Shown here: piece after piece, positions 1 to 64,000 of the stretch | Layout: each line of letters begins with the position of its first letter | Numbering within the stretch: the stretch's first letter is position 1 | Assembly (NCBI GenBank): GCA_030068145.1 | Contig: JAPJBO010000244.1 | Coordinates: forward strand, 1-64,000 | DNA: 64,000 bases | Reading direction: 5' to 3' | Origin: Diplonema papillatum | Taxonomy: Eukaryota > Euglenozoa > Diplonemea > Diplonemida > Diplonemidae | The notes under the pieces: generated by a model | Told to the model about the DNA's origin: nothing | Databases searched by the model: none | The model's input: the letters and a program-made list of their open reading frames with translations, nothing else | Made by a program: the position numbers and the translations under genes

Positions 1-130
1 CCTAGGCATACATCCGATACGACTCGCATTCTCGCATATTCTCGTATTGGGGGGTCGCGGCCCCGATTCTCGCAAAATTCTCGCATATTCTCGCATATTC
101 TCGCACGTGCGAGAATATGCGAGAATGAGG
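1..130. repeat. TCTCGCATAT-type repeats ending in a 40-bp perfect palindrome
   Basis: Short direct repeats of the type ATTCTCGCAT run from about 25 to 106 and are then mirrored. Positions 87-126 form a perfect 40-bp palindrome centred between 106 and 107 (CGCAC|GTGCG). As single-stranded DNA or RNA this would make a 20-bp hairpin with almost no loop. It may be the edge of a fold-back element cut off by the window start. Confidence 0.7.
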
Positions 131-2050
131 TTACTCACAGTACGGGATGCTTGAACACATGAGAAACCGGCAGGAATCAACGTTTTAGGTCGTCGCCAAG
201 GCTTCCGCGGCGCATTTTGCCGCCACTGGGCCTCCGAACTTCTTCAGCTGCTGCTTCCTCTGTGTAGTGAACATTCTTTTCTTCCTCTGTCTTCACTGCC
301 ACAGTTCGTTTCGTCGTGTTCGTGGATGCAGGCTTTCAAAGCTGTTTATGAACTCGGGAACCAAATTTGCTTGTGCTTTCAGCGTTTTGAGGATTAGGGT
401 CTCCTTGACTCGCTGTCGCTGGGCTCGCTAGATCCCAAGGGCTCGCGGAGCCTGCAACCTAATAATGCACCTGCAAAGGCGGCCCCGAGGCCAATATTCA
501 AAATGCCCGTGCCTCCTAAGTCAGCGGCAACTGAATGGAAGCCGCCAGCTTCACGAAACAAGCTGTGGCAGAGGAAATCGTAGAAGAAAACACAAGAAGC
601 CGCAGCTGGAGAAGTTGCAGGCACAGTGGGGGACGGAGCACTCGTTGTGAAGCGTGTTTTCGACCAATACTCAAGCATTGAAGCAATACCATGGAGCAAC
701 CAGAGTTGTTGTTGACAACATCTTGTGTTGAGGTGTCCTTGTCTTGAAAGCAACACCATGCCAGCTGCAAAACTGCAGTTGGCGTAGCCTTATTTCGTTG
801 TTTTGCTATCTCCACTTGGTATTCCTGTCGGAGCCTCGAATACGGGTCAAATATGGATGGCTAGATACGGTTGTGCTCGCCTGGCACTCAATTCCGCAGC
901 TCGCTGGAATAGTCTTCGGGGTTGCAGGACCTGAGCCGGTTCGCCCCATGCTGACAGACTGCGATGTAGACGATGACGGTTGAGATGACCTCCCGCAAAA
1001 AGAGAAAAGAACGAGAGGCGACGGCAAGTTCCCAAGACCCTGGCTGCACTCGGCGGCAAGAGTACGTGCGAGGAAAAAGAGGCAAAAAAAAAAGAAGAAG
1101 AAATGGATGCGAAGCACAGCGCAGCGCAACACGCTCCTCCCCCGGATTTCCTGCGAACGGGCCATTGAGGGGAAGCAGACTGAACTGAGGATGCAGACGG
1201 GAGCGGGCAACGAAGAATGGCAGAGAAAATTCAAAACGGCACGGCTGGTGGCCGTTGCGAAGGTCTACGTTGCGGGACTTGTCCGTCAACGTGTCAAACA
1301 CTAAGTGGGGGGGGGGGGGGGGGGGGGCGGCATGGGAGTGCTCAGCTAGAAAATGCAGTTGCACAGCAGAAAATGCAGCAGGTTGGAAGCTGAGTTTTTT
1401 TTCGCTGTGCCAGCACCCGCGGTAACCGGCACCAATAGCGTCTATTAATGCTGCTGCTGTTAAAAAGCCTGTAGTTGGATCCAGAGCTCACGTTGCAAAG
1501 TGGCCCAGTTTGCTGGGCGTCAGCGTGCTGGTGATCTAGGCCAGTTTCCTTCTTCATCTCAGGCTTCGTACGTATTGACGACTTGCTACCTACGACACAG
1601 AGATCGAGGTTCTCGGGCACGAACAATACTCACAGTCTCACTGAGGGAGTTGATGCACCACGAAAAGTCGATTAGAGAACTTCACACAGCCTTCAGAGTG
1701 TGGTTGGTTCAAAGAAAAATTCAAGTTTTGGTGGATGGAAGGTGACCTCGCCCAAGCTCGTTTCCCCGGGTTAAGGCAGTCACTCAACATTTCCTTGCGC
1801 TAGTGCTATCAGTTACAAAGACGTGTTCTTACTTCTCCCTTTCTTCTAGGCAGTTCTCGTTAGACAATACGAAGAGCAGAAACTCCCACAACTCGCAAGG
1901 GTCGCGTGCCTGCACATTCTTTGGGGAACAGCGCTTCGAGCTGAGGGTACTCCAGTTGCAGCGGCTCTGCTCCGCTGTGTGGCATTGGTGTCGCATGCAT
2001 CGGCAAAAAGACCGAGATTCGGAGACGTAAGTCACCGGTTGGCTGGGTGG
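131..2050. other. no recognisable gene
   Basis: Only short frames without recognisable domains occur on either strand. A run of 21 G lies at 1307-1327. I see no splice-consistent coding frame, no tRNA and no repeat array of note. Confidence 0.5.
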
Positions 2051-2631
2051 TGCCCTTTTAGAGTTCAAGTCCGTGAGGTTCCGGTATTTTAAAGTCTCCG
2101 GGCGAACTTCGCCGAATGGGTTCTTTTAGATCCTGTTCGTTGGACCCGATTCTTCGAAAACAATGGGCCGGGGGGACGCAAGCCTGCGGTGGACCTGGTA
2201 ATTCTTGATATTCTGATTTTCTGTCGCGTGCAGTGACAGCTCGCTTTTCTGGCGAGCCATTTCATTTCGAGGAGAGATGCGGGAAAGTCAAAAAAACTGA
2301 TGGGATGTCACGGTAGCGACGAGACGGCACTCTTAGCGTTTCTGCCGACGACAAGCACAAAGAAAAGAAAACGGGCACTTGTGCCTTCGTTGATTGTTTG
2401 CTGGCGGAATCCAACTGTCTTTCTTTCCCCGGAACGGACTACGTCGTGAGTAGCAGATTTGCGATGCGAAATTCAGGATGGCTCGCAAAAAAGTCTGCGT
2501 GTGGATTTCTCAGGGTTGAAGTTCGCTTGAAACTCCGCCAGGTATCGGGCGGGCAACGACGGGTTAGGATCAGCATCATCCATTTTTCTTTTTTGAGACC
2601 GGTGCAGCTTGGCAGGTGAGTTGCTACTCAC

Positions 2632-2800
2632 TTTAAGAGTTGCAGTTCGCTTGAAATTCCGGGGTTTAGGGTCTCCGTGTGACCGTTCATGAATGGGTTC
2701 TCTTAGAGCAAGAAAGGGCTATTACGGCTAGCCATGTCCGGGACTGTTTGTGACCGACCGACACCAAGTACATTCCTTCGTGGAGTGTAGTCTCTTACTT
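2632..2800 (+). repeat. dispersed repeat family A, plus-strand copy
   Basis: This stretch of about 170 bp starts near an AGAGTT..AGTTCGCTTGAAATTCC motif, passes through GGGTTCTCTTAGAGCAAG and ends with GGCTAGCCATGTCCGGGACT and CACCAAGTACATTCC. The same order of blocks recurs at 36870-37085 (plus) and inverted at 13990-14175. Shorter pieces of its first 50 bp occur near 2057, 2510, 17147, 22925, 54240 and 63693. There is no coding frame; it behaves as a dispersed non-autonomous element. Confidence 0.75.
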
Positions 2801-3898
2801 GGATGTCGACTTCAATGGATGGAAAGCTGTCTGAACCGGCACCCTTTTAGGACTAACCCCTTACGGACGGAGGGGGATGGAGGTAGTCCAGAGTGCGGAA
2901 AGCCTTCTGGAGGAAAACTGTGGATCGCTCGCAAGCGTTTCATGACCATTCACAGCGGCAAGCACGGATGGATTTAGACGTGTGTCTTCACTCTGTAGAT
3001 GCGGCGTCCACGCACCAGCTCGTGTTCTGCCTTTCGACATAAATTTATGTCCCCCGTCCGTAAAGGGTTAAAGGATCTTGTGGGGTCTGAGCCATCACAC
3101 CGACACCTAAGTAAGCTTTCGGCTCCTCCCGCGTCAGCCAAGTAGAAAACAGTGGAAAAGTGACCTCCTGTTGTTTCAGTAGATCCACTCCCAGCCCCGG
3201 AGAGCCTCGGAATTACCGCGGGTGCTGGCACCAGACTTGCCCACCCAATTGTGTTCATTGACAGGTTTAGATATCATCCATTGCTTCTAACGTACTAAGT
3301 ACGTGTTTAGGCTATTTCTCTTCGCTGCCTCAGCAGTGTTGCTATTGGGCAATTTGCGTGCCTGCTGCCATCCTTAGAGCCACCGCGGGGCTGCCGCGGC
3401 TCTCTCAGCCCCGGTCACCGGCCAGCCCCAGGGCCAGCCCCCTACACTGTGGACCATGTGCGGTGTTCTCAAATTCACTTTCGGACAGCAGGTGTCCCCC
3501 TGTCCGGGTGTCTGGCATCTGGGTTGTACGAAAAGCTTCGGAGCTCGCTGAACATCTGTTTCCACTTGTGCTCTAAAAGAATTGTTGAGATTCTCTGTTT
3601 TCACGTCACTCATTTACAATTGAGCAAAGTAAAGATTGACATCGCCCCCGTACATTGCGTGGGATAGGTAACATAGCCGCACCGACTGTTCCGCTCCGCT
3701 TGCGACAACTTCAACACTCGGCTCGAATTCCGTGGTTGTAGGGGCAAAAAACAAACGAAACCCCCCCGCCACTCCAAAACTTTATCTTTGCGATCTCTTT
3801 CATTCGATGGAACGATGAAGAACGAAGCAGGAAAACAAAAGAAACGCGGTGATTTGACCCAAGGTCCAATAATCTCATCCCGGAGGGTAAGCAACCCC

Positions 3899-3900
<2 letters not shown>
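2801..3900. other. no recognisable gene
   Basis: I see no coding frame with known motifs. The sequence is moderately GC-rich and without tandem arrays. Confidence 0.4.
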
Positions 3901-3905
<5 letters not shown>

Positions 3906-3951
<46 letters not shown>

Positions 3952-3959
3952 CACACACG
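3906..3959. repeat. (CA)n microsatellite
   Basis: This is an almost pure CA dinucleotide run of about 50 bp. The frames that translate it as poly-Thr-His or poly-Cys-Val are artefacts. Confidence 0.95.
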
Positions 3960-4700
3960 CACCCACATACAGGGTTAACATTGAGTTATTTTGAGTACAC
4001 GAATCAGAAGGATCAGCGGCATGCACACATAGGGGGGTAGCAATCGCCAGCATTGCACATCGGTTGACGACAAGTGATTCGCATCACTTCGCCGGGCGAG
4101 CATCGAAACAAGACTCGAAACACCGTGGCCCAGGTGGCGACTGCCGACCATGACGGGTGCTTTGCACCAGGAGTTTGGAATAGCCGAGCCAAGCTCATTG
4201 CTCTGAGCGAGCTTCCACAATGTCGGGTGAGATGTTCCGCCTGTCAAAGACACCCAGCTGTTGCGACGCTTCCCTGTGGCTGGGGTGGCTACAAGACGTA
4301 TATGGCAAGTCCGCAGGACGCTTCGTTTGCAATACAAATATGTGGCATCGACTAGCGGAGTTTGAATTTGCACCGAAAACGGGGAGTGCGCACGGGCAAA
4401 GCTAGGCATGCACCGACTCGACTTAAACTCCAAAGGGGAGTGATGCCGCATGAAAAGACTAAGTCAAAACCAAACCATAAGTGCTACTGGAGTGGGCCCC
4501 ACTGTTCTTCCTCGCCTCTGCTTGGGTGCCTCACCTGACTCGCCAGTCAAAAATCTCGACCCGGCTGATGCTGCTTGCTCGTACTACGTTTCAGCACGAG
4601 AAACATCCCCCGAGTCCTTACCGGAGTCGTCACGTTGGGGAACCCTTGTCCAGTGGATTGTTTGCTCAAAGACTGATGACGGACACGACACTGTTGAGCC
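3960..4700. other. no recognisable gene
   Basis: Overlapping short frames occur on both strands without domain signal. The stretch borders the 3' tail of the LINE. Confidence 0.4.
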
Positions 4701-4797
4701 AATTCACCCACCCCCTGATCGAGCGTAATCGAGTGTAATATTTTGGGGTTAGAATGCAAAGAATCTGTGGCGATAATCTGCATCGCCGACGGCGCGG

Positions 4798-7700
4798 TTA
4801 TCTCTTCGCACGTGAAGTGTCATGCTTTCGCCTCTTTAGCTCGTCTTGATCGTCGCGCTCAGGCGCGCGTTTGGTGCTTCGCTTCTTCTTCGATTGCTCG
4901 TCGAGGTTCATCGGTTGCGCGTCGATTTCTGCTTTTTCTCGGCGCCTGGGCGATGGTCGTGGCGCATCGACGCGTCCTTTGCGTCTTTTCGGTACCGGCT
5001 CCGCCGCGGAGTCCGATTGCCGCTTCTTCGCTGGCGTTGATGCCGTCTTCCCGACCTTCGTTGCTGATGTCGGCGTTGATGTTGCGGGCTCTCGCTCGCC
5101 TTCCGCTGCTTCCCGCAGAATGAACACTACGTTCTCACGCTTCGCCTGTCTCGGCGCCGGCGCGGGGCCCTCCAGCTCCGCCTTCCTCTTCTTCGATGCT
5201 GCTTCTTCTCCTCTCTTCTCCTCATAACTCCTCGCCACGGCCGCCAGGTGGTGACCCTTCCGACAGCACAGTTTCGGCCTTCGACTCCGCAAGTCCGCGA
5301 GCCGGCTGCAGTGCGCACACGTCGGCATGCCATGATCAAGGCACCGGTGGTGTCCGTTGCGGCAGCACTCCGCGATCGTCTTGCACGTCGCGCATTGCGT
5401 CAGGCGGTGTTGCGCGCAGAACTTCACCGCAAGGCCGTCGTCTTCCTTGTGGTGGGCCTTACAGCACCACGCCACCGACTTGCCCTGGCGCTTGCACCCG
5501 TCGCATTTCACCTTCTGGTGCTCGTGGCACACCCGCTCACCCCACTTTTCGTGTCGGGGAACCCCTTCCGGCACGTACCACGGATCCCCTCCGACGACTG
5601 CCGTCTTCTTTCCTTTCTTCTTCTCCGTAGCGTCGTTGAACACCGCCCATCTCGCCGCGCGCTCCGCCCTTCCACCTCCGTACGTCGGGAAAAGGTCCAT
5701 CCCCCACGCCTCGCCGTTGAACTCGTGCCGAGCCGTCGTCAGCTGCGTCTCGAGAACTTCCATCGTCTCCGTACCACCACGGAAGATTGGCCTCATCTCG
5801 TACCCCGTGAGGCACGGCGGGGCTCCCACCGTTCTCAACGACCCTATCTTCTCCAATTTCCTTCCCGGCAGAGGCGGTTCGTCGCCGTTCCGCTCCAGCG
5901 CGTCCCCGACGGTCTTCAAAAGCCTTGCGAGTACCCTCGCACGCATGCTCAACGGTGTCCCGTCCGTCGTTGCTACGACACTGCCTGGAAGGTCCAATCC
6001 GGTGTATACCTCAAAGTCGATGGCGAGCTCTGCCGTCGACACGTCACCCGCCACCGACCAGCACATCCCATCCAGCCAATACTGCAGCGCCCGGAACCAC
6101 CTCTCTCCTCCGACCGCCGCGAAGGTCCCCGGTCCAGCGATCGCTTCGAAATTCAGCCGGCGCGGGGGGCAGTCGTCAGGGTGCAATTGTCTCCAGGGGT
6201 GGCCGACCGCCCGGTCTCTTCCTTCTCTCTCCAGCCGTCGTCTCTCGTGCATGACCTCCGCCATGAACGTGTGCAGCACTTCGATGTTGACTCGACTTCC
6301 CTTCGGCAGTATCCCGTGTTCTTGCAGGCACGGGGGCCAAGTCGAGCGATCCGCGCCAACAATTTCGGCATATTGGTTTTGCCCTCGGATTCGTTCGTAC
6401 GCCCGGCACTGCCACCAAATGTGGCCCAGAGTTTCTTCCGTCGCCTCGTCACAGCGTCTGCACAGCCCGTCACCTCCCCACAGCTTGGCCGCATGTGACT
6501 CCGTCATCACCGACCCAGCCACGACCTCGGCAACGTCCCGTGCAGCCGTCAGCGTTGTCGACGCCTTCAGCCCGTAGGCATTCGTCGCGACGTACTCTAC
6601 ACCTGCCCGTACCCCATCGAAGTCTACCCGCCTCTTCTCAAGCTCCCCTAGTCGCCAGCCGCGAATCAGCTTTCTCAGGGTGTGCCCTCGCTCCCCCTTG
6701 CTTTGTCGCACCAGCCTCAGCACATTCCCTGCCTCGTCCTCGGCGTTGTCGAAATCTTCCGTCCATCGTATACCGAGCTTTTTTGCATGCTCGGCCGCAA
6801 TACCGACCGGTCCCCATGCGCGGATTCTGCTGCCATACGCCCGTCGAACTGTTGCGACGCGGGCCCTCCACGCCGGCCTTTTTCGGCACACTTCTGCGAT
6901 CATGCCGAGTGACCGATATGGCAGCACTGCGTATGGGTCGAGTAAGTGGGCCTTGTTGAGAATGCCCAACACGGCCTCTTGCGCCCTATGCAGTCTCACC
7001 GGGTCCCAGACGCCTCTGAGTAGTGCTGCGGTGAACTTCCCCAGCCCCCGCACCGTCGGGAGCGCGAACTCGGAGCCGTACGTCGCCGCCGGTAGAACCG
7101 CCATCGCCGCTAGCCCCGACCTCTGCGCCCTCGAGATCGGTAAGGCACCCAACCGTTCGGCCTCCTCTGCACGCTGGTCGTAGCGCAGGTCCGTTGTTCT
7201 GCGTGTCCGCTTCGTGCCGACCAGACATCCTACGATTGTAAGCTCTTCCTTCGTCACGATGTCGGTGCCACCTATCTTCAACTTCGCTTCGTACCCCTTC
7301 GGCGTCCCGAAAGCGAACGTCTTCGGTATCCCGATCGACATGCCGGTGTTCGCACAAAACCTGTCGACTTCCACCAAGGCGTCCTGCAAGCATGCTTCTC
7401 TGAGACGCGTCAGGAGGGTGAGGTCGTCCGCGAAGGACTCGCTCGTCACCCCCCCCACGTCGTCCACTCTGCGCACCACGATGGACAGCAGCGCGTTGAT
7501 GAGGATCACGCTCAGGGGGCAGCCCTGCAGTATCCCGTTGGTGGTGTAAAAGATGTCTCCCAGCCCCATGTGCAACTTGTACCGCCTTCGTAGTCGCGCG
7601 TAAACATCGCGCAGCGGCCCGAGAATTCTCTCATGGAGGCCAAGATCCCCCACCAGCTTCAGCACGACGTCTCGTGGCACTTTGTCGAAGCACTTGGCAA

Positions 7701-10338
7701 AGTCTAGGGCCACGCCGTACAGCTCCTTTCCCGTCAAGAGAGCCTCTTCAATCTGCGAGGCGATTTCAAACACCACGTCCACGGTTCCGTGTTTGGGCCT
7801 GAACCCGTGCTGGCTATCTGCTATCCAGCCTTCTTGCCACTGGACGACGTCCCTGAGCCTCGTGCTCGCCCACAAGCGATAGACCGCGCTTGTGACGGTG
7901 ATGGGCCGCAATGCCAGCGGGTCGAGGGTTTCGTCTTTCGGGATCAGCGTGACCGCGGCTTCCAACAACGCGTTCGGCCACGTTCCGGTCGCTTCTATCG
8001 CGTTGAACACCTTCGCCAGGGCGTTCAGCAACGGCAGTGGCAGCTTCTTTAACTCTGCTGTGCTCCATCCGTCCACGCCCGGGACTCCGGCACGCTGCTT
8101 CTTTCCAAGAACGCTCCTCAGATCATCGCCCGTCAAATCTCGGCACACCATCGGTCGACATCGGATGTATTCCGCATACTCCGCCTTGAAGGCTTCATAG
8201 CACGGTTCCGGTCTACTCGCGTACATCCGGTTGATGGGCGCCCATTCTTTCTGCAACGTCGCGTCGATCTCCCGTAGATTTGCCGTGTAGCGGCCATCCA
8301 CTTTCAGCGCCACCAGACCGTCCGCCTTCTTCCTTCTGCACCACGGAAGCAGTTGCGCCCTGTTTGCACAGTGGAAGTTCTGCATCTTGCTCTCCAGCTG
8401 AGCTATTCTCCCCTTTCGCGCCTGTGCTGTCAGTGACCGGCTCCTCGCTTCCAGCTTCTGCCTCAAGGTCTGGGCGACGCTCAAGTCCGGCGGGCGTCGC
8501 GGCAAATCGCGCACCTTTGGTACTCGTCCGGCCATTGATTCCAGTCCCGATACTACGTTCTCCCACGTCTTCTCCAGCGATCTCGGCATGCACCCGGGTC
8601 CTTCCCCACTCAGTGTTTGCAGCCCTCGGATGTAGGCGTCGAGGCCGTTCAATATCTTCCGGAATCTGCTTGAGGCATACGTACCCGCGCCCGTCCCGGT
8701 GTCTGTCACGGACGCAAAATGTTCTCTCTTAGGCTTTCTTGTCTCACCCCGTCCTTGATAGGCGGCAACGGGCCCGTCGAGCAACCCCTGTTTCTCCGCC
8801 AGCTCGACCAGATACCCCTCGCACGCCTTAGTCGCCGACACCCAGAGCGCTTCCACGTCATCTGGTGCTGCATCTTCGAACCGGTGCTTCACTAACAACT
8901 CTTCCGCCCGCGCTGCTGCCCGTCCTTCGTGCGTCACGTCTACCTGGCTCATGGACCTTGGCATGCGGTACCTCTCACATGTGTCTGCAAACGCGGTGAT
9001 GTCCAGCTCTACCGTCACCATCTTGTGGCTGGGCACCCGCTGCCCTTCCGCGTCTACGACGACGGTGGTTTCGCTCGCTACCAGTGAGTGTATCGCGACG
9101 TCGTTCAGCAAGACGTGATCGATGCGTGTGCCTCGCGTCCCTGTCTTCTCGTACGTCTTCGGGGCACCGCCATCGGTGCAGATCTCTGCGGCGTCGTACC
9201 ATCCCGATCGCAGCATGCACGACATCGCCGCCGACGACGAGGGCTCCGCATTAAAATCGCCGGCCACAATGACCGGTACTCGTCCGAGACTTGCTGCTTC
9301 TCGGTGCACCTCCGCAATAATCTTCTCCCTCTCCGGCGCCGCCTTGTCCCCCGAGTTCGCATACAGTGTGAAGACATGCAAAAATTGGTTTCCTCTTCCA
9401 AGTCCGACGGCCACGTGCACCCACCTCCGGCTCGGTGACGGCTTCCCGACCACGAAGGCCGGCGCCGGTTTCTTCGCAAAGACTGCAACACCCGCTCCGC
9501 CGGCTTCCGCTATCCACGGTGATGCTTTGCCCTGCCGGTCAAGTCGCTCCCGACACGGTTCCCCCCACAGCGACTTCCAGTCTCGCCTGACGCCGTCCTC
9601 GAACTCCCTCTGACCCCAGTCGGTCAAAAGCGTCTCCTGTACCGCCAGAATGTCGACAGCGGCACAATCCAAAAAGTGTGCCCTCCCCCCGAGAGATGTC
9701 ATGTTTATCGTCCCGAACTTCAGCGTCTCCCTTCCTCCTTGTAACACGCCCCCGTCCCGCTTCGGCGGCACCTGCTGCGACCTGGCGTCCGTTCCTTCAT
9801 GTGCTGCGACCCTCACCGCGTGCTCGACCCGGCTCAACTCCACAGTTTCCACCGTGTCTGCATGTAGCGCCAGCTCCGCCAATGTGGTACCCGGGAGCAG
9901 GAGCCGGTCGTAGTGCTCCGGAACGTACGTGACCGCCGTCTGCTGCCCCGTGGCGCCCACGCGAGGTGCGTATCGTCGCAGGATGTGCGGCCTCCTGCTG
10001 TCCAGCACCCAGAGTACCGCTCCGGTGACCGTCGCGGCTGCCGTCAACGTCATCTCGTCCCCGTACTCGTACGGCCCCCGCATTGCCTCCACGTAAGCAA
10101 ACCAGCTGCCGTACCTTTCGGACGGCGCGAAGTGTGCTTCGAATGTCGGGTCTTCCAACATCGCGTCCACAACCCGTGCACGAAGTCTCCTTACCGACCA
10201 CCCCGGCAGTCCGGCTGCGACCGCTGCGAACTGGCAGGCCCCGTCCCCAGGGACTTCTTGCACACTCGCTCCCATCGCGTCCGCGGCTTCTCTCAACCTT
10301 AACCCCAGCGTTTCGTGCGTCTCTCCACCGCCACGCAT
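4798..10338 (-). CDS. LINE ORF2: OTU-like domain, AP-type endonuclease, reverse transcriptase, Cys/His-rich tail
   Basis: This is an 1846-residue ORF with no stop or frameshift. Residues about 20-150 resemble an OTU cysteine protease: GDGACQF with candidate nucleophile Cys35, and EHYDRLL with candidate His142. From about 206 (FGTINMTSLGG) to 445 lies an exonuclease-endonuclease-phosphatase nuclease with GDFNAE near 358, then RIDHVLLND and SHK. Reverse transcriptase covers about 740-1010, with IPKDETLDPLALRPIT, HGFRPKHGT, LDFAKCFDKV, GILQGCPLS and the catalytic FADD near 966 (Phe in place of the usual Tyr). A CCHC-type motif, CRRCDEATEETLGHIWWQC, lies near 1291-1310. Residues about 1600-1700 hold three Cys/His repeats I do not recognise, followed by a basic, nuclear-localisation-like tail. 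Known roles: the nuclease nicks the target and the RT primes on it. The OTU role is inference. Confidence 0.92.
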   Translation of the reverse strand: MRGGGETHETLGLRLREAADAMGASVQEVPGDGACQFAAVAAGLPGWSVRRLRARVVDAMLEDPTFEAHFAPSERYGSWFAYVEAMRGPYEYGDEMTLTAAATVTGAVLWVLDSRRPHILRRYAPRVGATGQQTAVTYVPEHYDRLLLPGTTLAELALHADTVETVELSRVEHAVRVAAHEGTDARSQQVPPKRDGGVLQGGRETLKFGTINMTSLGGRAHFLDCAAVDILAVQETLLTDWGQREFEDGVRRDWKSLWGEPCRERLDRQGKASPWIAEAGGAGVAVFAKKPAPAFVVGKPSPSRRWVHVAVGLGRGNQFLHVFTLYANSGDKAAPEREKIIAEVHREAASLGRVPVIVAGDFNAEPSSSAAMSCMLRSGWYDAAEICTDGGAPKTYEKTGTRGTRIDHVLLNDVAIHSLVASETTVVVDAEGQRVPSHKMVTVELDITAFADTCERYRMPRSMSQVDVTHEGRAAARAEELLVKHRFEDAAPDDVEALWVSATKACEGYLVELAEKQGLLDGPVAAYQGRGETRKPKREHFASVTDTGTGAGTYASSRFRKILNGLDAYIRGLQTLSGEGPGCMPRSLEKTWENVVSGLESMAGRVPKVRDLPRRPPDLSVAQTLRQKLEARSRSLTAQARKGRIAQLESKMQNFHCANRAQLLPWCRRKKADGLVALKVDGRYTANLREIDATLQKEWAPINRMYASRPEPCYEAFKAEYAEYIRCRPMVCRDLTGDDLRSVLGKKQRAGVPGVDGWSTAELKKLPLPLLNALAKVFNAIEATGTWPNALLEAAVTLIPKDETLDPLALRPITVTSAVYRLWASTRLRDVVQWQEGWIADSQHGFRPKHGTVDVVFEIASQIEEALLTGKELYGVALDFAKCFDKVPRDVVLKLVGDLGLHERILGPLRDVYARLRRRYKLHMGLGDIFYTTNGILQGCPLSVILINALLSIVVRRVDDVGGVTSESFADDLTLLTRLREACLQDALVEVDRFCANTGMSIGIPKTFAFGTPKGYEAKLKIGGTDIVTKEELTIVGCLVGTKRTRRTTDLRYDQRAEEAERLGALPISRAQRSGLAAMAVLPAATYGSEFALPTVRGLGKFTAALLRGVWDPVRLHRAQEAVLGILNKAHLLDPYAVLPYRSLGMIAEVCRKRPAWRARVATVRRAYGSRIRAWGPVGIAAEHAKKLGIRWTEDFDNAEDEAGNVLRLVRQSKGERGHTLRKLIRGWRLGELEKRRVDFDGVRAGVEYVATNAYGLKASTTLTAARDVAEVVAGSVMTESHAAKLWGGDGLCRRCDEATEETLGHIWWQCRAYERIRGQNQYAEIVGADRSTWPPCLQEHGILPKGSRVNIEVLHTFMAEVMHERRRLEREGRDRAVGHPWRQLHPDDCPPRRLNFEAIAGPGTFAAVGGERWFRALQYWLDGMCWSVAGDVSTAELAIDFEVYTGLDLPGSVVATTDGTPLSMRARVLARLLKTVGDALERNGDEPPLPGRKLEKIGSLRTVGAPPCLTGYEMRPIFRGGTETMEVLETQLTTARHEFNGEAWGMDLFPTYGGGRAERAARWAVFNDATEKKKGKKTAVVGGDPWYVPEGVPRHEKWGERVCHEHQKVKCDGCKRQGKSVAWCCKAHHKEDDGLAVKFCAQHRLTQCATCKTIAECCRNGHHRCLDHGMPTCAHCSRLADLRSRRPKLCCRKGHHLAAVARSYEEKRGEEAASKKRKAELEGPAPAPRQAKRENVVFILREAAEGEREPATSTPTSATKVGKTASTPAKKRQSDSAAEPVPKRRKGRVDAPRPSPRRREKAEIDAQPMNLDEQSKKKRSTKRAPERDDQDELKRRKHDTSRAKR

Positions 10339-10353
10339 CCCGTCGTTCTCCAG

Positions 10354-10614
10354 TCACGAACGCTTCGCCGCTGCTGGTTGGTGTGCCTTCTTCGCCTTTG
10401 CCGAGGGTGACTTCCCCGGCGTGCTTAACAGACGCTTCGCCTGCGACATCTGCGCGTCTTCGGAAGGAGCGCTGGCCTGTCCCGTTTTCTGCTTCGTCGG
10501 TGTGGCGACGGGAGTCTTCGGCGCCTTCTTCTTGCTCGCTTGGGTTCGGTCCACCGGCATAGTCGGGGGTGTTTTCGGCCTCATAGTTGCCACCATCTCC
10601 GTCAGCTTCTCCAT
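10354..10614 (-). CDS. short basic ORF upstream of LINE ORF2 (possible ORF1)
   Basis: An 86-residue Lys/Ala/Pro/Thr-rich basic frame ends 15 bp before the ATG of ORF2 on the same strand. It has no zinc knuckle or RRM-like motif, unlike classic LINE ORF1 proteins. It could be a minimal nucleic-acid-binding ORF1, or the remains of a longer one. The tight spacing suggests that a single element RNA carries both frames. Confidence 0.4.
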   Translation of the reverse strand: MEKLTEMVATMRPKTPPTMPVDRTQASKKKAPKTPVATPTKQKTGQASAPSEDAQMSQAKRLLSTPGKSPSAKAKKAHQPAAAKRS

Positions 10615-10620
10615 CTGGGC

Positions 10621-10735
10621 ACTGAGCTAGTGTAATATAGTGTAATCGAGTGTAGTAGAGTGTAATCGAGTGTAGTAGAGTGTAGTCGAGCGTTGTAGAG
10701 TGTGATCGAAGTTGACACTAGTATTTTGGGTTCGA
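10621..10735. repeat. LINE tail-like repeats at the 5' end of the element
   Basis: Degenerate copies of GTGTAATCGAG / GTGTAGTAGAG run from 10627 to 10700, followed by GTATTTTGGGTT. The LINE 3' end near 4735 has GTAATATTTTGGGGTT next to the same tail motif. This looks like the 3' end of an older LINE copy lying immediately upstream, or a tail-like target into which this element inserted. Confidence 0.55.
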
Positions 10736-12300
10736 CCACTGGTGGACCCCTGGCTGGCCCATGAGCGACCATGTTGACCACTGTCTGGCCCAAGAAGTGC
10801 CAAGCACAAGCATACGAGGGACGGAAACCGCAGGTGTGGGCCTTCACCGTGGTGGAGCCAGGCTAGATTCGGGGTGGCGCCCTGGGAGGGACAGGGACGG
10901 GGGTAGTCACGCCTTAGTCCCAGGGCCTCTCCCCACCCATCTGTATGTGTTCTCCTGGTCATCGCTACCGCGCTGACCTTTCCCTCAAAGCCCGCTGCCC
11001 ACTGCCCTACAAGAGACATGCTTTGCACTCTCTGAATGCCCATTGACTGTGCTCCGCTTCAGCCGACTGCTTTGGAAGAGGTACTGTGCTCCGTTTGGTG
11101 CCGACTGCCCTGCCAGAGACGTGCTTGCAGACAGAGGTCGGCCGCCGCTACTTTGGTTTTCTCTCGCGTCTTCCCAGCTCCGCCACCTTCCCAGAGGCTT
11201 GGGGAGAGCCACGTGCTCCGGCTGTAAGGGACGAGACCGAGGTGCGACGCTGGCCCCGGTCGCAATCTGTATGTGCCGGCCCGGCCCGATTAGGCCTTTG
11301 GAGTACCGCGTGAATGGCGCGATTGGGCCCACGCGCATGCAGCCTGTCTGCTCGCAGTCACGCCGGCCGGCCCGCAACCGCAACCACATTCGCTTGTGCC
11401 CACACACCAGCTCTTCTTATCGAGCTAGCGATCCAGCTAAGGAGCACAACCGAGGATCCGAGGCGGAATCATGCCCCACAGTGGCCGCACGAGAGCAGAC
11501 AGCGATGAAGGCCGCAGGGACAGGGTGTGTCAGCCACAATAACGGCAGGTTCCTCCCGCAGACGCACTACCCATCGGAATGTGACAGCGCAAGTAGGCTC
11601 GATGGAAGCACGAAGTGAAGCAGGATAGACGAGCTACGGAGACGAGACGAGTCGTGTACCAGGGGCAGGCCGGGACGATGAACCGCATGAAGCCGAAGAA
11701 AAAGTTCAAGAACGAAGCAACACCACAAGCCGCGTGCAGCCAAGCAGACCTCCCGGAACCTACGTGGGCAGTAACGAGGAGCCAACAGATGAGTGTCCAC
11801 TGAACCCCCTTGTCAATCCCACGAGGGCGTCTGACAATGGCATGCGTGACATTGCAGTGCCTAAAGGTGAGATTAGCCTCCGTTTTCAACCGCCTTGTTG
11901 TCGCCAGGGAGATCGAACCCACAAACAGAAACTTGACATCTTCGAGGACAGGGTGCCCTATCGCCTGGAACTGCCCCGCAGGGAATGCCAAAAGGCTCGA
12001 GTATTAGCTGCGCTAAATTGCAAAGGTTGCTAATACGGGAAAACGGGTACCCGAGCCCCTATGCACTCGACAACCTGCTTCCACAAGTCAGTCCGAACTT
12101 CCTCGTCCCCTGCTGCACTGCCTGGATACATCCTTTTTTCAGACGAATATGCTTCTTTTTGTTCGATATTCGATGATCGTGCCATCAGCATCTTTAGCCC
12201 CAGAAGAAAGCTCGATAATAGACACGTTGCATCGGCTAATCAGGATTGGCTGAGTGCTGTGTGTTTAATCAATTGTTACAGTACCCCCCCAATTCACCAA
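10736..12300. other. no recognisable gene; local duplications
   Basis: I find no domain-bearing frame. A repeat (family F) around 10905-10985, with CCCAGGGCCTCTCCCCACCC and TATGTGTTCTC, recurs at 59455-59525, 59730-59815 and in part near 60788. A segment with CTGCCCTRCMAGAGACRTGCTT is present twice, near 11000 and 11105. Confidence 0.5.
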
Positions 12301-12305
12301 AAGCT

Positions 12306-12420
12306 GATCGATTGTAATCGATCGTAATCGAGTGTAATCGAGTGTAATCGTTTGGATTAGAATGCAAAGAATCTGTGGCGATAATCTGCATCGCCGACGG
12401 CGCGGGGAGTGTAATCGAGC
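12306..12420 (-). mobile_element. 5'-truncated LINE 3' end
   Basis: Tail repeats GTAATCGATCG / GTGTAATCGAG are followed by about 60 bp nearly identical to the LINE 3' untranslated end at 4738-4797, containing GAATCTGTGGCGATAATCTG. A second tail repeat follows. This is typical of a severely 5'-truncated copy of the same family. Confidence 0.8.
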
Positions 12421-12679
12421 TCAAGTCGGGGTAGGTGAATTGGCTCAACTGTGCGTTTTCTTTCTTTCTTTCGACAGTTCATTTGCTTCTTTCTTTGCGA
12501 CTGAGTTGCCTTGCGTTTATCCTTGAAACAGCGGTGCTTTCACACAAGTTAGGCCTTTCGGCACGTTTAGGAGAGCTCGAACATGTGGGGGGCCGTCCTC
12601 GAAACCAAGCCAACCCGCGTACGACGCGACAGTGATTCTGAGAGACTATCGGATTTATCTCATATCCACGGAGCCACTC

Positions 12680-12765
12680 GGGTATGGAACGACGCGGGAT
12701 ACAGTTCCCCTTGCACCCGAGACGAGGCATCCTGTTGGATTGTCGGCAAAAGCAGGAATCCGCGA
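12680..12765 (-). pseudogene. diverged copy of the 3' end of the RING gene
   Basis: On the minus strand this segment reads (L)PTIQQDASSRV. The RING gene at 12898 ends in STIRQDDSSRV followed by a stop. In the copy the stop is lost. It lies about 150 bp downstream of the parent. Confidence 0.5.
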
Positions 12766-12897
12766 CGGTCGGCCGAGGACGGTGACGGGCCACCAGTTGT
12801 GAGATTGAGCCGAAAAAAGGCCGCGGGATGGAGGCTAAGGATGCGCGCCCCCCCCGCAGCCACACTGCGAAGAAGCCCCCCGGACGCACCAAGTTTG

Positions 12898-13515
12898 TCA
12901 CACCCGGGAGGAGTCGTCCTGGCGGATTGTCGAGAGAAGCATGGAGCCGTAGCCGGTGTTGCCGGCGGTGCCGGCGGGCAAAGATATGGGGGAGGTGTCG
13001 GATGGCGCCGTGAGGTTGTTGTTGGCGGGGCTGGACGACGTCGACAGCTGCGGGGACCTCAGGAGGGTGAAGGTGCCGTGGCGGGATGGGTTCGACGGCC
13101 GCGCCATGGACGAGCTGAGGGCGGGCCGCGGGATAGAGGCGAGGCTGGCGTTCCTGGGGCCCGGGCCAGACCTGCGGATCGAGGCGACGGATATCCGGCG
13201 GTCCGAAAACTCGAGGCCCGCCTGCCCCGGCCACGGCTCGTCCTTCTCGCTGTCTTCGCTGGTCGAGTCGAGGCTCGCGTCTTCGCGCAGCGGCTCGCCC
13301 CCCCCGGCGCCGTCCTCCCCGTCCAGCTGCGTCAGCTCGAGGCACAGCCGCCGCCGGATCGGCGTCCGGCAAATCGGACACCGCTTGAGCTTCGGCGCGC
13401 AGTCCGCGCACGCGCACAGGTGCCGGCAGGGCCACATCACCACTGCCTTCGGGTACTCCAAGCACACGACGCACTCCCCATCCGCCGTGGTTCCCACGTC
13501 GAATACCTTCTGCAC
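12898..13515 (-). CDS. RING-finger protein (C3HC4 type), 3' exon
   Basis: A 205-codon exon on the minus strand opens after a polypyrimidine-rich acceptor (TTTTCCCACCCGTAG at 13516-13530), so its first codon GTG is probably not a start. Residues 15-52 form a RING: CVVC, PCRHLCACADC and CPICRTPI supply Cys15, Cys18, Cys30, His32, Cys36, Cys39, Cys46 and Cys49 as likely zinc ligands. The pattern resembles the C3HC4_3 class found in MGRN1/LOG2-like and IAP-like E3 ligases. The rest is a Ser/Pro/Arg-rich, probably disordered tail. RING E3s transfer ubiquitin from E2; the substrate is unknown. The N-terminal part must lie upstream, and a possible first exon is at 16939-17121. Confidence 0.75.
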   Translation of the reverse strand: MQKVFDVGTTADGECVVCLEYPKAVVMWPCRHLCACADCAPKLKRCPICRTPIRRRLCLELTQLDGEDGAGGGEPLREDASLDSTSEDSEKDEPWPGQAGLEFSDRRISVASIRRSGPGPRNASLASIPRPALSSSMARPSNPSRHGTFTLLRSPQLSTSSSPANNNLTAPSDTSPISLPAGTAGNTGYGSMLLSTIRQDDSSRV

Positions 13516-13989
13516 CTACGGGTGGGAAAATCTTTGCAGGTGTTAGGCAGGATCTTGCATTTCATGCATGCTTGATGCTGGCACCAAGTCTTCTTCGCGG
13601 GAATGCAGCTTTTCTTTTTTGTGTTGCCGTCGATCCCGAAGGACGATCAGTGCTTTTTTCCACTTTTTCTTCGTTCTTTTGTTGTCGACGACTTCTTTCT
13701 TTACCATGGTAACTTGGACTTTTTGGTGCCGCAGAGGGGGGATTTGTGTTTGTCACACTACAATGTCTACATGTACGGGTGTGCTTTTTCATCGCTGCCT
13801 CAACGCTACGGTATGTGCTGTGTAGTTTCTTGGGGTCTCTTCTTTCCAATCTTGCAATTTTCCAACAGTGTGCGGTGCCGCCTGCAAAGGCGCATGCCGA
13901 ATCTCGGAAGCTCTAGTTCCGCTTTGGACACAAGCAGCGAACACACACGGGTCAACATGTAGAACGTGGTGGGCCCGAGACTACATCCC

Positions 13990-14175
13990 TCGAAGGAATG
14001 TAAGTTGGTGTCAGTCACAAACAGTCCCGGACATGGCTAGCCATTACTCTTAGTGAAAGTGCACCAAAGAAACAACCCACACACACATAGCCTTTACTTG
14101 CTCTAAGAGAACCCATCTAACAAAGGTCACCCGGAGACGCTTAACCCTAAAAACCGTAATCTCAGCAAACTTTAA
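13990..14175 (-). repeat. dispersed repeat family A, inverted copy
   Basis: Reverse complement of the 2632-2800 copy, with the blocks TCCCGGACATGGCTAGCC, CTCTAAGAGAACCCAT and AACTTTAACTCT in reverse order. It carries a private insertion rich in ACACACA between the first two blocks. Confidence 0.7.
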
Positions 14176-14282
14176 CTCTGAAAAGAACAGCACGTACCTC
14201 GCAAGGGTATGCACCTTTACCCGCATTCCCGACTATTACTGCGGCGCTATCCTTCCCTGTCCAAACAGCGGTCACCTGTGAT

Positions 14283-16545
14283 TGATATGTTTTTTGTGGT
14301 CCTTACCATGTCTAAGGCATATGATTGTTCATCGCTTCAGTACTCAGGTCGTGTTTCCTAACTGGCAAGAGCTTCATCGCCAGCAACACCTTTTTGACTC
14401 TCGCATCCAACTGTGACAGTGTGATGCATGGAAAGCATTACCATGTCTAAGGCATATGATTGCTCGTCATTTTAGCTCTCAGGCTGTGTTTCACCGCAAG
14501 CGAACGCATAGGTCGCTGGCGACACCCAGTCTTAACTCTCGCATTCAAGTGTGACAGTGTGATGCATGGAAAGCATTACCATGTCTAAGGCATATGATTG
14601 CTCGTCATTTTAGCTCTCAGGCTCTGTTTCACCGCAAGCGAACGCATAGGTCGCTGGCGACACCCAGTCTTAACTCTCGCATTCAAGTGTGACAGTGTGA
14701 TGCATGGAAAGCATTACCATGTCTAAGGCATATGATTGCTCGTCATTTTAGCTCTCAGGCTCTGTTTCACCGCAAGCGAACGCATAGGTCGCTGGCGACA
14801 CCCAGTCTTAACTCTCGCATTCAAGTGTGACAGTGTGATGCACGGAAAGCATTACCATGTCTAAGGCATATGATTGCTCGTCATTTTAGCTCTCAGGCTG
14901 TGTTTCACCGCAAGCGAACGCATAGGTCGCTGGCGACACCCAGTCTTAACTCTCGCATTCAAGTGTGACAGTGTGATGCATGGAAAGCATTACCATGTCT
15001 AAGGCATATGATTGCTCGTCATTTTAGCTCTCAGGCTGTGTTTCACCGCAAGCGAACGCATAGGTCGCTGGCGACACCCAGTCTTAACTCTCGCATTCAA
15101 GTGTGACAGTGTGATGCATGGAAAGCATTACCATGTCTAAGGCATATGATTGCTCGTCATTTTAGCTCTCAGGCTCTGTTTCACCGCAAGCGAACGCATA
15201 GGTCGCTGGCGACACCCAGTCTTAACTCTCGCATTCAAGTGTGACAGTGTGATGCACGGAAAGCATTACCATGTCTAAGGCATATGATTGCTCGTCATTT
15301 TAGCTCTCAGGCTGTGTTTCACCGCAAGCGAACGCATAGGTCGCTGGCGACACCCAGTCTTAACTCTCGCATTCAAGTGTGACAGTGTGATGCATGGAAA
15401 GCATTACCATGTCTAAGGCATATGATTGCTCGTCATTTTAGCTCTCAGGCTGTGTTTCACCGCAAGCGAACGCATAGGTCGCTGGCGACACCCAGTCTTA
15501 ACTCTCGCATTCAAGTGTGACAGTGTGATGCATGGAAAGCATTACCATGTCTAAGGCATATGATTGCTCGTCATTTTAGCTCTCAGGCTGTGTTTCACCG
15601 CAAGCGAACGCATAGGTCGCTGGCGACACCCAGTCTTAACTCTCGCATTCAAGTGTGACAGTGTGATGCATGAAAAGCATTACCATGTCTAAGGCATATG
15701 ATTGCTCGTCATTTTAGCTCTCAGGCTCTGTTTCACCGCAAGCGAACGCATAGGTCGCTGGCGACACCCAGTCTTAACTCTCGCATTCAAGTGTGACAGT
15801 GTGATGCATGGAAAGCATTACCATGTCTAAGGCATATGATTGCTCATCTCAGGTCGTGTTTCCTAACTGGCAAGTGCTTCATCGCTAGCAATATCTTGTT
15901 GACTCTCGCATCCAATTGTGACAGTGTGATGCACGGAAAGCATTACCATGTCTAAGGCATATGATTGCTCGTCATTTTAGCTCTCAGGCTCTGTTTCACC
16001 GCAAGCGAACGCATAGGTCGCTGGCGACACCCAGTCTTAACTCTCGCATTCAAGCGTGACAGTGTGATGCATGGAAAGCATTACCATGTCTAAGGCATAT
16101 GATTGCTCGTCATTCTAGCTCTCAGGCTGTGTTTCACCGCAAGCGAACGCATAGGTCGCTGGCGACACCCAGTCTTAACTCTCGCATTCAAGTGTGACAG
16201 TGTGATGCATGGAAAGCATTACCATGTCTAAGGCATATGATTGCTCATCTCAGGTCGTGTTTCCTAACTGGCAAGTGCTTCATCGCTAGCAATATCTTGT
16301 TGACTATCGCATCCAATTGTGACAGTGTGATGCACGGAAAGCATTACCATGTCTAAGGCATATGATTGCTCGTCACTTCAGTACCCGGGTCGTGTTTCCT
16401 AACTGGCGAATGCTTTCATCACTAGTATCTTCTGGACTCTCGCATTCAACTGCGACAGTGTGATGCACGGCACTAGCGAATGTTTTCATCACTAGAAATA
16501 CCTTCTCGACTCTCGCATGCAAGTGTGACAGTGTGATGCACGGAT
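14283..16545. repeat. 138-bp satellite array
   Basis: About 16 tandem units. Spacing of the marker GTGATGCATGGAAAGC is 138 bp through most of the array (for example 14421, 14559, 14697). Two unit types occur. The common one contains TTTCACCGCAAGCGAACGC and GGTCGCTGGCGACACCCAG. A rarer one, with TTCCTAACTGGCAAG and CTTCATCGC, is found at both edges and interspersed near 15850 and 16250. Central units are nearly identical and the outer ones diverged, as expected from unequal exchange. There is no coding frame. It may lie inside an intron of the RING gene. Confidence 0.95.
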
Positions 16546-16920
16546 CGGCAGCAGGTTGTATTTTGCCACTGGCGAATGCATATCGCCAGTGACACCTAGT
16601 CTTGACTCTGCATTCCGGAGAGACAGCAGTGCAGACACAAGCACTGTACAATTCTGGCACAGTTCAGACGCTTAAGCGGTGTGGTAAAGCTCACGTTTTC
16701 GTTTTCACCCCAACGACAACGAGGGTCAGATTAGCCTGCAGGCAGTTGATTCCCTTCGAGACGTTCCCACCAACGGTTGTCAGAAGTAGCATCAGTTTGT
16801 GATGAGGATCCTTCTTGCAGATCCGATTGGGTCTCCGTCGCCGTTCTCTGAGGTTTCCAGGGTTTGTTGTCTTTGAAAGAGAGTTAAAGTATGGTGAAAA
16901 ACGTAGCTAGTCAGTCGGTG
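16546..16920. other. no recognisable gene; satellite edge
   Basis: The last degenerate satellite pieces (to about 16610) are followed by sequence sharing GGCAGTTGATTCCCTT with a repeat at 42245-42300 and, more distantly, 63870-63930. Confidence 0.4.
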
Positions 16921-16938
16921 TCACCTGAGGAAAGGCAC

Positions 16939-17121
16939 CTGCGAGAGAAAAAATCTGGCGGCGGCACATACAGTGAAAAGATCGACAGTGCCGTGGCGGA
17001 CTACAGCGGGTACCGAGCTTCGTTCAACAGGCTGCTGGTTTTGCCGGGCGCGTCGCCGTCGGCGGCTGCGAACCTCCGACCAACGCTTGATCTTCGGCGC
17101 CCAGAAGCAGCCGGCGCCCAT
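16939..17121 (-). CDS. possible first exon of the RING gene
   Basis: A minus-strand frame starts ATG with MGAGCFWAPKIKRW, continues through an Arg-rich stretch and ends at CTCTCGCAG|GTGCC, a good donor in phase 0. Joining to the acceptor at 13516 (GTG CAG..) would keep the frame. A Gly2 start with Cys5 would suit N-myristoylation/palmitoylation, as in MGRN1/LOG2-type RING proteins. The intron (13516-16938) would contain the satellite. This is inference from frame and splice sites; the exon could be chance. Confidence 0.3.
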
Positions 17122-17302
17122 GAGCAGGGCTGCAGCGCACGTCTGTTTTTAGAGTTAAAGTTCGCTTGAAGATCCGGGGGTTTTCGGGGAAATCTTGTTG
17201 CCAGAACACGTTTCTCCAGGAACCTCATGTTGCTTTTTCGGCAACCCGCTCGATACTTTCCGGCGGGTTGGTCAGCACCGGACCCTTTCGCTGGGAACAA
17301 AA

Positions 17303-17528
17303 ATACTCGAGGGGCTGCCTTGTGCATACTTCGAAGGAGGCTAGAGGGCGAGAAACAATACAACTACAAAGTCACTTGAAAGTGGGTCTTTTTTTGTTGA
17401 ACGCTGACGCCCGCCACTGAACCCAGATTCACCTGTTGTTTCGTGTGGGCTACAGCACATTTACCTTTGATCTTTTGCAGCTGGCAGCCTCCTCAAGTAT
17501 TTCTTACAAGGCAGGTGCTTATACAAAA
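17303..17528. mobile_element. miniature inverted-repeat element, family C
   Basis: The element begins AAATACTCGAGGGGCTGCC and, about 190 bp later, carries the inverted end GGCAGCCTCCTCAAGTATTT, followed by a shared tail CAGGTGCTTATACAAAAA. Other copies are at 17853-18050, 62920-63110 and 63447-63680. Internal blocks (ACAAAGTGGGTC, TTGAACGC..ACGCCCGCCACT) are shared. It has no coding capacity, so it is MITE-like. Confidence 0.7.
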
Positions 17529-17732
17529 ATAATGCATTCGTCTTTTTGCGAACTCTTTTGCGTTGACACATCCACACGCGTATCGCCTGGTTTGCTCCTT
17601 GTGTTAGGGATCTCCAGCATACAAATGCAAACTGATGGCATGATCTTCAGTCACTCCGGATTGCGGGAGTGGTTTTGCGGTCGTTTGTGCGATCGGCCTC
17701 ACCCCCTCAATGCGGGAGATGGCACTCCCTCA

Positions 17733-17777
17733 GTGCGGGAGTGGGACCCCTCAATGAGGGAGTTGCCACTCCCGCAC
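17733..17777. repeat. nested hairpin in a GCGGGAGTGG element
   Basis: GTGCGGGAGTGG (17733-17744) pairs with CCACTCCCGCAC (17766-17777), and the loop itself contains CCCCTCAATGAGGG, a second small hairpin. A relative of this sequence lies at 33262-33345, directly beside the 8-bp TTTGCGGG array. Confidence 0.7.
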
Positions 17778-17852
17778 TTTTTCACTCCCGCGTTGTAGTA
17801 TATGGCTGCTGAAGTCCGGGCTGCACAATTCTTTGGGACACATTGCACGTGT

Positions 17853-18050
17853 TTCGGAAATACTCGAGGGACTGCCTTGTGCTCATTTCGAAGGAGGTTG
17901 GAGGGGGTTTGTTGAACGCTTACGCCCGCCACTAAACCCAGATTCACCTGTGTTTCGTGTGGGCTACAGCACATTTATCTCCTTTGATCTATCGCAACTG
18001 GCAGTCTCCTCAAGAATTTCCTACAAAGCAGGTGCTTATACAAAAAAAGG
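17853..18050. mobile_element. miniature inverted-repeat element, family C
   Basis: Second copy, with AAATACTCGAGGGACTGCC at the left, GGCAGTCTCCTCAAGAATTT at the right and the same tail. It abuts a family B repeat at 18053. Confidence 0.7.
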
Positions 18051-18052
18051 GG

Positions 18053-18240
18053 GGATTGCAAGAACGTGCTTGGAATGGGTATGTGCTCAACACCGCACTG
18101 GTCCCGTCTGCGCCGTGTTTCGGTCCTTTAAGCCACGGACACATAAGGCGGACCATCATCAGCGTGGAACCTGAGTGTCTGCAGACAGGACTGCGGTGTG
18201 AGTCTGGTTTGTCAGCGGCTGTTCGTAGCTCGTCACAGCC
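18053..18240 (+). repeat. dispersed repeat family B
   Basis: About 185 bp starting GATTGCAAGAACGTGCTTGG, with GTGTTTCGGTCCTTTAAGCC in the middle and GTCTGCAGACAGGACTGCGG near the end. Copies: 23359-23545, 56970-57140, diverged 40965-41140, and partly expanded 39824-40210. The frames predicted in it carry no recognised domain and it is most likely non-coding. Confidence 0.8.
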
Positions 18241-18680
18241 TGGACCACCCGTGCTACTAGAGCACAGGCGAATCCACGGGGAGAAGGCCCCTACAACCGT
18301 GTCTGAGCAATCAGTTAAAAAACTCAGGGCACTCGCCCTGATTGTGACTGCGACTCGCTAGGCAGCACTGACTTGTCTTCTTTTTACGGTGGCAATCTGC
18401 GAAGTAAACTCCGCAGAGCACAGTGGACATGGGGTTGCCGTATGCAGCACCAATGGTTGAAGTACCAAAAGAAATACTCGACGTAGCTGCTTCGACTCCG
18501 AATGGAAGGGGGGAAATATAGAGGTAAGGGGCAAATACAATACAAACACAATCTGATTTGTTCTTCGCTTACACCACCGTGTGTTGTTTTCTCACTCAGG
18601 ATTTTTTGACCTGTTGTGTTTGTGTGATTTGTCGTGTAGGGGTAGACCCGCATGACCTCACGTCCGTTCAACACGTGGTT
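18241..18680. other. no recognisable gene; part of an inverted repeat
   Basis: Positions about 18476-18540 are the reverse complement of 63938-64000 (ATACTCGACGTAGCTGCTTC and following), so a dispersed element lies here in the opposite orientation to its copy at the window end. Confidence 0.55.
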
Positions 18681-18686
18681 CGGTAG

Positions 18687-19265
18687 TTACAGCACTTGGG
18701 ATCCCTTCTGTTCTTTGTCGGGCAGCATCGTCGAGCATTTCCTTTCAAGCTGGCGCTTATGTAAAAAAAAGGGGGGGGGGGGGGGGGGAACCCTGCCGGG
18801 AGATACCAAGGGCAAAGTTTTGTCGAACGTGTCGACGCGCTGCGGGTCGTCGAAGTAGCACTCGGGCTTGTGCGGAGCGAGCCACCACGAGCGCGCGTCG
18901 CTCCGCCAGCACTCGTTGCTGTAGCCGGGCTCCCACTCATCGAGCTGCTCCTGGCACTGCTGGCTGCTGCTGCCGTAGCTGTTGAAGAACGTGCAGCTTT
19001 GCAGCTCGGTGCCAGTTTCGCTGATGAATCCCATGTTCCGCATGACCAGCTTGTAGTGGACGACGCCGTTGACCACGGACGGCGTGCACTGGCCGGTGCG
19101 CTTCGTGTCGGCCCCAGCTATACACGCTCCGCTCTGCGCCGTCGGGTTGAACCGCATCACGGTCGCGGCTATCAGCAGGGCCGCAATGCCCACGGGGATC
19201 ACCACGCAGAGCATGATAGAGAACACCCTGCTCGTCAGGCTCGACTGGTCCCGACGGCGAGGCAT
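18687..19265 (-). CDS. single-pass membrane protein of unknown family
   Basis: The frame starts at ATG 19265. After a basic N terminus (MPRRRDQSS), residues about 14-38 form one strongly hydrophobic helix (SIMLCVVIPVGIAALLIAA). A roughly 110-residue domain follows with at least six Cys and the aromatic block NECWRSDARSWWLAP..PECYFDD, which suggests a disulfide-bonded non-cytosolic domain. A segment of 57 bp, from the donor-like TTG|GTATCT near 18800 to the acceptor-like TTTTTTTTACATAAGCGCCAG near 18745, is in phase 0. It can be read as a tiny intron (173-residue product) or as a proline-rich insert (192 residues). That segment contains the poly-G run. I do not recognise the family. Confidence 0.55.
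   Translation of the reverse strand: MPRRRDQSSLTSRVFSIMLCVVIPVGIAALLIAATVMRFNPTAQSGACIAGADTKRTGQCTPSVVNGVVHYKLVMRNMGFISETGTELQSCTFFNSYGSSSQQCQEQLDEWEPGYSNECWRSDARSWWLAPHKPECYFDDPQRVDTFDKTLPLVSPGRVPPPPPPFFLHKRQLERKCSTMLPDKEQKGSQVL
18769..18788. repeat. poly-G homopolymer
   Basis: An uninterrupted run of 20 G on the plus strand. On the coding minus strand it reads as poly-Pro or lies in the 57-bp in-phase segment. Its length is prone to sequencing error and slippage. Confidence 0.9.
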
Positions 19266-20850
19266 CGTGGGTTTGTGCTACTAAAAGCCTGCAGCAAAGC
19301 AGCTATTCAGGATCGACCACGTGGTCCGCGTCTACGCGTCAGAAACAGTAAAATCGTAGGTGCGCGCCGGTGCTAACGCGGGCTCCCCCCTCCCCCGACG
19401 GCAAAAACACAAGGGTTTCACAGCCGCGCCCGAGGAGGGGAGAAGGCGGGGGTGGGGTGGCCGTAGCTAGACGAGGCCACTCTCTCCCCCCGGTCGGTCC
19501 CTTAACGTTTCCCCTTCTCCTGCGGTGCGGTGCTTTGTAAGACTGCTCTGCTCTGGCATATTATTATTATACAGATCGAGGTAAGAAGCGACGACTTCCC
19601 TCCTCGGGCGCGGCTCTGCTTTGCGTCAAGAAATCTTTCGGATCTTAGTTGTGGCATGCTTCTGCAATTCCCATTGACTACCGCGTCTGGTCGCGGTCTG
19701 CATCGTTCCCAGAGCCACGACAACCACCGATATGTGCGATTGATGTCACCCTCGATCAACCGCAGTTGAGCCGAGGGGCTACGTGTTGGGAACTGTGTTG
19801 TGTGCTGCTGACCGCATGTGGGCCTCGCATAAGGAGCTGCGCGACGCGCAAACTGTGCTTGCCAGTAAGTCATTTTGGTGGAACACCGGTCGAGGGATGC
19901 TCCGGAATCCAGCCAGAAAAGAAAGGGAAAAGATAGCAAACCCAAGAACCAACAAGCGAAATTCGGGGAAGCTTGCTCATGGCAGAGTTATGCAGTGCAG
20001 GGGGGGGGGGAGCATGCGAAGCTAGCGGGTTATCAACAGCTTAGAAAGAGGTTTAGTACGGCGCTTTCTTTTGTTCGTGCGCACCAGCGGAACTCACCTG
20101 CTCCTCGGTAAGTTGCATGGATGCCTGCATCGGTACGATGCCAACCACTATTTTTCGGACCAGCAATTGCACCGCTAACACAGGGTAACACTACATGCAA
20201 CGCACGCGACGCAGAGCGCTGCTCCTTTTTAGGACTAACCAATGCACCCAATGTACTGAGAAAGGCTAAAAAAGACGCAGGATGGCGTGTTTTTGGGTGG
20301 TTGTTCAGAATTCCCAACCTGTCACCGAAGCAGGGGGTAACAAACAAGCGATCCGCCGCTTCGCCGTCCGCACTCCGTTCCAGAAGTGCTCGCGAAGTTG
20401 AACCTTGATTCCCACGGAGATCGGCAGCGTGCTGTGGGATAGTGATTCAAACGACCGGTCGTACGTGCTCCCTCGTCAAAGGTGAGACTGTTGAGACGAA
20501 CTCGCATTCGACAACAGCCCTGCCAACCTCGTTGGACCGGTAGCCGACTGCTCTGCTCTGGCATATTGATATTATTCAGATCGAGGTAAGAAGCGACGAC
20601 TTCCCTCTTCGAGCACGAGAACTACCGGGCGAGATGGCATTGGTTTACAGCAGTGGACTACGACGTACCTGAGCATCTTGGCCCCCACGCTCATGTCCTT
20701 GCGTATTGAAGTCAATTTGTTGACGAGATGAGCACAACGCCATTCCATGGTTGGTTTCCATCAACTCCCGTGCGTCGGCGGTACAGCCTTTTTTTTCTTC
20801 AGCCCGCTTGCCAGCACCTGGCCAAGTCGACTTTGTGCCTAGATGATTTC
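19266..20850. other. no recognisable gene; one duplicated segment
   Basis: A 70-bp segment, CTGCTCTGGCATATT..ATTCAGATCGAGGTAAGAAG, is present at 19541-19612 and again at 20550-20620, about 1 kb apart in the same orientation. A 12-bp palindrome GACCACGTGGTC with an E-box core lies at 19316-19327, about 50 bp upstream of the membrane-protein start. Confidence 0.5.
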
Positions 20851-20859
20851 GAGAGGCTC

Positions 20860-21840
20860 CCTGACCGTGTTGTTCGGGTCCTGCCGGGTGATGCTATAGG
20901 TTTGCGTCTTGCAGCGACGAGAAACTTGACCCGGTGCCCAAGGCTACAACACGAGGATCAAGCCCTGCTTTGCAGGCAGTGCTGCTGATCTTCGATGGGC
21001 TTCTGGTGCAAAAACCGCCTCCGACTTGGTCGCTGAAAAGTGAGTGTTCTGCACTGCGTTCCAGGTCCGTTAGTGCTCACGAAGTTCGCCGCACTGCAGG
21101 GAGCAACGTCTCTGCAAGCGTGTTGTATCCCGCACCGGGAAGCGAAATCCAGGGTATCCTCAGCCTTTTCCCTGTTTTTCCAAGCTTCGCTCAGCGCCCT
21201 GGCTGCCTTCTTGGCGGTGTTCTTCCCGGTGTCTCGCGCCTGCTTTTCGGTGGCGGCGATCTTTCGGAACTCGACGTCGGCTTGCACTTGGGCTGTGCTG
21301 TCGTGCGCTTTGATGATTTCGAGGTTCTCGCGGGCCTGGTAGTTGTGCTTCGACAGCTCGAACTGTGCCTTCCGAAAGCGCGCTTCTGGACCATGGACGA
21401 ATTGTGGGACCCCAGGCTTGTACCTACTTGTGTGTACCTATACCGGTGTAGGCAAGTACAGACAACAGGCACAGATACGGGTGGGTACCGTACAAGTGGG
21501 TACGGGTATACAGGCACAGGTGCAGGAAGGTCTGGGTACAGGCGGGTGCTGGTGCAGGCGCGGCCTGCTGTGTCGTGTGTTGTTCGGGTCCTGAGGGATG
21601 ATGTTGTTCGCGTTCTCGATGGTGCACTTCACGTTGTCCATCTTGAACCAGCAGAGCACGAGTGTTCTGCAGGATCTGCACCCGGAGCTCGTCCACAGTA
21701 CAGGGAGCAACGTGATGCTGTTCGCGTTCTCGATGGTGCGCTCCACATTGTCCATCTTGAACCAGCAAAGCGTGTGTGTTCTGCCCGGACCTCTTCCGCA
21801 GCACAGGGAGCAACGTCTCTGCACCGAGTAGCGAAACCTA
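20860..21840 (-). pseudogene. broken copies of the FKBP-TPR gene 3' half
   Basis: Minus-strand frames repeat pieces of the neighbouring gene. FRKIAATEKQARDTGKNTAK is at 20958-21287. Two partial copies of LCWFKMDNVERTIENAN lie around 21620-21830. The order is scrambled, stops and frameshifts occur, and a diverged tandem stretch around 21420-21560 interrupts them. This is duplicated, decayed TPR-coding sequence downstream of the intact gene. Confidence 0.8.
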
Positions 21841-21873
21841 GGGGGTACCCTCAGCTTTTTTTTTTTTGATTTT

Positions 21874-22815
21874 TCAAGCTTCGCTCAGCGCCCGGGCTGC
21901 CTTCTTGGCGGTGTTCTTCTCGACCTCGCGCGCCTGCTTTTCGGTGGCGGCGATCTTTCGGAACTCGGCGTCGATGTCGGCTTGCACTTGGGCTGTGCTG
22001 TCGTGCGCTTTGATGATTTCGAGGTGCTCGCGGGCCTGGTAGTAGTTGTGCTTCGACAGCTCGAACCGCGCCTTCCGAAAGTGCGCTTTCGTGTTGTTAG
22101 GGTCCTGCCGGATGATGTTGTTCGCGTACTCGATGGTGCGCTCCACGTTGTCCATCTTGAACCAGCAAAGCATGATGTTCTGCAGGATCTGCACCCGGAC
22201 CTCGTGCTGCGCGTCCTCGATGTCCTTCATCTTCGGCGGCAGCGGCCGCCTCCTCCGGCCGAGGATGTCAAGACCTTTGTTGTACGCCCGGATGGCCAGC
22301 CGGTGGTCTCCCGCCGCAAAGTGGGCGTTCCCCTCCGCCTTCTTCTCGATCCCGGCGGTAACTTGCTCCGCCGGCGTCCACGGGCCCGCGAAGTCGACCA
22401 GCTCCATTTCGAGCTCGACGACGGCCCATTCCGGGACGTTGGGCGGGAACCCGTTTTCTTTGAAGGCGAAGAGGGGGTCGAGGACGAAGTTCGCGAGCTC
22501 CCCTCGCTTCATGGACAAAACGGCCTGTTCCATGCCCGGGACGACCATGCCTCCGCCGGGTATTATCTCGAGCGGGTACTCCGCGTCGGACGAGTCGAAG
22601 GTGGACCCCTTGTACCGGTACTGGTAGTTGATCTCGGTGAACGACCCCTCCCGCGGCGTCGCGCCCGCGGCGCCTTCAGGGCTCCCGCGGATGATCTTCT
22701 TCCAGATCCCCTGGCAGCCGCTGATGTCGACGTAGCCGTCGCCGGGGGCCTCCTTCACCATGCTCCAGCCACGCTTCGCCATTTCGGCGTGCGGGTCTAC
22801 TGCCCATTGTTCCAT
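21874..22815 (-). CDS. FKBP-type peptidyl-prolyl isomerase with TPR domain
   Basis: A 313-codon intron-free frame. Residues about 35-145 form an FKBP domain: YRYKGSTFDSSD, PLEIIPGGGMVVPGMEQAV and PLFAFKENGFPPNVPEW match the family core. The tryptophan at the pocket base is replaced by Met (VVPGMEQ), as in many large FKBPs, so isomerase activity may be reduced. Residues about 152-290 form TPR-like helices (AEGNAHFAAGDHRLAIRAYNKGL, ILQNIMLCWFKMDNVERTIEYAN, AHFRKARFELSKHNYYQAREHL), the usual Hsp90-binding clamp in FKBP51/52-like co-chaperones. A basic Ala/Lys end follows. A few coding bases upstream of the ATG could belong to an exon joined at CACCAACCAG. Copies of both gene ends flank it. Confidence 0.9.
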   Translation of the reverse strand: MEQWAVDPHAEMAKRGWSMVKEAPGDGYVDISGCQGIWKKIIRGSPEGAAGATPREGSFTEINYQYRYKGSTFDSSDAEYPLEIIPGGGMVVPGMEQAVLSMKRGELANFVLDPLFAFKENGFPPNVPEWAVVELEMELVDFAGPWTPAEQVTAGIEKKAEGNAHFAAGDHRLAIRAYNKGLDILGRRRRPLPPKMKDIEDAQHEVRVQILQNIMLCWFKMDNVERTIEYANNIIRQDPNNTKAHFRKARFELSKHNYYQAREHLEIIKAHDSTAQVQADIDAEFRKIAATEKQAREVEKNTAKKAARALSEA

Positions 22816-22955
22816 ATCCTTCTCTGGTTGGTGATACCGACAATTCCGTGGGTGGAGGAGGGTACCTGTTTAATTGAGTCGTCCGGAGAGGGGTGGTCGT
22901 ATGCCATGACTGTTTCCTTAATTTTAAAGTGACGTTCCCTTTGAAATCCGGGGTC

Positions 22956-23330
22956 TTAAATTATCCGGGTGGCTTTAGCTGTTGCTTCATGGATCAAACG
23001 ACCTGTTCCGTGCCCGGGACGACCATGCCTCCGCCGGGTATTATCTCGAGCGGGTAATCCGCGTCGGACGAGTCGAAGGTGGACCCCTTGTACCGGTACT
23101 GGTAGTTGATCTCGGTGAACGACCCCTCCCGGCGTCGCACCCGCGGCGCCTTCAGGGCTCCCGCGAATGATCTTCTTCCAGATCCCCTGGCAGCCGCTGA
23201 TGTCGACGTAGCCGTCGCCGGGGGCCTCCTTCACCATACTCCAGCCACGCTTCGCCATTTCGGCGTGCGGGTCTACTGCCCATTGTTCCATATTCTCGCA
23301 CTCGCTGGTTGGTGATACCAACAAGGGGAG
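22956..23330 (-). pseudogene. duplicate of the FKBP gene 5' half
   Basis: About 330 bp nearly identical to the start of the FKBP gene, including the ATG and 5' flank (TTGGTGATACC). The frame is lost after residue about 70 through a small deletion near 23130, and the copy stops within the FKBP domain. Confidence 0.85.
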
Positions 23331-23358
23331 GGTACCTGTTTACTTGAGTTGTTCAGGG

Positions 23359-23545
23359 AGGATTGCAAGAACGTGCTTGGAATGGATATGCGTTCAACAC
23401 CGCACTGGTCCCGTCTGCGCCGTGTTTCGGTCCTTTAAGCCACGGACACGAAGGCGGACCATCATCAGCGCGGAATCTGAGGAGTGTCTGCAGACAGGAC
23501 AGCGGTGTGAGTCTGGTTTGTCAGGCGGCGGTTCGTAGCTCACAG
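23359..23545 (+). repeat. dispersed repeat family B
   Basis: Second copy of the 185-bp family, nearly identical to 18053-18240, abutting the FKBP 5' duplicate. Confidence 0.8.
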
Positions 23546-24580
23546 CCGGGACCACCCGTGCTACCAGAGTTGTTCGGGGAAGAGGGGTCTTCAAATGCTA
23601 TGGTTGTTGGCTTGATTTTAGTTGTCGTTCCTGGCTTATTCAAGTCGGCCAACCGAGAATTGTTGGTTAGGTCACCATGCCCGCGTGACAACGCAGCGTT
23701 GAACACCGATTTTTGAGTGCGTACACCCCGGTTGAAAGGCGCGCTACACTTCGGAGTCCATATTTCCGGGGGTTCTCCGGTCGCTCGTGGCGACGAGCCC
23801 CTCGGCCTTCTGACTCTCAATGAGAAGGTGTTTCCACAGCATCTTGAGGTGTCCCCATCCAGCGTTTTAGAGTTAGAGTTTGCCTGTTTTGCGTCGGGTT
23901 TTGAGTGCGTACGCCCCGGCTGGTGTATCACCCAAGCTCTAGTCAAGCTCTGGTGGATCACAAGCTCTGGCCTATCGCTCGTATTACACTTCGGATTTCA
24001 TTCATTCCTAGCGGCAACACAACGAGGCACAGCCCTAATCGACGCCAGCGGCTCCAGCGCATCCTACAAGATTCCTTTCCGTTCCCCTTGCGGCCTGACC
24101 CTGCTGGAACCGCGGTCGGCGTGTTGATTCTAATATAGGTTTGCTCAAATTATTAGTTGCACTTTTCGGCAAATGGAACAGAATCCGAAACTCCTGGTTG
24201 GCCCGATCGTTCGAAACGCGCTTGGCTGTTGACTCCGCTAGCGTCGTCTTGCCATCCGGCGCAAGACCAAAAGATAGACTGAAAGCTCCTTACACTTCCA
24301 GCCTTCCTTCTTTTCTACCTCGCTACCTATGGGAGAAACATCGCAAAAACAGAACCGAGAATGAGAAGAGCTTTTGTTTCGCTTTGCGCCACAGTGTAAA
24401 TGGTGTACGAGGCGCGGATCGACTGGGAAGAGGACACCTCGAAGCATTCCGGAAATGACCTACCGTTTCGGGGACAGGAGTAGCAGGGACAGAAGTTGCA
24501 GCGGTCCGTCGGCAGCAGCGTAACAACTGTGCTGGGACCTGCTGGCTGTCCGACCACGCAAGCACTGGCTGAAACACTCA
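23546..24580. other. no recognisable gene; seed of the 30-bp repeat
   Basis: No domain-bearing frame. At 23915-23975 there are about two imperfect units resembling the 30-bp repeat (GGTGTATCACCCAAGCTCTAG). This may be an ancestral seed or an isolated remnant of the array that starts 650 bp later. Confidence 0.5.
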
Positions 24581-24587
24581 AGCTCTG

Positions 24588-27500
24588 GTGTATCACTCAA
24601 GCTCTAGCCAAGCTCTGGTGTATCACTCAAGCTCTAGCCAAGCTCTGGTGTATCACTCAAGCTCGGGTCAAGCTCTGGTGTATCACTCAAGCTGGTTAGT
24701 GTATCACTCAAGCTCTAGCCAAGCTCTGGTGGATCACTCAAGCTCGGGTCAATCTCTGGTGTATCACTCAAGCTCGGGTCAAGCTCTGGTGTATCACTCA
24801 AGCTGTAGCCAAGCTTTAGTGTATCACTCAAGCTCTAGCCAAGCTCTGGTTAATCACTCAAGCTCGGGTCAAGCTCTGGTGTATCACTCAAGCTCTAGCC
24901 AAGCTCTGGTGTATCACTCAAGCTCTAGCCAAGCTCTGGTGTATCACTCAAGCTCGGGTCAAGCTCTGGTGTATCACTCAAGCTCTAGCCAAGCTCTGGT
25001 GTATCACTCAAGCTCTAGCCAAGCTCTGGTGTATCACTCAAGCTCTAGCCAAGCTCTGGTGTATCACTCAAGCTCGGGTCAAGCTCTGGTGTATCACTCA
25101 AGCTGTAGCCAAGCTTTAGTGTATCACTCAAGCTCTAGCCAAGCTCTGGTGTATCACTCAAGCTCGGGTCAAGCTCTGGTGTATCACTCAAGCTCTAGCC
25201 AAGCTCTGGTGTATCACTCAAGCTCTAGCCAAGCTCTAGTGTATCACTCAAGCTCGGGTCAAGCTCTGGTGTATCACTCAAGCTCGGGTCAAGCTCTGGT
25301 GTATCACTCAAGCTGTAGCCAAGCTTTAGTGTATCACTCAAGCTCTAGCCAAGCTCTGGTGTATCACTCAAGCTCGGGTCAAGCTCTGGTGTATCACTCA
25401 AGCTCTAGCCAAGCTCTGGTGTATCACTCAAGCTCTAGCCAAGCTCTGGTGTATCACTCAAGCTCGGGTCAAGCTCTGGTGTATCACTCAAGCTCGGGTC
25501 AAGCTCTGGTGTATCACTCAAGCTGTAGCCAAGCTTTAGTGTATCACTCAAGCTCTAGCCAAGCTCTGGTGTATCACTCAAGCTCGGGTCAAGCTCTGGT
25601 GTATCACTCAAGCTCTAGCCAAGCTCTGGTGTATCACTCAAGCTCTAGCCAAGCTCTAGTGTATCACTCAAGCTCGGGTCAAGCTCTGGTGTATCACTCA
25701 AGCTCGGGTCAAGCTCTGGTGTATCACTCAAGCTGTAGCCAAGCTTTAGTGTATCACTCAAGCTCTAGCCAAGCTCTGGTGTATCACTCAAGCTCTAGCC
25801 AAGCTCTGGTGTATCACTCAAGCTCGGGTCAAGCTCTGGTGTATCACTCAAGCTCTAGCCAAGCTCTGGTGTATCACTCAAGCTCGGGTCAAGCTCTGGT
25901 GTATCACTCAAGCTCTAGCCAAGCTCTGGTGTATCACTCAAGCTCTAGCCAAGCTCTAGTGTATCACTCAAGCTCGGGTCAAGCTCTGGTGTATCACTCA
26001 AGCTCTAGCCAAGCTCTGGTGTATCACTCAAGCTCTAGCCAAGCTCTGGTGTATCACTCAAGCTCTAGCCAAGCTCTGGTGTATCACTCAAGCTCTGGTG
26101 TATCACTCAAGCTCGGGTCAAGCTCTGGTGTATCACTCAAGCTCTAGCCAAGCTCTGGTGTATCACTCAAGCTCTAGCCAAGCTCTGGTGTATCACTCAA
26201 GCTCGGGTCAAGCTCTGGTGTATCACTCAAGCTCTAGCCAAGCTCTGGTGTATCACTCAAGCTCTAGCCAAGCTCTGGTGTATCACTCAAGCTCGGGTCA
26301 AGCTCTGGTGTATCACTCAAGCTCTAGCCAAGCTCTGGTGTATCACTCAAGCTCTAGCCAAGCTCTGGTGTATCACTCAAGCTCGGGTCAAGCTCTGGTG
26401 TATCACTCAAGCTCTAGCCAAGCTCTGGTGTATCACTCAAGCTCGGGTCAAGCTCTGGTGTATCACTCAAGCTCTAGCCAAGCTCTGGTGTATCACTCAA
26501 GCTCTAGCCAAGCTCTGGTGTATCACTCAAGCTCGGGTCAAGCTCTGGTGTATCACTCAAGCTCTAGCCAAGCTCTGGTGTATCACTCAAGCTCTAGCCA
26601 AGCTCTGGTGTATCACTCAAGCTCGGGTCAAGCTCTGGTGTATCACTCAAGCTCTAGCCAAGCTCTGGTGTATCACTCAAGCTCTAGCCAAGCTCTGGTG
26701 TATCACTCAAGCTCTAGCCAAGCTCTGGTGTATCACTCAAGCTCGGGTCAAGCTCTGGTGTATCACTCAAGCTCTAGCCAAGCTCTGGTGTATCACTCAA
26801 GCTCTAGCCAAGCTCTGGTGTATCACTCAAGCTCGGGTCAAGCTCTGGTGTATCACTCAAGCTCTAGCCAAGCTCTGGTGTATCACTCAAGCTCGGGTCA
26901 AGCTCTGGTGTATCACTCAAGCTCGGGTCAAGCTCTGGTGTATCACTCAAGCTGTAGCCAAGCTTTAGTGTATCACTCAAGCTCTAGCCAAGCTCTGGTG
27001 TATCACTCAAGCTCGGGTCAAGCTCTGGTGTATCACTCAAGCTCTAGCCAAGCTCTGGTGTATCACTCAAGCTCTAGCCAAGCTCTGGTGTATCACTCAA
27101 GCTCGGGTCAAGCTCTGGTGTATCACTCAAGCTCGGGTCAAGCTCTGGTGTATCACTCAAGCTGTAGCCAAGCTTTAGTGTATCACTCAAGCTCTAGCCA
27201 AGCTCTGGTGTATCACTCAAGCTCGGGTCAAGCTCTGGTGTATCACTCAAGCTCTAGCCAAGCTCTGGTGTATCACTCAAGCTCTAGCCAAGCTCTGGTG
27301 TATCACTCAAGCTCGGGTCAAGCTCTGGTGTATCACTCAAGCTCGGGTCAAGCTCTGGTGTATCACTCAAGCTGTAGCCAAGCTTTAGTGTATCACTCAA
27401 GCTCTAGCCAAGCTCTGGTGTATCACTCAAGCTCGGGTCAAGCTCTGGTGTATCACTCAAGCTCTAGCCAAGCTCTGGTGTATCACTCAAGCTCTAGCCA

Positions 27501-29217
27501 AGCTCTGGTGTATCACTCAAGCTCTAGCCAAGCTCTAGTGTATCACTCAAGCTCGGGTCAAGCTCTGGTGTATCACTCAAGCTCGGGTCAAGCTCTGGTG
27601 TATCACTCAAGCTGTAGCCAAGCTTTAGTGTATCACTCAAGCTCTAGCCAAGCTCTGGTGAATCACTCAAGCTCGGGTCAAGCTCTGGTGTATCACTCAA
27701 GCTCTAGCCAAGCTCTGGTGTATCACTCAAGCTCTAGCCAAGCTCTAGTGTATCACTCAAGCTCGGGTCAAGCTCTGGTGTATCACTCAAGCTCGGGTCA
27801 AGCTCTGGTGTATCACTCAAGCTGTAGCCAAGCTTTAGTGTATCACTCAAGCTCTAGCCAAGCTCTGGTGTATCACTCAAGCTCTAGCCAAGCTCTGGTG
27901 TATCACTCAAGCTCTAGCCAAGCTCTGGTGTATCACTCAAGCTCTAGCCAAGCTCTGGTGTATCACTCAAGCTCGGGTCAAGCTCTGGTGTATCACTCAA
28001 GCTCTAGCCAAGCTCTGGTGTATCACTCAAGCTCTAGCCAAGCTCTGGTGTATCACTCAAGCTCGGGTCAAGCTCTGGTGTATCACTCAAGCTCTAGCCA
28101 AGCTCTGGTGTATCACTCAAGCTCTAGCCAAGCTCTGGTGTATCACTCAAGCTCTAGCCAAGCTCTGGTGTATCACTCAAGCTCTGGTCAAGCTCTGGTG
28201 TATCACTCAAGCTCTGGGTCAAGCTCTGGTGTATCACTCAAGCTCTAGCCAAGCTCTGGTGTATCACTCAAGCTCGGGTCAAGCTCTGGTGTATCACTCA
28301 AGCTCGGGTCAAGCTCTGGTGTATCACTCAAGCTCTAGCCAAGCTCTAGTGTATCACTCAAGCTCGGGTCAAGCTCTGGTGTATCACTCAAGCTCTAGCC
28401 AAGCTCTGGTGTATCACTCAAGCTCTAGCCAAGCTCTGGTGTATCACTCAAGCTCGGGTCAAGCTCTGGTGTATCACTCAAGCTCTAGCCAAGCTCTGGT
28501 GTATCACTCAAGCTCGGGTCAAGCTCTGGTGTATCACTCAAGCTCTAGCCAAGCTCTGGTGTATCACTCAAGCTCTAGCCAAGCTCTGGTGTATCACTCA
28601 AGCTCGGGTCAAGCTCTGGTGTATCACTCAAGCTCTAGCCAAGCTCTGGTGTATCACTCAAGCTCTAGCCAAGCTCTGGTGTATCACTCAAGCTCGGGTC
28701 AAGCTCTGGTGTATCACTCAAGCTCTAGCCAAGCTCTGGTGTATCACTCAAGCTCTAGCCAAGCTCTGGTGTATCACTCAAGCTCGGGTCAAGCTCTGGT
28801 GTATCACTCAAGCTCTAGCCAAGCTCTGGTGTATCACTCAAGCTCTAGCCAAGCTCTAGTGTATCACTCAAGCTCGGGTCAAGCTCTGGTGTATCACTCA
28901 AGCTCTAGCCAAGCTCTGGTGTATCACTCAAGCTCTAGCCAAGCTCTGGTGTATCACTCAAGCTCGGGTCAAGCTCTGGTGTATCACTCAAGCTCGGGTC
29001 AAGCTCTGGTGTATCACTCAAGCTGTAGCCAAGCTTTAGTGTATCACTCAAGCTCTAGCCAAGCTCTGGTGTATCACTCAAGCTCGGGTCAAGCTCTGGT
29101 GTATCACTCAAGCTGTAGCCAAGCTTTAGTGTATCACTCAAGCTCTAGCCAAGCTCTAGTGTATCACTCAAGCTCTGGTCAAGTTCTGGTGTATCACTCA
29201 AGCTCTAATCAAGCTGT
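24588..29217 (+). repeat. 30-bp minisatellite, about 150 units, with 210-bp higher-order repeats
   Basis: Units of the form GGTGTATCACTCAAGCTC.. come in three main variants: TCTAGCCAAGCTCTGG (S), TCGGGTCAAGCTCTGG (G) and TGTAGCCAAGCTTTAG (C). Variant C recurs every 210 bp (near 25105, 25315, 25525, 25735), giving seven-unit blocks C-S-G-S-S-G-G. Since 30 is a multiple of three, the plus strand is open and reads (ALVYHSSSSQ)n / (ALVYHSSSGQ)n. Odd-length units at about 24690, 26090 and 28200 shift the frame, so the array is three overlapping frames rather than one. There is no signal peptide or flanking coding sequence, so I treat it as non-coding. Confidence 0.95.
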
Positions 29218-29316
29218 TGGCTATCACAGGTTCTGGTGCATGCTCTGGCAATCCCCGGTGTACTCAAGCTCTGCTCAAGCTCTGGGAAGTTACTCAAGCA
29301 CTGGTACCTCTGGTGC

Positions 29317-32264
29317 TCAAGAGGCTGCTTCAACGGAGCTGCTAGAAGTGGAAACGATCCGCAAGCTGGACGGCGGGTCAAAGGACAAGGGCCCGTGGAT
29401 GACCCACTGATCGCCCGCCGCCCGTTCGCACCGCGCGATCGGGTCGAAGACCGGCTCCCGCGCGCGAACGACGACGAACTGCCCCGCCCGCAAGCGCACG
29501 ACCTCATCATCATCATCGTCACCATCATTCAGCGGCGGTTCACCCCGCCGGGGAGAGCCGGCGCCCGCGGGTCCCGCCCGCCAGCGGTCTTCGAGCAGCC
29601 GCGACCTGCGGCGCTCGAGGGACAGCTGCCTGCGCAGTTCACCGACGCTTTGCCTCACGGCCGCGCTCACCTCGTCGACGTCCCGGACGAGTTCGTGCTT
29701 GCCTTCGGTTTCAGCCTCCGCGGCCGCTTCGGCGTCGAGCTGCCGCTGGTGCAGGCGGCGGAGCTCCTTCTGCGTCGCAGACAGGGTGCGGCGGGCGTCG
29801 TCCAGCTCCGAGAGCCAGTGCCGACCGGATTCGGCGGCTCGGGAGCGGAGGGATTGGATTTCGGCTTCGAGCTGCCGGTTGCGCTCGCGCTCGGTTTCGA
29901 GCCGGGCGGCGCACGCCGAGTGGCCTTCCCGCGCGGCCGGGCCCCGGCGCAGGCGTTCGAGCTCGGCCAGGAGCGGCGCCTGCGCGAGCGAGACGCTCCG
30001 CTGGTGCTGGCGCTGCTCCTCCAGCGCAACGAGCCGCGCGCGCTGCTCCTGCGCAGCGGCTTCCGCCCTCCGCAGCCGCCCGCTCAGCTCCGTGACGCGT
30101 TGCTCGGATTCGGTGAGCAATCGACTCAGGTCCGCATCACGGGCCATGCCTCTTTCCCTATCCTCACATTGCTCTATTCGCTGCTGCCAGGCGGTCTGTA
30201 GTAAAGTGTGTTGAAGCTACAAGTTGGTGTCTTAATAGTCTATGCTGAAGCTACAATCTGGGTATTCCAAATAGTTTGTGAAGCTACTACGGCATTCCAA
30301 ATATATTCGTTGAAACTATGCATGGAACGTATCCACACTTTTCCCCCGCCCCTCGCCGGAAACCCCAGAACGTAACACTCCCGAAGTTGAGGATCTTAGA
30401 TTTCGGCTTCGAGCTGCCTGTTGCGCTCGCGCTCAGTTTCGAGCCGGGCGGCGCACGCCGAGTGGCCTTCCTGCGCGGCCGGGCCCCGGCGGAGGCGTTC
30501 GAGCTCGGCCAGGAGCGGCGCCTGCGCGAGCGAGACGCTTCGCTGGTGTGCTGGTGCTGCTCCTCCGTGTGTGCTGAAGCTACAGAAGGGGATTCCAAAT
30601 AGCGTGTGCTAAACAGGGCTTACGCTCCACGTGTGGAACGTGTGGTTTTCCACACGTTAATTCTTTTTGGATTTTGTTCCCCCACGTGTGGATCCACAGG
30701 TACCACATGTGGATTTTGATTGATTGGTCCACATGCAGGGGAGTCTAGGCCCACTAGCGGTCGAGGCCGCACAGCCAGGTGTCGCCAAGTCAGTAGCGAC
30801 ACTATTTTTCTTGCCGTCGCACATGAGGGGAACAGGTTTTTTTTTTCCCCTCGAACCTTAAGCGCCCACACGTGGACCACACGTATTTTCTCTGAGACCG
30901 AAAACGGAGCGTAAGCCCTGGTGCTAAAGCTACAAAAGGGTGTTTGAAATGGGTGTGCCCGAGTCACACCCGAAAGCGGCTGTGCACCACCCGGGGTTGC
31001 GCACCTTGGGGCTTGGCGCTCGCGCTGAACACAAGCTCGTCGAGACGGCCAGCCACAGGACAGAGCGGACGGGGTTGTAGCATTGTGCTGCCTCCGACTC
31101 AAGCTTTGCAAGCTGCGGTTGACTGTCACGTTTCTGGACCCGGAGCGTCCTTTACTTTTTCTTCTTCTTCCGTTGTCGACGGGGGAAAATTTTAGTTTAA
31201 TGTTTGCAGAGCACTGCCTCTCATGCATGTTTGATGCTAGCATCAAGTCTTCTTCGAGGAGGATGTCGTCTAGGGTCTAGGAAAGGGACGCAAAATAGAA
31301 AGAGGTAAAAAGGGGGAGTGTACGGCTCCCAAAGTGGGGTATGAAACCTTGGGAGGGTGGAAGTGATAACAGGAAGGGGGCGACACCTGCTCCGCGCGCA
31401 GCTGGGCGCCTTCCAGGCGTCCATCCAGGCTGGTGGTACTGGTGTGGTCAAGCTGTCCAGGCTGGTGGTGTGGTCAAGCTGTCCAGGCTGGTGGTACTGG
31501 TGTGGTCAAGCTGTCCAGGCTGGTGGTGTGGTCAGCTGGTGGTACTGGTGTGGTCAAGCTGGTGGACTGTTCTGGTCAGGCTGGAACGCACCAGTTCAGG
31601 GAATTCAAATTGTTTGCTGCTGGCTATAAGGGAATTAAATTTGCTTTGCTGTAAGGGAATTAAATTTGCTTTGCTGCTGGCTATTAAGGGAATGCCATTG
31701 TTTTTGCTGGCTCGAAGGGAATAAAAAAAAAATTGCTGACTACAAGGGAACTTCAATTATACCTGCTGGCTATAAGGTAAATTGCTCTTTAATTTTTTAG
31801 GCGGGGTGGTGGGTGGAAGTGATAACAGGAAGGGGGGCACACACCTGCTCCGCGCGCAGCCGGGCGCCCTCACGCTCCTTCAGCTGCAAGGTTGCCTCCA
31901 GTTGCCGGTTCTCCTCCCGCAGGTTGCGCAGCTGCTGGTCGCGCGAGCTGAGGCACTCGCGGAGCTCGTCGGCAGCGTCGGAGCCGCCCTTCAAAGCCGA
32001 GACCTGCCCCCGGAGCGCGAGGATCGCCGCCTTTTTCTCCGCCAAGACGGCGTGCAGGTACGCAGCGTCCTCCGACGCGGTCGGATAGCCCTCGGCGCCT
32101 TCAGCGGGATGGGGCGGGCGCCTGCTGGAGGCGAGTCTCTTCTTCGTGAATCGGCTGTCTTCCGCGCGCCAGGCGCCCCGCCTGCACTGCAGCTTGCCTT
32201 GGGGCGTGCTGTACAAATCGCGGGCTGCCAAGCATCGGGTCCGGACGCATGCATCAATCGTCAT
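29317..32264 (-). CDS. coiled-coil protein, two supported exons
   Basis: Exon 1 runs 32264-31845 and ends GCGGAGCAG|GTGTGT. Exon 2 runs 30195-29317 after the acceptor CTTTACTACAG. Both junctions are phase 0 and the joined frame continues a heptad-rich helix (EGARLRAEQ then TAWQQRIEQCEDRERG). The product is about 430 residues if the ATG at 32264 is used. Residues about 70-140 and 155-340 are Arg/Glu/Leu-rich coiled coil; the tail has an acidic DGDDDDDE run. No enzymatic motif is visible, so a structural or cytoskeletal role is possible but unproven. The intron holds a copied piece of exon 2, a hAT-like MITE, a family E copy and short minisatellites. The start region is triplicated upstream, which supports 32264 being near the true 5' end. 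Confidence 0.7.
30395..30565 (-). pseudogene. copy of coiled-coil exon 2 segment inside the intron
   Basis: About 160 bp nearly identical to 29857-30020 of exon 2 (GCGGCGCACGCCGAGTGGCC and flanks), in the same orientation, within the intron 200 bp upstream of the exon. Confidence 0.85.
30614..30920. mobile_element. hAT-like MITE with perfect 8-bp target-site duplication
   Basis: The 307-bp element has 15-bp perfect terminal inverted repeats, CAGGGCTTACGCTCC at the left and GGAGCGTAAGCCCTG at the right. It is flanked on both sides by GTGCTAAA (30606-30613 and 30921-30928). The 8-bp duplication and CAGGG terminus match the hAT superfamily. Internal CACGTGTGG-type subterminal repeats occur at both ends, as transposase-binding sites would. 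It has no coding capacity and needs a transposase in trans. Confidence 0.9.
30985..31170 (+). repeat. dispersed repeat family E, truncated
   Basis: Shares GCGCACCTTGGGGCTTGGCG, GTCGAGACGG and CTGCCTCCGACTCAAGCTTT with longer copies at 53205-53490 and 57788-58080. It ends, like them, in a TTCTTCTTC tract. Confidence 0.75.
31221..31262. repeat. palindromic repeat family P
   Basis: CTCATGCATG is followed by TTGATGCTAGCATCAA, a perfect palindrome, then GTCTTCTTCG. See 34134, 56775, 57680 and 58761 for equivalent copies; diverged ones lie near 13565, 35132 and 44700. Confidence 0.8.
31425..31585. repeat. degenerate CAGGCTGGTGG minisatellite
   Basis: Five to six imperfect units containing GTCCAGGCTGGTGGTACTGG or GTGTGGTCAAGCT. 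A second set of imperfect units (GGCTATAAGGGAATTAAATT) follows at 31600-31780. Confidence 0.75.
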
Positions 32265-32417
32265 GAGGGTTCGCTCACTTTTTCCTTTCTTGTGTTGCCG
32301 TCGATCTTCCCGGGGGACAATCGGTTTGCGCGGCTCGCGACCTTTGGTTTGGTATTAGAGCGATAGCTTATCGATGAAGTGTTTTTTAAGGTCAACCTTG
32401 TCCTCAAACATGGCGGC

Positions 32418-33090
32418 AAACGAGGTACGCAGCGTCCTCCGACGCGGTCGGATAGCCCTCGGCGCCTTCAGCGGGATGGGGCGGGCGCCTGCTGGAGGCG
32501 ACTCTCTTCTTCGTGACTCGGCTGTCTTCCGCGCGCCAGGCGCCCCGCCTGCACTGCAGCTTGCCTTGGGGCGTGCTGTACAAATGCGGGCTGCCAAGCA
32601 TCGGGTCCGGACGCATGCATCAATCGTCATGAGGGTTCGCTCGCGTTTTCCTTTCTTGTGTTGCCGTCGATCTTCCCGGGGGACAATCGGTTTGCGCGGC
32701 TCGCGACCTTTGGTTTGTTATTAGAGCGATAGCTTATCGATGAAGTGTTTTTCAAGGTCAACCTTGTCCTCAAACATGGCGGCAAACGAGGTACGCAGCG
32801 TCCTCCGACGCGGTCGGATAGCTCTCGGCGCCTTCAGCGGGATGGGGTGGGCGCCTGCTGGAGGCGACTCTCTTCTTCGTGACTCGGCTGTCTTCCGAGC
32901 GCTAGGCGCCCCGCCTGCACTGCAGCTTGCCTTGGGGCGTGCTGTACAAATCGCGGGCTGCCAAGCATCGGGTCCGGATGCATGCATCAATCGTCATGAG
33001 GGTTCGCTTGCTTCTTCTTTTCTTGTGTTGCCGTCGATCCCCCCGAGGAACAATCGGTTTGCGCCTTGCGACCTTTGGTGTAGTAAGGGA
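32418..33090 (-). pseudogene. two extra tandem copies of the coiled-coil gene start
   Basis: The segment from GAGGTACGCAGCGTCC to the upstream GATGAAGTGTTTTT is repeated at 32422 and 32788, a 366-bp period. With the parental sequence at 32060-32400 this makes a triplication. Each unit holds the first about 68 codons including the ATG, plus about 150 bp of 5' flank. In the copies the coding part is cut after residue about 68 (DAAYL) and runs into unrelated sequence. Confidence 0.85.
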
Positions 33091-33107
33091 TTGCATTAGT
33101 ACTGTCG

Positions 33108-33166
33108 TAGTAAATTTTGTTGCATTAGTCGAAGGCTTGACAATCACACTAATGCAACAAATTTAC
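33108..33166. mobile_element. hairpin element (inverted repeat of about 20 bp)
   Basis: GTAAATTTTGTTGCATTAGT and ACTAATGCAACAAATTTAC are inverted copies differing by one base, separated by about 20 bp. One half recurs at 56102-56135 (ACAATCACACTAAATGCAAC), which indicates a mobile or dispersed unit. Confidence 0.75.
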
Positions 33167-33347
33167 GATCGTGACAGGCCTTCAACTACCCTGAGCAGCG
33201 CACTGTGACCTTTGGTTTGTTTCTAGAGCGATAGCTTGTGGATGAAGTGTTTTTCAAGGGTCAGGGTTTGCGGGGGACGCTCTCAATGCGGGAGTGGCCA
33301 CTTCCGCACGTTTTCACCCGTGTTGACTTCGTACATGGCTGCTGCGG

Positions 33348-33545
33348 GTTTGCGGGTTTGCGGGTTTGCGGGTTTGCGGGTTTGCGGGTTTGCGGGTTTG
33401 CGGGTTTGCGGGTTTGCGGGTTTGCGGGTTTGCGGGTTTGCGGGTTTGCGGGTTTGCGGGTTTGCGGGTTTGCGGGTTTGCGGGTTTGCGGGTTTGCGGG
33501 TTTGCGGGTTTGCGGGTTTGCGGGTTTGCGGGTTTGCGGGTTTGC
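33348..33545. repeat. (TTTGCGGG)n array, about 24 units
   Basis: A near-perfect 8-bp tandem array of about 195 bp. All frames are open, hence spurious frames on both strands. The G-rich strand has regularly spaced GGG runs, so G-quadruplexes are possible, and the unit resembles T/G-rich telomeric repeats although it is not a standard one. Confidence 0.97.
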
Positions 33546-34133
33546 AGCCAGGGGTGTAGGCGAATTCTCCTTTGTCTCGGACAGCTGTCGTTGTTCGGCC
33601 GCTCTTGACGTAGACTCATGGGGTTCGCGCTGCGACAACAGACCCGCAGGTAACAAACCCGAGGGCGACGATGAGAGGAGAGGAACTGCGCGGGTAGGTC
33701 TCGTTCTTTTACGTTCCTTACGTTTTGCCGGCCAGCTTCTTTTGTGCCTGGGGTGGCAGTTGGACGACGTTATGGAAAAAGGTGTGGCAAGGATACAAGG
33801 GTGGAAACAAAGGTGTTCCACAGCGAAAGTTGTGGCAAGGGTACAAGGGTGGAAACAAAGGTGTTGGGGTACAAGGGCGTGTACATGGTGAAGATGACGT
33901 GGCGAAGGCCCACACGGTGAATACAAGCATCGGTTTTTTGTCGCCACAAAGTGCGCAAACCCGCAAACCGACGGATCGAAGCGTATGAAGTTGCGAAAGC
34001 AACCGAACGAAGCCAGCCTTACAAAACCCTTTGAATGTGCTTGCATGGCCACGTCCCCGTGCAAACAGAAGAACCGAAGCCTCGGACAATTCTGCTTGTT
34101 TGCTTCAGAAAGAACTTCAGGCAGGACACTGCC
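33546..34133. other. no recognisable gene; short direct repeat
   Basis: Contains about three direct copies of GGTGGAAACAAAGGTGTT with GCAAGGGTACAAG between 33780 and 33880. No domain-bearing frame. Confidence 0.5.
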
Positions 34134-34173
34134 TCTCATGCATGTTTGATGCTAGCATCAAGTCTTCTTCGAA
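34134..34173. repeat. palindromic repeat family P
   Basis: CTCTCATGCATG, then TTGATGCTAGCATCAA, then GTCTTCTTCG, about 30 bp from the 3' end of the jacalin exon. Confidence 0.8.
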
Positions 34174-34200
34174 GAAGGGGTGTGAGTTTCCGCAGCACAG

Positions 34201-34670
34201 CTACTTGGCGAGTTTCGTGTATAGGACGCCGATGCTGTCGATGAGAGCTCCGGACCTGCCGTGGAACCCGGAGATCTGCCAGCCTGTCTCGGCTTTCCAT
34301 GTACGGCGGGACGTTGTTTTTAGGCCGTTCTCGATGTATCTGCCCAGGTTGGTCGTGAAGGAAGCGGCCGAGATGACAGGAGCAATGCCTTGCCGGATGA
34401 AGTCGAGGCAGACTTCAGCCGTCGTCAGGTGCTCGCCGGGGTGCAAATCCAACGACTTCTCCATCCCGCCGTGGCCACCGTGCGACAGCGTCGCCCCGCT
34501 GCTCAGCGTGATCGAGATCTGGTCCACAAACTGCCCGGCGCGGATGCGAATGCTTCGAACCTCGGTTCCCGCCAAACTCAGCGCATCGGTGAACACCATT
34601 CCGCCAGATCCTCCGAAAGACTCACTGTTGCGCACCGAAGGATTGGACACCCCAGTTCCGGACCCGGTAC
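34201..34670 (-). CDS. jacalin-like lectin domain protein, 3' exon
   Basis: The frame reads about 156 residues from an acceptor CCAACAG at 34671-34677 to the stop at 34201. It covers essentially one jacalin-related beta-prism lectin domain: ESFGGSGGMVFTDA, VRSIRIRAGQFVDQISITL, HGGHGGMEKSLDLHPGEHL, TTNLGRYIENG and the C-terminal GFHGRSGALIDSIGVLY. These match the family pattern of G-G-x-G-G, TN-x-GR and GFHGRSG-x-x-(I/L)D-x-(I/L)G. Jacalin lectins bind mannose- or galactose-type glycans. No signal peptide is seen because the 5' exon or exons are not identified. The first visible residues (GTGSGTGVSNPS) look like a linker. Confidence 0.8.
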
Positions 34671-34679
34671 CTGTTGGGT

Positions 34680-35190
34680 GCAGCGGGAGGATATCTTAGC
34701 TTGTGTTAACCACTCAAGGACGGAGGAGAGGGTTAATTTGGGAAAAGGGGGTGGCTCCATGGCAAACCTCAGGTATCCGTTGAGAGCTCGGAGCAGGATT
34801 TCTGCCGATGAAGGACGCATTTCAAAAATTCGGGTCGGATCTTTCCAATAAAGCAAAGACGACCACTTTCGACCATTCTTTGGCCTCTCACCCGCGAACC
34901 TGACACCCGCGAACTTTCTTGAATAAACTACCGCTACAGTGGTAATTCGCCCGGAAGTGGTTAATGTTCGTTGCGAGGAAAAACTGAACCGCCTGAGTAG
35001 CGGGACCCTTTGATCATGATCAATTACCACAGGCCTGCAGCCGCCCTTCAGGATTGGGGTTCGGGATAGTACGGTCAACAAAAGACTCTAGTTTTCCCTC
35101 CTCCCTACTCCCTCCGTTTAGGCAGTACTATGCATGCTTGATGCCAGCGCCAAGTCTTCTGGGTGGTCTTGTCATGCGTATGCCGACGTC
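34680..35190. other. no recognisable gene; dispersed repeat pieces
   Basis: The 34975-35085 stretch (ACTGAACCGCC, TTTGATCATGATCA, CAGGATTGGGGTTC) recurs at 47050-47150 and partly near 40710. A diverged family P palindrome lies near 35130-35160. Confidence 0.5.
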
Positions 35191-35539
35191 GGACTTGTCA
35201 TATACCGTATGCGGGTTTAATATGAAACGTGTTTAGTACGAAACGGTTTTATTACGAAACGTGTTAATTAAGAAACACCCCTGACCTGAAGCTATGAAAC
35301 ATTAACACGTTTCGTATTAAAAACTGCACTTCCATAGGGGTTTTGAGGGGTTTTGTACTTGGAGTAAACTGGGGCACAGTAATAAAGGGACGCAGGAAAA
35401 TTGATAGAAAAGTTGAACCCGTCAAAAAAGAAATATGCACCGATTTCTTCGCCCGTGTCAGCCCTTCACCCCATGCGAAGCAGATTCGACAGTTCCCCCA
35501 AAATGCGAGAAAACCTTTGCACATTTCTTTGGATATCCG

Positions 35540-36245
35540 GGTCTATTTTTCGCGGATCTCTTCATCGGAGCTGATCACGAGCAAAGAATCGCCGAAAAAG
35601 GTCTGCTGCGTGGACCAGCAAAAAAATGTCACCACTCGGGGGATTGATTCCCGTCCTTCTCGATGCACGCCCGGTGGTTTCCGCGCCGGGGCCCTGTCTC
35701 TTACAAAGACCCACAAACCACGCACATGTTTTGTAATCCCCGGGTCTAATTTTCACGGATCTCTTCATCGGAGCTGAATGCGAGCGTAAATTCGTCGAAA
35801 ACGATCTGCTACGTGGACCAGCGGGAAAATGCCACCGTTCAGGGGATCGATTCCCGCCCTTTCTCAACACACACCTGGTGGTTTCCACGCCCGGTGCCCA
35901 GCATAACATAAAGACCCGCGAACCACGCACGTACTTTCTGAGCCCAAGGTCTAATTTTCGCGGTTCTCTTCATCGGAGCTGATCGCGAGCAAAAAGTCGT
36001 TGAAAAAGGTCTGCTCCGTGGACAGCGAAAAAAATGGCACCACCCAGGGGATCGATTCCCGTCCTTCCCGTCACAAACCTGGTGGTTTCCATGTCCGGTG
36101 CCCTGCATCTTGTAAAGACCCGCGAACCACGCACATACTTCTTGGTCCCCGGGTCCATTCTTCACGGTTCTCTTCATCGGAGCTTCTCGCGAACTAAAAA
36201 TCGTCAAAAAAAGTCTGCTGCACGCACGAGCAAAATTTTCACCAG
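35540..36245. repeat. 205-bp tandem array
   Basis: The marker TCTCTTCATCGGAGCT occurs near 35558, 35762, 35966 and 36170, about 205 bp apart. Each unit also holds GATTCCCGTCC and AAAGACCCRCRAACCACGCAC. Another 1.4 units lie at 47980-48260. Frames called inside it carry no known domain. Confidence 0.85.
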
Positions 36246-36560
36246 AAACCCAGCTCCCGCTGGCTCTTCCCAGCTCCCAAGAGCTGGGAGCCTCCGCCAA
36301 CACTGCCTGGGGGCTGTCTTCAACGAAACCTTGGTCGGCTTCATCTCGACTCCTGTTGGATCGGAAACTTTCTCTTCCAGTAAATTTGCGTCACTCAACC
36401 CGGTCACCACGAAACTCGCCCGGAATTTTGAGATGGCTTTTTATTGTGCCCTGCTGGCTCCTGCTGGCTCTTTCCAGCTCCCGAGCTGGCTCCAGCTCCG
36501 AGAGCCACCCACCGCCAACACTTCCCCAGGCCACCGGTTGCGGACAACTTTCTCGCCGAA
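36246..36560. repeat. hairpin and duplicated CAGCTCC/GCTGGCTC segment
   Basis: TCCCAGCTC-CCAA-GAGCTGGGA at about 36277-36298 is a 9-bp stem hairpin. The surrounding text (TGGCTCTTCCCAGCTCC, CCGCCAACACTGCC) is duplicated in diverged form at about 36460-36530. Confidence 0.65.
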
Positions 36561-36869
36561 CTCCTTCGTAACTTCAACGAATGTTTCGTACTGAGTGAAT
36601 GCGCAGATTGCATCAACGTTCTGACTTCGCTGATTTTGACCAAGATCTTGAAGAACTGGCAAACGATGAATGCGTTGCTGTGGATCCCAGAGCCCGCCCA
36701 CGCCTGTCGTCTTCATGCACAAGTGCCAGAACGCTCTTGTCGCTAATACTCTGACCGCGATACGTTTTTCCTGCTCAAAGGCTCGATAAAACCAAGATTT
36801 TCGGGAACAAAAATGGGGGATCATCATGGGGTTTCAACAGTTTCCAAATTTCACTAAGTACGTCAGACC

Positions 36870-37085
36870 CCATGTTTTTAGAGTTAAAGTTCGCTTGAAA
36901 TTCCGGGGTTTTAGGGTCTCCGTGTGACGGTTCATGAATGGGTTCTCTTAGAGCAAGAAAGGGCTATGTGGTTACGGGTTGTATATTGCGTGCACGCTTT
37001 TGTTATGGGTTATGGCTAGCCATGTCCGGGACTGTTTGTGACCGACACCAAGTACATTCCTTCGTGGAGTGTACTTGGTGTTTTT
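36870..37085 (+). repeat. dispersed repeat family A, plus-strand copy
   Basis: Longest copy of the family, with AGAGTTAAAGTTCGCTTGAA at its start and an extra about 45 bp between AGAAAGGGCTAT and GGCTAGCCATG. It ends in an inverted pair CACCAAGTACA..TGTACTTGGTG. It lies inside the 35194-37184 element. Confidence 0.75.
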
Positions 37086-37184
37086 AGTACGAAACGTGTT
37101 AATTAAGAAACACTTTGGCCAAAAGAGTAGCTAAGAAACATTTACACGGTTCGTATTAAACCCGCATACGGTATGTGACAATTT

Positions 37185-37920
37185 CAACGTACTAGTTGTA
37201 CGTACGACAACAGGACATCTTACAGTGTCACGACAGCAATGCTGCTGCGCAGTCAAGCCACCAAGAACCAGGTGGTTGGGGGGGGCAGTCGTTGGACGGG
37301 AAGAAAAAGGTGGAAAGTGGCCTTGTCCCGACAAGCTTATTTCCGTAAGTCCCCTGGACGGGTATTTTCATCTTGCCCCTACGCAATGTAAGTGACAGGT
37401 TTACCCTGGATGGTTTGATTTCTCTTCGTTCTTTCTTGCAGTCATTGCACGAGAAGTATCCCGCAGACTTTACGTCAGCGAACACAAGGCGCACGCAGAC
37501 CATGAAGCAGAACTCCGTGGTTAACCCCCCCGGAACTGCATCGCGCCTCTGCCGCTGTCGATCACGGCGTGAAGACGATGATTCGAATGAGTGCGAGCGC
37601 CTAAAGCACGGCACGGTACGATCGAAGAGGTTGTCGCCTGGTGACTAATGCAGGGCCAACCGCTACAGACGTTCTGCATTCTAGCCTCAAACGATCGCGT
37701 TGCGCCACGATCCATCAGGTCTATCCCTTCCATTGGCTGCATAGAGTTGTCTGTTGCTGTTTTGCGGTATATCGCGGTACATCACGGTCTATCAGGTGGG
37801 GATGAATCTCATATGGTGCGTGCCCCTCTCCCCACTCGAACTAGAAAAATTCAGTCTTCGAAGACCCGAATTCACTACAAACACACAGACAAAAGTCGGG
37901 TTGGCTCGAATAGAGGCTAT
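37185..37920. other. no recognisable gene
   Basis: Frames are short and without domain signal. A local repeat GCGGTATATCGCGGTACATC lies near 37763. Confidence 0.4.
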
Positions 37921-38063
37921 TCATATTGATACTCGGACCTTTAGTCTCGAAACCCCAGTCTTCGAAGACCCGAAATATCCTGTTGTGGGCTCGGGTGGTG
38001 TGCTCATCATCCTGACGTGCGCTTTGCTCCAGTTCCGACCGTATAGTAAAGAAGTAGACAAAC

Positions 38064-38388
38064 CTTGCCCCCGCTTGGCCTTCGGCTTCGCCTTGGCTTT
38101 CGGCGCCGGTTTCTTGGTCTTCGGCTTCGCCTTCGGGGCGGCGGCCACCCGCTTCGCGCCGGCCTTCGCCGGCCCAGCCTTCTTCGCCGCCGGCTTCGGC
38201 GCTGCCTTCCGGGCGCGTGGGCGGGCAGCGGGGGCAGGGGCCTTCGCCGCCCGCCGCCTCTTCTTCACGGCCAGCGCCCGCTGCTTCTCTGCCGCTTGCC
38301 GCACGAGCTCGCCGACAAAGTCGGGGCTCTGGTTGATCTTTCGTGTCGTCCGCAGCGCGGCGATGACCGACGGTGCCGACGGTGTCAT
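38064..38388 (-). CDS. histone H1-like / basic chromatin protein, 5' exon
   Basis: The minus-strand frame starts at ATG 38388 (MTPSAPSVIAALRTTRKINQ). After about 50 residues it becomes a Lys/Ala/Pro-rich chain of the KPAAKKAGPAKAGAKR type, typical of histone H1 C-terminal tails and H1-like proteins of protists. No winged-helix globular domain is recognisable. A donor CAAG|GTTTGT at 38063 would end the exon at 38064 in phase 1. If unspliced the frame runs on to 37921 with unrelated, less basic sequence. The downstream exon is not identified. A fragment of this coding region is duplicated at 39205-39320. Confidence 0.6.
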
Positions 38389-38489
38389 TTTTCCGGGGGG
38401 GAAATCTTAGTTTCGTGTTCAGGGGGTGCTTTTCTTTTTGCGGCTCCCTTTTGAAGTTTTGCTTTGAGATTCTGGCGATTTGGAGTCCC

Positions 38490-39150
38490 CTGGTGACTTT
38501 CGTTGAATCGCTCTGTGTTTCTGGTGACTTTCGTTGAATCGCTCTGTGTTTCTGGTGACTTTCGTTGAATCGCTCTGTGTTTCTGGTGACTTTCGTTGAA
38601 TCGCTCTGTGTTTCTGGTGACTTTCGTTGAATCGCTCTGTGTTTCTGGTGACTTTCGTTGAATCGCTCTGTGTTTCTGGTGACTTTCGTTGAATCGCTCT
38701 GTGTTTCTGGTGACTTTCGTTGAATCGCTCTGTGTTTCTGGTGACTTTCGTTGAATCGCTCTGTGTTTCTGGTGACTTTCGTTGAATCGCTCTGTGTTTC
38801 TGGTGACTTTCGTTGAATCGCTCTGTGTTTCTGGTGACTTTCGTTGAATCGCTCTGTGTTTCTGGTGACTTTCGTTGAATCGCTCTGTGTTTCTGGTGAC
38901 TTTCGTTGAATCGCTCTGTGTTTCTGGTGACTTTCGTTGAATCGCTCTGTGTTTCTGGTGACTTTCGTTGAATCGCTCTGTGTTTCTGGTGACTTTCGTT
39001 GAATCGCTCTGTGTTTCTGGTGACTTTCGTTGAATCGCTCTGTGTTTCTGGTGACTTTCGTTGAATCGCTCTGTGTTTCTGGTGACTTTCGTTGAATCGC
39101 TCTGTGTTTCTGGTGACTTTCGTTGAATCGCTCTGTGTTTCTGGTGGCTT
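38490..39150. repeat. 31-bp minisatellite, about 21 units
   Basis: Unit CTGGTGACTTTCGTTGAATC-GCTCTGTGTTT repeats every 31 bp with almost no divergence, about 100 bp upstream of the H1-like start. Since 31 is not a multiple of three, both 290-residue minus-strand frames cycle through three phases and give a 31-residue super-repeat. They are artefacts. Confidence 0.97.
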
Positions 39151-39204
39151 TCGTTCGACCCTACTAATAATGGGCTTGGGCTGCCGAGTGCGCGGAGAGC
39201 CGAG

Positions 39205-39320
39205 ACGAGCTGATTGGCCTTCGGCTTCGCCTTCGGCCGGCGACCGCCCTTCACGTCGACCTTCACCGGTCCGGCCTTCTTCGCCGCCGGCTTCGGAGCT
39301 GCCTTCCGGGCGCGCCAACT
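39205..39320 (-). pseudogene. fragment of the H1-like coding sequence
   Basis: TTCTTCGCCGCCGGCTTCGG with GCTGCCTTCCGGGCGCG, and the preceding GCCTTCGGCTTCGCCTTCGG, match the Lys/Ala-coding region at 38080-38220 but joined differently. It sits on the far side of the 31-bp array. Confidence 0.7.
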
Positions 39321-39820
39321 GTACTATCTCAATGTCGTCATTGCTTTCCGTGGCACCGAGTCCATCACACCTGCATTTCCGGTGTGGTTCCTCGGGCGGC
39401 TTCCGCCGTATCAGACTTCAAGTCTTGGGGACTAATGGTGCGACCTGCGGCTCTTACTGTGTGCTTAGTCGCTCTTCTGGGTTGCGCTTGGAATCGACCG
39501 GAAGATCAGGTCAAACTGAAGTTGCTTCAAGTCCGAGACCCACCTTGAGTACACTGTGCTCGCCGAGGTGGTAACCCCTGCTGCCTTGTTCTTGCTTGCC
39601 GAATAATGAAAACAACGGTTGGGGGGCGAGGGAAGGACCATCACGACGGAGGTGCCCCGGGGCCAGTTATTACGAGATCGGAGATATATAATAGAAAAAA
39701 GGTCAGACGGGAGACAAACATTGCGCAGAGCTGCCTTTTCCTTTCCATGTGTACTTGTGAAGCTAGCGGACCCTGGTGAAACGTGTGTGGCATTAGCGAC
39801 CCAGTAGGATGCATAAGGAG
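39321..39820. other. no recognisable gene
   Basis: No domain-bearing frames and no clear repeats. Confidence 0.4.
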
Positions 39821-39823
39821 TGC

Positions 39824-40210
39824 GCACCCATCCACCGCACCGGTCCTATCTGCGCCTTCTTTCGGTCTTGAAGCCACGGACAGGGTCAGCGCGGAACACG
39901 AGTCTGCAGACAGGACAGCGGTGTGAGTCTGCAGACAGGACAGCGGTGTGAGTCTGCAGACAGGACAGCGGTGTGAGTCTGCAGACAGGACAGCGGTGTG
40001 AGTCTGCAGACAGGACAGCGGTGTGAGTCTGCAGACAGGACAGCGGTGTGAGTCTGCAGACAGGACAGCGGTGTGAGTCTGCAGACAGGACAGCGGTGTG
40101 AGTCTGCAGACAGGACAGCGGTGTGAGTCTGCAGACAGGACAGCGGTGTGAGTCTGCAGACAGGACAGCGGTGTGAGTCTGCAGACAGGACAGCGGTGTG
40201 AGTCGCTCCG
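39824..40210 (+). repeat. family B repeat with internal 25-bp minisatellite, about 12 units
   Basis: The left part matches family B (CACCGGTCCTATCTGCGCC.., TTGAAGCCACGGACA). At the point where family B has AGTCTGCAGACAGGACAGCG a single time, this copy has it about 12 times with a 25-bp period (39901-40203) and almost no divergence. The minus-strand frames with repeated CPVCRL are a consequence of the array, not zinc fingers. Confidence 0.9.
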
Positions 40211-40960
40211 GCAGGCGTGAGACGCTCCGCCTCACAGCGGGTAAAGGCACACGCTTCGCAGTCGCAGCCTACCTCCCTCATTACAAAAAGCGGCAAGTCT
40301 TTGCCGGTAGGCGGCTTCCTTTGCGCAGCCCCTACAACTGCAGTGACGTGCGGGGGGAGAAGCTCTAACTTGTTGCGGAACTCCACTTGTTGTTCGTTCT
40401 TTGTGCAAAAAGCTGGGAGACAACCTCACGTTAATGTTTAGGCGGAACACTCTCTCGCATGGTTCATGCTGGCAGCCTTCATAGAGAGAGAGAGCGGAGC
40501 GAGTGCGCTGTACGGCAGATTGCTGCAAGTGAACGTGCTGGACGACACCCCGCTCAAAGAGGTATATTTTTTCTGACACCCCCCTTCCAAAAGAAAACTG
40601 TACCCCGGAAAGACCGCGTCACAGCAGTAGAATGACTTTTGGAACAAAGAGACTCTCCTGTGAGCGAACACGAACACCCCAGCTCCCGTGCTGATATTTT
40701 ATAATCGGGACTGAAACTACGTCAGGATTTGGGTTCAGTCAACAGAAAACTCTGGTGCTCCATTCTTGTTGCTCTTTCTTGAGGGATCTTCATGCGGAGC
40801 ACAGACATGCAAACTGAACCGGTGAAATGATCTTCAGTATGGTGTCGGCTCAGGCCTACCTTTTTTGGAACACGCTGCAATGCCTCGAATAGTTAAGTCG
40901 TAGCTCTCATCGAACAGGCAAAAAGAGGGTGGTAATAATCTTCGCTTTTTTCTATCGAAA
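40211..40960. other. no recognisable gene
   Basis: No domain-bearing frame. The segment 40700-40850 (CTCCATTCTTGTTGCTC, ATGCAAACTGAACCGGTG, GATCTTCAGT) resembles 17590-17660. Confidence 0.4.
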
Positions 40961-40964
40961 TGGG

Positions 40965-41150
40965 GGGAGTTTGCAAGGACGTGCTTGGAATGGTGATGTG
41001 CTAAACACGCACCCAGTCCTAACTGCACCGTGCTCCGAGCCCTCTAAGCACCACGGGCTCATTAGGCGGGCCATCATAGGCGCAAAAGCTGAGGCTCTGC
41101 GGACAGGACAGCGATGTAAAGTCTGGTCTGTCAGGCGGCTGCTCTCAGCT
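40965..41150 (+). repeat. dispersed repeat family B, diverged copy
   Basis: GCAAGGACGTGCTTGGAATG begins the copy and GCGGACAGGACAGCGATGTA lies near its end. About 75-80% similar by eye to the other copies. Confidence 0.65.
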
Positions 41151-42800
41151 GGAGAGGGGGGGAGGGGAAGCGTTACAAAATTGCATTGAACCCAAGTGCA
41201 ACTGTGTTCGTATTCGTAAAAAAAAAAAAAAAAAAAGAAATACGTACACTCTCCCTACTGCCGCATCTTGGTAGTTCTGTTTCTACTTGTTGGTTTTGGT
41301 GAGATCCTGCCAGTCGTCCAGTTCGAGCCTAGCCCTCTCGATGAAACTAACGAGTAATTTGTGACGTACGCAGCTCGAGGGACTCGCTTGCTTTGGACCG
41401 CGCGGCAGGCTCTGTACGTGGTGGAAAAGCTTTAGATACCGTGCGAGAAGCACAAGGTGGCACGAGCAATTTGAATTGAATGAAACGGCGTGACGAAAGG
41501 GGCACGAGAGGGAGAGGGGTGGGAGTACTGAGCCTGGGGCTGGGAAAAGCGTCAGAACGTGGCACCCTAGCCGCACCTGTACCTTTCTGCGGAGGAGAAA
41601 GGACCAGTTGCGTACGCATGCGCGGTAGACCGCTTGCTCCTTTGTGTCAGAAACCGGGTGGGGGAGGGCCGGGCACGAAGCACCTGTGTCGGCGAGTGGA
41701 GCGCGGCGTGGTTCCGTGCACTGGGGAGGTGATGCGACTTGGTTGCTGCTCCCTGCGCCAGGAACGCCTATTAATATCACTGGGTACAGCGCACTCAAGA
41801 TGGCTACTCGGCAATGCCCACGGTGTGCGGTAACATGCTGATTCTGCGCACGTGTGTTGTGTTGACTGCTTGGGGATTCGGCGCAAAAGACTGCAGGCCG
41901 TTTCGGTAGCCGTGAAGACAGTCAGTGCATTTTCGATTTATGTATTTTGGCACAGTCGGGAGTTGAGTCAACGAATGCAATTCATTCATTCTTCTCTTTT
42001 TTTAGCCTTCACATTCTTTGCGTTTCCTCCATGCCTTTTGAGCATGTGGTATGGCATTCATACTCTCGCATCGCTCTTACTTCCTTGCAGAGGAGAATCT
42101 TGCAATGCAAAAGAGGAAATGAATGCTTGCTTTGTTTTAGCGTTTATTGTGGTTTAGAGGTTCGTGTTTTTAGAGTGAACGGGCGGGGCATTGTATTTGG
42201 CTTTTCTTTTTTCTTTTTTTCCCCCGACAGTAAGTGTCAGCCCACCCGAAGGCAGTTGATTCCTTTGGGGTAGGTTTTCTCTACCGGCGGAAGTTGTTTG
42301 GGTTAGCGGTTTCTTTTCTTTTTGTTGAATGCTCTGGTTGAAAGAATATCGAAACCGAGAGCTCCCGGCGCAGGCGGGTCTTCCAGGGAAATAGCTTCAA
42401 TGGTTGATTCGTATCACTCGAGCGTTCACCAACTGCACTTGTGGGGAGTCATCGGCCTGCTAATGGGCGAGCCTTGTCGGTGCCGCCTGCTGATTTTAAA
42501 GGGAATGGGGGCGTCGCCCGTGCTACTACATGATGGAGTCCAGCCTCTGCTGCACCCAAAATTGCGTGCAAATGTACGCCCGAAAAGCGGGTGCCAACTA
42601 ACGCTTCGGAAACTCCAGTTTCTAGCTCCAGACTGGACTCCACTGTTTTTACTTTCAACAACGAAGCCACGGCTGCGGACTCCTTTTCAATGCAAAATAT
42701 GGTGAAAACGTTTTGGATGGCACAATAACTGGGAGGGGGAAGGGCCTCCCTCAATCCACCCCGCTCCTTCTTGCCCCCGCCCCGGCGGCGTGCTTCGGCG
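41151..42800. other. no recognisable gene
   Basis: Only short frames without domain signal, plus an A17 run near 41219. The part at 42225-42310 shares GGCAGTTGATTCCTTTGGGG and TTCTCTACCGGCGG with sequences near 16740 and 63880-63930. Confidence 0.4.
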
Positions 42801-42810
42801 GGCGCGTGTT

Positions 42811-45800
42811 TTAGATGGCGAGCTTCACCTTCGCGCCGACGGGGAGCTCCGGCTTGCCGAGGGGGATGCCGCGGTTGGGGTCGTAGATGGGAGCGTCCGG
42901 GCGGGACGTGGCGTCTCTGGAGATCATCGTGATACAGTCTGGAACCGGGCAGACGGACACGCAGAGCGTGCAGCCCGTGCAGCTGTCGGTGATGAGGGGC
43001 TGGTGGGTGTCGGGGTTGAACTTGATGGCTTGGTAACCCGTGTCGTTGCACGTCATCATGCACTTCCCGCAGTTGATGCACAGGTCGTCGTTCACGATGG
43101 CGACGGCCTGATTGTGCGGCGCCATGCCCAGCAGGTCGCCGAATGATCCGATGGTCGGCAGCGCCAAGCCCACCAGCGAGTTGACCGTCGGTACCTCTCT
43201 CCGAGTGGCGCCGCCGGCCTTCCCCCCGTTCAACTGCGCGGTCGGATCCGCGTGACGGCCGTTGTTCGTCGCTCCTTCGGCGTGCTGCTTGGCGGATTCT
43301 TCGTGCTGTTTGCGCAGGTACTGGCCGAAGCGCGGCGGCGTCCCCTTCATTTGGAAGGCAGCCTCAACCGGCACCTGGGGCACCTGCTTCTCCCACGTGG
43401 CAAGGTCGCGCCGACTCTGAGCGTACAGGTGCCACTTCAGGCCCATGATCCAGTCCTGCACGATCGTGAAGTCCTGGTTCTGGATCGCAGCGGACACCTG
43501 CATCACGGGGGCGCCCGCGTAGAGGAACTGGATGACTGCATCCGCGCTGTCGATGCCGCCAGTGGCCATGATGGGGAAGCCGGGGATCTTGTTCGCGATC
43601 GACGAGATCATGCGGAGGGCGATCGGGCGCACGGCGTTCCCGCTGCAGCCGCCGTACGTGGTGCGCTTCTCGGCGCCGACTCTCGGCCAGGCCGCGCCGT
43701 CCATCTTCAGATGCTGGAGCCCGCTGACCGTGTTGATCGCCGTCACTCCCGTGGCACCACCTTCCTTCGCTGCCTTCGCGATGTCGCAGATATCTGGAGT
43801 TTGGGTTTCGTGTTGCACATTGTTTTGTCCACAGGGTTTAGAGGTTCAACAGGAATATGTAGGCAAAGGACAAGCAGCCAGCAAACTACTTCTTTTTTGT
43901 AGCCGGACGTTGTGAGTACTGAAAGGAAACGACAACAGACCTGTGATGTTCGGCGTCATTTTCGCGAAGAACGGGATAGTGGCGACCTCCTTCACCCAGC
44001 CGCAAATGTCCTTGACCAAATTCGGCTTCTGTGCAATCAAAGGAGGGTGTTGCGTGAAGTAGCGAAATCCAAATTCCCCTTGCTTGGATTTGCACACAGA
44101 ACCCATAAATGCCTTGGACACGGTGATTCGAGTCTGGTTGCGTCCACAAGGGGAGAACAATGAGTTTACCCAGAGGGAAAAGGGAATGAATGCACGTGCA
44201 CAGCTCATGATAGCATTCCTTACTTACGGGGTCTATTGTACTCCGTCTTTTTATCCCGGGGCTAGGACACTGCATGCTTCATGAGGTTCTGTCTCGGGGT
44301 TCGCGTGAATGCGAACCGCAGGCAATCAAATCCAAGCAAATCAGAGCACATCAATGGGTCCTTGTTGTGGTGACTTTCAGTCGCGCTTCGATTCGACGCA
44401 ACAAACTCACACTTCGGTTTCAGTTATCGTTCCGGTTCAGGTTATGGCTCGTTTTCAGGTTTAAAAGTCCAGTCTTATCATTGAGGCTGGAAGCCTTTGA
44501 AGGGTAGAATCTGAGTTTCGTGTTTGGGTAGAATCTCAAGTATGCTCGGGTCTTCTTCGCGGGGATGCAGAGACTCGTCTTCGTTTCCCCCTACCTCTTT
44601 CGTTGTCGAAGACACCTTTTTACCAAATGGTGCTCTTGGAATTTTCGGTGCGCGGAGAGTGGGGGGAACTCTAGCTTAGTGTTTGGGCGAGAATCTTGCC
44701 ATCACAGTAGGTTTGATGCTGGCATCAAACCTACATACTTCTTCGCGGAATTGCTGAGATTTTTTTTATTTATTTGCTTCGTTCTTTCTTTACCGTAGTG
44801 ATCTTGGACTTTCTACATGGTGCCGGAGAGGGGGTTCACACCTGGCCGCACGCCAAGCCCATTCCCTTTTCGCCCATGCCATGCGGGCAAGAGAGGTTGA
44901 GCTCGAGCGCGTCGGACCCGGCTTCCTGCGCCTGCTTCGCGAGGGTTTGCCAGTCGCTCTTGTCGTGGCTGCACATGATCGACGCGATGACGATGTGCCG
45001 CGGGTAGTCCTTTTTGAGCTGCCTCACGCCCGAGCACCAGTACGCCGCTGTCTTCTCCGAAATGAGCTCGATGTTCAAAAACGACCCCTGGTGGGGCCCG
45101 TAATGCGGCCCAGACGTCGACCCCCGCACGATGCGGGGCGAGACGTTGGTGACGATGTCCTTGTCCAACGAAAACGTCTTCGTCACCGCGAACCCCCAGC
45201 CGGCTTCGAAACCCCTTGCGATCATCGCAACCGTCGTTGCTGGGGGCGCGGAGGCGAGGCCGAACGGGTTTGGGAATTTGAGCCCCGCGAAGTCGACCGA
45301 GATGTCTACATCGTCGACCTCTGTGTGCATGCGCGGCAGCACCGGCTCTGGCGGCACCGAGGCGGCGGGGTTGAACGTTTTTTGGATGTACTCGTGCATG
45401 TACCAGCTGGCGGTTTTCCCGTCGTTCGCCGCCTCCACCGTGAGGCCGCTGCCGACGCAGTCCCCGCCGGCGAATACCCACGGGGTTTTCGTGCGCATCT
45501 TCGCGTCGACCCGCACCTTACCCCACTCCAGGTCTGCCACTTTCGCGAGCTCCTTTTCGAGGTCGGTTCCCAGCACGGAGCCGAAGGCGGAGATGATGAA
45601 GTCGCACTTGACGCGAAGGGTCTGCTCGTCGTCTTTGATCCACTTGCCGTCGTCGTCGATGTCCATCTTCCACATCTCGCACGCCACAATGTGGCCATCC
45701 TTCACGATGACCTCTTTCGGCAAGCAGTACGGCAGATACTCGGCACCTGTGCAATGTTTCTAACACTCATTCCACGGAAAAGTGTCAAAAATTCCGTCTT

Positions 45801-48800
45801 TGCGTGCAGCCCGTTTTGGGTCATTTTTTTGGAATCTTGCGGAAACTCTTTGTGGGATGGGATGGAAAGGGGCTTTTACCACTAATACACACGCATGGCC
45901 GATGGGGGTTGGCTCGAATAGGGCTATTCACATTGCATGTTCATAGGACCTCCAGTCTCGAAGTACGTGCGCTCGGCTAAGGCCGGCGCGTGGCGAGACT
46001 GGAGGCAGCAGTTAAAGTTCGGGGAACAGCAAAGTTCGGGCGAAGCTAAGTTCGGGCAATGCTAAGTTCTGGTGAAGCAAAATTCTGGTGAAGCTAAGTT
46101 CGGGCGAAACCCGGCCAGGGTTCGGGACGTGGATCCACGTGGAAATGGAAATCGTGGAAATGGAAATCGTGGAAATTTCCACGGATTTCCACGTTCCACT
46201 GCCGCGCCGGTGAAATTATCAATTCCGCCAGTTGGGGTTTTTTGACGACTTGCCCGACTGTGGAGGGTCAAATCCCATTCACGAGCATTCTCAAAACTTT
46301 TTGCCCATTCACGAGCATGCTTGAACTTTTCGCCCATTCACGAGCATTCTCGAAGTTTTTGCCCATTCACGAGCATGTTTTAACTTTTCGCCCATTCACG
46401 AGCACTGCCATTCCCATTCACGAGCATGATTTTTTTTTAGCCCATTCACGAGCATTCCTCAATAGTTTTAGCCCATTCACGAGCATAGCTTAACTTTTTG
46501 CCCATTCACGAGCATGCTTCAAACTTTTTGCCCATTCACGAGCATGCTCAAAACTTTTTGCCCATTCACGAGCATGCTCAAAACTTTTTGCCCATTCACG
46601 AGCATGCTCAAAACTTTTTGCCCTTCACGAGTATTCTTATTTTTTTTGCCCAATCACGAGAATTCAAGCATAACTTGCCATAAGTCAAATTGGCTCAAGC
46701 TACCGAGTGCACATTACACGTGTAGGCGAGTTCAAACTTTCAGCCGTTCAGCTTAGAGCAGGATCAGTTCAATTCTGTCGCTCCCATTCGGTGATACGGA
46801 TCTCTCAACAGCTCAGTCGTGCATGTCATGACTGTCCAGTTCTGTTTTGTGTTTCCGACGATCCCGTTTTTCTCAATTACGTTTCCTTCTTCAAGTGTTT
46901 CCTAATAGTTTTGCGTCGCCGACCATGATGAAAGTCGGCCCGTTTAAAACGGCGTTTTGGGTATTACCGTACTTTGGGTATTGACACCGGCCTGCTTAGA
47001 CAGATGTATTTCGACCTTTGAGTTTTTTTCTTAGCCACATGCAATGTGTGAGGAAACTGAACCGCCCAAGTAGGACCTTCTGATCATGATCATTTGCCAA
47101 ATCTACCACCTGAAACCACGTCCAGGATTTGGCTCAGGGTAGTGCGGTCAAAAAAAAGTGACGTGGCTCTTATTATTTACGCACAGCCGTTTGTTTGTGC
47201 GTATGTGTATCACCTGTATGGTATTTTCCACAGTACGCTGCCAACCGTCACTTTTTGACGCACAGCCGTTTGTTTGTGCGTATGTGTATCACCTGTATGG
47301 TAATTTCCACAGTACGCTGCCAACCGTCACTTTTTGAAATGACAACCGCGGTTGTTACCATAAAAAAACTTTCCCTTTCTACGTTTTCCTACTCTCGCGG
47401 TGTACGGTTTCCTTGTTTGGTCATTTGAAAAATCGAATCTCGAGTCCAAGAACTACTGCAACTCACTGACTTAGAGCAAGTTAGACACATCCTGAACAGT
47501 ACCCCTTGCAGAACCAGGATTGAACCAGGATTGTGTTGTCGTTGACTGGGAATCAAGGGAGACAAGCTTTGAGATTTCGTCGCGAGGTGACCCCTCGCCC
47601 GCTAAAATGCCCCCTCTCGGGCTCACCCCCTCGCCATTTTTTTTCGCGTCAAAGTTCCTGTTCTGGCCCTCGGCTCCCTTTGTAAAAAGGTTGAGCTCTG
47701 GGCCGGTGCGGGAGCTTCCCGGCGCGGAGAAGAATGGAGATGGCCATGGTCACCTTTACCACTTTTTCTTCATCGGGTTTGTTAGGCTGCCGCATATTAG
47801 GCATGAGCCTGTGCGGTCGCAAAGCCGGGAACTTTGCCATTATAGTCCACGATTCTTATCGAATACAAGAGGTACCTCTTCTATTCGGCGTGCCGATCCT
47901 GCAATTTTCCCGAAAAAGAAATGGAAAAAAGTACCGCAAACCCGGAAACCGCGGGAACTCCCTTCTTCTTGAAAGACGCACGTAATTTGTGGTCCCCGGG
48001 TCTATTTTTCACGGTTCTCTTCATCGGAGCTGAACGCGAGCACAAATTCGCCGGAAAAGGTCTGCTGCACGGGCCTGCAAAGAAATGTCACCAACCAGTG
48101 GGTCGATTTCCGTCCTTTCCATTGCAAACCTGTGGGTTCCACGCCCGGTGCCCCGCATCTGGTAAAGACCCACGAACCACGCACATAATTCTTGGTCCCC
48201 GGGTCTATTTTTCGCGGTTCTCTTCATCGGAGCTCATCGCGATCAGAAAACCGTCGAAAAAGGTCTGTTATGCGGACCAAGAAAAAATCCAACTTTTTTC
48301 CAGATTTCCAAAATGCCTCTTGTATTCAAGGTACCTCTTCTATTCAAGGTACCTCCTGAATTCGACCCCCCCCAGTAAATTTTGCCATTATAGTCCATGT
48401 TCCTTAGATTTTGCCATTATAGTCCAAGCCCTTAGATTTTGCCATTATAGTCCACATTGTTAGATCTGCAGTCCTGTCCGCTGTGACCAAGATTTTAGGC
48501 AAGTTTGGGACCCAAGTTTGGGACCCAAGTTTGGGACCCAAGTTTGGGACCCAAGTTTGGGACCCAAGTTTGGGACCCAAGTTTGGGACCCAAGTTTGGG
48601 ACCCAAGTTTGGGACCCAAGTTTGGGACAAAAGTTTGGGACAAAAGTTTGGGTCCCACATGTGGTGCTGAGGGTGCTGGTTCGATTCCTGGCGGAGTGGT
48701 TTTTCCAAAGTCTGAAGTGCCACCTGGGGGTCAGATTTTAGGCTATATCGAGTGTAGAAAAGGTGCCGATACATGCCAGGGAAAGCTCTTTCCGTCCCGC

Positions 48801-51136
48801 AACGTTTTTGCCAAATTTCCTCCATTGTTAACCCCCAAGTGCCTCCCCCCAGTAGTAGCTGCCTGAACCCAACCGTCGAAATTCAATTTCAATTTTAACA
48901 GGTGGCCCAAAACCCAAAACCAGTATAATATTGTATTTGACTATGTGTCGAAATTCGGACTTTTTTGAAACCCCGATTTTCTCTATCCTCCCCCAGCAAA
49001 TACAATATTATACCTATTGTATTTGACCCCCCCCCAGTAGCCTCATCCACCGCCACTTTCCTCCTTTTCGTGCTCCGTTTGTTGTCGCTGTCGCGCTTGC
49101 GCGAGTTGCGGGCTCGCTCATGCTGGCTGGCACTCGTTTTCGTCATTTTATTACGGGTGCAACAGGAAATGTAGAAACCTTGTGTTGGAAATGTTCCTAA
49201 ACTAACTCACAACCGAGAAAAAGGTGAACCATGGGTTTTGAGCCCCAGAAGGTCAAAATGGTGGTTGAAAATGTGTCTCCACAGTCGGGCAAGTCGTCAA
49301 AAAACCCCAACTGGCGGAATTGATAATTTCACCGGCGCGGCAGTGGAACGTGGAAATCCGTGGAAATTTCCACGATTTCCATTTCCACGATTTCCATTTC
49401 CACGTGGATCCACGTCCCGAACCCTGTCCCAAGTTTGGGTCCCAAGTTTGGGTCCCAAGTTTGGGTCCCAAGTTTGGGTCCCAAGTTTGGGTCCCAAGTT
49501 TGGGTCCCAAGTTTGGGTCCCAAGTTTGGGTCCCAAGTTTGGGTCCCAAGTTTGGGTCTTCAGGATAGGGAAATAGAGTTAGGTAGTTCGAACCTGGGCC
49601 CCTCCGCCTTGAACGCTCATACCGTAACCACTGCACCCTTCCATGATGATTTTAAAAAAAAGAAAAATTGCGGAACTTAGCATCGCCCGAACTTAGCTTC
49701 ACCCGAACTTTACTGTTCCCCGAACTTTAACTGCTGCCTCCAGTCTCGCCACGCGCCGGCCTTAGCCGAGCGCACGTACTTGTTTGGGGCGGGATATAAG
49801 GGAACTTTACCCATTTTTAAAGTTGAAGTTCGATTTTCATTTCCAACAATGGCGTGATTCACCCAAGAGTTTCTCGGGTTTGTCCCACGGGTTGTCCTTC
49901 CAAATGAAGCTCACACACCACCCGGGACGATGTGTTGACACCGCGAAAAGGTCAGAAAAAAGGCGGGTTCATACGCTCCGAGCGGGCGAGAATGGTTTCG
50001 TCGTCGACGGCGCGCATGTCCGCGGTAGACCGCCGGAAGGTGACGAGCACGCGGCTGGCGCCGTTGCGGAAAGCGGATCCGGTGCAGTCGAAGGCGGTGT
50101 CCCCCGCCCCGAGGACGAGCACCTTGCCGTACACCTTCGGCGGCTTCGGGGCCCCCGCGGCCCCGCAGCCGCACATGCCGGGCTTCGACGCGACCGCCGA
50201 CTCCGGGAGGAAGTCCTTGCTGGTGTAGAACCCTTGTGCCACGGTCAGCCCCTTGAACACAGGGTCCACGTTGGGCTTCGGCAGCCCGCACCCGACGAAC
50301 AGGCAGGCCTTGCCGGCCTGCAGCTTGTCCACGGTGTAGTCCCCGACGCCGAAGGCGGTCCCCAAGTGCACGCTCACCCCGAGGTCTTGGCACAGCTGCA
50401 CCTCCCACTGCACCGCGTCCGTCGCCAGGCGGTACTGGGGCACCTCGCTCGCGCTCAGTCCGCCCGCGTACGGCAGTTTTTCGATCATGTGGATGTTCGA
50501 GTACCCCATGCGAGACAGGAACGTCGCGCACGAAATGCTCGCCGGGCCGGCCCCCACGAGGACGATCTTCGTCGCGAACGACGCGTGCATCGCGGCGGCC
50601 GCCGGCAGCGCCGGGTCCCTGGCGGCGCGGATGTTCATGCTCTTGAAGGTGGTGACCGCGAAGTCCTGCAGGCCCGATATGTTGATCGGCCCCGCCTCCG
50701 TCGCGGCGAGGTTGCAGCCGCCGACGCAGAGGTTCGAGACCGGACAGATCATGCCGCACGAGAGGCCCACCGGGTTGTCCGACAGGATCATGTGGGCGGC
50801 CCCGTAGTGGTTGTGGTTCGCGATGCACGAGATGAACGACTTGATGTCGATAGACGTAGGGCAGCTCTTCTGGCACGGCGCGTCGGCGCACTTCAGGCAG
50901 CGGACGGCCTCCTTCACGGCCGCGTTGTGGCCGAGGGTGGTGTGCTTCGCGTCGGACCAGTCGCCCTTGCGGAGGGTCCCGACGTGCGGGATGTTGCGCT
51001 TCCACCGCAGCTTCTCCGCCTGCGCCTCGGGCGTCGGCCGCAGCGTGGCGTTCTTCAGGATCCGCGGGTTCAGCGTCAGGTTCTCGATGTCCTCCACGAA
51101 GAGGTCGCTCGCCGTCGTTGCATTGCTCGGTGCCAT
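42811..51136 (-). CDS. DPYD: dihydropyrimidine dehydrogenase (NADP+), four exons
   Basis: Exons 51136-49975, 45746-44842, 44028-43941 and 43793-42811 join in phase (donors GTATGA, GTGTGA, GTCTGT; acceptors ACAG, CACAG, CCAG). They give 1045 residues; human DPD has 1025. DPD reduces uracil and thymine, the first step of pyrimidine catabolism, passing electrons from NADPH through FAD and Fe-S clusters to FMN. Seen: N-terminal Fe-S ligands in [14 protein letters not shown] (80-93) and [18 protein letters not shown] motif GAGPAS (195); NADPH motif GAGDTAFDC (343); FMN barrel with catalytic NLSCP (Cys674) and NTVSG; two C-terminal 4Fe-4S motifs, [11 protein letters not shown] (957) and [12 protein letters not shown] (990). 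All key residues are present, so the enzyme is probably functional. Intron 1 (4.2 kb) holds a fold-back element. The start region is triplicated upstream. Confidence 0.96.
44290..44760. repeat. DPYD intron 2 content, including family P-like palindrome
   Basis: Within intron 2 (44029-44841) lies GTAGGTTTGATGCTGGCATC followed by AAACCTAC (about 44707-44734), an extended imperfect palindrome, then CTTCTTCGCGGAATTGCTGAG. A partial copy, GGTCTTCTTCGCGGGGATGC, precedes it near 44550. Confidence 0.65.
45757..45840. repeat. inverted copy of a segment at 52535-52625
   Basis: AACACTCATTCCACGGAAAA..CAGCCCGTTTTGGGTCATTTT is the reverse complement of the segment at 52535-52622. This copy begins only about 10 bp from the DPYD intron 1 acceptor; the other lies upstream of the gene. 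Confidence 0.75.
46262..46665. repeat. 30-bp minisatellite GCCCATTCACGAGCATG
   Basis: About 14 units. The four best, at 46500-46620, repeat every 30 bp (CCCATTCACGAGCATGCTCA then AAACTTTTTG); earlier units are shorter or diverged. Open frames (PFTSML / PIHEHA repeats) follow from the 3n period. Confidence 0.92.
47170..47340. repeat. tandem duplicate, about 78-bp unit
   Basis: CGCACAGCCGTTTGTTTGTG..CACCTGTATGG..CGCTGCCAACCGTCACTTTT occurs twice in direct order. A relative of its end (ACGCTGCCAACTGTC) is near 58310. Confidence 0.8.
47820..48460. repeat. 205-bp family units and TTTGCCATTATAGTCCA repeats
   Basis: Positions 47980-48260 hold about 1.4 units of the 205-bp family known from 35540-36245. 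TTTGCCATTATAGTCCA occurs at about 47833, 48379, 48413 and 48438. TACCTCTTCTATTC occurs twice. Confidence 0.7.
48498..48655. repeat. 13-bp minisatellite (CCAAGTTTGGGAC)n
   Basis: Eleven to twelve units of CAAGTTTGGGACC. Each unit is itself close to a palindrome (CCAAGTTTGGG), so the array can fold on itself and also pairs with the related array at 49428-49557. Confidence 0.93.
49428..49557. repeat. 13-bp minisatellite (CCCAAGTTTGGGT)n
   Basis: About ten units of CCCAAGTTTGGGT, one base different from the 48498-48655 unit. It lies inside the right arm of the fold-back element. Confidence 0.93.
49572..49645 (-). other. tRNA-like sequence with Pol III A and B box motifs
   Basis: On the minus strand GTGCAGTGGTTACGGTATGA resembles an A box and D arm, and about 35 bp later CCCAGGTTCGAACTACC matches the B box core GGTTCGA. 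The anticodon and acceptor stems do not pair well, so this is not a functional tRNA. A tRNA-derived SINE head or tRNA relic is likelier. Another B-box-like GGTTCGATTCC is at 48677 on the plus strand. Confidence 0.4.
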
Positions 51137-51443
51137 CGCCCCTCCCCTTTTTGTCTTCTTTTTGCGACTGAATTTTTGAGGTATGAAGCACGAGAAGCGC
51201 AAGAACACGCATCACCACCACCAGCAGGGGGTGGTCCACCGTTCCGCGAATGAGTGCCAGTGCCGGACTGTTTCGAGTTTTAAGGATCCGTGTGTGTCTG
51301 TCTACGGTCGACAGTATAGGCGGGTTGGGGTTCTTTCCTTGGGTGTAGCTGGTACCTGTTAGTTCGTCTGTTGGATCGTCGTTACTAGCGTTTACTCTTC
51401 GGCACGACAGGGCAATTAACGCACATTCGATCGAGGAGAGCGA

Positions 51444-52370
51444 GTCCCGACGTGCGGGATGTTGCGCTTCCACCGCAGCTTCTCCGCCTGCGCCTCGGGC
51501 GTCGGCCGCAGTGTGGCGTTCTTCAGGATCCGCGGGCTCAGCGTCAGGTTCTCGATGTCCTCCGTCCTCCATGAAGAGGTCGCTCGCCGTCGTTGCATTG
51601 CTCGGTGCCATCGCCCCTCCCCTTTTTGTCTTCTTTTTGCGACTGAATTTTTGAGGTATGAAGCACGAGAAGCGCAAGAACACGCATCACCACCACCAGC
51701 AGGGGGTGGTCTACCGTTCCGCGAATGAGTGCCAGTGCCGGACTGTTTCGAGTTTTAAGGATCCGTGTGTGTCTGTCTACGGTCGACAGCATAGGCGGGT
51801 TGGGGTTCTTTCCTTGGGTGTACCTGGTACCTGTTAGTTCGTCTGCTGGGTCGTCGTTACTAGCGTTTACTCTTCGGCACGACAGGGCAATTAACGCACA
51901 TTCGATCGAGGAGAGCGAGTCCCGACGTGCGGGATGTTGCGCTTCCACCGCAGCTTCTCCGCCTGCGCCTCGGGCGTCGGCCGCAGTGTGGCGTTCTTCA
52001 GGATCCGCGGGCTCAGCGTCAGGTTCTCGATGTCCTCCGTCCTCCATGAAGAGGTCGCTCGCCGTCGTTGCATTGCTCGGCGCGCGTCGCCCCTCCCCCT
52101 TTTTGCCTTCTTTTTGCGACTAAATTTCTGAGGTGTGGAGAAGCACGAGAAGCACAAGAATACGCACCACCACAGCAGGGGGTGGTCTACTGTTCCGCGA
52201 ATGAGTGCCAGTGCCGGACTGTTTCGAGTTTTAAGGATCCGTGTGTGTATGTCTACGGTCGACAGTATAGGCGGGTTGGGGTTCTTTCCTTGGGTGTAGC
52301 TGGTACCTGTCAGTTCGTCTGTTGGGCGGCACGACAGGGCTATTACCGCAAAACCGATCGAGGAGAGCGA
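51444..52370 (-). pseudogene. two tandem extra copies of the DPYD start region
   Basis: A block of about 475 bp, holding the first 54 codons, the ATG, and about 270 bp of 5' flank, occurs three times. The parental one starts near 50976, the others at 51444 and 51919 (marker GTCCCGACGTGCGGG). Copy 2 keeps the ATG but has a 7-bp duplication (GGAGGAC) that shifts the frame. Copy 3 has the same 7 bp and has lost the ATG (to ACGCGC). Copies 2 and 3 are more alike than either is to the gene, so the mutated copy was itself duplicated. Confidence 0.92.
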
Positions 52371-53204
52371 GGTCGGGAACAAGAAAAAGAGGGAGGATTA
52401 TTTGCCTATTCCGAATCCTTAAGTTTCTGTCGTCCCCTTTCAACCTTGCTCCTGAAGCAAGAGGACTTCATGCGTGCAAGTGGACTTGCGCTTCCAGTGG
52501 ATGCCGCCCTTGATACAGTAAACGCCAACACAACGTTTACTCAAAAATTCCAAAAAATTGACCCAAAACGGGCTGCTTTTCAGACGGAAAATCTGTGACA
52601 CTTTTTCGTGGAATGAGTGATATGTATGGTGACTCACCTAGTGGCCGGTTGTGGGATACCATATCCTCGGAGACTGCGTATTCTTCCCGTCCAAGATAGT
52701 AGAAGAAGAAGAAGAAGGCGAAGGCGAAGAACTCACGCCTTTTGTCGTCCGTTGCTTCTTTGCTTCCTCCTTTGCTTGCCGTGTGTCGTTTTTGTGTTTT
52801 GTGTTTTGGGTTTTGTTTGTTTTTTTGTTCAGGCACAGTCGAGTGTAAATGGAAGATACAAAAACGGCGCTTTCTACGGCTGGGCACATCGCGCAGCGAC
52901 GGGCAGCCTACGCGAACGCTACAAAGGAATGGCGACGCCTGCTTTGGAGGCCGCCAGCCTCGGCCCACCCCGCAAGCGGGAGGACCGGTGCGTGGGGTAC
53001 CTGCGGCATAATCCTGGTTGCTTGTCATGGTGATCCGCACTCTTTCATCGAACCGGTAAGACCCCGGCGCAAACCCGCCACGAAACCGGCAAAACTTGAA
53101 ACCAAGCACACTATTGTCGCGTGTATCTTCCCGTCTTCGACTTGTGACAGGTTGTGTGTCTGTTTTTTTTTTTTTTTGTTTTTTTTTGCCGGTGTCTCAG
53201 TCAC
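52371..53204. other. no recognisable gene; diverged copy of the neighbouring gene's 3' end
   Basis: The stretch 52855-53000 resembles 53515-53600 (ATCGCGCAGCGAC, CGCGAACGCTAC) joined to 53805-53870 (GCTTTGGCGGCCGCCAGC, GGGAGGACCGGT). It is therefore a decayed, internally deleted copy of the 3' end of the 53572-56676 gene. Segment 52535-52625 is inverted relative to 45757-45840. Confidence 0.55.
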
Positions 53205-53490
53205 ACACTGGGTACCAGGGAAAGCCTGCTACACGGGAGCCAATCTTCACGTGTTCGGCGGTACTGCAGAGCCACGGGCCTACGGGTCAAGTGGCTACCG
53301 ATTTCCCAAACTAAAGCATCAAGGCGTGGCGCACCTTGGGGCTTGGCGCTCGCGCTCGTCGAGACGGTCAGCCGCAGGGCAGAGCGGACGGGGTTGTAGC
53401 ACTGTGCTGCCTCCGACTCAAGCTTTGCAAACTGTGTGGTTGACCGTCACGTTCCTGGACCAGGTGCGGCCTTTTTCTTCTTCTTCTTCT
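53205..53490 (+). repeat. dispersed repeat family E
   Basis: About 285 bp starting GGGTACCAGGGAAAGCCTGC, with CACGTGTTCGGCGGTACTGC and GCTTGGCGCTCGCGCT, ending in TTCTTCTTC tracts. Nearly identical to 57788-58080. Confidence 0.8.
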
Positions 53491-53571
53491 TTGGCCGGTG
53501 TCCAGGCTCAGTCGAGAGATGGCTGATCCAAAAACAGCGCAAGAGACATCGCGCAGCGACATCCGCGAACG

Positions 53572-56500
53572 CTACGAAGGAATGACGAGGGACAGCTGGC
53601 TCGAAGAGTAGGCGTGCCGGGCGTGCCGGGCGGGGCACTTGCGGCTCTTGCTCGCAGACGGCCGTGGGTTCGTCGGCGGCTCCTTGGGCGGCAGAGGGGA
53701 CGCGAGCAGGGACGCGGACGCCCCGCGCGGCAGCGAGGGGTTTTCCCGGGCCGCGGCCGCCATGCGGGCGCTCTCGAAGGGCGACAGGGGTATCAAGCAC
53801 GCGCCGGCGCCGCCCGCTTTGGCGGCCGCCAGCCGCGGCCTCTCCCGCGAGTGGGAGGACCGGTACGTGTCGGCAATCCGCTGGGTCTCGACGTTGAGCA
53901 GGACGGCCCGGTTGCGGGCGTCCTCCGCGCAGTCGACCAGCCCCTTGACGATGCCGTGCATCGCGCGCTCCGACAACAGGCGCGCCATCCGCGCGAGCTC
54001 CGGCTTCTGCAGGACGAACCCCCTGTACGTGCCCGTCGCGGTGAAGTACTTCTTGCGCGCCTTGTTGTAGTGCCTCTTGGCCACCAGGTACGGCGTCAGC
54101 TCCTCGTCGATGTACGCTCTGCGGACATTCCTCAGAGCGTGCATGAGGGCGCTCCTGCGTGTCTGCTGTGGGATACCTGCGGCATTTTTTAGAGTTAATA
54201 GGAGAGGGTGAGAGAGACAGTCGGAGTGCAGGGACCATCTCTCCTCATTTAAAGTTTGCTTGAGGTTCCGGGGTTTGTCTGACCCTCGTCGAAAGGGGTG
54301 TTGTGTGTTTGCAGTCTGTTGCCTAACGACCTTTCTCTGTTGGATAGTGGGCGTTCATTTGATTGTAGGGATCATAGCAATCAACCAGTACAGAGGGTAG
54401 CACAACAGGGAACGTTTCGTTACAAGAGTTAAAAAAAGATGAAGATGCGAGGCGAATCCTTTCAAATTTAGGTAGACAGACAACATCACAATTGAAATCG
54501 GGGATAACGCAAACGCAAAGTCAGAGACAGTCGCCACTACCCTATCGCAGCATCACAGACATCAATTGTGCGGGCATATTGGATTTCGTCGTAAAACACG
54601 ACAATCTTCTTCTCGACACAAAAGTTCGACGATTCTCGAAGGGATGGAGACCACTATCATTGGGTCCACTTGACCTTAGTAGGTACACCGAGATGACGGT
54701 GAAGTCACTTCAGCAGCATTACAGATTGACTCGCATGATGGTCGCAAGAATGCACCTTACCATGCAAGACGCTGATTGTACCTATCCAAAGGCGTCGTAC
54801 ACCCAATTGTACCGAACGCAAGAACACGCACTCACACACTCAGCTGTCTGCTCAGAGCGTATCTACAAATTCGAGGAAGGGAGGGAGGAAGGGTTTATTG
54901 TACGCGGAACCAATACTGACTGGTGGACACAATACACGTAAACACGAAACACTGTACGAAGTATTATGCATGGAGTCTCTGAAGGGAGGGTAGCAAGACC
55001 TTGTTCTGCCTTCGCGAGAGCGGCTGAGAGCAACATGCTCCGCATGACGTTGTCGAGCTGCTCCTGTCGTTGCTCCTTCCGCGTTTTCGTGCGCGCCGGC
55101 AGCTGCGAGCTTTTCGGCCTGCCGCGGTTGAACGGTCCCTCGATCTGCGCCAAGTGCAGCTTCGGCTCGACCCGCAGGAAGTGCCGGTCCCAGAGCTCAA
55201 GCAGCGCCGCCGTCGACCGCTGGTACGCCGCGACGATGCCCTGCGCGGCGCGGATGCGCGCGAGGAACTTGTGGATCGCGCGCCCGAACCGCAGCGACGG
55301 GAAGTGCAGCAGCGTCTTGCGCACCCGGATCCCGCAGACCGTCCGCCGCGCCCGCACCAGCCAGCGTGCGATGACGGCGTACGCCGCGAAGGCGGGCGGC
55401 GGCTGCCAGGGGCCGCTCGTTGCCACCGCCTTCAGCGCGGCGCGGGCCGTCGCCGTTTTCCGGATCAGCGCGCGGAGCCGCGGGCTCCCCCGCAGCTTTT
55501 CCGCCGGCAGCGAGCGCAAGAACCCCTGCGCCGCCGCCGCCGCCGCGCAGCACGCCCGCCATAGGCTGGTCCGGTGCGCGTTGCCCAGCACGCTGATGGC
55601 GGTGTTGGCTCTGTTGCAGAGGCCGGGGGTCGCGTACAGGGTTTCGAGGACCCGGCGCCCGTGGGTGTGCTCCTGCCGGCTGCGCCTGGCCAGGCGCTCC
55701 TCTGCAATCCGGGACCGCACGAACGCGTCGGTGCGCGCCGCGGCGCTGCTTTTGTTGCAGGAGACGATGTCCCGGCCATCGACCGCCTTCGTCCGGGCCT
55801 CCCGCTGGCGGTCCCTCTTCTGCCGGGCGCAGTGCCTCCCGAAGCTGGCCCACTCGTCCTTCGAGGATGCTGCGCGGGTTGGGAAAAGGTCGTGGATTTG
55901 AGATAAAAGGAGAGGCAAGTTGGCGCAGGTGAGGGTAGGTCCGCATGGGCGTTCAGATTGGTGTCTTTCGACGTTTTGTGCTTGTGAGATTCAGCTTTGT
56001 GCGCTCGTAGGCCGCCTCCGCGGCGACGTAACAGACGCGTTCCATCTGCTGTGACGTAGACACGGAGTGTGCATAGTGCGTTGCTCAGGGTAGTCGTAGG
56101 CCTGACAATCACACTAAATGCAACAAATTTACAGCTTTGTGTGCGGTGTGACAGTGGGAGGGGAAAGTTTTTACTGTATCGGACGAGCTCGATTCCCGCC
56201 ATTCCCCCGCAACTGCTTTCAAGAGAAGGGGAGTGCAAAAATCAACCCACACCTGCTTGCAGTAAGCGGCTCTTCACGAGAGCCCGGACCCGGGTTTCCG
56301 TGCGAGTCGCTTGGCTCGATGGGGAGGCAGCTTTTTGGTAGTACGAGTTGCGGTTGTAGTACTGCTTGAAGGGGTCGACGGGCTGTCGCGGCTGCCGGAC
56401 GAACGAGTTGTTGTGGTGGCTTGCTTCGAGGACCACGGACGCGGCTTCGGTGTCGGTACCGCGCCAGCGGCGCATGCTGACGCAGGTTGCGAGGAGAGCG

Positions 56501-56676
56501 TCGATCTCGGACTGCAAGAACGCAGACTCGTCGCCGACGCCGCTGTCCCCGCCGGCGGCAGTTGCGGCGGCGTCTTCCCAGTAGTACCCTCCTTTGCCCG
56601 CATTGCTGAAGACTTCTGCGAGGAAGTCTTGCACGGTCGCCGCCGCGTTCGCTCGCCGAACGAGCGCTGACGTCAT
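53572..56676 (-). CDS. three-exon gene of unknown function (basic, helical protein)
   Basis: Exon 1 is about 56676-56259, ending GCAG|GTGTGG. Exon 2 is about 55891-54999, from acceptor CCCGCGCAG to CAAG|GTCTTG. Exon 3 is about 54172-53572, from acceptor ATGCCGCAG to the stop. All junctions are phase 1 and keep one frame (LLQA/ASSKDEW; LAKAEQ/GIPQQTRR). The product is about 635 residues, rich in Arg, Ala and Leu, with predicted helices and short basic IQ-like stretches (VRARRTVCGIRVRKTL; FGRAIHKFLARIRAAQ). No signal peptide, transmembrane helix or catalytic motif is visible. A calmodulin-binding or cytoskeletal/ciliary role is only a guess. The ATG at 56676 follows closely after a 30-G run. 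Intron 2 contains retrotransposon-like sequence. Confidence 0.6.
54480..54720 (+). mobile_element. possible Ty3/gypsy retrotransposon fragment
   Basis: A plus-strand frame reads ITDINCAGILDFVVKHDNLL followed by LDTKVRRFSKG. This resembles the conserved end of gypsy aspartic proteases (pattern I-G-x-D-F-L-x-x-H-x-L-L-x-D-x-x-x-x-R-(L/F)). The catalytic D(T/S)G and RT are absent, so only a short relic remains. It lies in intron 2 of the gene on the other strand. Confidence 0.4.
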
Positions 56677-56705
56677 ATCACGAAGCGCGGAAGGGACGAG
56701 AGGCA

Positions 56706-56719
56706 GGGGGGGGGGGGGG

Positions 56720-56752
<33 letters not shown>
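56706..56752. repeat. poly-G tract (16 G, A, 30 G)
   Basis: Nearly pure G run just upstream of the minus-strand gene start at 56676. Length is unreliable in sequencing; strong G-quadruplex potential. Confidence 0.9.
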
Positions 56753-56754
<2 letters not shown>

Positions 56755-56772
56755 TTCGTGTTCAGGCGCTAC

Positions 56773-56815
56773 TTGCCTCTCATGTGTTTGATGCTAGCAT
56801 CAAGTCTTCTTCGCG
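56773..56815. repeat. palindromic repeat family P
   Basis: CCTCTCATGTG, then TTTGATGCTAGCATCAA, then GTCTTCTTCGCGGAATGCAG and a T-rich tract. The GCGGAATGCAGAGT extension is shared with 57680-57730 and, in diverged form, 13565-13615. Confidence 0.8.
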
Positions 56816-56969
56816 GAATGCAGAGTCTTATTTTCTGTTCTTTTCTTTTCTTGGGGGGGGGGGGTGAACTGTGTGTGCGGGGTGTTTTGGCGGGTATCCG
56901 TCGGTTCGGTAGTTTGCGCTGTCACCGCTCTTTTACACGGGGGGGGTGAGCCGAGTGTGTGCGGGTCGG

Positions 56970-57145
56970 TGATTGCAAGAACGTGCTTGGAATGGGTACG
57001 TGCTCAACACCGCACTGGTCCCGTCTGCGCCGTGTTTCGGTCCTTTAAGCCACGGACACATAAGGCGGACCATCAACAGCGCGGAACCTGAGCGTCTGCA
57101 GACAGGACAGCGGTGTGAGTCTGGTTTGACAGGCGGCTGCATAGC
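56970..57145 (+). repeat. dispersed repeat family B
   Basis: Nearly identical to 18053-18240. Confidence 0.8.
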
Positions 57146-57660
57146 CCCACTGGTGGGCTGCAGCGCCCACACCCGTCGGCAAGGATTCCACCACACCAGA
57201 AACGGATCAAGAGGAGGCACGCTTAAAACAAAATCTTTTTTAGAAGGGTTTCTTTTTTTTTTTAACTGTGAATCGGACGAAAAGAAAGGAGAAAAAGAAG
57301 AAAAAGAAAAACAATGCGTTTTTTTTTTTTTTTTGAAGGGGGAAAAGGGAGGGGACGGGGGGCAAAGAAGGGAACAAAGGAGGGGGTGGATGACAAAAAC
57401 GAGGAATCGTGACATCTCTCGCGGTCGTTTCTTCTTCAAGCCAAGCGTCGACGCATCCCAAAAAAAAAAGAAAGAAAGGTGGCAAAAAAGACGAAAGGCG
57501 AGAAACGGAAGTCGGCCGGGGGGTGGTCCTTGCACATGATGAAACAAAACAACCGACGACTAGCATCACAACTTGGTCAATGACGGTGAAAGAGATGATC
57601 CGGTTGAAGATTCTTGTTCTTCTGGCGTACAGCAAACAACCCACTCTGGGGGTGAAAACC
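57146..57660. other. no recognisable gene; purine-rich tract
   Basis: 57190-57540 is A/G-rich on the plus strand with several A or T runs. Frames called there are low-complexity artefacts. Confidence 0.5.
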
Positions 57661-57674
57661 TTAGTTTAGTATCT

Positions 57675-57730
57675 TGCCCCTCACATGCGTGTTCGATGCT
57701 AGCATCAAGTCTTCTCCGCGGGAATGCAGA
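57675..57730. repeat. palindromic repeat family P
   Basis: CCCTCACATGCGTG, then TTCGATGCTAGCATCAA, then GTCTTCTCCGCGGGAATGCA, leading straight into family E within about 60 bp. Confidence 0.8.
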
Positions 57731-57787
57731 GTTTTTGTTTTGTTTTCTTTTTCCAAACGCTGGGGCCGCCCCTTTTTTGGGGTGGGT

Positions 57788-58080
57788 TAGGTACCAGGGA
57801 AAGCCTGCTACACGGGAGCCAAGCTTCACGTGTTCGGCGGTACTGCAAGGAGCCACGGGCCTACGGGTCAAGTGGCTACCGATTTCCCAGACTAAAAGCA
57901 TCAAGGCTTGGCGCACCTTGGGGCTTGGCGCTCGCGCTGAACGCAAGCTCGTCGAGACGGTCAGCCGCAGGGCAGAGCGGACGGGGTTGTGGCACTGTGC
58001 TGCCTCCGACTCAAGCTTCGCAAGCTGTGGTTGACCGTCACGTTCCTGGACCAGGAGCGGCCTTTTTCTTCTTCTTCTTT
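57788..58080 (+). repeat. dispersed repeat family E
   Basis: Fullest copy in the window, from GGTACCAGGGAAAGCCTGCT to the TTCTTCTTC tract. Confidence 0.8.
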
Positions 58081-58760
58081 TTCTTCTTCTTTTTCCAAAC
58101 GCTTCCCCCAGTGGTGGGGCCACCTCCTTTTTTGGGGTGGGTCGTGGGGGGTTAGAGTGCAAGTTCACTCTAAAATTCATTTTTTCTGAGGTGGGTTCGT
58201 TTAACCTCTCTGGCGCGGCCGTTGCTCTGGAAAGTTTCTTCAGTACAACAGTACTACTTGGTTCGTTGCGCACGTGCGTAGTCGCTGTTTGATACTTGCA
58301 GCACGATACGCTGCCAACTGTCTCTTTCCAGCAGCAACAAACGCGTTTGTTGGTGCGGGATCGTATGGTCGCCCGTCTCCTGTTGGTGTTGCCGCTTGCC
58401 CGCGGTCTCCCGCTTGGTTCGTTTGTTCGTCGCAAGAGGGGCGCTATGCGGGCTGGTACCAACGGCACTTGAGGACCTCTCCTGCATCGCAGCATGTCTC
58501 TACTTGCCTTAAATGTGGATGGGTATCCAGGGTGATTCCCAGCCACAGAAGATGGAGGGAAAGCAGGGCGCATAATATAATTGGGAGAGAAGGTGCGGCA
58601 CCCGGGAGCGTGCGTGCGATCGCTCTCGTACCTTCTCCCTGTAGCCACACCCGAAAAAGGTGCGCTTGCCGGCAAGCACGAAGCAAAAAGACCACCCATG
58701 CCGAAGGAAATACCGAGGGATCACCAGGGATCGCCGGGGTTCGGCAGGACACAGCCTCTC
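58081..58760. other. no recognisable gene; U2 upstream region
   Basis: No domain-bearing frame. I cannot identify a snRNA proximal element by eye. Confidence 0.4.
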
Positions 58761-58786
58761 ATGCATGTTTGATGCTAGCATCAAAC
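58761..58786. repeat. palindromic repeat family P next to U2
   Basis: GTTTGATGCTAGCATCAAAC at 58767-58786 is a perfect 20-bp palindrome preceded by CTCTCATGCAT. It ends about 13 bp before the inferred U2 5' end and lacks the GTCTTCTTCG tail of the other copies. Confidence 0.85.
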
Positions 58787-58799
58787 ACTACCTGGAGGC

Positions 58800-58968
58800 C
58801 TACCTTCTCGGCCTTTTGGCTAAGATCAAGTGTAGTACCTGGTCTTATCAGCTTAATACCTGATACAGCACACTTGTGTGCTGAGTTATTACGTGAACTT
58901 TTCACGGAGGTGGCGGGTAGCTCTGGGGAAACTCAGAGTTCGCCCGGGTTGCCCAGGAGCTGCACTAA
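58800..58968 (+). ncRNA. U2: U2 spliceosomal snRNA
   Basis: The first about 70 nt match U2 strongly: stem I and loop CTTCTCGGCCTTTTGGCTAA, then GATCAAGTGTAGTA, whose GTGTAGTA pairs with intron branch points, then stem IIa with CTTATCAG..CTGATAC. Next come a stem IIb-like hairpin AGCACACTTGTGTGCT, a weak Sm-like GAACTTTTCACGG, a hairpin CTCTGGGGAAACTCAGAG, and a distal CCAGGAGCTGCAC that may correspond to the end of stem IV. The 3' half is diverged, so the 3' end (near 58968) is approximate. U2 assembles with Sm and SF3 proteins in the nucleus and selects the branch point. This fits the GT-AG introns of the window. Confidence 0.88.
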
Positions 58969-59450
58969 GGGCTACTTCGTGGGGTTCTCGCGGAAGAGCT
59001 CCGGATGCAGGCGCAGCCGGGGAGCGAGGACCCCGTGGCCAGGACTGCGCCTCCCCCAACTAGGTGAACGCTTGGCTGCCAGAAGCCAGTGGTAATCCTC
59101 CTCCGGCTTCATCCCTTGAACATGAAGCGAGACCAAAGGATCGTTAGGCCATGCTTTCACACGAGGATCGGTATTGCTGCAAACCATGGACAGAGCGGCG
59201 GCCGGGGTTCGACAATCGCAACCAGCAGCACGGACGCGTTTGCCCCACTCTCAATCCTTGCACTTCCCTTCTGTCCTTGCTTTTTTATGTTTTTTTTTTT
59301 TGGAGCAAGAAGTCTTGGACGTTGAAGAACTCGAAGCGCCGAGGGCGTGTCACCCTGCATACCGTCATTCCAAAGAGCACATGCTGAAAAAGAGAACAAG
59401 AAAGAGAGAGAGAGAACACATGAAACAAGTCAAAAGTGTGGTTGTTGTCT
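58969..59450. other. no recognisable gene
   Basis: GC-rich sequence directly after U2, then mixed sequence. No domain-bearing frame. Confidence 0.4.
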
Positions 59451-59454
59451 CGCC

Positions 59455-59860
<406 letters not shown>

Positions 59861-60073
59861 CGAAAAACTGTACTGTTCGGGCGGTTTATTTTGCAGACTC
59901 ATGTTCTTTATGCGGCATGGTATCGGGATTTGTATCTTTCGTGGCACAAGTAGTGCAGTTTAGTGGTCTAGCTTGGTTTGCCGTTTATTCTTTCTTGTTA
60001 GCAACAGCACGAGTGCGAGGTTGAGGGCAGCAACGCGGCCCGGTCCGAAATAAGCCGAGGTAAGAAGTTCAGA

Positions 60074-60076
60074 GAG

Positions 60077-60107
<31 letters not shown>

Positions 60108-60186
60108 AGGAGAGAGAGAGAGAGAGAGAAGAGAGGAGAGACGAGAAGAGAGAGAGAGAGGAGAGAGAGAGAGAGAAGGCGAGTTC

Positions 60187-60262
<76 letters not shown>
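60074..60262. repeat. (GA)n microsatellite
   Basis: Long GA/GGA tract. Frames reading poly-Ser-Leu or poly-Arg-Glu here are artefacts. Confidence 0.95.
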
Positions 60263-60263
<1 letters not shown>

Positions 60264-60870
60264 ACCAAGAACCTCGCAAACGAAGTGACAGAAGTTCTGG
60301 ACGAACTTATACCGAATGGCGAACTTGGCGTGCGGGGAAGGGGGGAAATCTCAGCTCGATGTACGCAGTATATGTCCGCATTTTCATGCACCTTCTTGGA
60401 AGAATACACAGACCTCCCGAAAACTGTATTGTCCGGGCAGTCTTATTTTGTTGCAGGCTCATGTCCGATCACGGCATGGGTAGTTTCTGGTGCTGAGTAT
60501 TTCTTCTAGTCGGGTTCGCCGTTGCACCTTTCTTGTTAGCAGACACAACGTGGGGCGGCAAAGTTTGGGCAGCAAGCGACCAGTCCCGGTAAGCCCGAGG
60601 GAAGCACTTAAGCGCATCAAAACGAGTCAACGGATGAGAACCCCCACATGACGTCTTGTGGCCAGGCAAGATTCAGGACGGCCCCAGGGTGAAGGTGGGG
60701 AGGGGGCCGCAGACGCACCCCTGCGGTGCATTACATTGGAATAGCAGTGTCATGTCCTTGAATTGAATGCCTAGTGCACCGTGTAGCAGCTCCAGGGCCT
60801 CTCCCTGCCCGCCGTAATGTGTTCGCATAGCCATTCGCTACGAGCGCTGGCCGTTCCTGCAGAGATTGAG
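60263..60870. other. no recognisable gene; local duplication
   Basis: The 59860-60060 stretch (CCCGAAAAACTGTACTGTTCGG, CATGTTC.., CTTTCTTGTTAGCA) is repeated in diverged form at 60415-60600. A partial family F copy is near 60788-60850. Confidence 0.5.
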
Positions 60871-61510
60871 CGCAGTTGTGTGCGAAGCGAGTTGGGGTTG
60901 TCCTTCGCATGTACAGTGTGTCAAGCTCTCATAAATCCAAGCTCGCGTCGCATGCACAGATTGTCATGGTATGTGCTCTTCGCACGCACAGTTTGCTGAG
61001 CACGCATACGCATGTTCTTCGCATGTACAGGGTGCAAGCTCTTGTGCTCTTCGCATGCACAATTGGTCAAGCTCTCATATGTTCTTCGCATCAAGCTCTT
61101 GTCGTATGCACCGAATGTCGTGATGTGTGCTCTTCGCACGCAGTTTGCCGAGCACGTGTATGTTCTACAGGTTGCCAACTCGCATACGTATGTTAGTTTC
61201 ACATGTACAGGTTGTCAAGCTCGTGCTCTTTGCGTGCACAACTTGTCAAGCCCTTATATGTTCGCATCGTGCTCATGCCGCATGCACAGATTATCATGGG
61301 GATGTGCTCGTTGCACGCACAGTTTGCGAGCACACATACGTATGTTTCGCATGTACAGGTTACCTTGCTCGTGTGCTGTTACGCATGCACAATTTGTCAA
61401 GCTTTCATATGGTGTACACATCAAGCCCACGCCGATGCTGTGGTAGGTGCTCTTTGCACGCACGATTTGCCGAGCACGCATATTTCTACAGTGCGCAATT
61501 AGTCTAGCCC
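60870..61510. repeat. irregular CTCTTCGCACGCACAGTTTG repeats
   Basis: About ten irregular units combine TTCGCATGTACAGG, TTGTCAAGCTCT and GTGCTCTTCGCACGCACAGT. Spacing varies from about 40 to 150 bp. Frames rich in Cys and His derive from the repeats. Confidence 0.75.
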
Positions 61511-62235
61511 TCACTGGCTCTCACTTCGCACTGCACAGTTTGCACGAGCACGCGGTCGCTGTCTACCAACTGACCTGCCAATATTCTCACTGCGGTCCAT
61601 TCTGCGGGTGTCACACCCGCGAACCCAGTGAAATTCAGTGAGATCACCTGTATACGCGGGTGTCCGCTGAACTCCACTGGATTTGCGGGGGTACCCGCAC
61701 CCGACAGCAGTTAGCTCCTGCACCTGGTGCATGTACGCAGACTTCGCCGGAAGCGCGCTGTTCCTTGCGTTGAAAAAAAAAAAAGGAAAAAAAAAAAGCT
61801 GTTGTAGAAGCAACTCGGGGCAGGCGCTCGGGCTATCTTTTTTTCCCCCTTCAATTTTTTTTTTTTTTTTTTTTTTTACCTAGCGGGCAGGGGACTTTAA
61901 CAGGATGGCTCCCAGCCAAAAAAACCCGGTTCAGACAAAAAACCCGGTTTTGGTGGGGTGGGGGTAAAATACCCCCCAAAACCCCCCCCCCCAATACCAC
62001 CCCATGGCCTCCCTCAGTTGACCCTGGCCATCACTTCGTTACCTCATTTAGTGACCCTGTTCATCACGTTCTCACCTCACTTAGTGACCCTGCACATCTC
62101 TTTTCCCATCACTTGGTACTACGCGACTTTGTGATCGGAACGATTCCTTCAAATGCGACTTTTTCCAAGGGCGGCCTTACCAAAAAAAGGGAGTGTCAGC
62201 AATCCCAGACTTGCAGACGGTGATTCACATACTCT
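61511..62235. other. no recognisable gene; simple sequence
   Basis: Contains A and T runs near 61773-61800 and 61855-61877. A segment GGGGACTTTAACAGGATGG..CCCGGTTCAGACA at about 61890-61950 recurs at 62750-62815, flanking the next array. Confidence 0.5.
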
Positions 62236-62239
62236 GTTT

Positions 62240-62745
62240 ACTGACGAGATAAATATTTTCGGTAGTCCATATATATTGCGTAGACACGAAATAAATATTT
62301 TAGGTAGTGTACATAAATTGCGCAGACACGAGAAAAGTCTTTTCGGTAGTGGACATAATGTGTCTGGGAACGAAATAAATCTTTTCGGTAGTGTACATAA
62401 GCTGTCTGGGAACAAAAGGAATCTTTTCGGTGGTGTACATAGGGTGCCTGGGAACGAAATAAATATTTTCGGTAGTGTACGTAAGGTGCCTGGGAACAGA
62501 ATAAATATTTTCGGTATCATACATAAAGCGCCTGGTAACAAATAAATATTTTCGGTAGTATACATAGGGTGCCTGGGAACCAAATAAATATTTTTGGTTG
62601 TGTACATAAATTGAATGGGCACAGAATCAATATTTTTGGTAGTGCACATAAAGTATGGACACGAAATAAATATTTTAGGTGGTGCACAGTAATCGTCTTG
62701 GAACGAAATAAATCTTTTCTGTAGTGTACATAAATTATCCTGCTA
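62240..62745. repeat. 42-bp minisatellite, about 12 units
   Basis: Units of GAAATAAATCTTTTCGGTAG followed by TGTACATAAGCTGTCTGGGAAC repeat about every 42 bp with 10-20% divergence. The 3n period keeps open frames with a 14-residue repeat (plus INIFGSVHK..; minus YTTENIYFVPRHPM). No flanking coding signal is seen. Confidence 0.9.
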
Positions 62746-62919
62746 ACGGGGGGACTTTAACAGAGTGGTGCACAGCCCGAACCCCAGGTTCAGACAGGAC
62801 TCCCGGCTGGTGTCGCAACAGGAAGCACGTCGCGTACGAACTTCGACTTCAGCTCCCCGAAACCGAAGCGGCGCCACGGACGCACCTTTCTCGTACAAAT
62901 ACTCAAACTGACGGCAGAA

Positions 62920-63110
62920 AATACTCGAGGGGCCGCCTTTGTGCTGGTTTGTGAGAAACAGTACAGCTACAAAGTGGGTCCTTTTTCGAACGCTCGCGGC
63001 CCCCCGCTAAACCCGGATTTATCCGGGCTACATGCACACACCCCACATCAAGATTTTGCAACCGGCAGCCTCCAAGTATTTCCGAAGTAAGTGCTTATAC
63101 AAGCAGAAAC
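62920..63110. mobile_element. miniature inverted-repeat element, family C, diverged
   Basis: AAATACTCGAGGGGCCGCC at the left and GGCAGCCTCCAAGTATTT at the right, with the shared interior ACAAAGTGGGTCC and the tail GTGCTTATACAAG. Confidence 0.65.
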
Positions 63111-63446
63111 CATTAGTTTTTCCCCCATTTTGTTGGACCACCCGGCCCCTACCGGCTGGAAACAAGTATGCTCTCTTGGAGGCAGCTACTGGGTTTCGCA
63201 ATAAGAGATAGTTTTGAAACTGATAGGAAAGCGACAACCTGTGGCAACACGGGGACGCTGCCATCCATCGGGTTTTTGTTCTTTTGACATAACTGCATTT
63301 GCTAGACACAAAAAACATACTGGCGTGGTGCTTGTTTGTACGTGTGCTGGGGAGGACTAGCTGTTCGTGATAGAGCACGGTCGCCAGGCCAATCTAATCC
63401 TCACTTGCACGCTGCCAGCATGCTCTTTCGGGTTACAATATTGTCG

Positions 63447-63680
63447 GTACTACAAATACTCGAGGGACTGCCTTGTGCTCATTTCGAAGGAGGCTAGAGA
63501 GAAAACAATACTACAAAGTGGGTCTTTTTTATTGAACGCTTACGCCCGCCACTATATACGCCAGCATTTCCTACAAAGCAGGTACTTATACAAGAAAAAG
63601 ACCCACTATTTGTAGTTGTACTGTTTGCTCCCCCTCTAGCCTCCTTCGAAATGAGCACAAGGCAGTCCCTCGAGTATTTT
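63447..63680. mobile_element. family C inverted dimer
   Basis: A left family C half (AAATACTCGAGGGACTGCCT to AAGTGGGTCTTTTT) faces an inverted half (AAAAGACCCACTATTTGTAG to AGGCAGTCCCTCGAGTATTT). This makes a 230-bp unit with about 80-bp inverted ends. Confidence 0.75.
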
Positions 63681-64000
63681 ACTTTTTAGGTGACAATTTC
63701 ACTTTGAAGCTCCGGGGGGCTCAGAGTCTCCGGGCGGCCTTCGGCAAATAGCTTTTTTCTGCCAGGCGCACCCAGCATATCAATACACAAGAATTTGGAG
63801 CTCTTTTTTCTTTTTCTCTTGGATTCGTTCTTCCACATACCCCCAAAGACAGCAAGTGTAAGACTAGCTTGCCCCAGAGGCGGTAGATTCCTCTAATAGG
63901 TTCTCCCTACCGGCGAGAAGTTGCTTGAAGTAACTTTTTTTAGCCCTTACCTCTATATTTCCCCCCTTCCATTCGGAGTCGAAGCAGCTACGTCGAGTAT
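63681..64000. other. no recognisable gene; dispersed repeat pieces
   Basis: A family A fragment lies at 63693-63760. 63938-64000 is inverted relative to 18476-18540, and 63870-63930 resembles 42245-42310. Confidence 0.55.

Follow-up and report, generated by a model that had tools for sequence, protein, structure and literature searches.

Partial copies of gene ends beside their parent genes in Diplonema papillatum: the case for untargeted small tandem duplication

Genes and partial gene copies in the window

The stretch of Diplonema papillatum DNA analysed here, referred to below as the window (64,000 nucleotides), carries a set of genes of which several are accompanied, at short distance, by incomplete copies of their own ends or interior parts (Table 1). 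All 21 of the model-called coding segments of at least 90 bp lie on one strand, and a single coding strand was also found in 19 of 20 randomly drawn 10-kb regions of the genome (4 of these 19 have one segment; the remaining region, L035, is mixed). Polycistronic transcription with spliced-leader trans-splicing has been inferred for this species (Valach et al. 2023, PMC10161547); "promoter", the term used in the initial annotation of the window for sites of preferred copying, is thus a doubtful word here. Pfam scans of the later coiled-coil exon, the H1-like open reading frame (ORF) and the ORF at 53.6 kb gave no hit, and the names "coiled-coil" and "H1-like" as well as the label of the 53.6-kb ORF therefore rest on composition.

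Table 1. Parent genes, partial copies and inserted elements in the window (positions in the 64,000-nucleotide stretch)
Feature	Position	Strand	Basis
72-bp direct pair (19541-19612 ~ 20546-20617), upstream of ORF 18820-19265	19541..20617	-	92% identity
FKBP 3' piece copies, downstream of gene	21132..21816	-	self-BLAST
FKBP-TPR gene, parent	21830..22817	-	Pfam PF00254, E 3.9e-13
FKBP 5' half copy, frameshifted	22984..23361	-	against 22506-22891, 91% over 386 bp
Dispersed element inserted in outer FKBP copy	23355..23569	.	self-BLAST
Coiled-coil gene, later exon	29336..30148	-	coding model
Copy of later-exon part 29854-30022 within upstream intron	30396..30566	-	95%, self-BLAST
Copy of first-exon 3' edge (31808-31871) inside intron	31352..31413	-	89%, self-BLAST
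Coiled-coil gene, first coding exon, parent	31870..32274	-	coding model; ATG read
Coiled-coil start, three copies	32056..33259	-	self-BLAST, genome search
Copy of H1-like interior piece (38114-38217), 1.1 kb off on upstream side	39214..39314	-	87%
Later DPYD exons (44837-45742 and 42812-43789)	42812..45742	-	Pfam Pyr_redox_2, DHO_dh, Fer4; coding model
DPYD-like first coding exon, array parent	49974..51136	-	PDB dihydropyrimidine dehydrogenase, E 4.3e-129; Pfam Fer4_20; coding model
DPYD start, three direct copies	50976..52371	-	self-BLAST, sequence read
Dispersed repeat of ~119 bp within each DPYD upstream unit	51266..51383	.	genome search
Copy of 53806-53869 from 53.6-kb gene	52931..52994	-	64 bp, 84%

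The repeated unit at the DPYD-like gene consists of the first 161 coding bp together with approximately 307 bp upstream of the ATG, and its copies follow each other at shifts of 468 and 475 bp (self-BLAST). Identity is 98.3% between copies 1 and 2, 95.0% between copies 1 and 3, and 95.5% between copies 2 and 3. Copies 2 and 3 have in common a 7-bp frameshifting insertion and five substitutions, all absent from copy 1, and 51 alignment columns separate copy 3, which has also lost the ATG, from copies 1 and 2; this mixed sharing suggests sequence exchange between the copies or more than one round of origin. The second half of the dispersed family represented in each upstream unit runs beyond the array at 52337-52450; among 40 candidates scored, genome matches to the dispersed part or to its second half showed 73-89% identity, and the array, scanned with Rfam to see whether the dispersed part derives from an rRNA or snRNA, gave no match up to E 0.1. 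Inspection by eye also revealed, in this one case, a 7-bp inverted match between the start of the DPYD unit and the bases that follow the unit end.

The coiled-coil array occupies 32056-33085, with a last scrap at 33207-33259, and has a shift of 366-367 bp. Its unit carries approximately 148 bp upstream of the ATG, identities among the copies are 98.4, 93.9 and 94.3%, and the third copy is broken at about 33077-33207 by a dispersed element recognized in the genome search. In both three-copy arrays, similarity to the gene falls with distance, from 98.3 and 98.4% for the adjacent copy to 95.0 and 93.9% for the outermost. The copied 5' unit of the FKBP gene extends only approximately 74 bp upstream of the ATG (i.e., within a normal 5'-UTR), and the copies downstream of this gene comprise three pairs, 21132-21385 with 21821-22088 (87%), 21577-21692 with 22091-22205 (91%), and 21713-21784 with 22113-22183 (92%), with a dispersed element found by genome search (21385-21571) separating the copies. 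The element in the outer FKBP copy recurs in the window at 18048-18262, 39833-39956, 40958-41150 and 56968-57139; by eye, it is flanked by a 13-bp imperfect direct repeat. DPYD copies 2 and 3 and the FKBP copy look dead, as judged by frameshifts and the lost ATG.

The layout described in the initial annotation is largely borne out by these data, including three direct copies of the DPYD start, three copies of the coiled-coil start with a 366-bp period, a duplicated FKBP 5' half with 3' pieces on the other side of the gene (self-BLAST recovered all pairs), a piece of a coiled-coil exon in the gene's own intron, and an H1-like fragment. A scrap near 52.9 kb, which had been read as the decayed 3' end of a gene, is indeed a copy, but the match falls inside the parent ORF and not clearly at the 3' end. 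The copies had also been described as mostly direct and local; every gene-linked pair in the window is in direct orientation, and the shifts range from 0.1 to 1.1 kb.

Frequency and placement of local duplications

Duplications in the window were found by self-BLAST and grouped into 17 clusters; for comparison across the genome, we used 20 stretches of 10 kb on larger contigs (the first 20 of 180 drawn places; individual regions carry L numbers below). Clusters were defined by matches of at least 60 bp and at least 70% identity no more than 2.5 kb apart, and minisatellites with a period of up to 90 bp were excluded. The assembly searched comprises 271 Mb in 2910 contigs, as compared to 6181 contigs, 280 Mb and an N50 of 190,080 bp for the published assembly (PMC10161547), and hence probably lacks small contigs. 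The random sample yielded 21 direct local duplication clusters as compared to 4 inverted ones, with at least one direct cluster in 12 of the 20 regions; first-order Markov resampling of the same 20 regions gave no pairs at these thresholds. Local duplication is thus widespread and ordinary in the D. papillatum genome, and the repeated local copying of DNA at several independent genes that was first proposed for the window is upheld. One random region, L023, reproduces the gene-start copying of the window. The seven exon-touching events in 200 kb extrapolate to approximately 9,500 events genome-wide (95% range 3,800-19,600). Repeats at a distance from coding sequence also occur in the window; by our own reading there are 8 such clusters among the 17, and 9 of 17 fail a 30-bp coding-overlap cut-off.

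Exons were called, without transcripts, with a codon-usage hidden Markov model (HMM) trained on ten window ORFs and refined on the random sample. Calls that represented duplicate copies were removed by hand, i.e., eight in the random sample (five in L022 and one each in L023, L026 and L031), with 55 kept, and 7 of 21 in the window, with 14 kept and some edges shifted to ATGs or ORF ends as read from the sequence. Exon 5' edges served as a proxy for gene starts, with first and later exons pooled. Expected counts for all 21 random events were obtained by randomly shifting the observed duplications against the exon calls within regions. Nine of the 21 clusters matched other sample or window regions and were set aside as dispersed (one each in L017, L018, L020, L026 and L028, that in L032, one in L021 and two in L023); for the remaining 12, placement was randomized within regions, across regions, and with avoidance of masked repeats. 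One retained cluster (L035, at 6490) is covered to 24% by a match to another region. In the window, 4 of 17 clusters were set aside in the same manner and 13 kept, among them the DPYD array although its unit is partly dispersed.

A mechanism directed at gene starts or transcribed 5' ends, such as break repair, template switching, or duplication linked to R-loops at trans-splice sites, would account for the three window genes that show start copies, and the genome's authors note repetition of the 5' region "in many of these instances" (PMC10161547). Those published cases surfaced during checking of gene models, however, and were thus looked for at genes. In the random sample, only 2 of the 21 events touched an exon 5' edge, as compared to 3.1-3.5 expected, while 5 touched a 3' edge (3.2-3.5 expected); for the 12 non-dispersed events, the counts were 2 (2.3-2.7 expected) and 5 (2.4-2.8 expected), respectively. 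A stricter edge rule applied to the 21 events gave 1 at 5' edges against 2.85 expected and 6 at any edge against 4.5. The 95% upper limit on enrichment at 5' edges in the random sample is approximately 2.0-2.3 fold, and even the window, where start copies were first seen, has 3 events at 5' edges against 1.6-2.1 expected (P 0.19-0.37). The self-alignment check for enrichment that had been suggested along with a preference for gene starts, run here on the small sample of 20 random regions with HMM exons, revealed no excess at 5' edges; with 2 events against 2.3-3.5 expected overall, the preference is not supported, and we regard targeting of gene starts as improbable.

Exon-touching events were as frequent as expected among all 21 (7 vs. 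6.9-7.0); all 7 reached an edge (4.6-5.1 expected; P 0.12-0.21 in one of several uncorrected tests) and none matched an exon interior only (1.9-2.3 expected; P 0.07-0.12). Among the 12 non-dispersed events, 7 touched an exon (4.5-5.2 expected, P 0.10-0.21), 7 touched any edge (3.5-4.0 expected; P 0.03-0.05, again as one of several uncorrected tests), and none was interior-only (0.8-1.2 expected). Exon edges, whether 5' or 3', are thus weakly enriched, and this only among the non-dispersed random events. One possible, though tentative, account is a general exon-edge effect, in which duplications arise anywhere and those spanning an edge are kept or seen more often, since interior ones break the reading frame and since the half conserved in the parent stays recognizable for longer. 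The numbers are small, however; the excess over all 21 events is not significant, and the window shows 4 events at edges (2.6-3.5 expected) alongside 4 interior-only ones (2.5-3.6 expected), which are thus not depleted. We consider this effect a refinement of the explanation favoured below more than a rival to it. In a stronger reading, exon edges, both 5' and 3', would be true duplication hotspots, and thousands of genes would carry, and keep renewing, copies of their own ends; stalled replication or R-loops at the RNA-processing sites of long polycistronic transcripts could be one reason. We hold this reading to be unlikely.

Origin and decay of the copies

We consider it probable that the copies arose by untargeted small tandem DNA duplication, followed by decay and insertion of mobile elements. 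Small tandem duplications (approximately 60-600 bp) would arise throughout the genome without being aimed at gene starts, through an enzymatic route that may be slippage, unequal exchange or end joining. Where such a duplication spans the edge of a gene, the gene would keep one intact edge and the spare edge would come to lie outside the reading frame; the spare would therefore presumably be harmless and tolerated, and would drift, if copies of this kind are neutral and selection acts as a filter. The spare copy would then gain frameshifts, lose its ATG and be cut by mobile elements, as a result of which the pieces would look scattered. The DPYD and coiled-coil arrays would have grown in more than one round, with exchange of sequence between copies, in an order that we reconstruct from the present copies. 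The absence of interior-only matches among the 21 random events fits such a selective filter, while the four interior-only matches in the window do not show depletion; the weak excess at edges among the 12 non-dispersed events (7 vs. 3.5-4.0), on the other hand, counts against this explanation in its simplest form, since a purely uniform process would not produce an excess. Overall, most of the observations can be explained by tandem duplication with subsequent decay and insertion of elements.

Dispersed elements were found inside or between copies in all five regions for which the genome was searched, i.e., FKBP, coiled-coil and the random regions L022 (3290-3502), L023 (3936-4026) and L031 (6661-6826), and the pieces initially described as scrambled are compatible with tandem duplications that mobile elements interrupted at a later stage. 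Of the 15 spaced pairs, 8 have a spacer that resembles a flank (z of at least 5, to which low-complexity similarity may contribute; for the FKBP 5' pair, the stretch past the inserted element was scored), which would follow if the duplicated unit had originally extended further. In the other 7 (L019, L021, L023, L028, and the window pairs at 31352, 38114 and 19541), the spacer is unlike either flank (z below 5), and these pairs may have been short spaced insertions from the outset. The relation between gene and copies also varies; in L022, identity to the copies is 85-89% for the piece within the gene and 94-95% among the copies themselves, unlike in the two window arrays.

A different source of gene-start copies would be pieces of mRNA, tagged with the spliced leader, that were reverse-transcribed and reinserted beside the parent gene. 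As a query we used a 23-mer that we take to represent the 3' portion of the spliced leader of diplonemids; it matched 656 places in the genome with up to 2 mismatches, as compared to none for the reversed control. At the 5 loci, out of 8, that could be read beyond the match, the leader is joined to varied sequence, as retrocopies would predict (one of these sequences starts with GT), and no 5S or U2 gene lies near any of the 8; leader-RNA genes are reported to sit in units with 5S and U2 (PMC10161547). The window itself, however, contains no match to the 23-mer with up to 3 mismatches, and the copies there are direct and adjoin the parent gene. In addition, the upstream DNA carried by the DPYD unit (307 bp before the start) and by the coiled-coil unit (148 bp) reaches beyond the 5'-UTR, which is given as roughly 70 bp for D. 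papillatum (PMC10161547). This upstream DNA and the lack of a leader match in the window rule out reverse-transcribed mRNA as the origin of the DPYD and coiled-coil copies; copying of these two genes is at the DNA level. Retrocopying as the general explanation is very improbable, even though, as with FKBP, the start copied in random region L023 (including the ATG, 426 bp upstream) belongs to a unit that reaches only approximately 26 bp upstream of the ATG, inside a normal 5'-UTR.

Misjoined or undercollapsed reads could also place copies next to each other in an assembly, and the repeats do adjoin each other in a genome of which 52% of the assembly is repeat (PMC10161547). However, divergence between copies is about 2-16% and some of them carry private indels, the strain is reported as haploid and was assembled from PacBio and Illumina reads, and long reads confirm one such array at another gene (PMC10161547). 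We therefore give an assembly artefact as little credence as retrocopying.

Relation to known partial duplicates

The finding is already known in kind from the authors of the genome. Valach et al. (PMC10161547) describe dozens of genes with the 5' region or the 3' end of the first exon repeated alongside, including one worked array that is confirmed by PacBio reads and missing from the mature mRNA. The tandem 5'-UTR and coding parts of DPYD, the coiled-coil gene and FKBP resemble these repeat-bounded genes, and the FKBP 3' pieces and the copy of the first-exon 3' edge of the coiled-coil gene (31808-31871, copied at 31352-31413) resemble their exon 3'-end repeats in an intron or 3'-UTR. In the published worked example, too, the copies are degenerate, with the most distal the most diverged. 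The account given in the sections of that paper on such repeats consists of the dozens of expert-checked cases and the one worked example, without a genome-wide count, an enrichment test or a mechanism; the present analysis adds a small unbiased sample, a test of whether starts are preferred, and the contribution of inserted elements. Partial gene duplicates of animals and yeast are similar in that copies are incomplete, frames are often disrupted, and such duplicates are reported as frequent in several animals; the counts there refer to pairs of paralogues that have coding frames (PMC3449122). Unlike those duplicates, the window pieces are short, lie no more than approximately 1.1 kb from the parent, and are sometimes repeated several times.

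Gene-end copies of this kind complicate automatic gene prediction and the mapping of reads in this genome (PMC10161547). While the published text speaks of dozens of cases (PMC10161547), exon-touching events may number in the thousands, which would make D. papillatum a good organism in which to measure the origin and decay of short tandem duplications.

Repeats and elements in the window

The features of the window include a LINE-type element and four long tandem arrays (see table), one of which, with a 31-bp unit, lies immediately upstream of the start of the H1-like gene. A transposon-like element of 302-305 bp is present in the window, within an intron of the coiled-coil gene, as well as at seven other loci of the assembly (L002-L008), and 7-8-bp target duplications were identified by eye. 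About 39 copies with 94-98% identity were found among 40 scored candidates, which were drawn from 1726 first-look candidates obtained with a query of 1001 bases.

Features of the 64,000-nt window
Feature	Position	Strand	Details
LINE-type element	4801-10353	-	1851-residue open frame; endonuclease and reverse transcriptase domains
Tandem array	14397-16246		138-bp unit
Tandem array	24579-29215		30-bp unit over 4.6 kb
Transposon-like element	30615-30919		14-bp inverted ends
Tandem array	33343-33545		8-bp unit TGCGGGTT
Tandem array	38490-39155		31-bp unit
U2 snRNA match	58800-58994	+	96.7 bits
Palindrome TTGATGCTAGCATCAA	13572, 31231, 34146, 44713, 56788, 57693, 58769		up to 2 mismatches

Palindrome and U2 snRNA match

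The palindrome TTGATGCTAGCATCAA is part of a short dispersed repeat and occurs at seven places in the window, with 14 strand matches compared to 0.01 expected. The U2 snRNA match is on the strand opposite to the called coding segments of the window; one copy of the palindrome is located approximately 15 bases ahead of it.

Spliced-leader matches across the genome

Neither a 5S nor a U2 gene was found at any of the eight spliced-leader loci examined. The sequence 3' of the leader, which was read at five of these loci (L037-L040, and L044 at its match at 1501), was varied in all five; the remaining three match on the other strand. Genome-wide, a 23-mer of the leader yielded 656 matches (up to 2 mismatches), while 110 leader-RNA genes are reported for D. 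papillatum (PMC10161547); because of this difference in numbers, many of the matches may represent relics of leader-tagged mRNAs that were reinserted into the genome.
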